Shown here piece after piece: positions 1 to 64,000 of a stretch of 64,000 bases of DNA. Position numbers and translations under genes: made by a program. Each line of letters starts with the position of its first letter. The first letter of the stretch is position 1. The notes beneath the pieces are model-generated. The model was not told where the DNA came from, did no database searches, and worked only from the letters and a program-made list of their open reading frames with translations. Origin of the DNA: Straminergon stramineum (lineage: Eukaryota > Streptophyta > Bryopsida > Hypnales > Calliergonaceae); assembly GCA_963920665.1 (NCBI GenBank), contig OY987264.1, positions 32,778,906 through 32,842,905 on the forward strand, written 5' to 3'.

Positions 1-1
1 G

Positions 2-2630
2 GGGCAGACGGGGGTTGGGAAGAGTGCAACCATCAACTCCCTCTTTGATGAGCGCAAGTCTCTGACGAGTGCTTTCAGTCCGTCCACAAAGAAGGTCCAT
101 GAGATTGTGGGGATTGTGCACGGTATTAAGGTACTAATGGATTCCGCTCTTGTTGTACATGCTGTTTTTCTTAGCCCTTATAAGGTTCTAGGAGCCCGAA
201 TTGAAATCATATGGGAGCTGGCTTTTGTCCAATTTAAGAATAAATAAAAATCGACTAACTCATGCAATGTTCTTCGCTGATATAGAATTTGGCTCCTTCT
301 GAATTACACAACGTGGTCAATTAAATTGGTCAATTTCGAACTATGAATCCTTGATCTTTGAGGGGTTAGATTGCCATGAGAGTTGCTGTGACGGGCTTGA
401 TTTTGATACTGGTTCGACGGTGTACCATATCGTACCTTTCTTTTGTGCACAGATGAGGGTGATAGACACACCAGGGCTACTCCCTTCTACGGGAGAGCAA
501 CGGCACAATGAGAAAATCATGGGTCAAGTAAAGAGGTATATCAAAAAATCGTCCCCGGATATAGTTTTGTACTTTGACCGTCTGGATATGCAGAGTCGAG
601 ACCTCGGTGACGTGCCTTTGCTGCGCACTATCACTGACGTATTTGGCGCTGCGATATGGTTCAATGCCATTGTGGTGTTGACCCACGCTGGTTCGGCGCC
701 TCCAGATGGGCCAAATGGAGCTTCTTTGAGTTACGATATGTTTTTAGCACATCGATCTCATGTAGTGCAGCAGACGATACGACAAGCGGCGGGTGACATG
801 AGGTTGTCGAACCCAGTGTCGTTGGTGGAAAATCACCCTGCTTGCAGAACCAACCGCAACGGGCAGAGAGTTCTGCCCAACGGGCAGATATGGAAGTCCC
901 AACTGCTGCTCCTCTGTTTCGCCTCCAAGATACTGGCAGAGGCGAACACCTTGTTGAAGCTATTTGAAACGGCAACTCCTGGGAAGCCATTTGGGCAACG
1001 GCCTCGCGTGCCACCTCTGCCGTTTCTACTCTCATCTTTGCTTCAAGCCCGAGCCCAGTTGAAGATGCCGAATGAACTGCAAGGGGAGTCGGACGTATCA
1101 GATGACGATGACGACGAGGATGAGGAGGAAGATGATGAGTATGACGAACTTCCTCCCTTCAGGTATTGCTCTATTTTTCCTTAATTAGCAAGCACCTGTT
1201 TTCCCGATTATGCCTTTTCACATTTTATCGATGCATGCCTTTCATGTCAACATTGCACGAACGTAGTTGGGTGTAATTTCTATATATGAGGTTCCCCATG
1301 GGTCCTCCTTGTGTGCTTCACCTCGTTTGGTTGTAGTGGTGATGCATAAAAAAGCGTAGGACTTTTAGGGCCCAGCTTCTCTTTCCAGAGAGACTTGGCA
1401 TTCCGTTGTAACATTTGTTTTATCTTCTAGAGTGCCGAGTGTCGCTTCCTCATCAATGGAACATGTATTATTTCAGGCCGCTCTCTACAGAAGAGTTGGA
1501 GGAGCTCAGTAAGGAGCAAAGGCATCAATATGCCGAGGAACTTGCTGATCGAGAAAGACTATTTCAAAAGAAGCAGTATAGGGAGCAGATTCGAAGAAGG
1601 AAAGAGATGAAGAAGCGAGCAGCAGCGAAGTCCGAGGAAGAGCTTTCCCAAGAGGACCGTGACGTGGACGACGAGGCTGGACAAGCTGCTTCGGTTCCTG
1701 TCCCTATGCCAGACATGGCTTTGCCTCCCTCATTTGATTCTGACAATCCCACCCATAGGTAAGCCTAAACCATTTTACATCAACTCTTCACCAGTCATAT
1801 GCAATTTTCAATTTCACTGGTCAGGTTTTGAATTAACCATGTATGTATCATTTTCTTTATTTTGCAGGTACCGGTACTTGGAGACTGCCAACCAGTGGTT
1901 GGTGCGCCCCGTTCTGGAGACCCACGGCTGGGACCACGATGCAGGCTATGACGGTTTCAACGCGGAGAAAATGTTCGTCGTGAAGGACAAGATCCCTGCT
2001 TCCATTTCAGGCCAAGTGACCAAGGACAAGAAGGAAGCCCAGGTGAGCTTTGAAGCCGCGGCGTCTTTGAAGCACGGAGAAGGCAAGGTGACACTGACTG
2101 GGCTCGACATCCAAACCATCGGCAAGGACCTGGCGTACACATTGCGAGCGGAGACGTGTTTCAACAACTTCAAGAGGAACAAGACTACCGCAGGGCTGAC
2201 TTGCACAGTGCTGAATGATACGATTGCGGCGGGGCTGAAGCTGGAGGACAGGATTCTGATCGGAAAGAGGATAAAGATGGTGGTGAATGGAGGGGTGTTG
2301 ACAGGAAAGGGAGACAAGGCGTTTGGTGGAAGCCTGGAGGCGACGCTGAGAGGGAAGGAGTACCCTCTAAGCCGCACGCTGTCCACTTTGGGGCTATCAG
2401 TGATGGACTGGCATGGTGATCTCGCCATTGGTGGGAACTTGCAGTCTCAGTTCATGGTGGGGAAAACGATGATGGTGGGAAGAGCAAACTTGAACAACAG
2501 GGGTTCAGGTCAAGTGTCAATCAGGGCGAGCAGCTCGGAGCAGCTGCAGATGGTCCTGATAGGGATTGTGCCGATTTTGAGGTCTCTGATCAACTGCCGT
2601 TTTGGTTTCGGTGGTCAGTCCTCCCAGTAG
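2..2630 (+). CDS. TOC159-like: TOC159-family chloroplast preprotein import receptor GTPase (5' partial, four exons visible)
   Basis: Receptor GTPase of the outer chloroplast envelope TOC complex, which binds transit peptides of nuclear-encoded preproteins. Exons by reading frame and GT-AG sites: 2-130, 453-1162, 1477-1758 and 1868-2630, giving 627 visible codons with the stop TAG at 2628-2630. Exon 1 opens on the P-loop GQTGVGKSATINSLFDE. Exon 2 begins MRVIDTPGLLPS (G3 switch region), then has THAGSAPPDGPNG and the TOC signature ENHPACRTNR, and ends in an acidic run followed by YDELPPF. Exons 3-4 form the conserved membrane-anchoring M domain (starting RPLSTEELEEL, later SVMDWHGDLAIGGN, ending GFGGQSSQ). 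The variable acidic A domain and the start codon lie left of the window. All phases join cleanly and no break is seen. TOC159, TOC132 and TOC120 cannot be told apart without the A domain. Family assignment is very secure; exon borders are inferred. Confidence 0.95.
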
Positions 2631-3090
2631 TGAGTTAGCTACAAGATAATTGGTGTCAGACGTTCCTGGCTTGCGTGCACTTTCTGGATTTTCTGCAAAT
2701 TTTTGTAGAGACTAATTCGGGGGCAGAGCAGAGGTGGTTGCACGCATCTGAAGCTGGGGGGGCGGGGGAGAGTCAATAATACGATTGACATAGGATTGTC
2801 TTAGGACAAGGTTTCGGGAGGTCTGTAGCTGCTGCAAGTGGAAGAAAGATGATTTTGCCTTACGTAGTGTGGGGTTTCTGTAGCTGCGCATTGTTGGTGC
2901 TCTGTATTGTAGTAGATTGGCGAGACTGGAGCACGGAGGGAGGGATAGGCATGGGATCTTATAGCGAGTCTGGGTGACAGCAGAGTATTTCTGTTTCGGC
3001 CGAAATAGGGGATCTTAATATCATAGTTGGAGAGTTGTATCTGTGTAGACATTGACTCTACAAAGGTGTGCTGCGGATTGAGAATTGGCG
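2631..3090 (+). other. 3' flank / presumed 3' UTR of the TOC159-like gene
   Basis: Sequence of intermediate GC content follows the stop codon. Short open frames here on the minus strand show no recognisable protein. I see no clear polyadenylation signal to fix the transcript end. Confidence 0.4.
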
Positions 3091-3172
3091 TTAACCCTTC
3101 AACGTCACAGACAGACAGACCCTTGGCTGTTTTTTCAGTTTATTTTCTAAAATTGTGACGTTTCAGGGTTAA
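3091..3172. mobile_element. 82-bp miniature element with TTAACCC termini
   Basis: The left end TTAACCCTTCAACGTCACA (3091-3109) is an inverted match, with two mismatches, to the right end at 3154-3172. If the outer TTAA on each side is the target duplication, the element proper starts with CCCT. That is the pattern of TTAA-targeting DNA transposons such as piggyBac or Kolobok. There is no coding capacity. It is the smallest member of a family seen across the window. Confidence 0.6.
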
Positions 3173-5640
3173 TATGCAGCCATCCTTGAGTTTGATGAAG
3201 AGATTATCTCTGGGCTGGTAATAACAAAGCTCTCACTTTAACTGCTTTCTTGTGCTGTGTGATATGCTTTTGAGAAGTGTGCTTACTGTACATTTCAATT
3301 GTTGCTACCACTGGTTCAATTCCCTTTCAAAATTGAATAATAGTAGCATCACCTTAACCCTGAAAGGACGATCCACGGAGTTGAGTTTCAAATTTTCCTT
3401 CCACTCTCTATGTTCCCATGGCTTCAAATGGACCCTATATTAGTCAACAAAACCTCAAAAGGTCACTCTAAAAATCAGCTAGACCTATTCCAACCTAAAA
3501 GTTGTCACTAGAATACCAAGTACAAAATTAGTTCATAAATTTGAAAATTTGTCCATGGGTGTATACAACAAGGTAAAACTAGCCTAGATTCGTCCTTCAT
3601 CCAAAACCATCACCTACAAGAGATGCCCATTTCTAGAATCCAACATGCAATGCAAGGTATTAGGGACAACAAGAACGGTTCAATGTAAATAGCTTGCTTA
3701 CACATGCTTCACTTAAAATTCTAGGATTTTAATGTAGGTCATATCTTTAGTGCAAGAAACATGTTTGAAGAGTTTCATGGTGTTTTTAGGAAACTTTACA
3801 AGTAGTTAAAGTGGGAGGGAGAATGGTTATTGGAGCAATTTTTCATGACTTAAGCCCCACCTACTAATACGTTTCCATATTCCATTTTATAAACCTTGAT
3901 AAATCATACAACTTCCAAAATTTGCCCCCAAAACATCATAATATTTAGTACCAGAAAGCACTAGTATACTTCCCCAAATGGAATAATGTGGAATATTCCA
4001 CATCATTTCATACCCCCATTAGTAGGTATGGGGGTACATGGCAAGAGGCATGAAGATGATGAGAGGTTTACAAAAAACTATCAATAAAAAACCAATAATG
4101 AAAACTAGTAAAAAGAGTAGTAATCAAAGCAATTAATAAAAAACACAGTAAAAAATGCAATAATCCATAGTAGAAAATATTGTTGGATTTTAGAAATGGA
4201 GCAAGAGTGAAGGCTATTTAATGTTATGATGGTTCCACTTGCATTAGGTTTACATTATCCTAGCCTAAAGCCCCATTGTCTCCTTAGGAGACATATTAAA
4301 GATCAAGCAAGTTCCCATAATCTCAATTTTTGGTGCATTGTTTTGAAACTTTTATTGAAGATGGAAAAATACATTAGCTTTTGGGGAAGAGAATTTTTAT
4401 TTCAATCAATACCCTTAAGCAATAGATATGCTACAATAAGCCTAAATTTTAGGTTGTCATGTAAAATTAAAAAAAAAATAGAAATTTTTAATCAAACATT
4501 TAAGGATTTGTTTCTTATAGATTGTATTTTTGTCTACATGAAAAACATTGATTCACTTGATTTGGATTAGTGATGGAAAAAGTTATGGAGCTTCTTGTTT
4601 TGCAGGCAATCTTAGAAACTTCTTAAGAAAATAATGTATAGAATTTGTTTTTGAATTCAATTTTTATAATTTAAAAAAAAAGGTTCAAATAGTTTAATAT
4701 GATTACTAGAACAATCTCATTGCTTTGGGGATTGTGTTTCAATTCCAATGCATCTTAGAGCTATTAGAGGTTTAGTTTTTCTTTTTAAATATTGTACTTA
4801 CATCTGTCTAACAATTTTTATAAGCAAAAATATGGATTTTTTCCAAACTCTCAATTCAATTCTTCAACATAAAAAACTTTTAATTCAAAATTGGTGGTAC
4901 AAAAATTTTGAGCTAAGGAGATTCAAAGTCTAATATTCCAATCATGCAATCTGTATAAAAATTTGCTTTCTTGACTTTAATTGCAATTATCTTGCAAGCT
5001 ATATGTTCAAAGTTTCTGAAACTTCTTCCATACATTTTTATATTAGTCAAGTATAAGATTCTATAGTTAGATATGCAAAAAAAGTAATTTTTAAAGTTTC
5101 TCTTTTCAATAGAAAATGGAAGTTTTGAGTGATTATTGATTAGAAAAAGGGTGTAGGGACTTTAGGGACTAAACTTTCATTGTTTGAAACTATTGACAAT
5201 ATTCAAGGTGCACTTCAATATACTACTTTTGTAAATCAATAAGATTATAGGCTAATTTACCTTAGTATAGAATATCATGGAGAAAAAATATTGTATCTTT
5301 CTATAATTAAAAATTTAGGAGATTGCAGTTATAGTTTCAAAGTTAAAATTGCAATAAAATCGTATTTTTAGGATATTTTCAAATTTTCAAATTTGAGTAG
5401 AAATGACACTTCATTAACTCCATTTCATTGGGTATAACTTCTAAAAAGGTCTTTTTATGGATCAAATTCTAGTCAATTGCAAGGTGCTAACCTCCTAGGG
5501 AGGTTGGACTCTTTATTAATTTTTGAAGAAAAGTGAAGAAAAATCATATAAAATACAAAATTAGCATAAAAAAATCTGAAATTTTTTACCAAGGGTGTAT
5601 TTTATGGTATAGAATATGATGATGTAAAACAAAGTTTTGT
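3173..5640. repeat. AT-rich intergenic DNA with a diverged copy of the ~1-kb repeat found in the kinase introns
   Basis: Another TTAACCC-type end lies at 3354. About 4556-5140 aligns by eye, in direct orientation, with 42780-43330 inside the kinase intron. Shared landmarks are GTTATGGAGC, AGAACAATNTCA, TGTGTTTCAATTCCA and TCAAAGTTTCTGAAA. I see no credible gene; the short open frames here (for example 4226-4570) are low-complexity AT translation. Confidence 0.5.
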
Positions 5641-6888
5641 GTCGTTTTATGATTAGAAACTCATTATCCTCCTCAGGTAATCTGATCTGCAGTCCCCTCT
5701 GTCAACAATTACGTCAGAGCATCAGGAAGACCAGTGGTCATCACGAAGTCGAATCAAAGAGGACCAGGCACAAAGTGTGTTCAGCGACGATGCGAATTCC
5801 GTTCAGCACTTCCCTATGAAACAGAGTTTGCTAATTTAGTGCTCTTCTTGCTAAAGAGCCTGAGCTGCAGTTGTAGGCGTGTCTCTATGGACATGATGCA
5901 GCTAGCCCACACCTTTCTCTATCAGGCTATTAAGACTCATCAGGGCCTCGGAGGCCATTTCAAAGTTCAAATATCAATATCTTCAAGGCATAAGTACATA
6001 ACGGCTCCATGCAGCTGCGATTCGCCTTATCCATACAAGACGCTTTCCTGGAGTGCAAACGGGGCTGAAACACTCAAATTCTGCGTATTCGTACTCCAAT
6101 AGCTGCACAGTTGACGCAACAATAAATTCATTCCTTGTAAAAATGTAAACAGAAAAAGAGAGCTGGAAGAACTCACTATCTCTAGCAGTGTTGAGAAATA
6201 ATTGATTGCTCACATTCACAGAGACTTGTAGGATTGGAGCGACAATTGTTCTGAAGCTGGCAGAGCTTCAGAGCTGTGCTTGCGTTCGTGGAACATTTCA
6301 CTAGTATGTAACATAATCTAGAGTAATTAGAAACAATAATCTTATCAGAACATACGAGCCTACTTTGGTATTTAGATGACCTGTGTTTGATCTTCCCCAC
6401 AATTGTCCATTAGTGGGTCCATAGACCAGTGACATCAATTTGATTTTGAACCTTAGTGACGTAGTGACATTCTGGAGTTGGTTAGATGGACCGGATTTAG
6501 AGGATGACAACACGTTCACTTCAGATCAACTCTACACAAGGTCGAATGACATCATCAATCAGACATTCACACTTGAGTGTAACACATGCAAAAACATATA
6601 GCCGTATGTAATCAAGAGAAAATAAATAGCTTGAAAAATAACACAAGCGCTGTCAAAAATATGATCAAAGACTCAAATGTGCCGCCATACATATCTTCCC
6701 ACAAATGACCAAGTTTCCATGACCAAGAAGTAATCAGACATGTCTTGGGACTAGTCTGCAATTACTTCGCCAATTGAAACAGAGAAATATCAACTTATGC
6801 AACTTCTCTCTATTTTGGATGGTATAACATGTATTCCAGGTATTCAGTCAGATAGTAAAACTAATGGCGAGGCTGCAAATCAGATTAC
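5641..6888. other. Unassigned segment downstream of the minus-strand kinase
   Basis: Base composition is more balanced at 5680-6100, and several open frames of 60-120 codons occur on both strands, but none gives a recognisable domain. It may contain the 3' UTR or terminal exons of the kinase transcribed leftward, or remnants of another gene. No function assigned. Confidence 0.3.
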
Positions 6889-6910
6889 CTGAAGAGGATC
6901 TGAAGTTTCA

Positions 6911-9280
6911 TCAACTTGGTTTCCTTGATGTCGAGACTTTCTGTTTCTTAAGCATACCAGCTCCTGCAAAACGATCAAGTCGTCAAGTATCAAGGACATG
7001 TCCTTGCTTCAAATGAACTTGGATAGGAAACGAGATGAAAGGTAAACCATCATCGAGGTATAATGATCCGTACCAAACATCTCACTAGCTAATAGAAGGT
7101 GTCAAGGATCTCGAATCAAAAAGTAATAAAAATCTAAGTAGTGAAAAGCAACAAACAAACAAAAACAAACAAGCAGATTTCCATTCAGAAGAAGCTTTAG
7201 ATAGCATCAAAGCTCCGTCTCTCCGTATCTCTGCTTTGGAATCTATCTCAGTATAACAATAAAAACATTACTCGGCTTATTTGACTAGCTTCACTAAGCG
7301 GCTATCATTCGCGGTTATGAACCTCTTTCAGCTCTGGTATGCGTGCTAATTTATAAAGTTAGTAACTAATATTAGAGGCTCCCTTTCTGAATTACCTCGA
7401 AAGAACTTGAAATTCCAAAATGAATTTTCTTGACACGGAGGGGGGTCACTTTGTAACATTTGCTCCTGCAGAAACAAATGACTACTTCTTAATAAAGCAC
7501 TGAAACACTGCATCAAGTCGTCACATGCTGCGCAAAAAAAGAAATAGTTCATGCTTGTTCTAATTGCAAGCAGCACCAAAGAAAGATAAATATTAAACGA
7601 GAAAATGGATGCTGACTTCCAAATACGTGCAAGATCATCTTGCTCCCCCAAATGCAGTAAAAATCCTGCTCTAATCACATCATAAATGTGTTATTAGAAA
7701 CATACCAACATCGACAATTGAGCTCTAATGTTGTTGAGCTCTTCGCATATCTCCACAAAAGACGGCCTCTCATTGGGATCGATAAGCCAACACCTCTCAA
7801 TGAGCGATATTAAGTTCTCGTCCCGTGTGAACACCTTCTGTTTCTCACATTCTGCACGGAGGGGTGGTCTCAAAGTACCATCGATTATGCCTCTCTTGAA
7901 CTTTGAAGGAGAGCGATTGTAGACTTCAACGTTGTTCTTCCCCGTCAGGACCTCAAACGCAACAATGCCGAAGCTGTAGACATCAATTTTGTGAGGGAAA
8001 TCTATACGCACAGTCGTATCACTACGCTTTCTTAAGACTTCTGGTGCAGCGTATTTTGTGCTTGCAGCTCCTGGAATGAAACCTGAAGATGAACTTGAAT
8101 CTCCCGACCGTGCACTTCCAAAATCAGCAACTTTAACGAGGAAATGCTTCATATTATCTGATGTCGCAATCTCACTGATAAGGATATTCTGAGACTTGAG
8201 GTCGCAATGTACCACATTCACATTCTCTTGGTGCATGTGTTGCATTGCTTTTGCAACTTGCGATAGTACGTCGACGGAGTCACGGCGTGAGAACGGAGGC
8301 TCGTTATCACCAACAACGCGTTGTACTCTGTCAACGATGAAACTGAAAAGATCATTGGACATATATTCCATAAAATAAGAGGTCTGTATTCCATCGCAGA
8401 GCACGCCGAAGGTGTGGACAATATGTGGATGAGAAAGATTTTTCACGATTTCAAGCTCTCTGTAATCGTGTGTATCGTTCGATTCTAATTCTTTTCGAAC
8501 GAACCTGCCACCTTTCCATGTAACCAGAGAAATACTCCCGTCTGAACCTGCAGCAAACTCCCTAACAAGTTTCACATCGACACCTTGTATCTCCAAGAAC
8601 AATTTTGAGGTCCTCGGTTGTTCAAAACTTTCGTCCTCGGATCTTCCTGTTCCGGGCTTCGCGATCTCACATTCTTTCCCGGTACTCCTCCATTCCAGCA
8701 GCTTCGTCTTCAACGACTTGCTCTCTTCCAATGCTTCCTTGAGTACATGCAAAGGAAAATGTACCCTTGTCCTGGTCTCGTCTCTTGTGGGCAGCGGCTT
8801 CGACCAATATGGGTCATAGGGTAGAATGTTACTGTGGATGATGAAACTAGGGATGAGATCGATCCAAGTTTCTGCTTCGGCCCATGCTCGCGGATGCAAG
8901 TTCTCATGGCCAATAATTGTTCTCAGCCATTGATCAGTGGCGTTGACAGAGAGGAAGAACTCTTCCGAACGACGAGCAGCAAGGCAAAGCGTACTCAAGG
9001 TCTCCAATTGTGGCCCTACTAGGTCAGGAAAGAATTCACTTGACAACCTTATATACTTGGATCGATCTACTGCAGCACACATAACTGAACACTCACATGG
9101 AGCGTTCCTTAATTTAATGACACGGCCTTCCTGACAAAGCTCAGCGTCACTTAGGCAACTTCTCGACTCCTGTGCAAGCTCAAAGTGCTCAATCACGGTG
9201 TCAATCATGGTGTACTGTTGAATTAGGAACCAGCAAGCTGCAACTGCCCTCCTTGCTGTCTTTAGTCTTAAAGCAAACAA
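6911..9280 (-). CDS. TKL-type protein kinase with N-terminal helical region
   Basis: Predicted serine/threonine or dual-specificity kinase of the plant tyrosine-kinase-like group. Exon A is 9280-7706 (525 codons). By splice signals it is followed by exon B 7465-7396 and exon C from 6963, ending with TGA at 6911, which gives 565 residues. The N-terminal ~200 residues are helix-rich and not assigned to a family. The kinase domain follows: a degenerate glycine loop near WKGGRFVRKEL, catalytic loop VVHCDLKSQNIL (HCD at 358-360, so the usual Arg is Cys), DFG at 386-388, APE at 412-414, then IDVYSFGIVAFEVLTG and ERCWLIDPNERPSF. Without splicing, exon A would run on three codons past its GT donor to a stop, so the tail (exons B and C, basic and short) is less certain. 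An internal Met at codon 25 (MIDTVIEHFEL) is an alternative start. The gene is related to, but clearly distinct from, the tandem kinases at 41-47 kb. Confidence 0.85.
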
Positions 9281-10547
9281 TATCGAGATTAAATCAACGA
9301 ACTAGTATCTTGATCCTCTTCCAGTGGCAAATTCGACCACAGCATCCGTACGGCTCATCCACTTCTTCTGGCCATGTGTCAAATAAATAGAGGCTGCCGA
9401 CTTCAAAATCCTGGCCCGAAAATTCCTGCGAAACGAATGTGACCCGCCCCAACCATAACAAAATCAAAATCTCAGCAATATTTTCAAGTTCCAAATTGAC
9501 GAAACTCCAGCCTATGTACCGGCCCGAACACTGCCTACCCGAAATAATTTTCAATGACAGCAGTTGATTGTTTTCCGTAATAGCGAACGAGGCTGTGAAA
9601 GAAATGCTCGTTATAAATCTCGAATAACATCAATCTAAGCAACTTCACAGCGCTTAGTAAGGTTACAATAGCTACGTTTAGATTTTTTACTGACAACGGA
9701 TACTAGATTTTGCGTGCACAATACTGAACTCTTATATTCATAAACTCAGTGCTAGCCGGGCACTTAGCGATTCGCATTTTTGGCGTTTTCCAGAGTGTAA
9801 TCCCCTACCCGATTGCCCTGTCTACTCTAAATACAAAAGCATGCTTCAAAATCTCTATCGTGAATCAACGGCCAAAATCATCAAGCTCAACGCACCAAAT
9901 TGATGAGACAGGTTACAACAATGCATGAAATAGGTGCTATATCTGTAAGGTTGCGCAGTACAGTGCCGCGGAGGCTTTGACGCCCGAAATCTCACACAAT
10001 TCCAGAATCTCACCGATTCGATGTTGCCTGCTCGAATTCCCGCTTGCGTGGATCAAACAGTCTGCATTCCTAGGGGTAACGTTCACAATATGCGCAATCC
10101 TGAAGCCTTGACGTTTCTCTCCACAATTCCAGAATTTCTTGTTCAGAGCTACCGACATCCAGCTGTCCTCCCATGGTCCTTCATTTCAGCAGCAATTCAG
10201 CAATTCCTCCAATTAGATTTCCGTGAGAAACTCTACTCAACTAAGATTGCCGTAAGAAACTCTACTCGACTAAGATTTCTGTAGCAAAGAACAGCATTCG
10301 AAGAGGATAGAAAGGAGATTTGTAACAAAGCTAGGGTTTCTGACTCATCCACAAATCCTCCGGTAAAGATGCCACACGAAATGCCGTCACCCCCCTCCCT
10401 CAGCACAACCCCCGTGGTGGGAAAATTTCCCCTGACGGACTGCCAGGCGGAAACCTTAAACTCACTGGGACTTAGTGCCGAGGGCCGTCCCCGTTTGACG
10501 AGTTTCACCAAATAGAGTGTTCAAATTTTTCAATAGAATGCAATGCA
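9281..10547. other. Presumed promoter/5' leader of the minus-strand kinase
   Basis: No conserved protein is recognised. The open frame 9294-9554 (-) abuts the kinase start and could be leader or an upstream exon, but its product matches nothing I know. The section 9930-10500 has higher GC than the flanking DNA, consistent with a transcribed leader. Confidence 0.35.
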
Positions 10548-10723
10548 CGGACGTTTAGTGTCCGATGGATGACAAGGAATCTCTCTATCTAGGAAAGAAC
10601 TGCAACTATTCATCCTTGGAATTTTGTGCGGAAAGGGAAGATCTTCTACAGTATTTTGACCTCCAATGTGTATTTATTATTTTTTTCAAAGTAGATGATG
10701 TCACACGGTCCTTTAAGGGTTAA
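10548..10723. mobile_element. Remnant of the TTAACCC-ended repeat family
   Basis: It starts with CGGACGTTTAGTGTCCGATG, shared with the end of the copy at 25241. It finishes with GGTCCTTTAAGGGTTAA at 10707-10723. The left outermost TTAACCC is missing, so the copy is incomplete or degraded. Confidence 0.45.
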
Positions 10724-13700
10724 CCATGCATTCAAATCAAAAGTTGTGAAATGCAATCTATATGTCATATCCATAGAGTTAGATCTACTACTACATTATC
10801 CAATCTTTTTCAACAAAATTTGGATATAGAAAAATTGAAAATTCTTCCCAAACTTGAAAATCAATTTTTCCCTTGGAGATTTTTCAATTTTTTAACCAAT
10901 CCTTCAAATTTCAAACAATAGATGGTTGCAAATTTGTCCCAAAGACATTGAAAATCAATTTCTCACAAGGAAAGTTTTCAATTTGTATTTGTAAAATCTA
11001 TAGTTTTGAATTGAAAATCAATGTATCCTAAGGAAGTTGAAAGTATATATTATCCACAAGAATTTTTTTCCTTTTAGTTCATAAGAATGTTCATTTCTAA
11101 TTATCATGATTTTTTAGGACATTGCAGTCACCTATTGTTTGAAATTTGAATGCTTGGTCTATGAGATGTAGACCCTTAAAAATCTAAAAAACCTAATTTG
11201 GGTTCCAATATGGTGTTTTTTGTGTATTTGATATGAAAGGTGCATGAATTGATATATACAATAGTTACCAAATTTTGTATTTATATTGAGCTATAAGGTA
11301 GAAACACCCAAAAGTGTCCCAGTTCCCACTCATGAATGCATGGTAGAGTTCCCCTCAAATGTCCCTAAGCTTCCATTAAAGTATAAATCTACAGCTACAT
11401 TAAATTGTCCCCTTTCTTATTGTTGATTTGTTGACTTCTAGTTTTGTCAAATTTTGATTTTAATACTAGCTTTGTGACAATTTTAGTGGTATAGGGAGCT
11501 ATCACTTGAAAATTCATAGAAAATACATGCCATATCCAAAAAATCTAATTTTTTTTGAAAATTCAATTGCTAAAACTACAAAAATAATTTTTTTTTCTAA
11601 AAAAGATGCCTCCAACTATGATGAATTATTTATATTGACAATTTTGGGTGCTTCCACTATATCCAATGACATGTGGTGCTTCTAATTTAGATCATTATTG
11701 CACCTCCTACATGTTTGAGAAGTTGCAAAATGGCAACATATTCTACATGTATGGTACCATATTTGAACATGATAATGTTTAGATATCAAAGTGACCTCCA
11801 AATAAAAAATATTAGTTGTTGAAATTTCAATTCAGCAATCTATATCTTGCCATATTTTAGTAGATGCTTGATATTCTAAGATTATAATATGTGGTCTCCA
11901 TTAGACTTTTAAGGAGTAAATATAAAGCAACATATAGGATACATTTACACCATATGGGATGATTTGAGTATTTTTTGAGAGGGATAATATAAATCGATTG
12001 AAACCAAAATTTTAAGATAAACTTGTTGGACAAACTTTATAGTGGATTTGATATAGAGACTTTAAACATTCAAATATTATCTACTATGCATGCCTCTTAA
12101 AGCTTTTTTTTTATCATTGATGTTCCAATCAATATTTGGGTTTTGTTTGTTTGATTTGAGTCTTTTGTCTTTTTACCCTCTACAAATCAATGTATTATAA
12201 GACCTTTTTGTTCCAACATAGTTTTCTTACTATATTTGATGTCCCGGCTTGATTGTTAGATAGAAGGGACTAATAACATTAGTTTGGAGAATGGCTAACT
12301 AGCATCAACAAGGGAAAAATGACAATTTTCATCTAATTTGTCATGTGCAACTTTGTTGGCATGGGATTTTAACATCATAAAGTTAAAATCATATTAATTA
12401 CTTTTAGATTTTAAGAGTTATTTTGCTTCCAAAAATCAAAATACCACATAGTGTATTTAGCACTTTTGGCTTTTGTTCTTAAAATTTGATTTCAGTACAA
12501 GAATTTTTTCTCTCCTTTCTATTAAAAACTATCATAACAAAGCTTCACAAGACTAGTTTCTACTTTGCTTGAAAGCTATGAAATCTTTAGTCAAAATGTA
12601 TAATTTTATCATACTTTGAAATTGAAAGCATATAACCAAGTTTATAAATATGAGGTGTAAAAATTTGGTTTACACTAGGACCTTTTACAAAATAATATAT
12701 GCCTCAAATGAAATTTTCAGATATTATATTTGATATGAATTTTCTTCACATTCTATTTGAAAATTCAAGATACTTTCAAAACATCCTAATAGAATTCAAA
12801 TTTAGAAGATGCATTATTTCATCTCTAAGAATAGTAATAATAAATTTCATTCATATGTATAGTGACAAAATAGAGGACATACAACTTGACATAAAATTAA
12901 GGATTTCTAAAGATTATGCCTATCAAGGATTAAGGTAATAACACCTAAATGAGTCTAGATAAGGGATTGAAGGTGGTTCCTATTATTGAATTGGAAAAGC
13001 TTTTGTTGAGTATTTGTTGATAGTTGAAAGAAGATTTAGGATTATTTTCAAATGAATTTTTTGGCCTTTATAACAATAAACTATGTATTTTCAAATTACT
13101 AACAATAGGTGTATCTGAAATCAATCCAAGGTTCTCATGTATGGAGATTGTATATTTTAGGCAAAAATCTAGATAGGATGATTTTGTGAACATGCCAGTG
13201 ACAATTAAGTCATGATTAAAAATTGTTACTTTACTCTTGAAATGCTTGGGAGGCCCAAAATTAGGCTTTGGATGACATTTAGCATCTCTAGGAGAAGAAA
13301 AAAAACAATTTATCATTAAAATTCTAGAGGGATTTGGTTGATTGCTTTTGCAAGAAGATGGGATTGGAAATCCTCTCTTAGATTGTGATATTGTTGACTT
13401 TTCTACTTTTGAAGATGCTTAATCCATTGATCACAATCAATGTACTTTGTATATCTTGGCAATTGTAAGCTCTTTGCTCTTGATGTGAATTTGAGCTATA
13501 AATTGATATTTTTTGAAAATGAATTCAAATAATAAAATGAAATCAATGAAGTATAGTTTCTAATCCAATTTGAAAATTTCCTGAAATTTTGAATATTCGA
13601 TTGCAATTTGAACTTTGGTCCTATAACCATGGGCAATTGATTTTTTAGTAAAATAAATATATGGTAAATAACTTTACTCCATGATACTCCACAGTATTAC

Positions 13701-13958
13701 ATACATGCACCTAATAAAATGATTTCAGATTTTTGGAACTAATTCAAGATTAGATATGAATTTTTTTCACTTTTTTTTCAAAAATAAAATTTAAAATAAA
13801 ATAAAATAAAATTTTGTGACTTACAGATGAAATGTAATTTCATTTCAAAAAGAAAAGAAAAAAATTTCAAGAATAAATATTCTAGTTACAAAATAGAAAT
13901 AGACAATGTAAGAATTTTGTAGTTCATTTCTATGATCATAGGCTTGTCCTTTCAAGGA
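10724..13958. other. Very AT-rich intergenic DNA, no gene seen
   Basis: Both strands are full of stops and homopolymer runs. The longest open frames (near 12.7 and 13.1 kb) are of random character. Short self-similar phrases such as GAAAATCAAT recur at 10840-11030, suggesting old repeat debris. Confidence 0.5.
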
Positions 13959-14429
13959 TTAACCCTTAAACTTGAAAGAAAGGACTAGTGATAGTGGAAA
14001 TCATTCATTTTGATACCATAGGAATCATCAATTTATAGAAATCCAAAAGCACTCATTGGAAGTCAAACTATTGTAGAAGATTTCCCCTTTCTACATAAAA
14101 TTATGAAGATGAATAGTAGTACTTCTATCCCACATAGAAAGATACTATGTCATCCATTAGACACTAAACGTCCATGTCCACATTTATGGGTTAAAAGACA
14201 AATTGGTGATTGTGAAAATCATCCCTTCTAGAACTGTGTGACATCATCTAATTTAAAAAACCCAAAAATACTCACTGGAAGTCAAACTATTGTAGAAGAC
14301 TTCCCTTTTCATAACAAAATTCTGAAGATCAATAGTTGCATTTCTGTCCTACTACTGACAGTAGAAGGATTCTTGGTCATCCATCGGAACACAAGACTTC
14401 CGTGTCAAGTTGTCGACATTTAAGGGTTA
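13959..14429. mobile_element. TTAACCC-ended element with internal direct duplication; target of the giant insertion
   Basis: It begins TTAACCCTTAAACTTG at 13959. It ends AAGGGTTA at 14429, immediately against the first base of the giant element. Inside are two diverged tandem copies of ~220 bp (about 13992-14194 and 14210-14429). They share the phrases GGAAGTCAAACTATTGTAGA and GTCATCCAT. No coding sequence. Confidence 0.5.
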
Positions 14430-14662
14430 GAGCATCCCTACGCCAACGCTCTGAACAGGCTCAACACGTTGGTTGGGCACGTCCGGGCTAATTTTCTTCC
14501 CCACGGCGGGCGCACCAAGTGAAAAAAATTTGCTGGCCACGTTGAAATCAAGATAGGGCACGGGCAAGTAGTGTGGCTTCAGAGTGCTGCGCCAAGAGCT
14601 TGGCATTCAATTCTGGCCCGCTCTCTAATGTACCGACCCCCAGCTGGCTCCCTCATGGCCTC
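14430..14662 (+). repeat. Left terminal inverted repeat of the 24.9-kb element
   Basis: It starts GAGCATCCCTACGCC and ends TCATGGCCTC. It pairs with 39143-39375 over its full length without an evident length change. Most differences are C/T or G/A, and the left copy more often carries the TG/CA state where the right has CG, as expected from methylcytosine decay. Confidence 0.9.
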
Positions 14663-14735
14663 AACGTCATTAAAATTGGTTTCAATTGAAATTCAAAGTT
14701 ATTCAAATTGAATTTAGAACCCTCCAATTTGAACT

Positions 14736-14926
14736 CATTGAGCTTAAAGTCGAACCCAATTTCTTTGCCAACTAAACTTGGGTATTCTAGAGTAATGGGA
14801 AGCTCATTATAAACACATGGGGTGGTAGGAGATATGCCAACCCCTGTGTTTATAATGAGCTTCCCATTCTTCTTAAATACCCAAATTCAATTGGCAATGA
14901 AATTGGGTTCGACTTCAAGCTCAATG
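14736..14926. repeat. Long fold-back hairpin, arms of about 85 bp
   Basis: The left arm, from CATTGAGCTTAAAGTCGAAC at 14736, is the inverted match of the right arm ending GTTCGACTTCAAGCTCAATG at 14926. The match is interrupted by a few mismatches and closed by a short loop near 14825-14840. The core GGAAGCTCATTATAAACACA (from 14800) is perfectly paired. It could be a small fold-back MITE or a hairpin that feeds small-RNA production. Confidence 0.75.
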
Positions 14927-14954
14927 ACATCAGAAAAGTTGGGCTAGATTGTTA

Positions 14955-15845
14955 TGGTGCCATTTTGACAACAATCTATCATAGAGTGTAGATCAATGCC
15001 ATTTGGGGATTTGCTTTCATACTAAGGTTGCACCAAATTATCTTAATATCATTTCAATGCAAAGTCAACATTGTCATCCTCACATCACTGTGGAGCCATT
15101 TTAAAGTCATTTTGATGTACATTAATTCAATGTCGACTTGGCATTAGTTCGACGGTCAAAATGATGCCAAATCGGAGATTGATTATTTTTGTGTTCTTTT
15201 GATGCCAATTTCACATTAACTATTCTAATATTATTGTAGCAATAATAGAGTATGGAATAATGCAATGTTATACATATAACACTTTAGTGCAATTTTTTTA
15301 CTAGTCCTATGCCATAGTGATTGAACTATTTGACTATTACTTTCATGTCAATTTACAATGTATTTTTTTAATGTCAATTTCATGCTACTTTAATGCAAGT
15401 CTATATATGCACCATTCCTTTACTATTTGCACCCCATTTTGTTGTTTTATTAGAGCATTGTTGACATGCACATTTTCAATGCAATGTTCAAGCCAATTTA
15501 CCTAACGCTATTTGAATGCCTTTTTGACACCTTTGTAATGTGAAAGGATTTTATATTCATTTTAGGCAAATGTCATGCCATTTTTGCATCATGACAATAA
15601 CATTTTAACTTTATGTGGGAGAAAATTTGACATCCCCTCCTTCAATGCCATTTTAGTGCAATTGAACTACAATTTTCATATGCACAATTTCAATGCCACG
15701 TTAGAAGACATAGTATGTACAATACTGTAGTAAGTAACAATATTTCACTATCATTTTCTCACAAATTTGATGCTCACATATTTTTGGGCTCATTTCAAAC
15801 CTCAAAGCTATTTGATTCAGTTGTCATTTTGGCACCATCATTTTT
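14955..15845. repeat. Left subterminal region with dispersed TGCCATTTT-like motifs
   Basis: No coding sequence. Short variants of TGCCATTTT recur in the same direction: near 14960, 14998, 15095, 15155, 15202, 15582, 15646 and 15822. The same motif recurs near the right end at 38.4-39.0 kb. Clustered subterminal motifs are typical transposase-binding regions in CACTA-like elements. Confidence 0.45.
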
Positions 15846-16847
15846 CTTAAATATTTTAAATAAATTTCATAATGGTGCAAATTGTCGGTAGTACTTTGAA
15901 AGATAATTTGCTAATAGTTGCTACTAGCCATCAATTTGCTAGAACTGAAGTGCTTCCTATAGAGTTTCTCTTCATAGGCTTGTATCATCTTTTCTGTCCT
16001 AGTGCTTGAAACTCAATGAGTAAAGATGGATTTGAGTTTACAATAGGAACAATCCTACAAATTGATGTCTACTTATTAAAAGAGCATCTAAAATTAACAA
16101 TTTCTAATACATAGACTTAGTTAGTAAATAATTTGTATCACATTGTAATTATATAGTATGTAGAATTTAGGTAAATGAAGTTTGGATAATAATTAGCTTA
16201 CCTATTGGTAGATGGAGGTATAATACTACATAACAATTTGCTTCATTATCCTACCACAAATATAGTGTATAAGTAGGTAAATTTTCCCTACTGTAGCCTT
16301 TACATCAATGCCAAAGTTGTCATATGGTACTTGAAATGCATGCACTTGACATTTCAATGAGATTATAGAAGTAATGCAAGCTCTCATAGTACAAATTTTT
16401 TGTTCTTTTTTTTGCATATACTTTTAAAATTGATAATTGATATTGCCATCTTGACACATGAATGTAACACATTAATATTCTATGAAAATAATATACAAAG
16501 CGAAGATCATCTTCATAGTGTGTATTATTCACATAGAGTATTAATGTGTAATATTCAAGTGTCAATATTCATTTTACATGATGGATGTAGAAAATATCAT
16601 AAACATACATAAATAAAGTACAATATAGTTGTTTGATAGGGTTAGCAATGTCAATATTACACATTGCTTAACAATTCTTAAACAATTGTCTACCACATCT
16701 TTATAAGAAGATTACTTGCATACATTATTGAAAGGAACAATAATTAGGCCTAAATTGATTATTGACAACAATGAAAATTCTCCATGTACAACAAAATATA
16801 ATACTTTATAATCTAATGTCTAGGATTTCACATATAAGTAGTACTAC
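15846..16847. other. AT-rich DNA inside the giant element, no gene seen
   Basis: Stops in all frames every few dozen codons. Small overlapping open frames at 16.2-16.6 kb occur on both strands and reflect a partly palindromic AT-rich stretch, not protein. Confidence 0.4.
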
Positions 16848-18299
16848 CTAGAACTTCCAACAATTAATGAAGAAACGTCCTGGTGTAACAAAATGTGGAA
16901 TGATGTGTACCACCTTCAAAATAGTTTGGATATTTGTTACAAAATAACGTGCCCTCAATTGCACTTGGGAGTTCCTTCGCACGTTGTTTTGAACATCTCT
17001 CAAGGTAGACTGTGTACTCCATTATAGACATTTGCACTTTGTCAATGCACTCCAATCATCATTTGGAATTTCTGTGTATAACTTTAGGAAGACCATTTGT
17101 CTTTGACTTTTTTCACTACCACTATTTGATTGGCTACTTGCCTAAAATAAAAGTCGTACTTGCCCATAGTAAATTTGTTGAATGCCATCTTCTTCTACTT
17201 CAAATGCCATGTTGCTAAAGTATGGATTGTTGTGAAAATTAATTGTCACTCAAGCATACATAGGCCAATCCCCATATCTATCTCCAGCACCAGGAGGAAT
17301 TGCTAAACATCGAGACAAACCAAGAACTTGTGATAAAGTGACATTTAATTGTAATTCATAAATTCATAGAGCTTGAAGAAACTCTTGGGGAATTTTGGGT
17401 TGATCCACTAACAATTTCTCAATTGCAACAGAAACTCAAGCTACTTCATATCGTCTTTCCATACAAAAGTCTCCAACTGTAGCCCCTGGTGTTTGGCCAA
17501 ACTCATCTCTTGTTCCATGCAACCAAATGCGGTGAAGATTCAAGTAGATGGGGGACATAACATTTTTACTTGTCTTCAAAGCCTACATATACAACATCAA
17601 ACAAAGTTGTTAAGAAAAATGTGAAATTGCTAATTACATTTGTCCATATTGAAATACATGCTTAGTTCCAAAACTTTCATAAAAATTCAAAATATATCAT
17701 GATTGACATCACTATGTTTTTATTTGAAATCTTGAACTCGCACGTTTTTTAATGTCATGTCAACAACTTCTTTGTGCTTTTTTAGTCCTTCCATTTGCTT
17801 TGCAGCTCTTCTCAAAGATTGCAACCTTTGATTGTGCCGCACAATTTGAGGCGTTGCATTTCTTTTATTGCTGCTCCGATATGTTGCTTTCATAAGAGCA
17901 ATGTGGAATTGTTCATACATATTTATTGAATATTCCCATGGTAATCCAGATCTTTTAATACATTGACTGAAATGGTTCATCATATGAACCTTTGAGGTAT
18001 TAAATCTAGACCTTTGCCATTGAAACATAGAGCCTTTTGTCACAACGTGCAATTTTAGATTTTTTTGGTTTACCAAGTCAAGCTAACCGGAAAATACATA
18101 TAGGTATCCGGAATTAGCTAAGGAACCATCTAGATCTGAATAAGAAGCGGAAAATGAGATAGTGGAAAGATCTACTCAATCCAGATTCCAGGAAGTGGAC
18201 GGGTAGGAACGGATATCTGACCGGATAGGGATGGACCGGATACCTTAGACGAACCTGATCCATAATGAGTCAGGATGAGGTGGCAGGGAGTCCAACGGC

Positions 18300-18307
18300 T
18301 ATAAAAG
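18300..18307 (+). promoter_or_regulatory. TATA box of the nested coiled-coil gene
   Basis: TATAAAAG in a GC-balanced context, 268 bp before the first ATG of the open frame at 18568. It is followed by a pyrimidine-rich leader (CTCTTTCTCATTCTC), as is usual for plant core promoters. Confidence 0.5.
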
Positions 18308-18567
18308 AACTGGAGCTACCTAGATCAAACTCTTTCTCATTCTCGTTTGCCCAGTGTTGTCTGTGCTCTGTGTTTGCCTTTGTGCCTGTCGATTAGTTTC
18401 CCGTGACAGTCTTTTGTGTTAGTGTCCGTGGCGAGACTTGTGGTCCTTGAGCGTTCAAGCTTTAATTACCGGTTGAGATCGGGGAGCGAAAGCGAGAACG
18501 AGACGTGTGGCTAGGAGAGATAGCGAGGGAGTATCGGAAAGGGTCCCGAGTGCACCAATCCGTGTCT

Positions 18568-20244
18568 ATGCCGCAGCTTAGGAGGACTAGAGGCGGACAG
18601 GCTAGTTCCAGTGTACCCCCAGCGGAGGTAAAGCTCCGGAAGGTAGTTCCGGTTGTTCCCTCCACCAAACCAGCCAAGTCCCAACTCATGGAAGACTTGA
18701 ACTCCATGGGTTGCCTAGGGTTTGCAGATAAACCCTGGGGCTTCAAAGAAGAGTCCATAGTCAAAGAACTCTTGGGCAAGCTCTCCAATGAGTTTGACAA
18801 CACTCCGCAAGCTGTTCCACATCTGTGGACGGAAGACATGTGGAGAACAACCTATAGTTTCCGCATAGGAGGGCTGGGAATGGCAAGCCGGAAGGATGAG
18901 TTCTGCCATGGGAAGTTCGGGGGAGCGGTCAACCCGAAAGACGGATATGCGGTGGACGACTGCATCGATGAGTGGCAGTGCCGGCTGCTGAAGTTCTTAG
19001 TTCCGGTCCTTCATCTGGAAAAATCGACGAGGGTGACTATCTCCCTCGCCAATACTATTTTCGGCTCTCTAAGAGGAGACCAGAAAGTGGACTGGGCTCG
19101 GATCATTTCCGAGCTGGTCACCCAACTCGTAGGAAGAGTGGAGAAGAGTAGGGCTACTCCGGTGTGCCCCTATCTCATGCACCTCTATCATTCGCACCAG
19201 CTCCTGAGCGCACCAAAGGAGAAGAGGTGGAAGGCTCAAGAAACTCTCTTGAAATATGGAGAATCGGAAACGGATGAGGAGATGAAATCCGGTTCCGATC
19301 CCGAGGAGAACAGTGAGTCAGAGGAAGAGGAGACGCCAATGCCGATCATTAAACGACAGAAGACGACCTCTCCCAACAAGCGGGGGACGCCACCCGCTCG
19401 CGACACCCCATCCCCAGAGGAGAAGCCGAAGGTCGAGAAGACGGTGTCAGAAGAATCAAATCCCGAAGATCCGTTCAGATCACTCGTAAAAACCTTATGC
19501 GACATACGAGCGGATTGGAAGATAAAAAGAAAGATGCTGATAGCAATCAGGAGGATGGTGGGAGCAACACCCGACCGGGAGCTACCGGAGAAGGTGGTGG
19601 GCTGTATTTCTGATCCGGTCGAGGCTCGGAAACAAGAAGCAGAGATCCGCCGGTTACAAGAGGAGGTGGATCGGATGAAGACAGAGATCTTGGTGCACAA
19701 GGAGAACTTCGCAGCCACCAAATCTATCGCAGAAGATGCTCGGCAGATGATGGAGCAAGTGAAGGCCATGTTCGGGGAGACCAGAGCAGCCCTCACCAAA
19801 GCCAAGTTGTTTGACGAGCAGGTGCACGAGGAGAAGAAGCTATCCAGTTCCCGGATGGTGCGGATCCTCAACGACTTTGCCGAGCAGGTAGAAGCGGCAA
19901 TGAAGGAGGCACGGAAGGCAGCGGACCGGATGGAGGAGAGTACCCGGATACTGTCGGGAGCAACTTGCTCTTGCGGTATTCGACTCTCGGATATCTTCCT
20001 CCCGGATTCGTTCCCGGAAGTGATAGCAGGAGAGGGGAAGGATACGACCCCCAAGTCCAAGAGAACGACCCAGGCTGGCACGCTTGGAACTGCCATCGAC
20101 TTGGACTCACCACCCGCGTCCAGAGAAGGCAATCCGGTTCCTCAACCTCAGGAGATCGAGAGGAGTCGAAACCTAAACGATGTTTTCAAGCAGATGGACC
20201 TGGGAGCGGACAGCGCGACCATTGGATCGCGGATAGGGACTTAG
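18568..20244 (+). CDS. Uncharacterised coiled-coil protein in the nested insertion
   Basis: Single open frame of 558 codons from the first ATG (MPQLRRTRGG) to TAG at 20244; the frame is open a further 21 codons upstream without an ATG. Residues ~40-230 form a globular region with FADKPWGF, DDCIDEWQCRLLKFLVP and LMHLYHSHQLL. An acidic Ser/Glu-rich linker (ETDEEMKSGSDPEENSESEE) and a Pro/Lys-rich stretch follow. A long charged coiled coil lies at ~320-480 (EARKQEAEIRRLQEEVDRMK and onward), then a short cysteine pair TCSCG and a polar tail. I do not recognise a family; the layout resembles gag-like or 'plant transposon protein' products found in repeats. No catalytic motif is visible. Codon use is GC-richer than the surrounding transposon, which supports separate origin. 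Confidence 0.6.
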   Translation: MPQLRRTRGGQASSSVPPAEVKLRKVVPVVPSTKPAKSQLMEDLNSMGCLGFADKPWGFKEESIVKELLGKLSNEFDNTPQAVPHLWTEDMWRTTYSFRIGGLGMASRKDEFCHGKFGGAVNPKDGYAVDDCIDEWQCRLLKFLVPVLHLEKSTRVTISLANTIFGSLRGDQKVDWARIISELVTQLVGRVEKSRATPVCPYLMHLYHSHQLLSAPKEKRWKAQETLLKYGESETDEEMKSGSDPEENSESEEEETPMPIIKRQKTTSPNKRGTPPARDTPSPEEKPKVEKTVSEESNPEDPFRSLVKTLCDIRADWKIKRKMLIAIRRMVGATPDRELPEKVVGCISDPVEARKQEAEIRRLQEEVDRMKTEILVHKENFAATKSIAEDARQMMEQVKAMFGETRAALTKAKLFDEQVHEEKKLSSSRMVRILNDFAEQVEAAMKEARKAADRMEESTRILSGATCSCGIRLSDIFLPDSFPEVIAGEGKDTTPKSKRTTQAGTLGTAIDLDSPPASREGNPVPQPQEIERSRNLNDVFKQMDLGADSATIGSRIGT

Positions 20245-21390
20245 GATGTACAGAGTAGGTAGAGTAGGAACAGATACAGAACCTGTTCCGATCCAGTGGG
20301 GAGTAGGTAGGACTGGAAAGTCTGACCAAGATGGCGGTGGAACTTTCGCGAGTTTTCCCGCCCATTTGTAACTTTTTGAAACGTATATAGTCAGCACTCG
20401 CGAGGGACGTTAGGAGTCTTCTTTTTGCAATTTTTGTTGTACCTTTGTATGCGCTCTCTTGTTGTGTGTGTCTCCCAAGCTTGGCAGGTTTGCATGATGT
20501 GGAGTTAGAAAGGTGTAAGGCAGAGTTGTGCTTAGATTTCTCCCCTTAGTGCGATAGTTTCCGATCCTTAGTGTGGGCGCAGGTTACGTAAGAGTTGAGA
20601 GTGTATTTCAGTGCCTCAGCAAGATCTAGGGTTTTAAAGTTCCGGGTGAAATAGCCGCTGTTAGGCTAGGCGGATAGGGAGGGTATCCTTAGTCGCGCTA
20701 GAACTCCTGGACGGGTAGTCCGGTTGAGTGTCCGACCTTCTGAGAGGTCTCACCACCTTAGTTGGTAAATGGAATGATCCTAGTTACTGTTGGAACGAAC
20801 AAGTACACTTGTAACCACCTAGCTTTGCACGGGTAGGAGCTGGCATTGAGGTCGTTGTAGTAAGAACGGATCGTACAGGAGATCTCTGTGTGACCTGCAT
20901 TTCGGATTGCTGTGAGGGATCAAACCGGATTCGAGTAGTTAGGAAAGGAGAGGAGAGAACAGTGGGTCTTCAACCACTACAATCCGCAGAAGGAGTGGTG
21001 GGCCTACCACTCAGAAACCTAAGCGGTGAACCCTCTGATGGTCCAACAAAGGCAAAACTAAACCGGAAGAGTATTGAGCAGATACGGGAACTAGTCGGAG
21101 CAGATTGGTTCAGAGTAGTACCAGGACCGGAATTGTTTAGGTCCTGGAGATTGGGAGAATTGGGTTCACTAGAGGATTTATGAATCGGATGGGAAGTAAT
21201 CCGGTCTTGATCCTCTTGGTGGTTGTTTGTTTCCGGTTTTAGATCTTGGACCGGAAAGGAAGTTTTAGAGGGTGAGAGCGCTTACTCTCCCAAATCAAGT
21301 AAATACTTCACAGAATCTCGTGGGTTCGATCTTTAGAGTCACTTCGTTATGCTCTAGAGTGATTTTTGTGAGCATAATAGGGAATTTACT
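20245..21390 (+). other. 3' part of the nested insertion
   Basis: GC-balanced, with TATATAG near 20384 and T-rich leader-like sequence near 20420, suggesting a second promoter. An open frame 20890-21183 (97 codons) has composition like the upstream gene but no recognisable domain. No direct repeat of the left end of the insertion was found. Confidence 0.35.
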
Positions 21391-23774
21391 TATCCTGTGT
21401 TGCAACACCTTTTAAAGCTTCCATAGCCCTGAATAAAAAATAGCATTCACCTTTTAATACAATGCATTACCAAATGAAAATGAAAAACAAGTATAATGCT
21501 TCAAATGGAAAATGCAAAAATAGTTGGAATGTAATAACTAACTATAGTAGACAATGTACCTATACATTTGTTCATCCATGTGCTTCAGACTCATACTTGT
21601 GTGGAAAGTGCTTCGACATGCTACACCATACCATTCTAGAAATAGCATTATTGCCGATATAATGTTTTCATCGAACAAGCCAACTAGGCATAGAACAATG
21701 ACCTGCAATCATTGACAATGTCATGACATTAATGATTTCAAAACTTGAACTTAGTACCAAAAAATAATAAAGTTTTATTTTGAAAATTATACTTGCATAA
21801 CAACTCGATGTTCGAATCCAGCAACATCAGCTTGTGAAACAAAATATCCTCCTTGCTCATTGCCAGGAATTCGAAAGGATGGAAACCGACAATTCTTCTT
21901 AATAAAGAGGAGTCTTCTATCCAACTCCTTCAATTTGGATTGACGTGGATGAATAGTAGCTATTTCACGGAGGATGCCAACAATCATCTTAAACATCCCA
22001 AGGTCACTTTGGTGCAAGGTATCAACATGTATTGCGAGATAAGGATTTCCAAGTTCTGTATCACCACCATTAAAGCCCCAGAGTGCACACTGCACATACA
22101 AATGCAATTATACTTTCAGTTATCAAATCCATATACATCCATGTTTAAATACAAACTAAATCCATGTCCAATTTTGAGCAAGGTCAAAAAACTTACTTGA
22201 ATAGGATGTAGAGACCAAGTTCTTCCAATCTCTGTGGCTAAATTTGAGTGTACATGTTCCATGACTCTATATATTTCTTCCATCTTTGATTCTGTGCAGA
22301 CGTGGTGTTGCATGCCCATATTACTAAGATCTTCTTTTCCACACATGCATCTACTACAAGGGGATTGGCATTGGTTGGTATCATATGTGGTAGTTACCTT
22401 ACACGACTCTAGATGATCACATATATATGCAAATAGTAGAGGGTAGACTATTTGTGGCTCTCCTTTGGGATCAAGTAAAGGAAGACCTACAAAGCTTGTT
22501 TCTTTCAAAGAGTTGAAAATCATTTCAAGACCTTGGTGTAGATACTCCATCTTCTTGGTGGATGACAAATCTGGATACATCATTAATATATTCATGAATA
22601 CATAAATTTCAAAAAATTAACATTGGATAATGAAATACAAATTATATCAAGGCACTTTGAACAACTTCAAATACTTCAAATTGTGCATTATTTAAAATAT
22701 TTTGAGCATATTAACATATTGACCATTAATTACTTACTTGATCCTTGAAAGGTAGGGAGTATAGCAAGCAACTCATGTCTAGTAGCTTCTCTTCTATTTT
22801 CAAGGGAGATATTTCCAATTGTCATCACCAAAGGATATCTAGAGATTCTTGTATTATTCGATAAACAAGTCTAATCGGAATAGAAAATCAATGGTGAAAT
22901 CACAGCTCCCGTGCATTGTAAATTGATGAAATCTTGCATTTGATGCCACCTAGATCTAGTATCGGGCGTTTTATAAATTTGTTCTCTAGTACCTAATAGG
23001 GTAGTGGTTGCCTTTAGTTTGAAATCTTTAGCATTCTCGACAGCTGAGAATAAAGATGTGAAAACATGAATGGGATTTTTGAAGTACAAATTGGCATCAC
23101 CATTGTCAACCTCTGGAAATGTATATTTTGTCCAACCCTGCCACATTCAATGTGAGAAATTCACATTCCACTCAATAAGTTTAAAAAGTACAACAATCCT
23201 TTAGCAATAATCAAAACATTGAAATAGTGAAATTGAAAACAAAATTGTTAGGATGCTTACTTACATCTGTAATAGGATATAACTCCTTGTCTTCATACTT
23301 TTCAATGTCATCCAAGCTTCTAATTGTTACAACTTTGAGATCAAATCGATCATCAAAAAGTAAATCCAGTAATGCTTTGATATCTTGTCCAGATAGACCC
23401 TCCTTATTCTTACAGTTGCGGATAAAGCTAACAAGATGAAAATTAGAATCAAATGGTTGTAAAGGTATACCATTGTCCTCCATAGTTGGCATACTTGGAG
23501 ATCCGGACATATCAGGGTTTAAGGAAGAGCCTCCCATTTGGTATCCTTCCTGCAATTGTATTGGAATGCCATTTCTACTATAAGTCTCATCGTGAACCTC
23601 AAGAATTTGAACCACATGAGCTTCACCCACTGCACTCGTAATTAGAGGTCTAGAAGTAGACAAATTAGCAACTATCTGCCTTCCTTGACATTGAGACCTT
23701 TGGTGACTAAATAGGCCAACCATCATTGAAAACCTAAAAAGGCCACATCTTGTACAACCCAATGTTTTATCCAT

Positions 23775-25223
23775 ATTTACCAAAATTCTGGAACCCCAAC
23801 AATTTTCTAATGGTTACAATACTCTAACTTTGTGCAACTTCTAATAAGTAAGTCACCTGCATTTAGAATCTGATGATAGCTATCTTACATTGAACTTGGA
23901 AAAAAACCTTGTTTGTTTGCTCTACATTGCCAGTATGAAACCTATTAAACTTATTCTAGACCCTCAAATTCAACTATAGCAACAATACTAATGCATCACT
24001 CATGAAGTAGACCCTTTTCTATAGCAAGGATTTTGAATGAAGGTCTTCAAAGAAAATATATCCTAAAATCTCAAAATTGTAATGGACACAACCTAAAACC
24101 TTTACAAACAAAACTACCGAACAACTAAAATAGTACAAGATACCTACACAATCCTAACTTAATACATCAATTCCGCTAACTTTGTACAATGACATGAAGG
24201 TGCCACTCATTCCAAAATGTAGAAGGTGGAGTGGTACACACAAAGACTTTTAGGGCAATAGAAACGTCCTTCAGCTATCCAAGTCGAAAAATTCAAATAA
24301 ACAAAAGTAATGAAACTTAAACACTCCCTGCCTCCGTCTCTCTTTAAAAAAAATTCATAAACATATACCATTCCCCTTAATGCTCTTATAAAGGTTTCAT
24401 TTTCTCTCAATCTGTCCCCTCCTACAAAATTCTGGTTTACTCTCAATTTGTTATATGACATACTATTCACATTTACTTGCCTTTTACTCAAAAAAACCAC
24501 ATATACAATTAATTCTTACTCCCAATTTCCAAATAAAAGAACAATAATGAAAATGAATGATACTCATTCTTGACTAGATGATTTGAACCAAAGGAAAATT
24601 GACCAAGACCAAATTCTTCCCAAAGCTTTTAGTGAATTAGTTTCATCTTTCAATTAATTTAGGAACACCTTGTACTATATAGTTTTTAAAAATAGAAATA
24701 AGAAGGCTTTTTGGGTAAAACTCTTACATACTATGTTTTACAAATTAATTTGCAACATGTTGACTAGAATTTACAAACTTGCACACATGCTTGGTTCTTT
24801 CTTTCAAATGTTTAAAGACAAAACTTCTCTTTTCGAAAGGGCCATCAAAGCCTACATTTTGAAATTTCACTACATTGAATTTAAAATTGGTGGTGATGCT
24901 TGTTCTCAAATATTTGGACAATGCACTTGAACCTGTTAACCGAGGAATCTTGTTGTAATTGGTGTCTTATTAAATAAATGTTGTTGAAGGTAGTTACCTT
25001 GCTATAGTGATAGTATTTTGAAGCACTTTTGGAGAAATTCAAATGTAATGGAGTTGCAAAAAATATTTTTTCTAATAATAAATTTGAAATAAGTGATTTT
25101 AAGCTACACATGGTTCGCAGACAAGCTCAACAACATTGAAGAAAGAGAGAGAGGCTGCAAAGAAACAACTGCAAGATAAACACCCCTCTGTAGGTTGTGG
25201 CAAGTGAATCCACCCAAATTATG
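23775..25223. other. AT-rich DNA upstream of the transposase, presumed promoter side
   Basis: No convincing gene. The minus-strand open frame 24207-24500 and plus-strand 24670-24930 lack any recognisable domain. Confidence 0.35.
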
Positions 25224-25275
25224 TTAACCCTTGAACGACGCGGCGGACGTTTCTTGTCCGATGGATGACATAAAA
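25224..25275 (+). mobile_element. Terminal segment of the TTAACCC repeat family
   Basis: TTAACCCTTGAACGACGCGG at 25224, followed by CGGACGTTTCTTGTCCGATG, is the best-preserved long terminus of the family. It matches 10548 in the same direction and 14360-14429 inverted. The partner end was not found nearby. Confidence 0.5.
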
Positions 25276-27943
25276 TGGTATGGTGGATGTAGAAAAGCTA
25301 TTTTACATCCGGATTTTAAAAAAATGTGATCATCAAGACCTTCTCGATCATGGAAGGCCAGAAATAGCGTCATTGAAAGTATTCGTATTATTATTTACCC
25401 CAGATTGTCAGAAGACATCACAGAGATGCACATAGGCGGTGATAGACCCCATGCTACCCTTCTCGCAATTCCCATGAGGGCAGCATACAATTCGGACTTG
25501 CACAAGTTTTGACAATCACATTATAATATGTTATTATTTTGCCCCGCAATGTAGCGGGTTGTTTCCTTTCCTATAGTAGTCGTCATCCCTCCTACTGTTC
25601 ACAACCGCCCTACATTAGATTTTCCTGCTACAAATAAGTCTATGACTACGAAGCATATATGAGAGAACCTATAGACTACTAATGGAGCACAAGCAGGTAG
25701 CTTATTTTGTTGCACATATTTGTGTTTCTGTTCTTTTTCACTTGCACAGAGGATACAATACAAATTATTAGAACAACAAAGTCATCTCTATGTACCAATA
25801 ACATATATGTTAGACATCCATGCCTAGGGAATAGCACCGTCGACACAAAACAATGAAGGGAGGGATGCAAAGAGTACTAAGAGGTGAACACAACAAAATG
25901 AGCACATTGCGTCCACATGACACTTGATCACACAAAATAGTTAACCTTTGAAGTGCACTACCAATCAACAACAATTCAATTACTTAATAGCTTCATGAAA
26001 GCCTCAAATGAAAACAACTGAGGCTTCAGCATTCACCGAGTGCATCATCGACATGCTCAAAAGTTACAAATAAAGTGCCATCTTTCTTAGCCCTTTGGAA
26101 ACCCTAAAATAACAAAGAACTGAAGAAAAGTCAATCATTGGACAGCTTCAGCTGTCGAAGTAAGTGGAGAACTATGAAAAAGAGTGGACCAAAATGCACC
26201 TCGAGAAGCAGCTGATTGTGATGACGTGACGATCATCAGAATCCACCTTTACAACCTAGATTCAGAAAAGAAGAGAACCCACAAAACAAAGAATTAAGTG
26301 CCACAATGTTTTTCCATGCTCCTATTGAAACAGGAGAACAGGACGTCCCTAATTGAGAACAACTCCAATACTCATCATTCACCTACCATGCAAAGACACG
26401 CTCATGTACTCTTCTTGTGGAAGGTAACCATGAAATATCTATTGAACTGAGCATATGAAAAGCGCTATTACCACACACAAAGTCTTCCTAAATGGCAAGT
26501 GACTACTCAACACATATAGTTCGTTTGAAGGTTCCAATTAGGATGTAATCGCAATTTGACATACACATGTATCCTCTGCTTTTTTCACTTCATTTTGCTC
26601 AAGCACAATATGATCTGCGTATTTACTAGTCTCCTGCTTAATGACTTCAGGTAACCATGAAATGTCCAAAGAATTGACCTCAAACGAAGTCACAAAATCG
26701 ATCTAAGAGTATTTCTAATCAGAAAAGGAAGCCAAGCACTCGACGGAGGCGCGTTCATCTATCTGCGTGCGAGGGGAGATTTGAACAACAGGACAAATAA
26801 GTTACTCACAACAAACCTTCAAAGGCGCAACCTAAGTTATCTCTATGAGTGTGAGCTTGGAGTTGCAGCACCTGCTGTTGTCAGTGCCTGCCGATTTTAG
26901 GGTTTGGGTCCTCATTGCAGAAGACGTCTCTCGCTTTTCTTGAAGGTGGGAGAATTGTATCGGGCTTCCTGCTTCTTGGAATCCGAGTTTGCAGGAGATG
27001 GTTGCAGTAGGTACGACGCTTTTAATTTTGAAGACACACTAGAATCTTGTGAAGACACTTTTATGGTGCGACTCAAGCTTCAAGCTTCTCGATCTCTAGC
27101 CTTCACAGCTCAACTCTCAGGATCAACAGTAGTAGATCGGTGATGTTGTCGACTATTTCCATTCAGTGACTGAAAGGTGTAAGCGAAAAGATTTTTTGTT
27201 TATTGACGACCACGGTTCAAACTTGAGGTCGTGGTTTGCCTCTCGCTTTAACTAGCTCAGCATTGTATTGTTGAACGGAGTGTGTAGGTCTTCTACTAGA
27301 AGTGAAGCATATCTCTCATGAGTGTTGTATAAGCTTTTTTTATTTCATAAAATTTGTGTTGAAACTTGAAAAGATATGCCTAGATAAGTGTTGTTACAAG
27401 CTATTGCAGATCCTGTCTGCAAAAACAACTTACAACAATTGCAAGTTTTGAAGAGGTATGTACAAGGAATGTGCAATTACAGGTCTACCTCTCCTGCTCC
27501 AACGATCCAGTCGCAACCGAAACTCTTACTGGAAAAGTAACAAGGGCTACAGGAGCATTTCCAAATCCAAGTTCATTCTCATTTTGGGGGGGGGGGGGGA
27601 ATTCCGCCCCATACAACTGCAATGTCACATTCTTTTCATGAACAAAATCAATAAATGTGTACAGTGGCATTAACCGAGTATTTGAGTGTTCAAAAGTGAC
27701 CATACAGCACTAATACTTACTGGATTCTGAATGACTACTCTCTTGGTGCAGAAGTGGAGTACTGAACTATCCTGCATTCCTCATGCAAAATCAACTCAGA
27801 ATCCCCAATAAATTGTCTTCATGATGCATTCATGACCCGCAACAGCTTCACCGCACCTGCGCCTACCTGTCTGACTATGGGCGGTGAGGGGTGAGGGGTT
27901 AATGTAATGTGAGATGTTGACATCATAAATCTGGGTTCTGCAG
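25276..27943. other. Interior of giant element; mixed DNA, possibly 5' region of the captured UBAC2-like gene
   Basis: Composition rises from AT-rich to balanced at 25.3-27.9 kb. The open frame 26904-27143 (79 codons) is not recognised. A run of 12 G occurs near 27588. The stretch just before 27944 could be the promoter and first intron carried along with the UBAC2-like exons. Confidence 0.3.
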
Positions 27944-29684
27944 ACAATGCTCCTGTGACTAAGGGCATAGTGGCAGCGTGTGGTCTAGCCACGGTACTGG
28001 TTGGCACTGCAAGCGGTGCCAATGGCTTTAGCTTGTCTTATCAGGTAAAATTTTATTGTTGTTATATTTTAGGGTTTTTTGACGTATTTAGAGAAATTAG
28101 GGTGATTGTATGCCATGGAATTTAGGGCTTGGGTCGGCTAAAACTAGTAATCCAGAGTGCGGTCTAGAGAGGGAGAGGGAGAGTGTTTTAACTACGTCTT
28201 GGAAATGTGAAATGATTTTGATTAGGATGAAACTTATGTACTATAGGTAACCACACCTTAATGCGATTCTTTGAGCACTAAGGATGGTTCTAATTTTAGA
28301 CTGAACAATACCTTAACTGATTCTTGTTGGCAATTGCAAGGAGATTCTAGTGCACCAAAGTATGCCGTATTTGAATACTTTATGCAAAAGTTTTTAGTTT
28401 TCAAAGTTTTATTGGTAGATTACGTAACACTGATGTGTTAAGTTCTAGTGTGAAATTGGTATACATTCTCAAAATCAATTTTTACTTCTTGTGCAAGATT
28501 TTAGGGTTTGAGACTTTGTTACGTGTGGCAAATAGGTACCTCTGCCTTGGTGGTAAGTTTTAATTGAATCTTATATTGAATTTATGATTTGTGGAGTGAC
28601 AGAAATTGGTACAAAAGCTACAGCTATGGCGCTTACTCCGTCTAACTATCGGTAGTTGGCATGGTAGTTTTTTGTGATGTTTTCTTCAACTGTCTCCACA
28701 ATTCTTGAGGTGGTCGTACTGGCTACACTAAGAGGTATGCTGAGATCTTTGCGTTTGTACTATAGTAAATACCTTGTAATCCTCTTCCTTGCCGGAAGGA
28801 TCATACTTTTGATAGGCCTATATCTTGTCTCATTGGATCTTGCTCTAGGACATAACGATTGACATGGATTTTCATTTGTAGACCCGATCGCATCGACTGG
28901 AATTTTCTTGGCTCCTGGACCTTATGGCTTAATATTTGCTTCTTTTGTTCCTTTATTCTTTGACATCCCAATATTCACCTGTTTCAAAATCTTTGGGGCA
29001 TGCTTCTCAGACAAGTCCTTTGTCTATCTTGCCAGTTTACAGGTGAATCCTGTCCTCCGGTTGCACTTTGCCGGTGTATTTTGTACGACTTTCCAACAAC
29101 TGATTTGCACAGAAATTGTTACTCTTCTGTACCTTAGCATATGTATTTGAGTCTCTATTCTTCTGTTTGCATTCCTCGGCTATTCTAATTTCATTTTTTT
29201 AAGCAACTTCTCTTGTCATCATGGAAGCAGTCCCTCATTCCCGAAGTTTGTGGACTTCTAGCTGGGTTTTTTACAAATCCAATGTCTTGGGGATCAGAAA
29301 AGTGAAGGTCTGTGCTCTAAGACTCCCAAAAAACCATGCATCTAAGTGCATAACCAGTCTATTTTTGGCTCTTCAGTGATGAAATCCTTCCTAGCAGTAT
29401 TTTTTGACGTGGCTATTAAAACTAAGTGTCACCTATTTGTTACCTGCTTAGTAAGCAGGTGACACTTGCTTTTGGTAGCCACCTCAAACATATTTGTAGT
29501 TCAGTTGCATATTTTGCTAAGATTGTGATAGGCATTGATAGAATCGTTTTTCCCTATCCAGTTTCTGGAAGGATTGGCATCAGCAGCTGGAAGATTGTTT
29601 GTCCCACTCATGTCTGGCGTCTCCACACTACCACCAACATCTAGAGGGTCGGCTTCAAATGGACCTGCAGGTCGTTCATTCGAG
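27944..29684 (+). pseudogene. Degenerate UBAC2-type rhomboid-like gene fragment, probably captured
   Basis: Exons recognisable by protein similarity to plant UBA-domain-containing rhomboid-like proteins (UBAC2 group, ER membrane): 27944-28044 (NAPVTKGIVAACGLA, then FSLSYQ); about 28674-28734 (FSSTVSTILEVVVLATLR); 28882-29042 (APGPYGLIFASFVPLFFDIP, then FSDKSFVYLASLQ); 29204-29301 (LLLSSWKQS, then EVCGLLAG); and 29562-29684 (FLEGLASAAGRLFVPLMSG). Splice sites fit between several exons, but the exon that normally follows LSYQ (membrane segments and RQIGSNKYS-like sequence) is only hinted at near 28600 and is out of frame. The last junction is also out of frame. The C-terminal UBA domain is absent before the next gene starts at 30.1 kb. 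It lies inside the giant element, which suggests gene capture. A decaying resident gene is the alternative. Confidence 0.7.
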
Positions 29685-30102
29685 GTACATACTTCAATTC
29701 CTTTTGTGTCTTTGAATGTTTGAAGTATTTATTCATTTATTATTATTCTATTCAAATGTTGGAATTTTTATTACATACACTTTGCTCTTTCGGGATAATG
29801 GCTGTACATTCCTAGAGGTCTTGGCTGTGTGGTACTGCAACTTAGTCTTGCAGCGCCACAGGATGCTTTGAGACTCTCTTTGAATGATGTTATTGTTCAA
29901 GTATAGGAAGGGGTTGGTGTGTCAGCTGTGTGGTGTTTCTACTTAGCTAGGAGCATCATAGGATGCTTTGATGCATCACCTTTTTCCATACTTTTAAAAT
30001 TTGAGCCTTCTCTCTCACAGCTTTAGTATGCTTTGAATCTTTTTTTTCATTCATTTTTGTTGTAACAAGATTTTAATCTAGTGTTTCATATTGTTATATA
30101 GG

Positions 30103-31532
30103 ATGGGGAAGAAAACTAGGTCTAATGCGAGAAAAAATAAAGCACAGGAGCGTAGAGAGTCCGGTGAAAATGATCAAAACAAACATAGTTGCATGTTTTG
30201 TAAGTGCTTGATATCAAATTCAAAGGAATCTTTGAATGAGCACTATACTGGGAGAACACATAGACGTTTAGAGAAGCTCCACCTATACATTCTTTTTTTT
30301 TAAGAGCATGGTATTTTTCCTACCATTGGTAGAAAAACTTATGAGTGTAGAGAGTGTGGTAAGAATGGCATTCCAACTGATGTAAAGAAGCTCAAAGCTC
30401 ATCTTTACAACATCCATTCCATTGGCCCCACCAAACAGTATCCAAATTTGACTTCGGATGCAAAAGTTTGGTACTCTGGAGGTGAAAACGTTAATGTCAT
30501 ACATAGGGTCTAGAGGGTGAGGCCCAAAGTTTATTGGGTTGAGGAATATGAGCTGGAGGAGGAGTGCTATAGTTTTGATAGAGTTAGCCCTCCAACACTA
30601 TGTACGGACTCTTTAGGATGTGGATTTCATTTTTTATTGGTAAATGGACGGTTCAGCAAAAGTATCCTGGTAGAGATGACTGAGCATGCAACATTTCTAG
30701 AGGCATATGGAAACCTTACCAAATGTGGGGAAATGAAGAGGGTGGATCGTGATTCTCGAATTGTAATGTTTGGTTTTCGATATGCTTATGGAGAGATTGG
30801 AAGGTTAGTTCATTGACTACATTCACTTTCACATTGAAGCATACTTTTTCAAATGTTTTATGTTTTTGTATTCTATGTTTTTCTAACATTCTATATTCTA
30901 TACTTATATGGTGTGTGTTGATTTTTCAGGTTTAAGCATAATGTTCATGGTTGTTACAGTCGTGCTGATGTTTTATGTACTATGATCAGTGACCATTTGA
31001 AGATGCAGTTTCCAGAGGTCTTCAAACATTTGGAAAAGATTCTACAGGAAGAAGGCATTAGAGAAGAAGATAATGTTACCCTTGGAAATACTCCATTTAC
31101 TACGATGTTTGTTACACAAAATTACCATTGCAACATTCACACCGACACTGACGATGCGTCTTATGGATTTTTTATTTGGTTTGGCTCAAACGGTATGTAT
31201 ATTTTTTTCAATTTATATTTTATCATTTTATGTATTGTATTCTTATTCTTTGAACTATGTTTGATTTATTTAGTGTTTTTTTACAGGTACAAAAGACAAA
31301 CACGGAAATGAGGTAAATTTTCATCTACCAAGGGTCAAATTGTTCACTATCCCCCCACATTGGTGATGTTATGCTATGTAAAGCATCTAAGTTGTGGCAT
31401 TGTACTAGAACTGTTGGCAATAGAGGGTAGTTTGGCATTGCTCTTTATCAAAAGGCATCGTTGTTCAGATGGTATTCCATTCTGAAAAGCTCAATGTCAG
31501 GTGGTATTTATGATAAACTCACCTTGAACTAG
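30103..31532 (+). pseudogene. Zinc-finger plus TET/JBP-like 2-oxoglutarate/Fe(II) dioxygenase, decayed
   Basis: ATG at 30103. A basic N-terminus leads into a C2H2-like finger (CMFCKCLISNSKESLNEH), then a frame break at a T-run near 30290, then a second finger (YECRECGKNG, ending LKAHLYNIHS), one in-frame TAG near 30512, and a conserved-looking region to a donor at 30803. Exon 30930-31192 holds NTPFTTMFVTQNYHCNIHTD, giving the H-x-D iron ligands (HTD). Exon 3 starts at 31287 (FHLPRVKLFTIPP). A frame shift in a run of C at about 31350 then separates it from GDVMLCKASKLWHCT (second His) and FGIALYQK. Fold order and ligands match the TET/JBP group that oxidises 5-methylpyrimidines in DNA. TET/JBP genes travelling with KDZ/Plavaka transposons are known from fungi. 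Two frame breaks and two stops mean this copy is dead. Family call from motifs; moderately sure. Confidence 0.65.
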
Positions 31533-31828
31533 ATCAGGAGTTGTAATGAAGAGTATGATTAGGATTCTATACCCCAATAGTATAGTATTTCGATCTTGAT
31601 GTATTTTGAATTTATACAAAAAAATTCTATTATTCTATTCTATTATGATATTTTTGATTTTTACATTGTCTTGTAATTTCTAGTGGCAATTATTTTGTAT
31701 AGATTTAGTTAAAGCTATGTATAGAGCTCAATTGAAACTATCAAGATTATGTTTTTACATTTGAATGTTTACTACATATGCCTTTTTTTACAATGATTGT
31801 CTTTTGTGTATTTCTTCTACAATAGCTT

Positions 31829-33254
31829 AAACCTCAAAAGATGACTAGAAGGCCTCTTTTCCCCCAAAAATACTCAAAACTACCATTTCTATTACAAAAA
31901 GTAAAACTTGTGAAGATTGTACAATTGTTTCATATCTAAATGTAGAATATTATACCTTACCAATATAAGAATATATGTACTAAATTTTAAAAAATTCAAT
32001 CAAACAAATTGTAAGTTGATTTTATTTAAAGTGAAGTATAACTAGTTTTTTTGTACCTTGTATAACTACATCATTTGACTATTAACATTTTTTACTTAAA
32101 TTTTTTATACTACAAAGTTTCAAATTTTAAATCTTTATAGTAGGAAATCAAATTGAAAGTATAGGAAAAAAAGTTTTAAGCTTAATTTTTATTGTTTAAA
32201 AAATTATTAAATAGAAATAGGTACAAGATAGAGGGACATTAACCTAAATTATGGATATCTCTAAGATGAAATTGAATTACACTAATTACAATCATGGAAT
32301 TATTTGAATGAGTAAATTTAACTATGTGGATTTTTTAGTTTAACCCCTACAAGACCAAGGTGATTTTCCAATTAAAAAACACTCAAAACTATCATTTCTA
32401 TTACAAAGAGAAAAGAACATGAAAAATTGTGGGGTTTTTTTGCATATCCAACCATAAGATCTTATATCTGACTTGTATAATAATACATGGAAGAAATTTC
32501 AGAAACTTTGATTGTGTAGATTGCAAGATGTATGCATTTAAAGTAAAGAAAACAAGTTTTTTTCCACTTTGCTCAACTAGATTTTTTTGGCTTTGAATCT
32601 TTTTAGTTCCCATTTTTTACACTACGGATTTTGATTTTCTACTTATTTATGTTGAGTTGAGAATATACAAATTTTTTTTGGAAAAAAGCACTTAGTTTTT
32701 ACTCATCAAAAAATTGTTAAGAAGAAGTGGGTTTAAGATTGAAGAAAAAACTAAATTGTTAATAGTTTTTAGATGGAATTGAATCACAATAATGCCAAAG
32801 GTGAGATTGTTCTAGGAAGAGAATCTAATCTTATCTAGCATGTTTTTTAGAAAAATTCTAAAAATTGCATTCAAAAATGAATTCCACAGGTTATTTTTTC
32901 AAAAAGATGCTTAGATTGCCCGAAAAACTAAGATTATCCATAACTTTCTCATTATTAGTCCAAATTGAATGAAACAAAGCTTCACATGTAGACAAAAATA
33001 CAATCTTGAGAAAAAAATTTGAAAAAAAATTATTTTGACTTTCTGTGATTTTTTTTGTGCTGCCCAAGTGCCCAACGAACTCCATTTTTGCTTATTATGC
33101 CATAACTTTTGTTCCTAGGCATTGATTAAAATAAAAAAATATTTTTTTATAAAGCTCTTGCAAAAATACACAACCTCTAAAAATTCCAAAAACTATCACT
33201 AAAAATTGAGACGATAGGAACCTAACCAAGGGGACAAATGGTCCTTCAAGGGTC
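31829..33254 (-). repeat. Two adjacent inverted-orientation copies of the ~1-kb TTAACCC family
   Basis: 32339-33254 starts TTTAACCCCTACAAGACCAAG and ends GGTCCTTCAAGGGTCAAA, an imperfect inverted pair. Its interior phrase TGGAATTGAATCACAATAAT (from 32773) is the reverse complement of the phrase in the kinase introns. A second, diverged copy lies at about 31829-32338. Both share CTCAAAACTA and CATTTCTATTACAAA. No coding sequence. Confidence 0.55.
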
Positions 33255-35326
33255 AAATTATGAAAAATTGATCTCTCTAAAGAAGTCCAATAAATTATTT
33301 TTTCAAAATGTTGATATAATTTCATAGGGAATAAGATGCCCAAAAACTCTCAGATCTCATATCCACATGAGATGAATCAAAACTTTCATGTAGAAAAAAA
33401 TATAATTGATAGAAAAAAATACAAACAAAAATTCAAATTTTTGTGAATTTCTTTTTATTACATAGGCTCCCCTGTTTTCATGCCATTTAGCCTAATTTTT
33501 GCTTCTAGATGCCAATTGAAAAAAATTTATATTCCCACAAAGCCAATTATAATAGTTGTTTTATATTCAAAGAAAGTTTCAAAAAATAAAAAATAAAAAT
33601 TAGACCATGATACATACCTACCCAAATCTAATTTGTCCCTTTAGTGTACTCAATACAACAAATGATCTTTCAAGGGTTAATTACAATTGCAACTTTTAGT
33701 TGATAATTATATTCAAATGAGTATTTATTCCATCATTGTAAAAACATATATTGAGTCATTTATTATAAAAATCCTACAATTTACAATTTGATAGAATTGT
33801 AGTTTATTCTTCAATCTTTATTTTACACCCTCCTTACAATAATGAACTACTAAAAAAGTTTATGCATTAAAAAGTATTTTACAGTAGTACTGTGATATAG
33901 AATTTTATTCTTTTTTCTTTAGAGTTTAGAATTTGATATTAGAAGCCCTCTAAACTATATTCTAAATATAAAGTAACGGAAGTCTTTGTTATGTAATCTA
34001 TCGTGGTGATCCATTTCAAACTTCAATACAGCTACAATACCTCTTGTATACAATACTTCTTATATACGAAATAGGTAGCAGTGTATTTCTATACTATACA
34101 CGTGTCAAAAGGTTGCTTCTGCAAGATTTGAATATTGGCGGCGCCATAATAAATACACTTTCACAAAGCTTCTAACTAAAGTTTTTTTTGCTAGGAAGGT
34201 CCAACTTCCGCCATTGTCACTTATGGATTTCTTTGTGCAAAACTGTATTCTTCTTGCACAATTGTGCGACTCATTCACGTGGTAAGTCTAAGCGCTTCGT
34301 ATGCAATCCAATACTTGTTTTAGCACATGTATGTAATGTATAGAATATCAAAATGATTTGATCCACCAACTATATAAGTTTTAGAAAGAATGTTCAATTG
34401 TTTGTATTTAGAATCTAAGTGTTGATTACAAACTTCATTGCCTAGCTTCAACAAAATATGCAAGAACACTAAAAGTATAGAACAAAAACATATCTCTTGT
34501 ACTCTTTTGCATTGTGAAACTTTGAGAGATTTATTACAGTAGGAAGATCATGTACTAATTATTATCTGTTAAAAAATCCATTCTTATTGCAAATGCTTGG
34601 CATCTACTTTTGTATATGTGAGTTTGTTCACATTGGAAACCTTCTTTTCATACTAACGAGTAACGACATGCTAGTGCAACAAGAACTGAGGATATAGAAG
34701 TTGTTCTATCATTTCCAAGTAATTTAATGTATACCTTCATTTATTATGGCTTGATTAGTATAAGTGACTTATTGTTGTTTAATCTTCACTGAAGATTTGA
34801 ATTATTTCTTAAGTTCATAATTAGTAGTGGATTTTTGGTTAACCTTTTTTGGAATTAGGTACATCTCAGACATCTCATGGCATTTTTATTTGGAAATCGT
34901 TGGATGTTTTGAATAATTTACATTTGTATTTGTCAATTACATAGATTCCATTGTAGCAATTCCATCTCTTACAATTTTGTTTGTGCTACTTAGATTATTG
35001 TTTTTGCACATTCATTTTTTTACTTGAATGATTTTTGTGATGTATATTTAACAATGTATTTTGAATATGAATTTAAGGAGTTTCTATCAATTTAACCATA
35101 TTTAGTGAACTTGCTTCATACTAGAGAAATTATTAGATCATTTTTGTAATATTTTTTATACTCATCATTGGAACAAGTAAAGGATGGTTAGACTATTTCC
35201 CCTTTGAAAAGCTCCAAACAATTGTAGTAGTGATGGTGGTTGCCACTCCTATATTATTAGGGTATAGAAATTTTTGTTTTTGATGTTATCCATAAGTTAG
35301 TGAATTTGTTGATTTCAGAATTTGGA
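33255..35326. other. AT-rich DNA, presumed promoter/5' leader of the 412-residue gene
   Basis: A family end (CTTTCAAGGGTTAATTACAA) lies at 33668. A GC-richer island at 34135-34285 ends with a good donor, CACGTG|GTAAGTC, and may be a non-coding first exon. Otherwise no gene is visible. Confidence 0.35.
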
Positions 35327-36927
35327 ATGGCTCAATGGATGTTACAAGAAGCAAGGGCTACATTTAAAACAATTGGCAATGGTAGGAGGCAACAATTGCC
35401 CCACCCAAGAACTGTAAGCCAACGTCTTACTGTTGAAGAGCATGCAACATCTTTGTTGGAGGAAGCTCGGCGACTACGAAGTGGTGAACTCCAAACTGAA
35501 AATCTAATTTCTTCATCACCTACTTTACAAGAATGTAAGTTTTCTTTCCCATTACCTATCCTTATATAAAATGTAGTGACTAGATGTTTATTAATACTAA
35601 TTTTTTTTGGAGCATTGCTTCAAAGTGTTTTAATACAGTTTGTATTGATTTTATTGATGTTAGATGATGACCTAAACTTTGCCAACAATGGTGAGCAAGG
35701 AATTCTAAATCCTAGACATACAAGACATGACAATGAAGCAATCAATGTTCCACATCCAACAAATGCATATGGAAACATTGGTGGACCTAGTGTGGGAAGG
35801 GTACCTGAAGCTTCTCCAATTGGTGTAGCTCCAATCACTGTTGACAAAACTGAAGCCTACTATAGTATTCAAAATTTAAAAATACTAAAACAATGCAAAA
35901 AATACAAAGATTCCCTTATGGATTGTCAATCATCTCTAAAAGTAGCAACAAATGCTTTGAAAGCAATCGTCCAAAACAATGAGTCAATCCCTGATTACTT
36001 GGACATTATCAAGATCAAGGTAATGTTGAATAGACAATTTAAAATTTGATTGTTGTACTCAAATGCTTCTCATTTAAAAACATGTTTTATTGATTAACTT
36101 TATTATAATGACTTCTTTGGTTTTTGACAATTTAATTCTATGTTCATTTTTTATAGGCAAAGCTTCCAGGGATCATCAACAATGTTCTTTTTGGTGCTTT
36201 TGATTTTTCCACAATGTTTCCTTCAATTGATATGATGATGGAAGGAGTTCTTATGTCTTTTGAGATTGATGAAGATGTTGAAGTCCGTGCTTCATTTTCA
36301 AAAATATGGAATGAGCCTAGACTGTCAACAAGGAGCATTAGATCCATTGTCATTAGGACATTTTCTAATCAGAGATCAAATTTTGGAGGCATAGCAAAAA
36401 CAGAGATGTTTCAGCTCTTGGGTGTTCCAGTTTTGTTGAGTAATGCTACTTTGGAAGAAATTGCATTCCGGGGAGCTAAGATGGAAGAACTAAAAGCAGG
36501 TATAGTATGTGCCTATGCAATTTTCATCCTGATTATAATAGTTTGATCAACCATATTTCATTGCTCAATCTAATGATTTGGACATAATTATGTAGGTGAT
36601 GCTTGGAGGGTGAAGGTCAATGACGATGGATCTCGAGATCCTTTTGGAAGTAAAGCTATACATGGTGCTATTGCAAAAGCCATATATGGTGAGACATATG
36701 ACATTGACGCACCAGTTGAGATAACATTGGAACAAGCAGGATGGTTGTTTCATGTTCTTTCATTGGCAATGGGAGGTAACAACCTTGAGACACAAAAAAC
36801 TATGGAAGATCGCAGGATGATGGCACGTTGGGAATGTGTGGCATTGGAAGAGGTCAACAACATGAAACGAATTCACATAATCAATCCATCACCAGCAACT
36901 ATGGCTAATGTAGCTGGTCATTCTTAA
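35327..36927 (+). CDS. Intact four-exon gene for a 412-residue protein of unknown family, carried by the giant element
   Basis: Exons 35327-35534, 35664-36019, 36157-36499 and 36596-36927 join in phase at every GT-AG junction into 412 codons plus stop with no interruption, in contrast to the other element genes. The N-terminus (MAQWMLQEARATFKTIGNG) is helical and basic. Residues ~70-120 are low-complexity and Asn/Pro/Gly-rich. Next comes a helical segment (ILKQCKKYKDSLMDC), then FGAFDFSTMFPSIDMMMEG and RSIRSIVIRTFSNQRSNFGG. The C-terminal domain has WRVKVNDDGSRDPFGSKAIH and ITLEQAGWLFHVLSLAMGG. I recognise no family and no catalytic motif. It is not membrane-bound. By position it could be an accessory DNA-binding or repressor-type protein of the transposon, analogous in role only to TNPA-like factors. 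The ATG choice is the first in frame after a possible acceptor at 35318. Function is inference. Confidence 0.65.
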
Positions 36928-38340
36928 ACTTTAAAATTGTATTGTTTAGAATAATATTTGAACTTTACTTTGCTTTTATTTTATTTTGTTGTTTGAAAAT
37001 TTGTAATTGAGCCATATTATTGCAATATTTATGAAGCATCTTGTGCAACCCTTCTATATTGCACAATTTCTACAAGGAAAGTTCTTACCATAAAGGTTTG
37101 AAAATCACATATTGATTTTGCATTAGATTTGTCTATATTTTGTATATTGTAATAGACAATATGTACAATATATTTTTCTACTCCCCTTGGTGATAAGTTC
37201 ATAATTTTTTGGATGGGCCCCTTTTGATTTTGGACCAAAGATTAGCAACCTAATGACAAATGATGCAAAGTGGTTTGGGGCAATCTTTTCTACAAATCAG
37301 GTTCTTCAATGCCACATCTTCCTTGAATTGATCAAGTATAGTTCATATTTCAAAAATGTACAGATTGAATTATATTGCTTGTTGGTATGTTTTGTTACTT
37401 GCATTGAAGATGTATTATTTTTTATCTGTAACATTACTATGTATTAAATCTAGTGTTAAGCTTGTATATCATTGCATATTGGAAATGTTTTAGTTCTGAA
37501 TACTAATATTTTCCACATTTCATTTTTCTTCAAAGTAAAGTGTTAGATAGCTTTACTACAACTAATGTGTGGATTGTTGAATACAACAGACTTCAACCAT
37601 TTCAGAGCCTATTTGGGTGTTCTATGTATCTTACATTAGATTAGGTATGTATACCTAACTGGATAACTTCTCCTAAATTTCGTTTTTGGAATTGAAATTC
37701 TTGTTTAGTTATTTACTCATAAAGTCTTCATTTAATATATTTTTTATTCCTTTCCAAACAATGGTAGGGCCATCAATGATTAGATTATTGCTTGGGATTA
37801 TTGTATGTATCTTGTATATTGGTACCATAGACTAATAAAGTATCTATTTACTACAGGTGAAAACAAAAGCATACTTGGAAGTATTAGGAATTGATGGTAG
37901 CACATGATGGAGGTAAGTAGATGTTCTTCTCCATTTTTAGTATAACCAAAGATCACTCAATGGTTGTATTGACCAAATTTAGATGGAGCTAGTATTTCTG
38001 TATTTTTAGCATGACATTCAACCTTTGAATAGTGACTCACCACTCATACAATAGGACTCAGTCCGTCTGTCAGGCATTGTGTTTCATTATGATGATGAAG
38101 ACAACTAAATAGATTTAGCTTTGTAGTATTGATTACAATTGTAAATACTTGGGTACTAAATACATATAGGCATCTATTGTATTAGGTGTTGATTGCCGCT
38201 ATGTAATGTCAGCCTATAGTATATATGCTATATAAACTTGAATAAATGGTTTTTGGCACTCAACATTGACTTGTTCTCTCTCTCTATATATGTATATCAA
38301 AATTCCTACCATGATCATCACCATTACTAGAACGGAAGGT
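36928..38340. other. AT-rich DNA inside the giant element, no gene seen
   Basis: Small open frames at 37.0-37.4 kb are not convincing. A possible downstream exon or terminator region of the 412-residue gene cannot be excluded. Confidence 0.35.
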
Positions 38341-39060
38341 GTATTAATGTCTTGTTGATGATAAAGTGATTGACCACTCAATGCCATTTTGACATTTAGT
38401 TAGTATAGAAGATGTTTAAATATGAAACTTACATTGATGGCATTATATTTAAATTTACATTGTTCTATAATTTGCACTACTATAGCATTAGCATTGAAGG
38501 TTTTTTAGTATTACTTTGTATAGTAATTCAACATCAAAAGTTCAAGATGTTGGCATATCTCATTTTAATAAAGTTGTGGAATCATTTTAGCATCAAAAAC
38601 ATGTGATGGTTAGGTGTCAGTGTTACAATTACATATTGCTATTATATTGATATTTTATAGCTATTTGAGCATCAAAAATACATTGATGAGTGTCATTTTG
38701 TAGAAAATGTAGTTTGATTTTAGTACAATTGTGTTGCCATTTTCACATAAGAAGTCATCATGTTAGAGTTATCATTGATCTAACATTGTTACAAGTCAAC
38801 ACTAAATTAGTGTAATTGTGGAGCCAATTTATCATTCTCACAATTTGACATCTTATATATGTCTAAGCTACATGTTGTCATTTTAGAACACAAATGGTAC
38901 AACTTTTACATCAAAATTACTTAGCATTAGTCCGTCTAGACCTATTTTAGCATGGAAACAATGTCTAACAGTTTGAGTGCCATTTTAGCATTAGAATAAT
39001 AGGCCCTTATAGAATCCAGGTTGCATTAACCTAGTCCATGTTAACATAACATCACATTGA
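38341..39060. repeat. Right subterminal region with dispersed TGCCATTTT-like motifs
   Basis: Copies of the motif seen near the left end recur here: near 38383, 38691, 38738, 38879 and 38979, with related GCATCAAAA phrases at 38540-38680. No coding sequence. Matching subterminal arrays support the two TIRs being ends of one element. Confidence 0.45.
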
Positions 39061-39142
39061 CATTAATCCCCACATTAACTTAACAATATGTAGTTTTGAT
39101 GACAATATGGCACCCTATTAACATGCCCTGAAGTTCCTGATG

Positions 39143-39375
39143 GAGGCCATGAGGGAGCCAGCTGGGGGTCGGTACATCGGAGAGCGGGCTAGAATTGAAT
39201 GCCAAGCTCTTGGCGCGGCTCGCTGAAGCCACACTACTTGCCCGTGCCCTGTCTTGATTTCAGCGTGGCCGGCGCATTTTTTTCACTTGGCGCGCCTGCC
39301 GTGGGGAAGAAAATTAGCCCGGACGCGCCCAACCAGCGTGTTGAGCCTGTTCAGCGCATTGGCGTGGGGATGCTC
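39143..39375 (-). repeat. Right terminal inverted repeat of the 24.9-kb element
   Basis: Reverse complement of the left repeat. It begins GAGGCCATGAGGGAGCC and ends GGCGTGGGGATGCTC, followed by the TTA duplication at 39376-39378. It is more CpG-rich than the left copy. Confidence 0.9.
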
Positions 39376-39378
39376 TTA

Positions 39379-41165
39379 GCGTGACGCTAGCTCAATAGAC
39401 TTTTTACAGTAGAGATTCCACTCCTCAGCAATAGGGTTTCATTCTATCAGGTCAGATCGCGACACAAGATGCTTCGGCTTCGCGAGTTCCTCGAACTAAA
39501 TTGTGAGTTATCGCAATTGCTGGGGGGAAGAGATAATTTCCGGAGTTATTGCAATTGGGCGAGGAATTCAGTTTGTTTTTCTTGTTTTTTTTGAAACAGG
39601 AATTCAGTTTTTTCGTTGCTTGAAAATGGTTGCTGTTCAAGTCTAGTGTGTAGAAGGTTTGAAGTTACCATTTTAAGTTTTCAATCAGGGTGTACCAGTA
39701 ATGGTGGTGCTTCGTTCCATTGTTCCAAAGCATTTGAGGTGTCGCTTGCGGCTCTCACATTTCTGGGAAGCTGATGCAGCTGTAATCTAGGCAAGGAGAT
39801 TCAACCGCCATATGTGACTTCGTTGGGGTTTGGTTGTCTGAGTAAACGTTTTGAATAGAATAGTTTGTCCCGGTTAAGTTTCAGCTTTCGTTCGTCCGAA
39901 TTGGTTTCTTGCAGAGACAATTACTCCAGTTTAAGATAGTGATTTTTGTTTTGATGTCCGAAATTGACAAGATCAATCACTTTTGTTGCCACAAGGGTTC
40001 TTTCATTCCAGATTTTTTTTACTCGTAAAATTCGTAGTTGTTTGTGGTTGTTTCTGTGCCGATGTCTTCGCCCGCTGGCAGCCAATTAAGTTTTTGCATT
40101 GTCCGGGATGAAGGACGTGACTGAATTCGCATATTTTCTGCTGCAAGTAAGTGCTTCGTTCACTTCGTGAATTTGAACTCTTGTTTTTCCCGCTTAACAT
40201 TTGAGAGTGAGGGTATTTGGTAAAACACGGTATTTGATCGCATCCACTGAGTGTCGATGGCTGCTGGCTCTAATTCCTCGATGAGCAGATTGGTTAAGCA
40301 AGTGAATTGTTGTCGCTGCAGTGATTCTGCTGCATCTGTGGAATTCTGTGTACGACATGGATCTGCGAAGTGAGCACGAGACACCGGTTGCGGGTTACCT
40401 GAGAAATATTGCCGATGATCTTCATCTCGTCGTCGACGGACAGGGCGATGGACAGGAGCTGAACCTGCAATGAACAGCCGATGAACTTCATCTCGTCCTC
40501 GACGAGTCGCCCGACCATTCTTCCGGCGATGGCGCCGAGGTCGCTGGTTCTACAGACTACCCCGCGCAACTAGTTCACCTTTTCAGGTCTGAATTTCTTA
40601 CCGTATTATTTTTGAATTTCGCTGCTATGAACGTGACTATGTAGCACAGAAAAGTATTGAATGGGGGAACTCAGAGCGGCAAACTATATTTGTCGATTAG
40701 TAATTTGCATTCCATCAGCAGCAGGTGTCTGCTTGCTTTTAACCGACTCAAGTATCGTGGAGGATTGCTTAAATCTCCCAAGTTTCATCCTCTGGCATGC
40801 TTATCCGTGAGAGGCTTCCAGCCATGTGAGGAATATGATGCATGTGCGTCGATGGCGTGAGTGAGTTGGACTCTACGGACATTTGTCTTATGTTAGAAGG
40901 ATGCAAAGAGGAGCAAGATTACTACAGTAGTGTGAAGCACAAGTGGGGAACTTACGGTGCCCTTGAATGAGAAGATCATGCAGCTTATAGGGCAGTTTCT
41001 CGACTTTTTCTGCTCGATACGTATAAACGGTTGCAAATCTATGCGATTATGAAGTTTACCAAATTTTAACCCTTGCTTTTCATTGCAGTGCCTATATGTT
41101 TGTTTGAAAATTTCGAAGTATACCATGTAATCTTTGTAGTGGAGCTCACGAAGACAACAAGGCTT
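39379..41165 (+). other. Promoter/5' leader region of the first kinase-AP2 gene
   Basis: Balanced composition, no recognisable protein. A plausible leader intron ends TTTTCATTGCAG at about 41089, just before the first kinase exon. Open frames at 39.2-40.9 kb on either strand have no domain. Confidence 0.35.
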
Positions 41166-44154
41166 ATGATGGCCTCACAAAGTGGCAACAACGATGTTGG
41201 AAGCTCCGGTCAAGGAATTTCATCTGAGCTCCAGGCGAGGGATTTGCCAAGCAAGCGCCTGATAGGCAAAGGTCTGGCGAGTATCGTATACGAGACGGAA
41301 TGGAACGGAGAGAGGTTTGCAAGAAAAGACTTTATAGGGGTACCGAGTGCCGCCTTTCAGAAGGAGGCAGCTATTTTGGTAGGTCTTAAGGATCACAAGA
41401 ACGTCGTGAAAACTCATGGCCCAACCGTTGACAAGATGAGCTGCTCCCTTGTTTTGGAATATATGGAAGACGACCTCCTAGATTTGTTGCAGAAGAGAAA
41501 AGAGTCTCAAAGGGAAGCGAGTGGCACAGCTTCTGGTAGCCGCTGTGAAGGAAACCCTTCTTATCCTTTTGAACTGGCAGAAGCACTTGCTATCCTTTCA
41601 CAGATTGCGAGGGGCATGGAATTCCTGCATGAGCAGAATCTTCCACATGGAGATCTGAAGACCAAGAACATTCTAGTTTCTCATGTAAACGATGGAGACA
41701 AGAACGTGCTGTCCGTTAAAGTGTCTGATTTTGGTCTGGTTCGGACCAAAAGTAAGAGCATGTCTTTTGTTTCTCGTCAGGCACGCAAGCTTGACGCTGT
41801 GCAATGGAAAGCTCCAGAAGTTTTAGAGAGGCTGCTTTCGGAGGATAACGATGTGACTTCTTCTGAATCAGATTCAAATTCGGACACGGAGCGTACAGGT
41901 TCTCTAGGGGTTAGTGACAGGCTTGGTGCCGATGTTTATAGCTTTGCTGTGACATGTTCACAGATCTTGACTGGTGAAGGCCCATATCCAAATGGGAATT
42001 GGAAGGAGTTGGGGCCTAAAATCGTGTCTGGGGAACTCAGGCCAAATTTGCCTGCTGCGTGTCCTGGATTATTGAAAAGCTTACTTGAATCATGCTGGAC
42101 GAAGTCTCCTGCTGAAAGGCCTATCTTCTCTTTCATCCGGGGACTTTTGGACTTTTGGCTGGTCGATCCCGAGGTATGTTGTACTTGGCTACATATTCTG
42201 AGTCCTTGCAGCTACAGTGGATATAGTTGCGGTGGCAGCACATATTCGATGAATGCATTTTTTAGGCTTTGAGTTTCTTATTGGGTATTTTTTGTAGTGG
42301 GTTGTCTACAGTTAGTATTAACAGTTCCTTTTCTTTGAGATCTTGATTTGACCCCTAAAGGACCAGGCTTTCTTTCGGGGACCAATGAAAGTTTGGATAG
42401 GTTCTTGTGATTTCAATTTTTGGCATGATTTTTTTTAAACTTATTGTGAAGGTAGTAAAACATATCGTAGTAAGTTCAATGATCAAGCAAATTTCATTCC
42501 TGGACCATAGTTCACTTGAATTGCAAATTCTTGCCAAAAATCAGTTAGGTCACAATGAAGGATTAGTGCTTGGTAAATGGGATGTTTATTAAAGTTTTTT
42601 GGGAATTTAATTTATATTTCAATTGGTGGTGGGGAGCAAAAGTTATGCCACCCTGAGTGCAAAATTGAGTTCATTTGGCACAAAAAAAGTCACAAAAACT
42701 TGGAATAAATTTATTTGAAAATATTATTTTTTCATAGATTATAATTTTGTGTACATGCAGAGCTTTGATTCTTTCCATCTAGACTAGTGATGTGAAGTTA
42801 TGGAGCATCTTGTTTTTCGAGCAATTATAGAGAAAATAATGTATTGGATTCATTTCTTCACTCACTTTTCACAATTTAAAAAAAAAGAAAGTTTCGAAGG
42901 GCTTAGATTGCTTGGTAGAACAATGTCAATGGTGGGATTAGTGTGTTTCAATTCCACCTTAGAGCCATCAACAATTTAGTTTTTCCTTCTGTCTCATACC
43001 TACTTCTACTTATCAATTTTATTAATTATGAAAATGGAGTGTGTTTTCAGAAATTGTTTTTCTAGACTCTCCAACTCAAGTCTTCAACCCCAAAAATTAT
43101 GAAATCAGCATTTGTAGTGTAAAAGTTAAGTTAAAAAGACTCAAAGTCTTATAATCTTGTCACACAAGGTGCAGAAAATCCCCAATTTGTTTACTTTAAA
43201 TGCAAATATCTTGCAATCTATGTGATCAAAGTTTCTGAAATTTCTTCCACATTCTTATTCTTATTCTAGTTGAGTGCAGGATCCTGTGGATAGATATTCA
43301 AAGAAAAAACAATTTTCAAAGTTTTTCGTTCTTTCCACCAGTTGAGTGTTTTTGATGAAAAAATGGTCTTGTTCCTTGAGGGGTTAAATTGTTCATTGAC
43401 AGCATGAGATTTTGTTTGAATGCTGCTTTCAATCTGATCCTTCAATTGGATCAGTTTTATCAAGGAAATGACATAGGACTTCTAGAATGGCCAAATTCGA
43501 GTATGCGCTTTGCTGAGTCTGACATTCATCCCTCTTTACTTGCAGGTACGGGGCCATCTTTCATTGAAGGAAGTGCGAGAAAAAATCGATTTCTTAGATA
43601 GCCCACCTCCACTTGACGAGAAGCGTAAGCTTAAAATAATACCCCGGAGACGTCGAGGATTCAAGAAGCTGATCCTTGAATTACGACCACCACAGTTCAA
43701 GAAAAAGATTTGGTTTGGAACTTACGAACCCGAAGACGTTGAGCGAGCGAAGGATGCCATCAACTATTATATGGGGAGTAATCTGCCATATCATTACAGT
43801 GACTCTCCGCTGATATTCTCTGGGATACCGCTGAAGGGAATCCAGTTTAAGGATTTGCAGCCTTCTTGCGATCAGTTTATCCAAGTAGGCGAACATAAAA
43901 TAAGCGCGAGGACGTTTTTTGCCCGGGAAGTTAGAGAGGCGATCCATTCTGTCATTGGGAGACGCAAGAACTCTGGTTCCCTCCAAAGAAAACGCCCGCT
44001 TGACACCCCCCCGCGAGAAACTTCGCCGAGCTTACCATATGGGAACATCTCTTGGATTACGGAAGAGCAAGATACCCTGACCTCCTCACCGTACTCGAGA
44101 ATTTTAGAGTCCGAGGACAACTGGCCTTCCTTTTACGACTCTGACGAAGACTGA
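41166..44154 (+). CDS. Kinase-AP2 fusion protein, tandem copy 1
   Basis: Exons 41166-42173 and 43546-44154 join in phase 0 to 538 codons plus TGA. Start chosen at the tandem ATGs at 41166; the frame is open upstream through a likely leader splice site. Residues ~25-335 are a TKL-type kinase domain: loop GKGLASIVYETEW (34-46), Lys54 in RFARKDF, catalytic loop HGDLKTKNIL (HGD at 161-163, a non-RD kinase with Gly for Arg), DFG 188-190, APE 216-218, then ADVYSFAVTCSQILTG and ERPIFSFI. Exon 2 (residues 337-538) contains an AP2/ERF-like domain at about 370-424: RRRRGFKKLILELR, then KKIWFGTYEPEDVERAKDAI and YYMGSNLPYHYSD, aligning with the AP2 strands and helix though WGKW is lost. A nuclear-type basic stretch (QRKRP) and an acidic tail follow. 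A 1-kb repeat lies in the intron. AP2 call is moderate; kinase call is secure. Confidence 0.85.
42347..43388. mobile_element. 1,042-bp TTAACCC-family element in the kinase intron (copy 1)
   Basis: The left end TTTGACCCCTAAAGGACCAG and the right end CTTGAGGGGTTAAA are an imperfect inverted pair. Related copies occur at about 4556-5140, 48285-49530 and, inverted, 32339-33254. It is contained within the intron 42174-43545 and does not disturb the exons. No coding capacity. Confidence 0.55.
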
Positions 44155-44226
44155 ATCAGCGAGGGTCCATTGACTGACTCTGAGCAAATTGAAACGGACT
44201 CGGACACGGCTTTTTCTATAGCTCTT

Positions 44227-47200
44227 ATGACTCTGAGCAGCTTGAAAACTGATGTCGGTACACTTTCTACTCCTCTTGTACTAGATCCCATGCCCGTTCA
44301 GGAGGAGGGGAGATTATTGAGAGAGCTCCGGGCGAGGGATTTGCCAAGCAAGCGCCTGATAGGCAAAGGTCTGGCGAGTATCGTATACGAGACGGAATGG
44401 AACGGAGAGAGGTTTGCAAGAAAAGACTTTATAGGGGTACCGAGTGCCGCCTTTCAGAAGGAGGCAGCTATTTTGGTAGGTCTTAAGGATCACAAGAACG
44501 TCGTGAAAACTCATGGCCCAACCGTTGACAAGATGAGCTGCTCCCTTGTTTTGGAATATATGGAAGACGACCTCCTAGATTTGTTGCAGAAGAGAAAAGA
44601 GTCTCAAAGGGAAGCGAGTGGCACAGCTTCTGGTAGCCGCTGTGAAGGAAACCCTTCTTATCCTTTTGAACTGGCAGAAGCACTTGCTATCCTTTCACAG
44701 ATTGCGAGGGGCATGGAATTCCTGCATGAGCAGAATCTTCCACATGGAGATCTGAAGACCAAGAACATTCTAGTTTCTCATGTAAACGATGGAGACAAGA
44801 ACGTGCTGTCCGTTAAAGTGTCTGATTTTGGTCTGGTTCGGACCAAAAGTAAGAGCATGTCTTTTGTTTCTCGTCAGGCACGCAAGCTTGACGCTGTGCA
44901 ATGGAAAGCTCCAGAAGTTTTAGAGAGGCTGCTTTCGGAGGATAACGATGTGACTTCTTCTGAATCAGATTCAAATTCGGACACGGAGCGTACAGGTTCT
45001 CTAGGGGTTAGTGACAGGCTTGGTGCCGATGTTTATAGCTTTGCTGTGACATGTTCACAGATCTTGACTGGTGAAGGCCCATATCCAAATGGGAATTGGA
45101 AGGAGTTGGGGCCTAAAATCGTGTCTGGGGAACTCAGGCCAAATTTGCCTGCTGCGTGTCCTGGATTATTGAAAAGCTTACTTGAATCATGCTGGACGAA
45201 GTCTCCTGCTGAAAGGCCTATCTTCTCTTTCATCCGGGGACTTTTGGACTTTTGGCTGGTCGATCCCGAGGTATGTTGTACTTGGCTACATATTCTGAGT
45301 CCTTGCAGCTACAGTGGATATAGTTGCGGTGGCAGCACATATTCGATGAATGCATTTTTTAGGCTTTGAGTTTCTTATTGGGTATTTTTTGTAGTGGGTT
45401 GTCTACAGTTAGTATTAACAGTTCCTTTTCTTTGAGATCTTGATTTGACCCCTAAAGGACCAGGCTTTCTTTCGGGGACCAATGAAAGTTTGGATAGGTT
45501 CTTGTGATTTCAATTTTTGGCATGATTTTTTTTAAACTTATTGTGAAGGTAGTAAAACATATCGTAGTAAGTTCAATGATCAAGCAAATTTCATTCCTGG
45601 ACCATAGTTCACTTGAATTGCAAATTCTTGCCAAAAATCAGTTAGGTCACAATGAAGGATTAGTGCTTGGTAAATGGGATGTTTATTAAAGTTTTTTGGG
45701 AATTTAATTTATATTTCAATTGGTGGTGGGGAGCAAAAGTTATGCCACCCTGAGTGCAAAATTGAGTTCATTTGGCACAAAAAAAGTCACAAAAACTTGG
45801 AATAAATTTATTTGAAAATATTATTTTTTCATAGATTATAATTTTGTGTACATGCAGAGCTTTGATTCTTTCCATCTAGACTAGTGATGTGAAGTTATGG
45901 AGCATCTTGTTTTTCGAGCAATTATAGAGAAAATAATGTATTGGATTCATTTCTTCACTCACTTTTCACAATTTAAAAAAAAAGAAAGTTTCGAAGGGCT
46001 TAGATTGCTTGGTAGAACAATGTCAATGGTGGGATTAGTGTGTTTCAATTCCACCTTAGAGCCATCAACAATTTAGTTTTTCCTTCTGTCTCATACCTAC
46101 TTCTACTTATCAATTTTATTAATTATGAAAATGGAGTGTGTTTTCAGAAATTGTTTTTCTAGACTCTCCAACTCAAGTCTTCAACCCCAAAAATTATGAA
46201 ATCAGCATTTGTAGTGTAAAAGTTAAGTTAAAAAGACTCAAAGTCTTATAATCTTGTCACACAAGGTGCAGAAAATCCCCAATTTGTTTACTTTAAATGC
46301 AAATATCTTGCAATCTATGTGATCAAAGTTTCTGAAATTTCTTCCACATTCTTATTCTTATTCTAGTTGAGTGCAGGATCCTGTGGATAGATATTCAAAG
46401 AAAAAACAATTTTCAAAGTTTTTCGTTCTTTCCACCAGTTGAGTGTTTTTGATGAAAAAATGGTCTTGTTCCTTGAGGGGTTAAATTGTTCATTGACAGC
46501 ATGAGATTTTGTTTGAATGCTGCTTTCAATCTGATCCTTCAATTGGATCAGTTTTATCAAGGAAATGACATAGGACTTCTAGAATGGCCAAATTCGAGTA
46601 TGCGCTTTGCTGAGTCTGACATTCATCCCTCTTTACTTGCAGGTACGGGGCCATCTTTCATTGAAGGAAGTGCGAGAAAAAATCGATTTCTTAGATAGCC
46701 CACCTCCACTTGACGAGAAGCGTAAGCTTAAAATAATACCCCGGAGACGTCGAGGATTCAAGAAGCTGATCCTTGAATTACGACCACCACAGTTCAAGAA
46801 AAAGATTTGGTTTGGAACTTACGAACCCGAAGACGTTGAGCGAGCGAAGGATGCCATCAACTATTATATGGGGAGTAATCTGCCATATCATTACAGTGAC
46901 TCTCCGCTGATATTCTCTGGGATACCGCAGAAGGGAATCCAGTTTAAGGATTTGCAGCCTTCTTGCGAACAGTTTATCCAAGTAGGCAACGAGAAAATGC
47001 GCGCGAGTGTGTTTTTTGCCCGGGAAGTTAGAGAGGCGATCCATTCTGTCATTGGGAGACGCAAGAACTCTGGTTCCCTCCAAAGAAAACGCCCGCTTGA
47101 CACCCCCCCGCGAGAAACTTCGCCGAGCTCACCATATGGGAACATCTCCTGGATTACGGAAGAGGAAGATTCCCTGACCTCTTTACCGTCCTCGAAAATT

Positions 47201-47272
47201 GTACCGTCTGAGGACGACTGGGTTCTCTCTCCGCTATTTGAGCAATGGGACTCAGTTGAGGAAGATGCGTGA
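44227..47272 (+). CDS. Kinase-AP2 fusion protein, tandem copy 2
   Basis: Exons 44227-45270 and 46643-47272 join in phase 0 to 557 codons plus TGA. The kinase domain is the same as in copy 1 (HGDLK catalytic loop, DFG, APE). The AP2-like half also has the same sequence, up to SPLIFSGIP. The next 82 bp carry eight replacements relative to copy 1, and the tail ends DSVEEDA. The N-terminus is unlike copy 1: upstream of GKGLAS it reads through former 3' sequence of copy 1, with the first in-frame ATG at 44227. The frame is open further upstream to a TGA at 44152-44154, which is the stop codon of copy 1. Whether this copy has its own promoter is doubtful; it may depend on read-through transcription or on promoter activity inside copy 1. 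Kinase call secure, expression uncertain. Confidence 0.75.
45444..46485. mobile_element. 1,042-bp TTAACCC-family element in the kinase intron (copy 2)
   Basis: Identical by eye to 42347-43388, at the duplication offset of 3,097 bp. It was therefore present before the tandem duplication rather than inserted twice. Confidence 0.6.
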
Positions 47273-47378
47273 TTTGACCTTATGTTGAACTTGGGAACCT
47301 CTGATTTGGATACGCTTTCGGAATTCCTCCCGTAGTTAATCCCAGAGCTGTTGGGGAGGAGGATAGGTTATTGTGAGA

Positions 47379-50300
47379 ATCTTTTGCATCTTTCTAGGGG
47401 ATTGTGATGCTCTCTCAGCGGTAACGAAGGCTGTAACTGTACAGAACCAACGTTCATGTTCTTAGCTAACTTCTGTCCGGAGATAGGCGTGATCCACCAT
47501 TGAAATTGGGAGAATATAGAGAAGATGGCCAATATGTAATGAGTGCACGTTGTATGAGAAATGTTGAAATACAGAGCTGCAGGTAGTGAAAGTGGTATTC
47601 ATAGTTAGTGGTATTGATAGTTAGAGAGGGAGGCTTTGGATTCATAGAAGTTGTAATTCAAGCTACTAGTCCTTAGGGAATAGCATTGATATACAAGGTT
47701 TAGTAACCAAAATATAAGCTTTATACTCCATGATGAGCTATAATTTTGTACATATAGAATGTTTTTCTTCTATTGTTTAGAGAACTATATAGGTGTTGCA
47801 TTTTCCATCAATTGTAGTACATAAGAAACAATATTTATAGAGATAAATCTATTGCTTCAAAAAAAGGCATGGAAATTGACCATATTTGTTTGGATCTATG
47901 ATATGTAGGAGGTGTGGTAATTCTATTTCGCTCTATTTTTATTTGAGTGTCCATTTGCTACAAGGACCATCTTTTTAGCCCCTCCCCTCCAAAACCAAGG
48001 CAAGATGTTGAGAGTCTACCACATGTCTACACATCAAAACATGGTAGCATGTATCTTTAACATCTTTTCTACTTCTTTTTAAGTGTTCTATAGTGACAAT
48101 CTGAGATGGCCATATATAAACCCCCTTATTTGCAATGGAAAATTGTGCATCCTAGATTTGATTTTGCCAAATGCTTCCCCATCCAAAAAATCATTGACCT
48201 TCATTACCAAGTTCATATCAATATTTTCTCAGATTGCTATTTTTTTGTGATTTAGAGACCTTCAAGATCACTTTCTAGTTGCTTGGGACTTAAAGGTTCC
48301 AAAGTCCCCTTGGGAGACAAAGTGGATTTTGGATAGGCTCATGTAATTTCAATTTAATTGTGATTTTTTAAAGGCCGGCTAAGATATGTTCCCTACGATG
48401 GTTCCAAATAGAGCCCATCACCAAATGATATTGCTAATCCTGTAGTTGGTTCCCTTCATAGAAATACGGATGAAAGAACCAAATTGGTCAAGGAACAAAT
48501 AAGGAACATAGAGGGTCTATTCAAGATTGCCCAATGAATTAGGCACTTTGGACTTTGCATTAGCCTTCTTAATGTAGTAGAAATTAGAGAATTAAAAAAA
48601 AAAAAAAAAAAAAAATCACAAGCATGAAGGAAAAAATAATTTCTCAATATATTATTGAAGTTTTTCATCATTGGCTACATGTGGAGGAAAATTTGTTTGC
48701 AAAAAAGTGTAGTCAATGTTGTCAATTTAGAGAACATCCACGTAGTGCATGATTTTATAGGATGTGTTCTACATCCTTTTTAACTCAAAAAATTGGTGGA
48801 GACATGACTAATATGGTCTTTGATATGGTAGATTTTTAAATTCAAAACTCATGGAGAATTTTTTTCACAAAGGGTGGTCAAAGTCATTTGAAATTCTTGG
48901 GTAGTTTAGGAAAAAACTTTTCCTTTGACTTCAAATATTAATATCTTTCAATACATGTAGTTAAAATTAATAAAAAAAATTTACCACATGTTTTCATACA
49001 AGGTAAGTTGAGGATTCCACATTATATACATATTTTTTAATTATTAAAATTTTCATTGTTCAAATTTGTACTAGACTACCATGGAAATCTCTAGAAAGCT
49101 TTTAGAAACTTTGACCATATAGTTTGGAAGATCATGACATTTGAAGTCAAAAGAAAAGAGTTTTTTCTAACCTTGCCCTACATGGTCAATAGACTATAAC
49201 TCCTCCTAGAATGAGGATTTTGCACTAGACATGGCAATTTTTTTGACAATTGCATCATATTTTAGTTACATACCTAACAAATTTCAAAAGTAGAGGAGTT
49301 TTGCACATGCAACACAAAATTGTCTAAGTTGACTGAAAAATTCTAAGCATATAATTTTAATTTTGATTTGAGCACCTTATCAAAAAAAATTATAGTCCCA
49401 CCAAAGGGGTTCAAGCTCACACCTTGTGTAAAAATTTATTGAACATCCAACCAAAATTGACTTTGTATACAACTACACAAGATCTCTTGTGTATAATAAA
49501 TGGTCACTTGGTCCTTTACAAATTAACCTTGAAAGGACAAACTGATGATAATCTAGTCAAATTTCAATGTGTATATTCTACTTTATGAAAGATTTTCTTT
49601 AATTTTGTTTTTTAGCATGCAAAATCATATATCTTCTTTAACCCTAAATGGATAGAGCCTATGACCTTGCACTCCAACTTCAAAATCCCTGACATTGTAT
49701 TGGAAAGCAATTTAAATTTAAATTTTATTTCTTAATGATTTGATCACATGTTTTCTATACATCATAAAATCTTCATATTCTTTGTGAAGATTTGAATTTA
49801 CCATGAATTTCTTAAGAAATAGGAGGAACATTTCATATCAAATAAAAAATGAACTAAAAGAATTTGAAAATTTTACATTTTGTATATATTATAGTATAAA
49901 ACTTCATGGTGTAATCCAAATTTATGCCTCATTCTATTATTAGAAAATTAATAGACCATGGTTATAGGCCTAAACATTTATTTTCATCAAATATATTTTA
50001 TAGATAAAAATAAAAAATGATGTTTCACTTGTTTGTTCACATTCATTTCATTTGCCAATTGGACTATAATGGTCTAAATTGGCCTTACAAGATTAAAGAA
50101 TATCTTTTCAATTTGTAATCCCTTCTATGATTAATTAAGTGCAAGTTACTTTTTAAATTTGAGATAAATATCCGCTAAAGTCTATAGCTTGACAAACCAC
50201 TACAACATTGACACTACAATAGTTGTACCACCATTGCATTGGCCTTTTAAATGAATCATAATAAAAGTCACTAGGGTAATTGCAAGAAACACTTGTACTA

Positions 50301-52140
50301 TTTATTTTGTTTTTTATTTTTAGCCTTTTAGTACTTTTTGTACTACAAGTCACCTTCAGTACTATTAGAGGCATAGAACATGAAATCTGGACGGTTTAAT
50401 TAGATTTCAAATTTGCGATTCCAACAACATGTGATGCTCATCATTGAATGGCAAGGATGAATGGCAATGCTTAATTTTCTATAAAAAATAGTTTACATTG
50501 GTAGATTAGAAGCACTATAGGCCCCTACCAGTACTATTGAATCCTTCTATGTACCCTAAAATACTATTTTGAGCCCAAAGCTACAATTTATGCTAGAAAA
50601 TTAGACTTCCACATTTCTATTTTTTTAAATTAAAAAATGCACTTGAAAAATATATTTTAAAAGTCGCCATTATTGCCAACTAAGAGAAAAGAAGGAAGAT
50701 CAAAGCTAGAACTAAAAAAACATTTTTCATTCAACATAAATTCAACCTGAATCTAGCACACTTTAGGCCAATGCAAAACACAATTGGAACATTTTTTTCT
50801 AAATCCCTCTCCTAGGAAGGTGTAATTCTGTTAAAAGAACTAGCTTACCAAATTTTAAAATGTAACTCTTCAAAATAGGTATTCAATGGTACAAAAAACC
50901 ACCAAAATTGTATATGTGACATATACTTGAAATTCAATTTCACCAATGGATTTAATTTTGGAAAAATTGAAATAATTCAAGTACATTTCCTATAGCTATA
51001 GAAAGCTCATTTCTGAATTTCATATTCATTCAATCATTTTTGCAATACTTATGGTGCAAAACAACTTCAACATTGAATGTGTGACAAAAAATAGGGCAGG
51101 TGTTTCTTGCAATCACTCACCATCCATGTTCTCTTTTTTTTGGTCTTAGAGTGCCATTGATATGAATATGAATACCTATGTAAATCCGTTGAAGTGCAAA
51201 TCTAAGTTTGATTCAAGAAAATTAGAATAATTCATCACTTCTAAGATGAAAACTAGCATATTATTTAGAAAAATTGTCTTTAATAGTAACTCCAATCACG
51301 TGGGTGCAAATCATGGGTTCCTCCAATGATCTTTAAAAGACTCAACAACACTAATTGTTAAAACAACCCTATTCTAAACATATTCTTCATTCACAATGGT
51401 GCATGAACCATCATTAGTGTACTTTTAACAAGTATCCTCTATATGTCATCATGTGAGTATCATAAGAAGCGTCCTAAAAAGCATTGGAAATACATCCCTT
51501 TTGGTGGCATTCCATTTGATTTTCTACTTGCCCTTAGAATCACACCAAATCCATGACTTCCACACTAATATTCTTAACTTCTAAACACTCTGACATCCAC
51601 TTTTGGGATGACAAATAGATTGAAATTCAAGTTTCATCCTCATTACTACTTGGATGAAAGTCATCCTAATTTACAGAGATATTTTATCAAGTTGTTATCC
51701 TATCTAATGGTTGGATTTGGTATTCCTAGAATACATGTTTTTTCTAAAATTACAAATGTGCAAGTTTGTCAAGTGGTTGACCAAGCCAAAATTGCATTGA
51801 CACTAGTTCAAAAGTGGATTTGCAAAAATGAGGTCATAGATTTTAAGAATAATTTTATTTTGAAACCACCATGGCAAGAGAACCTCAACTCAAATCCATT
51901 CCAACAAATTTTACTCAAAAAATGATAATACTTTGCTTGTAGTTGAATTCTAAATGAGTTTTGAAATTTTCCTTTCAAAATACATGAAAAAATATTGGTG
52001 ATGGCATTGGTGCATCTAACCTTTTGGATGGAATCTAAAACTCAGACTCTACACCTTTTAATTGTATACCAATTCCAAAATATTCTTTCAAATAGCACTT
52101 TTTTATGTTTTTTCTCACACCGTCAATTCTGAAGAAGACT
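47379..52140. repeat. AT-rich intergenic DNA containing another ~1.2-kb family copy
   Basis: About 48285-49530 resembles the kinase-intron element. GGATTTTGGATAGGCTC near 48330 corresponds to GTTTGGATAGGTTC at 42392, and the end GGTCCTTTACAAATTAACCTT lies at 49510. A run of 22 A starts at about 48594. A further TTAACCC end is at 49638. No credible gene. Confidence 0.45.
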
Positions 52141-54593
52141 CTGGACGATTAGGGTTAACCAAGCCAAAGGCCATAAAAAAATCCAAATAACTACAGTAGG
52201 TAAGAGCCCAAGTATTTCGGAAGAATATGCCTTCCAAAGGATGCGTGGGCACAGTTCCTTGAATTATCATTCTGCGCCACGGAGGATTTATCATTCGGCC
52301 GCGGTGAGAAGCCCGGTCGGCATAACTTACATATGTCGGTAAGCTTGTGGACGGCTATCACCTGCTTTCAGAGAGTCCGAAGCCTGAGAATCAAGTGTTG
52401 ACATTTGAGCACACAGAGTGGGCACATATGATAGAGCGGATCCCAAAGTTTTTTACTACGCATCTGAAAGGCTCAGATCGAGTTGAAGGCTTGCATTACC
52501 GAATTTTCCATTCTGAGCTCCCCTTTCCACCATTCCGCTAAAACACCCACTTTGACTGCCCCGAAGAAAGCTATAGAATTTGCCTCAAAATTCTCTGAAA
52601 ACAGATACAAACAAGAGCCGCGCCTGTCCTCGAAGTTATTGTTGAAGGCAAGCTTAAGCGGAGTTAAAGTAGCCACGGATCAGTGCCGCACGGAGTATGC
52701 AGACATGTATGAGATTCATGTTAGTGAAAATAAATGTCAAAGAATGTCGGCGTTTTAAACTTCTAGCCAGCAGCTGTTTTCCGAGGGCCTCTTGGAATGC
52801 ACTTGCGGAGATCGAGTGGGTCATTTGTTTGGAAATGTGTTTCACATAGTGAGCCATCAAACCTGTGTGGTTGTTAACTTGTTATTAGTCCTTAATTTGA
52901 TAGTGGTGCGGTACATCCTTCCCATATCTTACGTACTTGGTGTGTTCGAAATTATCCTGTGAGCGTATCTCTTGGTGGTTCGATCTAGTGGTCCTAGCCA
53001 AGAGTTTTCTTATGCTCGTTTGCAGGATGATTAGGATTTTCTGGTCAGTTCGTTCCACGGGAGCTGCGTTCAAAGACGTATTAGTAGGAGCGTGGAGGGA
53101 GGAGGGATGTTTGTGCTGGGCCACGCTGCAATTTGGAACGATTTCAAGCGGCTATCGACTCAGGTACTTGAAAATTTGGGGAGGGTGGAGTAAGCTTATG
53201 CAGAATTTGTTCAGAATTTGTTCAGATGATTGAGGAGGGGTTGCAGCAACTCAGCAATTGGTGGCTGAAATGTTGGAGAATTGTAGATAGGGATGCAATT
53301 GGGTTGAGGGTCCTCTGTAGGTATACTTACCTCATTCTACACAAAATAGGGGTATTAACACTAGACCGCCCAGCCCTCGTTTGCGTCAGGCACACGTTCC
53401 ACAACGATGGAGCTAATAATCGGAGCCCAACTCGTGATCTGCGTACAATTGCGCCAATCCACCGCTGGCTACGAGCATCAAGGTAGGGATGATGCGAGAT
53501 CTGAAAGAAGTGTCTGAATTGAACGGTCAGATCTGCAAATTTTAGCAATTGATGAAGGTCGAACTGCTGTAGTTCGACACTGTTCGCTGGGTATCACCGC
53601 ACAATTTCAGGTAATTGTGACCGACAGAAACGTCGTCGGGGGACAAGCGCCGCATGGATTCACCCAGTATCGCCAATGCAATACCCGAGCTAAAATATCG
53701 GCGAGAAAGATTTCAATACGGGCGACTGGGAAGAAATGGAAGGTGAGTAGTTGTTCCAGCCTGCTCATGGGTGACCGGAAGAAACTGGAAGGTGGTCATG
53801 AGTGCCACAGGCTACTGCCGGTTCACAGACTGCTCCCGCAATGCAAGGGAGGGACCAAAAATCGTAATCCAGCTTCTCACGCAATTGATTACCTAGACCA
53901 CGTTCTCTACCACAAATTTCAGTCACCATTCAAGCTCGGGAATGAACAGAGATCAAAAAATGATGAAATTACGCATACAAAAAACATAATATAGAGAGAG
54001 GGCGTCAAACATTGGATTCAGTCGTGAAAGCAAGGGAGCTTGCGATGGCTCAAGCACTGTCCAAAATCGTAATCCACAATCGGTGAAAACTGAATCCGTC
54101 TATAGTCAAACAAAATCAGAACTAGCCAATAAGTCCTGTAGGGAACACACTGTCTTTGTCCTATGACCTGCAGGAAACAAAAGCAATGACATAAGGTTTG
54201 AACTGAAGGGAACAAGGGGGCCGCCCTTAGTTTGAAGTCGGACTGCGAGGTGGTGAAGCGGCCCAGTAACTTGAGTCTTGCCATGGCTCAAAATGAGGCG
54301 TTTTCACTCTGGCACGTCTGCCGTTGCGACTGAGGGACCCAGGCTCTGATATGGGGCTCATTGCCACCATCCACACCACAGGAAACGATAAACACAGAGA
54401 CGAAAGGTCAATAAGTTGCGGTGATGACGTAGTGCAAATTCGCAAGCATGGCTCACAAGTGTGGGGAATTGTAATCCCTTGCTACGACAATTTTGTCCCT
54501 ACATCGTCAAGCGGATCCAAGGCCAACAGTCTCCCACCGGCTCGTCCCGGTCAGATTTGGAACATTCAAGGCGACCGCCAAGTCTTGCATTCT
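52141..54593. other. GC-balanced segment without a recognisable gene
   Basis: Composition rises compared with both sides. Several open frames of 60-125 codons (52347-52541, 52483-52758, 53617-53994, 54324-54908) lie on the plus strand, but none matches a known domain and they do not link by obvious splice sites. It may be the remnant of an old element or a non-coding transcription unit. Confidence 0.3.
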
Positions 54594-54989
54594 AAGGTAG
54601 GAACACCTAATACGGACAGGAGTCGTTTATGGACACCTAGAAAACAACCTAAATCCAAGGGCTTGTGGACCCAAAGTAGACAAGTGGGGTTCCAAGAAGT
54701 TGTCACTTTTTCAAGGAGTAGCCAATCACCCGCACTTAATTCAAATTTAGAGTGTGTCCCTTTTGGTTGTTTCCGTGCCCGCTTTGGTGTTAGTCTAGTG
54801 TCCAAAGTAGGTACAACTACGAAGTTGTCTTCAAAAATTTGTAGAATATTCATACAAGCTTGGAAAAATACGAAACTAATTTTGCTGGTTTCCTATACCA
54901 TTTCCTAACACATAGAATTTCTTTTTTGAACATAGACCCTCACAATCATGTCATCTCAAACAAGTGTCCATTTTAGGTGTTCCTACCTT
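54594..54989. mobile_element. 396-bp MITE with ATTCT target-site duplication
   Basis: The left end AAGGTAGGAACACCTAATAC is the inverted partner of the right end finishing TTAGGTGTTCCTACCTT at 54989; 17 bases are perfect and the similarity extends to about 27. It is flanked on both sides by ATTCT (54589-54593 and 54990-54994). No transposase. Superfamily not assigned. Confidence 0.8.
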
Positions 54990-55183
54990 ATTCTGGCTAC
55001 ATCTGACATCCATTTCGAACATTGCCATGTTGGGATGGCTCCAGCAAGGATGCGATTAGTCTTCAAATTTAGTCAAGAATGTACCTTGCATTTCACCTCA
55101 GCAATTACTGTTCACCAAGCATGCGAACAGGCCCCTTTTTAATTTTGAATGGCCAGAATCTATCCCCTTGAGCGGTCTAGGAT

Positions 55184-55345
55184 TAAGGGGACCAAAAAAT
55201 TAAAGGGATTGATTGTAGAAATTTGTAGATGTTTGAAACATGATGTACATCCCCCAGACACTTCAATAACTACTAATGTTCAATGAAGTGTGGAATGTTG
55301 ATTAATTAGTATGGGTCCCCTTAATACCCCTATTCAATGTACATA
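55184..55345 (-). repeat. Dispersed repeat, inverted copy of the interior of the 61.9-62.8 kb element
   Basis: The segment from GGGGACCAAAAAATTAAAGG through CATGATGTACATCC to TAATTAGTATGGGTCCCCTT is the reverse complement, with mismatches, of about 62527-62700. It shows a second, partial member of that element in opposite orientation. Confidence 0.6.
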
Positions 55346-57288
55346 TGAAGTTTTGTTTCATGTCATTCTAATAAGTATTGAGAAACTTATAAGTTTTTTT
55401 TTTTCTAATAGGGCACACTTTGTAAAAATATTTAAAACCAAGCGAGTGCAATGAAATGGTCTTTTTAATGCAAAATGAGATTAAATAAAATGAACTGTTT
55501 ATAAGGCAAGTGATCCTAATATTGTTTCAAAAAAATGTCTTGAGAGAATATTTTGAAAATATACATGATGTATTTTTACAATATTCCTCAAAATATGTTG
55601 ATTCAAAAATTTGAAAAATATTTAAAAAATACTCATATTACTTCATTATCCCCCTTTAATCCTAGAAGGACAATGAAGTCTAGAAGAGAATCATTTTTGG
55701 TAAAGTACCTTGGTGATAGGTCTTGTCCTTTAAAAATGAAACCTCTATTGCAGTAGGGGGTAAATTTTACATTCAATGCCCCTTGGTTTTTTAAAATTTC
55801 AACATCAAGCAAGTAGCTAAAAGTAAATTAAAAAGAAAAATAATTAATCGTATTTGATATTCTAAATTGATACCAATACAAAAATCTTAAAACATTCTAT
55901 TCCAACCAATGAGATGAAAGTTATGAGGAATTTTATTTGACAAGCAATGAAGTTAAGGATAACATAATAAGTTGTTTTCTAAACTCAATTTTTTAAATTT
56001 CCAAATAGTATAAAAACTTATGATATGTATCACTTGCTAGAGCATTTTCACCATTGGGATTGACAATTCTCAATTTATTGTCAAATTTATTAGCAATTAA
56101 CATTCGCATTTCTTCAAGTATTACCTTCCATTTTATTTTATTTCAAAGATGAATATGACATTTTTTCCGCAAATTTCTCAACTCATTTTCTACTGAACCT
56201 TTTGACTAAAATCCATAATTTATGCGACACACATTTTTTTTCTTTAAAAATTTTGCAATACAATACTTCACCTTTATCAAGTGTTTTTGAAACTTGTTTT
56301 TCAAGTTTACATACTTTTACCTAGAAGTTGGTGGGGATTTTTGCTCTAAAATTTTGAAAGAATGTACTCTGCTAAGCAACAAGTTATCTAAAGGAATATA
56401 TATTGAAAGTGAACATTTAACCTTCTTTTGGGTAAGAGTATTTTGAAGAAGTTTAGGATTTAAAAACAATTAAAGGTGTCCATTTTGGCCACTAGCTAGG
56501 GCAAACCCATTGTCAACAATTTTTTCCTTGTGATCTACATTTTTACACCATGCATATTACAACACAACAAGAAATTTGCCTTCAATTGCTTGGGCTTGTT
56601 CACAACATGCTTTCTAAATGAGCCATTCTAAAATCATTGCACCTAATTTTGAACCCTACAAATTTTTGCCTAGAAGATATTGCTTCTATTCCTAAAAAAC
56701 TCAATACAATTGCTTTCAGATTAGCCTATATTTAATAGTTTGAATGTTCATAATTTGTTCATACAGTGTCCAAGAAATACATAAGAAGATAATCTCGAAT
56801 CTTGTTTTGACTTTCAACTTTCAATAAGATCCACCAAAGTCTAAGAAAATGAAATATAAGAAGATCCAATAAAATATAAGAAAATGAAATATAAGAAGAG
56901 TGCACAATTGTTTATTTGGACGCATTTAAGCCTAGCTGGTGCAATTCTCTTCCCTTCCTTCAGGTCCCAAACATGTCACCAGTTACAAACTCACCTAGCA
57001 AACTATTCAAAATTTGCAAAGGCCACTCCCAAGCCCCCCTCTTTTCCCAAATCAGCCAGAAGCCCAGGATGGGAACCTCACACGTGTACGTCTCCCATTG
57101 GCTCCCCCTCTATCCACTATCATGAACAACGCCCAACCCCCGACACAGCCCTGGCCCTTCTCCTCGCAGGGCACAAGCCCAAGCGCAATTCCAAGCCCAA
57201 GTGCAAGCGCAAGTCCCCGCTCCCCACCAGACTCGACGAGCAATCGCGTGTGAATTTGGAGCTGCAATCGGAACTTCGTGTGTGCGGC
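55346..57288. other. AT-rich intergenic DNA, then promoter/5' leader of TLP18.3
   Basis: 55.4-56.9 kb is low-complexity AT-rich DNA with no gene. Another family-like end (CCTTTAATCCTAGAAGGAC) lies near 55658. From 56.9 kb composition becomes GC-rich and C-rich on the plus strand, as expected of a leader. The frame is open upstream of the chosen TLP18.3 start but has no plastid-targeting character there. Confidence 0.4.
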
Positions 57289-60200
57289 ATGATGGCGGAG
57301 GCGATGATGGCCCGAGGGAGCTCCACACTGATGGGGTCGCCCGCCTCTCTGGCCTGCAACAAGGCAACGCCATATCTTGGTAAGTAGGAGCGATTTGCAG
57401 TTTGGATTCAGGTTTCCCAGAGAATTTTGGGTTCTTTGAGGAATTGGAATTTTATTTTTACACTTTTTTTAGAGGGTGTTTGGTTTTGATTGCTTTCGTG
57501 GATTGCATAGGGCTCAATGTGAAGTACTGAATGCGAGGTATGATACGAAATGTGAAGTAGCCTTCGTTGGGTTCCCTCGCCTCTGTGGCTTGCAAGAAGG
57601 CCAAGCCTTTTATTGGTATGTTTGAGCGACTTGCCTTCGGGTTTCGCAGTGAATTTGGGTTCTGTGTGGATTTTGAATATAGTAATTCGAGCTTTGTTGT
57701 CAAGGGTGGTGGTTTTGCGAGGGATTGGGTGGTAGTCGATTACTTTCGAGGATGGCATTGTGCTCAATACTGTTGTCGTGGGGTGCCTTTGGTTTTGGGA
57801 GGGGAGGGGTGGTATTTGATTACTTTCGAGGATTGCATTGTGCTCAATGTGAAGTAGCCTTCGTGGGGTCCCCCGGCTCTGTGGCTTGCAAGAAGGTCAC
57901 CCCTTTTCTTGGTATGTTTGAGCGATTTGAGATTTGGATTCGGGTTTCGCAGAGAGTTTTGGTGGATTTTGAGTTTTAGTTTATTTTTTGTTGTCGAGGG
58001 TGTTTGGATTCGAGAGGGAATGGGTGGTTGTTGATTTGCTTTAGAGGATTGCATTGTGCTGAATGTGAAGTAGAATTTATGCTTTGCGAGCTCGATTTCA
58101 GGAGGTACATTTTCAATTTCTGTCTACGACGGCCTGTGTTACGTTAAAGTCCTGTCTTTCTTTCTGAATTTTGGTGTGGTAGTTTTCACGGGAGGAATAG
58201 AACTTTTGGAATGTCGTCATTTTGCATGTGCCCGTGGTTTTAGTGGTGTGTCTCTTCTAGTAGTGGGTTTCAGAGTAGCTATTTCCATCTTTGGAGGTTC
58301 ATTTCCTTGGTTAGAATTCTCACATTTCTTCAGTTAGAAGAGTGGAAGGTGAGTGACAGTTTTCAATGTTGAAATTCATCTTCATGTTTCCATAGTGGAA
58401 ATTCATCTTCCTCGGATGAGAAAATTGAGAGAAGATGTGGTTGCAAAGGACCTATCACTTTGGACTGGCACTCCCATTCCATATTGAAAGCATTCAATAT
58501 TGCCCTCTGAACTACACTGAAACCGCTTGTGACGGCTATGGCCGTTTGATTGCAGTGTGATTGATATTCGGTGTGGATTGGAAGCTATGTCAGATATGAA
58601 ATGGAAACTCCTACGTGCTATGAGCTTGCGTCATCAGCATGCTCATCTAAGTCTTGTGGCAAAACAGAGAAACCAGAAACGGCAGAGTTTGAGCTGAGAG
58701 TTTAGGATTTAGGTGATGCAAAAGTAGAGCCTCATGCCATACCGAGTCACGGGAGTTATTTCCATAACAAAGCTCTACTGTCCAACTACAGGACACAAAA
58801 TTGGTGTATCTTGTTCAACAGAAGTTCAAGAAAAGAGGACACCGTAATCTTAACAAAGGATAAAATTATGAGAATGTATCCATACTCTTCATGTCCAATT
58901 CTTGGTTTGCCACCTCCATTAAGGTTACGTTGCACAGTCTGATGGTTGGTAATGGCGGTTTTTTCTTGTTCAATCAAAGTTCTAAACATGAGGATACCAT
59001 AATCTTAACGAAGGACAGAGTTATGAGAATGTTTCCAAACTCGTCATATCCCTACTCTTGTTGTCTAATTCTTGGTTTGCCACCTCCATTGAGGTTACCA
59101 CATTCTGATTGTGGGAAACGCCGTTTTCAACTTGTTCTGTCAAAATTTTAAAATATAGGGCACCAAAATCTTAACGAAGAATAAATGTATCATACTCTTC
59201 ATATACTATTCTTGGTCTGTCACCTCCATTGAGCCTACGTTGCACATTCTGATGGTGGCCAACGGCGGTTGTACCTTGTTCAATCAAAGTTTTACAAAAG
59301 AGGAAACCATAATCTGTATATTCTTAGCGAAGGATACCATAACCATAATCTTTGCTACCTCCATTGATGTTACGTTGCACATTCTGATGGTGTGCAATGG
59401 CTGGAGAGCAGGAACCTCGTTACCGTCAGTGGCCATCAAAGCGCGCAAGAGAGGACCCCAATGTAGCTTGAGTACCACCAGGGTCAGCTTGAGCGACGCG
59501 CTGAGCCAGGCCAAGGTGACGGTGGGCACCGGGTTGACAGCACTGGCGCTGTCTGCGGTGCTGAACTTGGGCCCTGGGGTGGCCATGTCGGACGCCAGCG
59601 AATTCAACGTGCTAAACGAAGGCCCGCCCACCGAGAACTACGTAGTGGACGACGCCAGCGTGCTCAACCGCGTGACCCGCTCCGACCTCAAGCGCTTGCT
59701 GCGCGACCTCGAGGATCGCAAGGGATTCCATGTGAATGTCATCACCCTCAGGAAGCTCACCAGCAAGGCGGACTCCTTCGAATTTGCCGACGCGGTACGC
59801 AACCTTTTCCTCAATCTTGCATTCAATTCCTTTGGGTTCCATTCAATGGGGTGCATAACGTTCAACAGTCGACAGGCTTGAGAAGCTTACTGGACATGAT
59901 GCCAAGTTTTTTCATTGAAGCTTAAACCTCCAGATGGGTACTCTTTTGTTGAGTTTCTTAGTGACGAAGGGTTAGGTCTAGGTTTTAGGAAGTAGAGCTT
60001 TGTCATGAGAAAGAACTTGTGGGACATGGGAGTGGTATGGTGTCACTATCTTGGATTCAGTTCCTTCGAGTTTCATTCATTCTATGAAGTGCATAACCTT
60101 CAAGAGCCGGCAGGCTTGAGAAGGTTTCGGACTTCATGTCGAGTTTTTACATTGAAATTTGAACGTCCAGATTATGTACTTTGAGATTGAGATTCTTAGG

Positions 60201-61490
60201 ACTCACATTGTAGAAAGATCATGGTCTAGGTAACATGAAAGTAGAGCCTTGTTATGGTCTAGGTTATGTGTAAGTAGAGCTTTGTTATGAGGCATAACTT
60301 GTGAGCTATGGGAGTGGTGTGGATGTCATTTTCATAATGAGGTTGTACTGTCATGTCACCTAACACACTTTCAATGGTTAAATCTTGTTCAATTATACTC
60401 AAACCAGGATCTCAAAAGGACACCGTAATTAAGTTTTCTTCGGTTGAGAAGGAGAGGTTTATAACCTATATCCTTGTGGTTAATGTAAGCCTTGTGATGA
60501 ACCAAAAAGTTCTATCTTAGGCATTATTGATTCAAGGTTACAACTTAGCGTTATGTCCTATGACCTTGAGCCTGCACGTCCTGATTATTGAACATATTCT
60601 AATCCATAACACGAAAGCAAACAAGATTATGAGATGTAATCGTGTAGAGTGGTTGTCACCTCTGTAGAAATGGGATTTAGCATATGCATATGTCCTACTT
60701 CGGACCAACCAAAGGGTGAGTGACGCAGCTACCTTGAGACATACACATTGTGGATTGGATTACTTGTAACGGTCAAGTGACTTCAGAAGGTTATCGGGCA
60801 CAATTCCAAATTGTTTCATTCAGACGTGAACATCTAGATAAGAACCTCGTGGTTGATCGCAGAACTTAATTGAGTTTCTGACTTACTTCCACCTTCTAAC
60901 GAAATAACCTACCCAAAAGAGAGCGACACAATTGCCTTGATATTCAGACTTGGCATCAGATTGCATTGCGTGAGACTTGGTTTCATGTTACATTGCATGA
61001 TACTTGGCATTACAGTGCATTGCTTGAGACTTGGCATTGCAATGCATCGCATGCTCTGATTTGATGCCTGTCTTGTGCACAGATCCTTGAGAAATGGTAC
61101 CCAACGCTGGAGGAAGGGAACAACAAAGGCATAGTCCTCCTGGTGACCACCCAGAAGGAAGGGGCTGTAACCGGAGGGCCAGCATTCACCAAAGCCGTGG
61201 GAGACCAGATCCTGGAAGCCGTGACGGCCGAGAATCTGCCCGTGCTGGCCACGGACGAGAAGTACAACGAAGCCATCTACAGCACAGCCAAGCGTCTGGT
61301 GGCCGCCATTGACGGCCTGGAGGATCCCGGCGGTCCCACGTTCAAGGAGAACAAGCGGGAGTCCAACTTCAAGAGCAAGGAAGAGACGGAGTCGAAGCGA
61401 GGCCAGTTCAGTCTCGTTGTGGGAGGGTTGCTTGTCATCGCTTTTGTTGTGCCCATGGCACAGTACTATGCTTACGTCTCCAAGAAGTAG
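57289..61490 (+). CDS. TLP18.3: Thylakoid lumen 18.3-kDa-type protein (TPM domain acid phosphatase, PSII repair)
   Basis: Exons 57289-57379, 59412-59794 and 61083-61490 join in phase to 293 residues, close to the 285 of Arabidopsis TLP18.3. Start at the ATG pair MMAEAMMARGSS; exon 1 and the start of exon 2 form a Ser/Arg-rich, acid-poor plastid transit peptide. A hydrophobic lumen-targeting stretch (GLTALALSAVLNLGPGVAMS) follows. The TPM domain runs from about residue 95 (NYVVDDASVLNRVTRSDLKR, RKGFHVNVITLRKL) through exon 3 (LEKWYPTLEEGNNKGIVLL, VTGGPAFTKAVGDQIL, LATDEKYNEAIYSTAKRLVA). The protein ends with a membrane segment and YVSKK. In Arabidopsis TLP18.3 supports photosystem II repair and assembly and has weak acid phosphatase activity. 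Intron 1 is long (2.0 kb) and contains tandem copies of exon 1 and another repeat array. Confidence 0.95.
57330..58080 (+). repeat. Tandem triplication of the end of TLP18.3 exon 1 with its splice donor
   Basis: Three successive units contain a version of the exon 1 end followed by a GT donor: GSPASLACNKATPYLG then gtaag (57379), GSLASVACKKAKPFIG then gtatg (about 57611), and GSPGSVACKKVTPFLG then gtatg (about 57911). Downstream intron phrases (GGGTTTCGCAG, GGATTGCATTGTGCT) repeat too. Units are roughly 240 and 295 bp apart. Confidence 0.8.
58860..59400 (+). repeat. Imperfect tandem array in TLP18.3 intron 1
   Basis: Four imperfect units marked by CACCTCCATT at 58911, 59081, 59221 and about 59356, each followed by AGGTTACGTTGCAC-like sequence and ATTCTGATGGT. 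Unit length falls from about 170 to about 135 bp. The last unit runs directly into the polypyrimidine-poor acceptor of exon 2. Confidence 0.75.
59795..61082 (+). other. TLP18.3 intron 2
   Basis: Bounded by GCG|GTACGC and CACAG|ATCCTTG. It includes two diverged direct copies of a ~200-bp segment (about 59820-60010 and 60060-60300) sharing GAAGTGCATAAC-like and GTAGAGC phrases, so internal duplication is a habit of this locus. It ends with short GCATTGC/ACTTGGCAT repeats at 60960-61050. Confidence 0.6.
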
Positions 61491-61923
61491 AGAGCTCTGT
61501 AGCTTGTAGACTATTGTGGGGTGGAATTGTCATGTCCTCTGTATCATCGCTATTAAATTTTTTTGGTATCTATCTAGTAGATTCTCTCCTCTGTGATGCT
61601 GCTAACTTTCGTTGAAACACTTGATCAACGTTGGAAGGTCTCTTCTTGTAATTCCTTCTGTATTCTTGGGATTTCTTTAATCTAATGACAAGGAATGGCT
61701 AAGAGTCTAACTACAAGCTCTTTAGTAATGAGGAGAGGATTTTTCGGGCGTCTGTTTTGGGATTTGGAAGAGAAACTTCGTATTGTTCACGCATGTTATG
61801 TTTGCAGCTCTTGGTAGCTCGTTGATTCTGGTGCTGTGGTGCACAAGTGGGGCTTCAAGGGGAGACTAAGGTACGTGTTCCTTAAATTTCCTGTGAACTT
61901 CTCACGATTCCCAAAATTCTAAC

Positions 61924-62765
61924 TTAACCCTTAAAGGACATTGCGAGCCTCACGGGCATTTCGAAAGTCAAAATCTGAATTTTCACATAGTTCTTTTTTT
62001 TTAAATGTTTTAAAACTTAACTAAGAAAATGTAGCTCCCATAATCTACTTTTTATTCCACTTTATTTTTTTCAAAATTGTTAGAATTATAATTTTTGTGA
62101 CACTTAGGTAATTAAGAAAATGTAGCACCAATAATCTACTTTTTACTCCACTTCAATTATTTTCAAAATTGTTAAAATTATAATTTTTGTGACAATTTGA
62201 AGATATCAATATATCATCTTGAAAGCTCAAAAGGCATCACTTTTGAACTTTTTCTATCGAATTTCTCTTTGGTGTGATCTCAAGAAGTACATCAATTGCA
62301 CCATGATGTTTGCCATTAATATTTTTATTTATCTTAAAAATTTCATCCTATTTTAAACATTTTTGGAATTCCTATGATTTTTTTATAAAAAAGTCTTTTA
62401 AAAATCATATAAAATTCAATTTGATGTTTTCAACTATGAAAAAAAATGAGATTGAATTTTAGATATATATATTATTACATGTGAAAAATATCAAAATTTT
62501 GAAATATGTGACTTAATGTACACTTAATAGGGGTATTACGGGGACCCATACTAATTAATCAACATTTCACATTATATAAATGTCTACCTTTATTGTACAT
62601 GAGTAGTCCTTGAAATGTCTCATGGATGTACATCATGTTTCAAACATCTACACTTTTTCACAATCAGTCCCTCTAATTTTTTGGTCCCCTTAATACCCCC
62701 TATTCATGGTAGAAATCCAATGAAGTTTGACCAAGTCCAGACATGAAATGTCCATTTAGGGTTAA
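61924..62765. mobile_element. 842-bp TTAA-flanked element (best-preserved large family member)
   Basis: The left end TTAACCCTTAAAGGACATT and the right end AATGTCCATTTAGGGTTAA are inverted partners with three mismatches. Reading TTAA as target duplication leaves termini CCCT...AGGG. The interior is AT-rich with internal direct duplication (AATTGTTAAAATTATAATTT occurs twice with a small change near 62090 and 62170). No transposase. Lies 434 bp after the TLP18.3 stop. Confidence 0.7.
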
Positions 62766-63782
62766 TTCCAAACGATGCTGACATCCTCAGTTTTCATACT
62801 TGAAATCCAGTACGGGATCTTCAGTTGCTTGTCTCACAAACTCATTACTTTTGAATCATGGGGTGAGCTACTATGGCTTGTTTTGTGCAATGTGGAAAGA
62901 CATCATTCATTCAAAAAAATGACACATGAACAGGAAATCATCAAATATTACTAAAGAAAGAATGTTGTTTGCAGGAACTTCAGAGTACAAATTTTATCAG
63001 TTGTGCCATTAAGTTAGTTCTTGTAGCAAATCATGGAACAAATTTTAACTCAATGTGACTCAAGACTTGAGGGTAGGCTGACTTAAACAATTCCTGAAAT
63101 CAGACAAGCCATCCAGCAGAATTGCGTTTGGAATTTTCTGCGGGTTACCAAAGATCCTTTACGCACTGGGCATTCATATTCTAAGTATCCTAAGAATCTC
63201 TGCTACAGTTTACACTGAGCTGACACGTTCGATTGGACAGAGTCCACATGTAAAGGTCTGAACTCCTGAGCATGGTGACCGTTGCACTGTCCCGAGAACA
63301 ATGTCATTTGAGAGGGTTGCGAAGTATACACAGATCCGTGGTTTAAGTAAATCTTATGGAACTAATTTCATGGATTAGCAGTGTGACTACAGCACATCTT
63401 TAGCTTACACCCAACCTAGAAAATTGGACCAATCCTCACCCTAATCTAATTGTCTCGAATATCATCTTCACAAACATATCAGCTCAAGAATTCAAACTGA
63501 CTCTCGTTCATTTAAGGCTTGAAGGCATTAGCTAAACAAAGTTAGGTCAGAAGTGATCCCTCAAATCCCAAGTAATCTCAGAAAACTAAGCAGCAAAAGG
63601 TAAAACAAGAGCACAACTCGAGGCAAATCTAGGTTCAAACAAACAAATGCAGCACTAAGCTGAATCTGTTGATCAAGCTTTCCTATGACAGTACATGAAT
63701 AAGCTAATGACTAGATTTCATGGGAGCCTGACCTCCTAGTAAAGAAAGAAAAATGTGCTCCCATTTAGAAGCCAGTGTCCGC
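62766..63782 (-). other. Presumed 3' UTR or intron of the gene at the right edge
   Basis: Balanced composition without open frames of interest. It lies downstream of the minus-strand gene that ends at 63783. Confidence 0.35.
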
Positions 63783-64000
63783 CTAGAGCTTTCCATTTAC
63801 ATAGTGCGCTGGTTTCGCTCCTGTCGCGCCTTGCGCTACCGTTTTGAGGCTGTCCGCGTGCGGCACTTCCTTCTCTTTCTCCGCTTCGATTTGTTTGACA
63901 GGCACATCCTTCGAATGGTCATTCCAATGCAATCCTCCTGCGAAGTCCGTGCTCCCCACGGGACGGGGCCCCGAAGCCAAGCGATCGGAAATCACTACCG
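63783..64000 (-). CDS. C-terminal end of an unrecognised protein (partial)
   Basis: Open frame from the window edge to TAG at 63783, 72 visible codons. It is Asp/Lys/Glu-rich with no membrane segment (SDRLASGPRPVGSTDFAGGL, then KQIEAEKEKEVPHADSLKTV, ending HYVNGKL). GC-rich codon use like the real genes here supports it. An internal exon border could exist before the first visible codon. I do not recognise the family. Confidence 0.5.
   Translation of the reverse strand, partial: VVISDRLASGPRPVGSTDFAGGLHWNDHSKDVPVKQIEAEKEKEVPHADSLKTVAQGATGAKPAHYVNGKL

Follow-up and report, generated by a model that had tools for sequence, protein, structure and literature searches.

In the stretch of Straminergon stramineum DNA analysed here (hereafter the window; 64,000 nucleotides of contig OY987264.1, positions 32,778,906 to 32,842,905), a 24,215-bp Plavaka-like transposon lies inside a small fold-back MITE. 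The nesting, the borders, the target duplication and the gene content of this giant element were observed directly. This element, here in a plant genome, carries a TET-like gene whose dioxygenase product scores under the Pfam cut-off; transposons of such a make-up have until now been described from fungi. The account that we hold to be very probable as a whole is that a PIF/Harbinger-like MITE was present first, that a self-mobilised 24-kb Plavaka-like element then nested in it, that the dioxygenase of this element would have acted against silencing, and that the copy has since decayed.

The preliminary description took positions 14427 to 39378 for one 24.9-kb element bounded by 233-bp inverted ends and a TTA duplication. 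The inverted pair itself is present: two arms of 233 bp each (14430-14662 and 39143-39375) are 92% identical, with TTA outside both (14427..14429 and 39376..39378, forward strand), and, among 11 inverted pairs listed for the window, no other is as long; the match is far above chance. The 18 mismatches between the arms comprise 14 transitions and four transversions, and nine of the 18 are of CpG type. These ends do not bound a 24.9-kb element, because the span consists of a small MITE and a nested 24,215-bp element, and the empty site predicted from the TTA belongs to the MITE, not to the giant element.

A single 24.9-kb transposon with 233-bp inverted repeats, a TTA duplication and a PIF/Harbinger-like transposase would account for the inverted orientation, for the TTA on both sides and for the right end matching the left end better than any other of the 40 genome candidates that were scored, out of 81. 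The TTA agreement is weak evidence, since relatives insert at TTA or TAA (TWA precedes the end in 16 of 20 fetched loci) and two unrelated ends would then agree about half of the time. Within this sample of 20 genome loci (18 further matches lay outside it), 17 copies of the end have the opposite end 0.4-1.2 kb inward, while such short pairing was found in 8 of 1,000 shuffles; the remaining three gave no opposite end. The supposed terminal repeats thus occur largely as independent short elements, which the proposal of a single transposon had itself named as contrary to it. Identical TWA trinucleotides flank 12 of the 17 copies with an opposite end, and five lack them. No Harbinger transposase turned up when a selection of stop-free ORF pieces from the interior, a subset of all frames, was scanned with profiles. 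Moreover, MITE arm sequence is found on both sides of the inner junctions, homology does not extend outward as far as 14430 in all seven of the other giant-element copies checked, and the larger bounds are contradicted by copies bordered at 14928 and 39142 without an adjoining MITE arm. We regard a single element with these outer bounds as very improbable. A scan of the terminal repeat piece in viral contigs gave 0 matches.

The 233-bp ends are the arms of a host MITE of about 730 bp. Its whole left arm, the hairpin turn (near 14833) and the inner part of its right arm occupy 14430..14927 on the forward strand (88% identical to a genome copy, L009, over 420 bp), and the outer part of the right arm, previously taken for the right terminal repeat, lies at 39143..39375 on the reverse strand. 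When the flanks of the 24,215-bp element were joined in silico, a collinear hairpin with a single GA left was obtained, and the joined arms align through the break with one gap of about 72 bp at CTCA. Two independent truncated MITEs might flank unrelated repeats by chance, the MITE family being common (81 candidates) and TWA agreement being cheap, but the last base of the inner right arm (14927) and the first base of its outer part (39143) fall at successive left-arm positions (one microhomology gap aside), and the intervening stretch recurs as a unit whose tips are fixed; such a coincidence is exceedingly unlikely. The single split MITE, which we take to be related to the PIF/Harbinger family, resembles PIF/Harbinger-type plant MITEs in its TWA duplication, its GAGCATCC tip and its short terminal repeats, and differs from them in its fold-back L...L' form. 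In the other MITEs examined, the partner of the L end is an R end of different sequence and not an inverted L, and the R end of the 17 two-ended MITEs, when compared with the window, matched nowhere. A literature search on the tip of the host MITE returned nothing useful.

The giant element sits within the right arm of this MITE (14928..39142, forward strand), with the tips CATCAGAAAAGTT... and ...AAGTTCCTGATG, that is, CATCAG from 14928 and CTGATG up to 39142. It is flanked by a GA target duplication at 14926..14927 and 39143..39144, the right copy of which also forms the first bases of the outer right arm of the MITE. The left subterminal region (14928..15900, forward strand) holds nine TGCCATTTT-like repeats with at most one mismatch in the first kb. 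The left border recurs in other copies. With a query extended 1 kb outside the element, homology in all seven other copies (L030-L036) begins at 14924-14928, or at 14909 in L034, and thus stops at 14928 or at most 19 bases outside it, while the flanks differ. A second copy, C5:19449778-19471259, is 21,482 bp long, about 95-97% identical in shared blocks, has both borders and carries the transposase, the dioxygenase and the third gene (ORF3). At the right border, where three other copies were compared, the C5 copy ends exactly at the equivalent of 39142, the C3 copy gives way to other sequence 8 bp before that point, and the C7 copy loses homology at 38396. A MITE adjoins the right end of the C5 copy, which makes the target duplication of that copy unreadable.

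Short derivatives were also detected. One of 179 bp (element B, in L025) has both tips in common with the giant element and a TA duplication; another, inside the C5 copy, is flanked by a TA on each side, and the window, with a single TA at this place, represents the empty site; a third lies beside the C3 copy with a GT duplication. The duplications (GA here; TA, TA and GT for the short derivatives) agree with the 2- or 3-bp target duplication of PlavakaB. The earlier idea of a giant cut-and-paste transposon with several genes was therefore sound in that such an element is really present, but its ends, target duplication and family are not those proposed.

The transposase gene (16851..23774, reverse strand) encodes about 890 aa in at least seven exons, has six in-frame stops and is split by a 3,370-bp insert; against P0001, no frameshift was seen. 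In the first model of this gene, the last residues run into the insert. The match to the Plavaka profile PF18759 is strong (E 2.8e-32, 112.7 bits, cut-off 26.3), and the named relatives are from mosses, Ceratodon purpureus (53%) and Sphagnum compactum (46%). A PDB sequence search with the Ceratodon transposase gave no match, and an AlphaFold model of it (three sequences) reached a pLDDT of 30.7 and was left unused. A place for the giant element in Lanisha or in some other CMC lineage, and not in Plavaka, is rather unlikely. In its favour, the transposase is closest to a protein of Ceratodon with a name that points to the U chromosome, and Lanisha was reportedly described from Ceratodon. In the available text of Kojima (2025, PMC12730594), Lanisha is treated as a separate EnSpm-like lineage, apart from Plavaka. 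Against Lanisha stand the PF18759 match and the CATCA..TGATG tips with a 2-bp duplication, which fit PlavakaB as given in the same text, the fungal Plavaka group reported with TET genes. The giant element has a Plavaka-profile transposase together with such tips and a short target duplication, and we place it as Plavaka-like.

The insert in the transposase gene (18039..21408, forward strand) is a later nested insertion with a 5-bp duplication, CTTTT, and is absent from the C5 copy; it contains a 592-aa ORF (18466-20244, forward strand) with no Pfam match above the cut-off. That the 3.4-kb gap in the transposase gene might be an intron holding an insert was rejected, since comparison with the C5 copy reveals a simple insertion flanked by the CTTTT duplication. 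A 1.65-kb stretch with gene-like pieces (27831..29475, forward strand), which presumably resemble a plant UBAC2-like rhomboid protein, is likewise absent from the C5 copy. ORF3 (35327..36927, forward strand) encodes 412 aa in four exons with GT-AG borders; it is open throughout in the window copy and has four stops in the C5 copy, and no relatives were found at E <= 0.001 among 6,947 candidates. With stops in the transposase and dioxygenase genes and the 3,370-bp insert, the window copy is dead, and neither an intact transposase nor an intact dioxygenase can be made from it.

The TET/JBP-like dioxygenase gene (30103..31460, forward strand) consists of an exon with a zinc-finger-like N-terminal part (30103-30803), an exon with HTDTDD (30930-31192) and an exon with the distal H and Arg (from 31287). 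The C5 copy scores 25.9 bits with Tet_JBP (E 6.5e-6, profile 49-162 of 164) and the window copy 19.7 and 17.2 bits, all under the Pfam curated cut-off of 34.9, and in the window copy STAR_dimer scores slightly above Tet_JBP. The iron ligands HxD...H and the C-terminal Arg are kept in both copies (HTD, LWHCT, GNRG), and both have HxD in place of the HxE that marks the PE-type TET of fungal Plavaka in the available text of PMC12730594. The only TET-type chain matched by the dioxygenase is CMD1 (PDB 7cy4), with similarity far from significant (best of four, E 0.53, for the window copy; eighth of eight, E 1.9, for the C5 copy). The gene could be a passenger that plays no part in evading methylation, as it is broken in the window copy (three stops and one frameshift) and has one stop in the C5 copy. 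This we think rather doubtful, since the gene is present in both copies read across the region, the Fe-binding HxD, the distal H and the Arg are kept in both, and an open relative of the first exon (66% identical) exists elsewhere. We infer instead that the dioxygenase would have a role against methylation silencing, by analogy with the fungal elements.

The history of the locus may be put together as follows. A fold-back MITE, about 730 bp long and PIF/Harbinger-like at its ends, would first have entered at TTA, and a deletion of about 72 bp between two copies of CTCA would then have shortened its right arm. Next, the 24-kb Plavaka-like element (CMC group) would have jumped into the shortened arm, duplicating the 2 bp GA. 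As its family membership suggests, it was probably moved by the transposase that it encodes, which would act on the CATCAG...CTGATG tips, also carried by short derivatives in the genome, and probably on the subterminal repeats. The dioxygenase would most likely act on 5-methylcytosine in the DNA of the element and so counter silencing, and the window copy has since decayed.

It is a speculative and unlikely extension that a lineage of giant Plavaka-like elements in land plants acquired a CMD1-like 5mC dioxygenase in an event separate from the fungal PE-type capture, and that the enzyme, perhaps with ascorbate as co-substrate, modifies the methylated DNA of these elements and lets them escape silencing by the plant. 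If true, a different type of dioxygenase in the same architecture would mean that transposons gained methylation erasers more than once, and one such gain would fall in plants, where the removal of 5mC is generally ascribed to glycosylases. To our knowledge, TET enzymes with such an anti-silencing role are not known in land plants. The literature searched yielded no land-plant transposon with a TET gene, which is weak evidence of absence as most subscription papers lay outside the search. Several closely similar copies in one genome offer a testable system for comparing methylation and activity, and the locus illustrates that a nested insertion can mimic a giant element with wrong ends.

Among known systems, Lanisha (Repbase Reports 2020), compared here through its citation and a short mention in PMC12730594, is similar to the giant element as a CMC-like transposon. 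Fungal PlavakaB, as far as it is described in the available text (PMC12730594), shares with the giant element the Plavaka transposase, the CATCA..TGATG tips, the 2-bp duplication and a TET/JBP-like gene within the element, whereas the giant element differs in its plant host, in HxD instead of HxE, in a third gene without relatives and in its size, the two measured copies being 24 and 21 kb long. In CMD1, the 5mC-modifying enzyme of Chlamydomonas (PMC7854593, available text), H345, D347, D350 and W358 correspond to the H, the D, the D at +5 and the W at +13 of the dioxygenase; CMD1, however, is a host gene, while the dioxygenase described here is a gene of a transposon.

The two inverted ends described in the preliminary description do exist (14430-14662 and 39143-39375): each is 233 bp long, tipped by GAGCATCC and followed by TTA on its outer side, with 18 mismatches between them. 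They had been taken as the termini of one 24.9-kb transposon with a TTA duplication, a reading that the genome search of the ends argues against. Using the left end as a query against the 326-Mb assembly (59 contigs; 40 of 81 candidates scored), 38 matches were obtained outside the window, and 20 of these were fetched with 10 kb each. The opposite end GTGGGGATGCTC (at most 2 mismatches) lay 0.4-1.2 kb inward in 17 of the 20 fetched copies and was not found at that distance in L013, L017 and L023; only 8 of 1,000 shuffled inward sequences were positive in the same test. The TWA trinucleotide was identical on both sides in 12 of the 17 two-ended copies and differed in five (L011, L012, L016, L020 and L022), the fitting end having been chosen at loci with two candidate opposite ends. 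These short two-ended relatives are MITEs; the 1.2-kb members in L012 and L022 carry long central palindromes. Compared with the genome locus L009, the left window end has 420 bp in common (88%) plus part of the central hairpin, while the right end has only 233-234 bp in common (93%), so the two ends are not the sole close relatives of each other. The host MITE in the window is a fold-back form, consisting of a left arm, a turn and an interrupted right arm.

The inner piece of the right arm ends at 14927 (...CTCAATGA) and the outer piece restarts at 39143 (GAGGCC...), and the stretch between them begins with CATCAG and ends with CTGATG. Joining the flanks with a single GA yielded a hairpin with arms aligned over nearly their full length, about 72 bp being lost between two CTCA repeats. 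Judged by the tip frequency in the window, both 5-base tips would coincide with two given junctions by chance with a probability of about 2.5e-6, and the anchored tip alignment scored 41, against a maximum of 26 among 1,000 single-base shuffles. A giant multi-gene DNA transposon is present as proposed, but its ends (14928-39142), duplication (GA) and family (Plavaka-like) differ from those first assigned.

When the 473 bp inward of 14928 served as the query (40 of 358 candidates scored), at least 51 stretches matched, among them 10 other long copies, a single split piece and 39 short stretches between 37 and 177 bp in length. The first base of the query was covered in nine of the 10 other long copies (the remaining one starts 48 bases in), and 37 of the 39 short stretches begin there. 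Because the query started at the tip, this search alone is no proof of the left border. When the query was extended 1 kb outside, homology began at 14928 (three loci), 14927 (two), 14924 (one) or 14909 (L034) in all seven loci L030-L036, among which the outer flanks differ. A second copy on contig C5 (C5:19449778-19471259, 21,482 bp) has both borders, with shared blocks about 95-97% identical to the window. Homology in the C3 copy extends to 39134, 8 bp before the right end, and is followed by other sequence; in the C7 copy it stops at 38396. As a subterminal repeat, TGCCATTTT (at most 1 mismatch) occurs nine times in the first kb of the element; the 1-kb bin that begins 23 kb in has four, and the remaining bins have 0-2 on each strand.

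Short derivatives carry the same tips. In L025, a 179-bp element flanked by a TA duplication has both tips (43 bp at 93% and 35 bp at 88.6%); its neighbour is 94% identical, with an altered right tip and no clear duplication. Another 179-bp derivative inside the C5 copy has TA on each side where the window has one TA, and a further one of about 179 bp adjoining the C3 copy has GT on both sides. Such elements were located at L025:5872-6527, at 21102-21280 of the C5 copy, in the L030 left flank and in L037 from 3761; several directly adjoin larger members of their family or lie within them, as if tips attract insertion.

The first six modelled exons of the transposase gene (23774-16851, minus strand) matched PF18759 with an E-value of 2.8e-32. 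Relatives of the transposase, a Ceratodon purpureus protein (890 aa, 53%), a partial Sphagnum compactum protein (46%) and one further protein, are collinear across almost the entire gene. Six stops interrupt the window copy, one within the first six exons and the other five in the last exon; they are such as decaying methylated cytosines would produce. The gene is split by a 3,370-bp insert (18039-21408) with a CTTTT 5-bp duplication, a 592-aa ORF and the tips GTCACAAC and GCAACAC, in which long terminal repeats were sought and none seen; the C5 copy has the empty site. L020 holds a partial copy of the insert, 79% identical along 1.27 kb. ORF3, the third gene (412 aa), is open in the window and has four stops in the C5 copy; the search for relatives found none, and no Pfam family matched in the profile scan. 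The 1.65 kb at 27831-29475, missing from the C5 copy, contains gene-like pieces that presumably resemble a UBAC2-like rhomboid protein, and is perhaps a captured host gene fragment. The AT-rich repeat at 31866-33640 has about 70% similar stretches in L010, L012, L013 and L018; it is possibly another nested element, though the C5 copy has it too. A TOC159 membrane-anchor domain (E 9.1e-111) is also encoded in the window, together with protein kinases and a TPM-domain protein; the host accordingly possesses chloroplasts and is in all likelihood a land plant, and probably a moss, as both named transposase relatives come from mosses. At 41226-47272, a protein kinase gene and an adjoining gene of unknown family are duplicated in tandem at a spacing of 3,097 bp.

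The remaining gene of the element encodes a putative TET/JBP-like dioxygenase. The window ORF over exon 2 matched Tet_JBP at 5.2e-4 and STAR_dimer slightly better (1.1e-4); for the joined window protein the values were 3.2e-3 and 4.1e-4. Tet_JBP ranked first for the C5 protein (6.5e-6, profile positions 49-162 of 164), and its curated score was reached by none of the three queries. Both copies keep the iron ligands, HTD and a distal H, as well as the Arg. In the window gene, exon 1 is broken by two stops and exon 3 by a frameshift plus one stop; a single stop interrupts the modelled frame of the C5 gene. A 949-bp contig elsewhere holds an open relative of exon 1, 66% identical. If the dioxygenase is active, the giant element would be of considerable interest; our best guess, by analogy, is that the enzyme may guard the element from silencing.

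In PDB searches, CMD1 was the best hit of the window dioxygenase (E 0.53) and the eighth of eight for the C5 dioxygenase (E 1.9), after unrelated chains, so the likeness is a lead only. CMD1 residues H345, D347, D350 and W358 are matched (positions counted from the alignment and the numbering of PMC7854593); that paper describes D350 as contacting 5mC and W358 as hindering 2-oxoglutarate. The giant element, a member of the CMC group, moves by a cut-and-paste mechanism. For PlavakaB, Kojima's study of fungi (PMC12730594) gives CATCA..TGATG tips and 2-3-bp duplications, and places TET-bearing Plavaka families there; tips, duplication and transposase are all present in the giant element, which probably belongs to Plavaka rather than Lanisha. 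In the same study, HxE is the hallmark of the PE type carried by fungal Plavaka, whereas the dioxygenase of the giant element has HxD, and it was therefore likely captured separately from that type.
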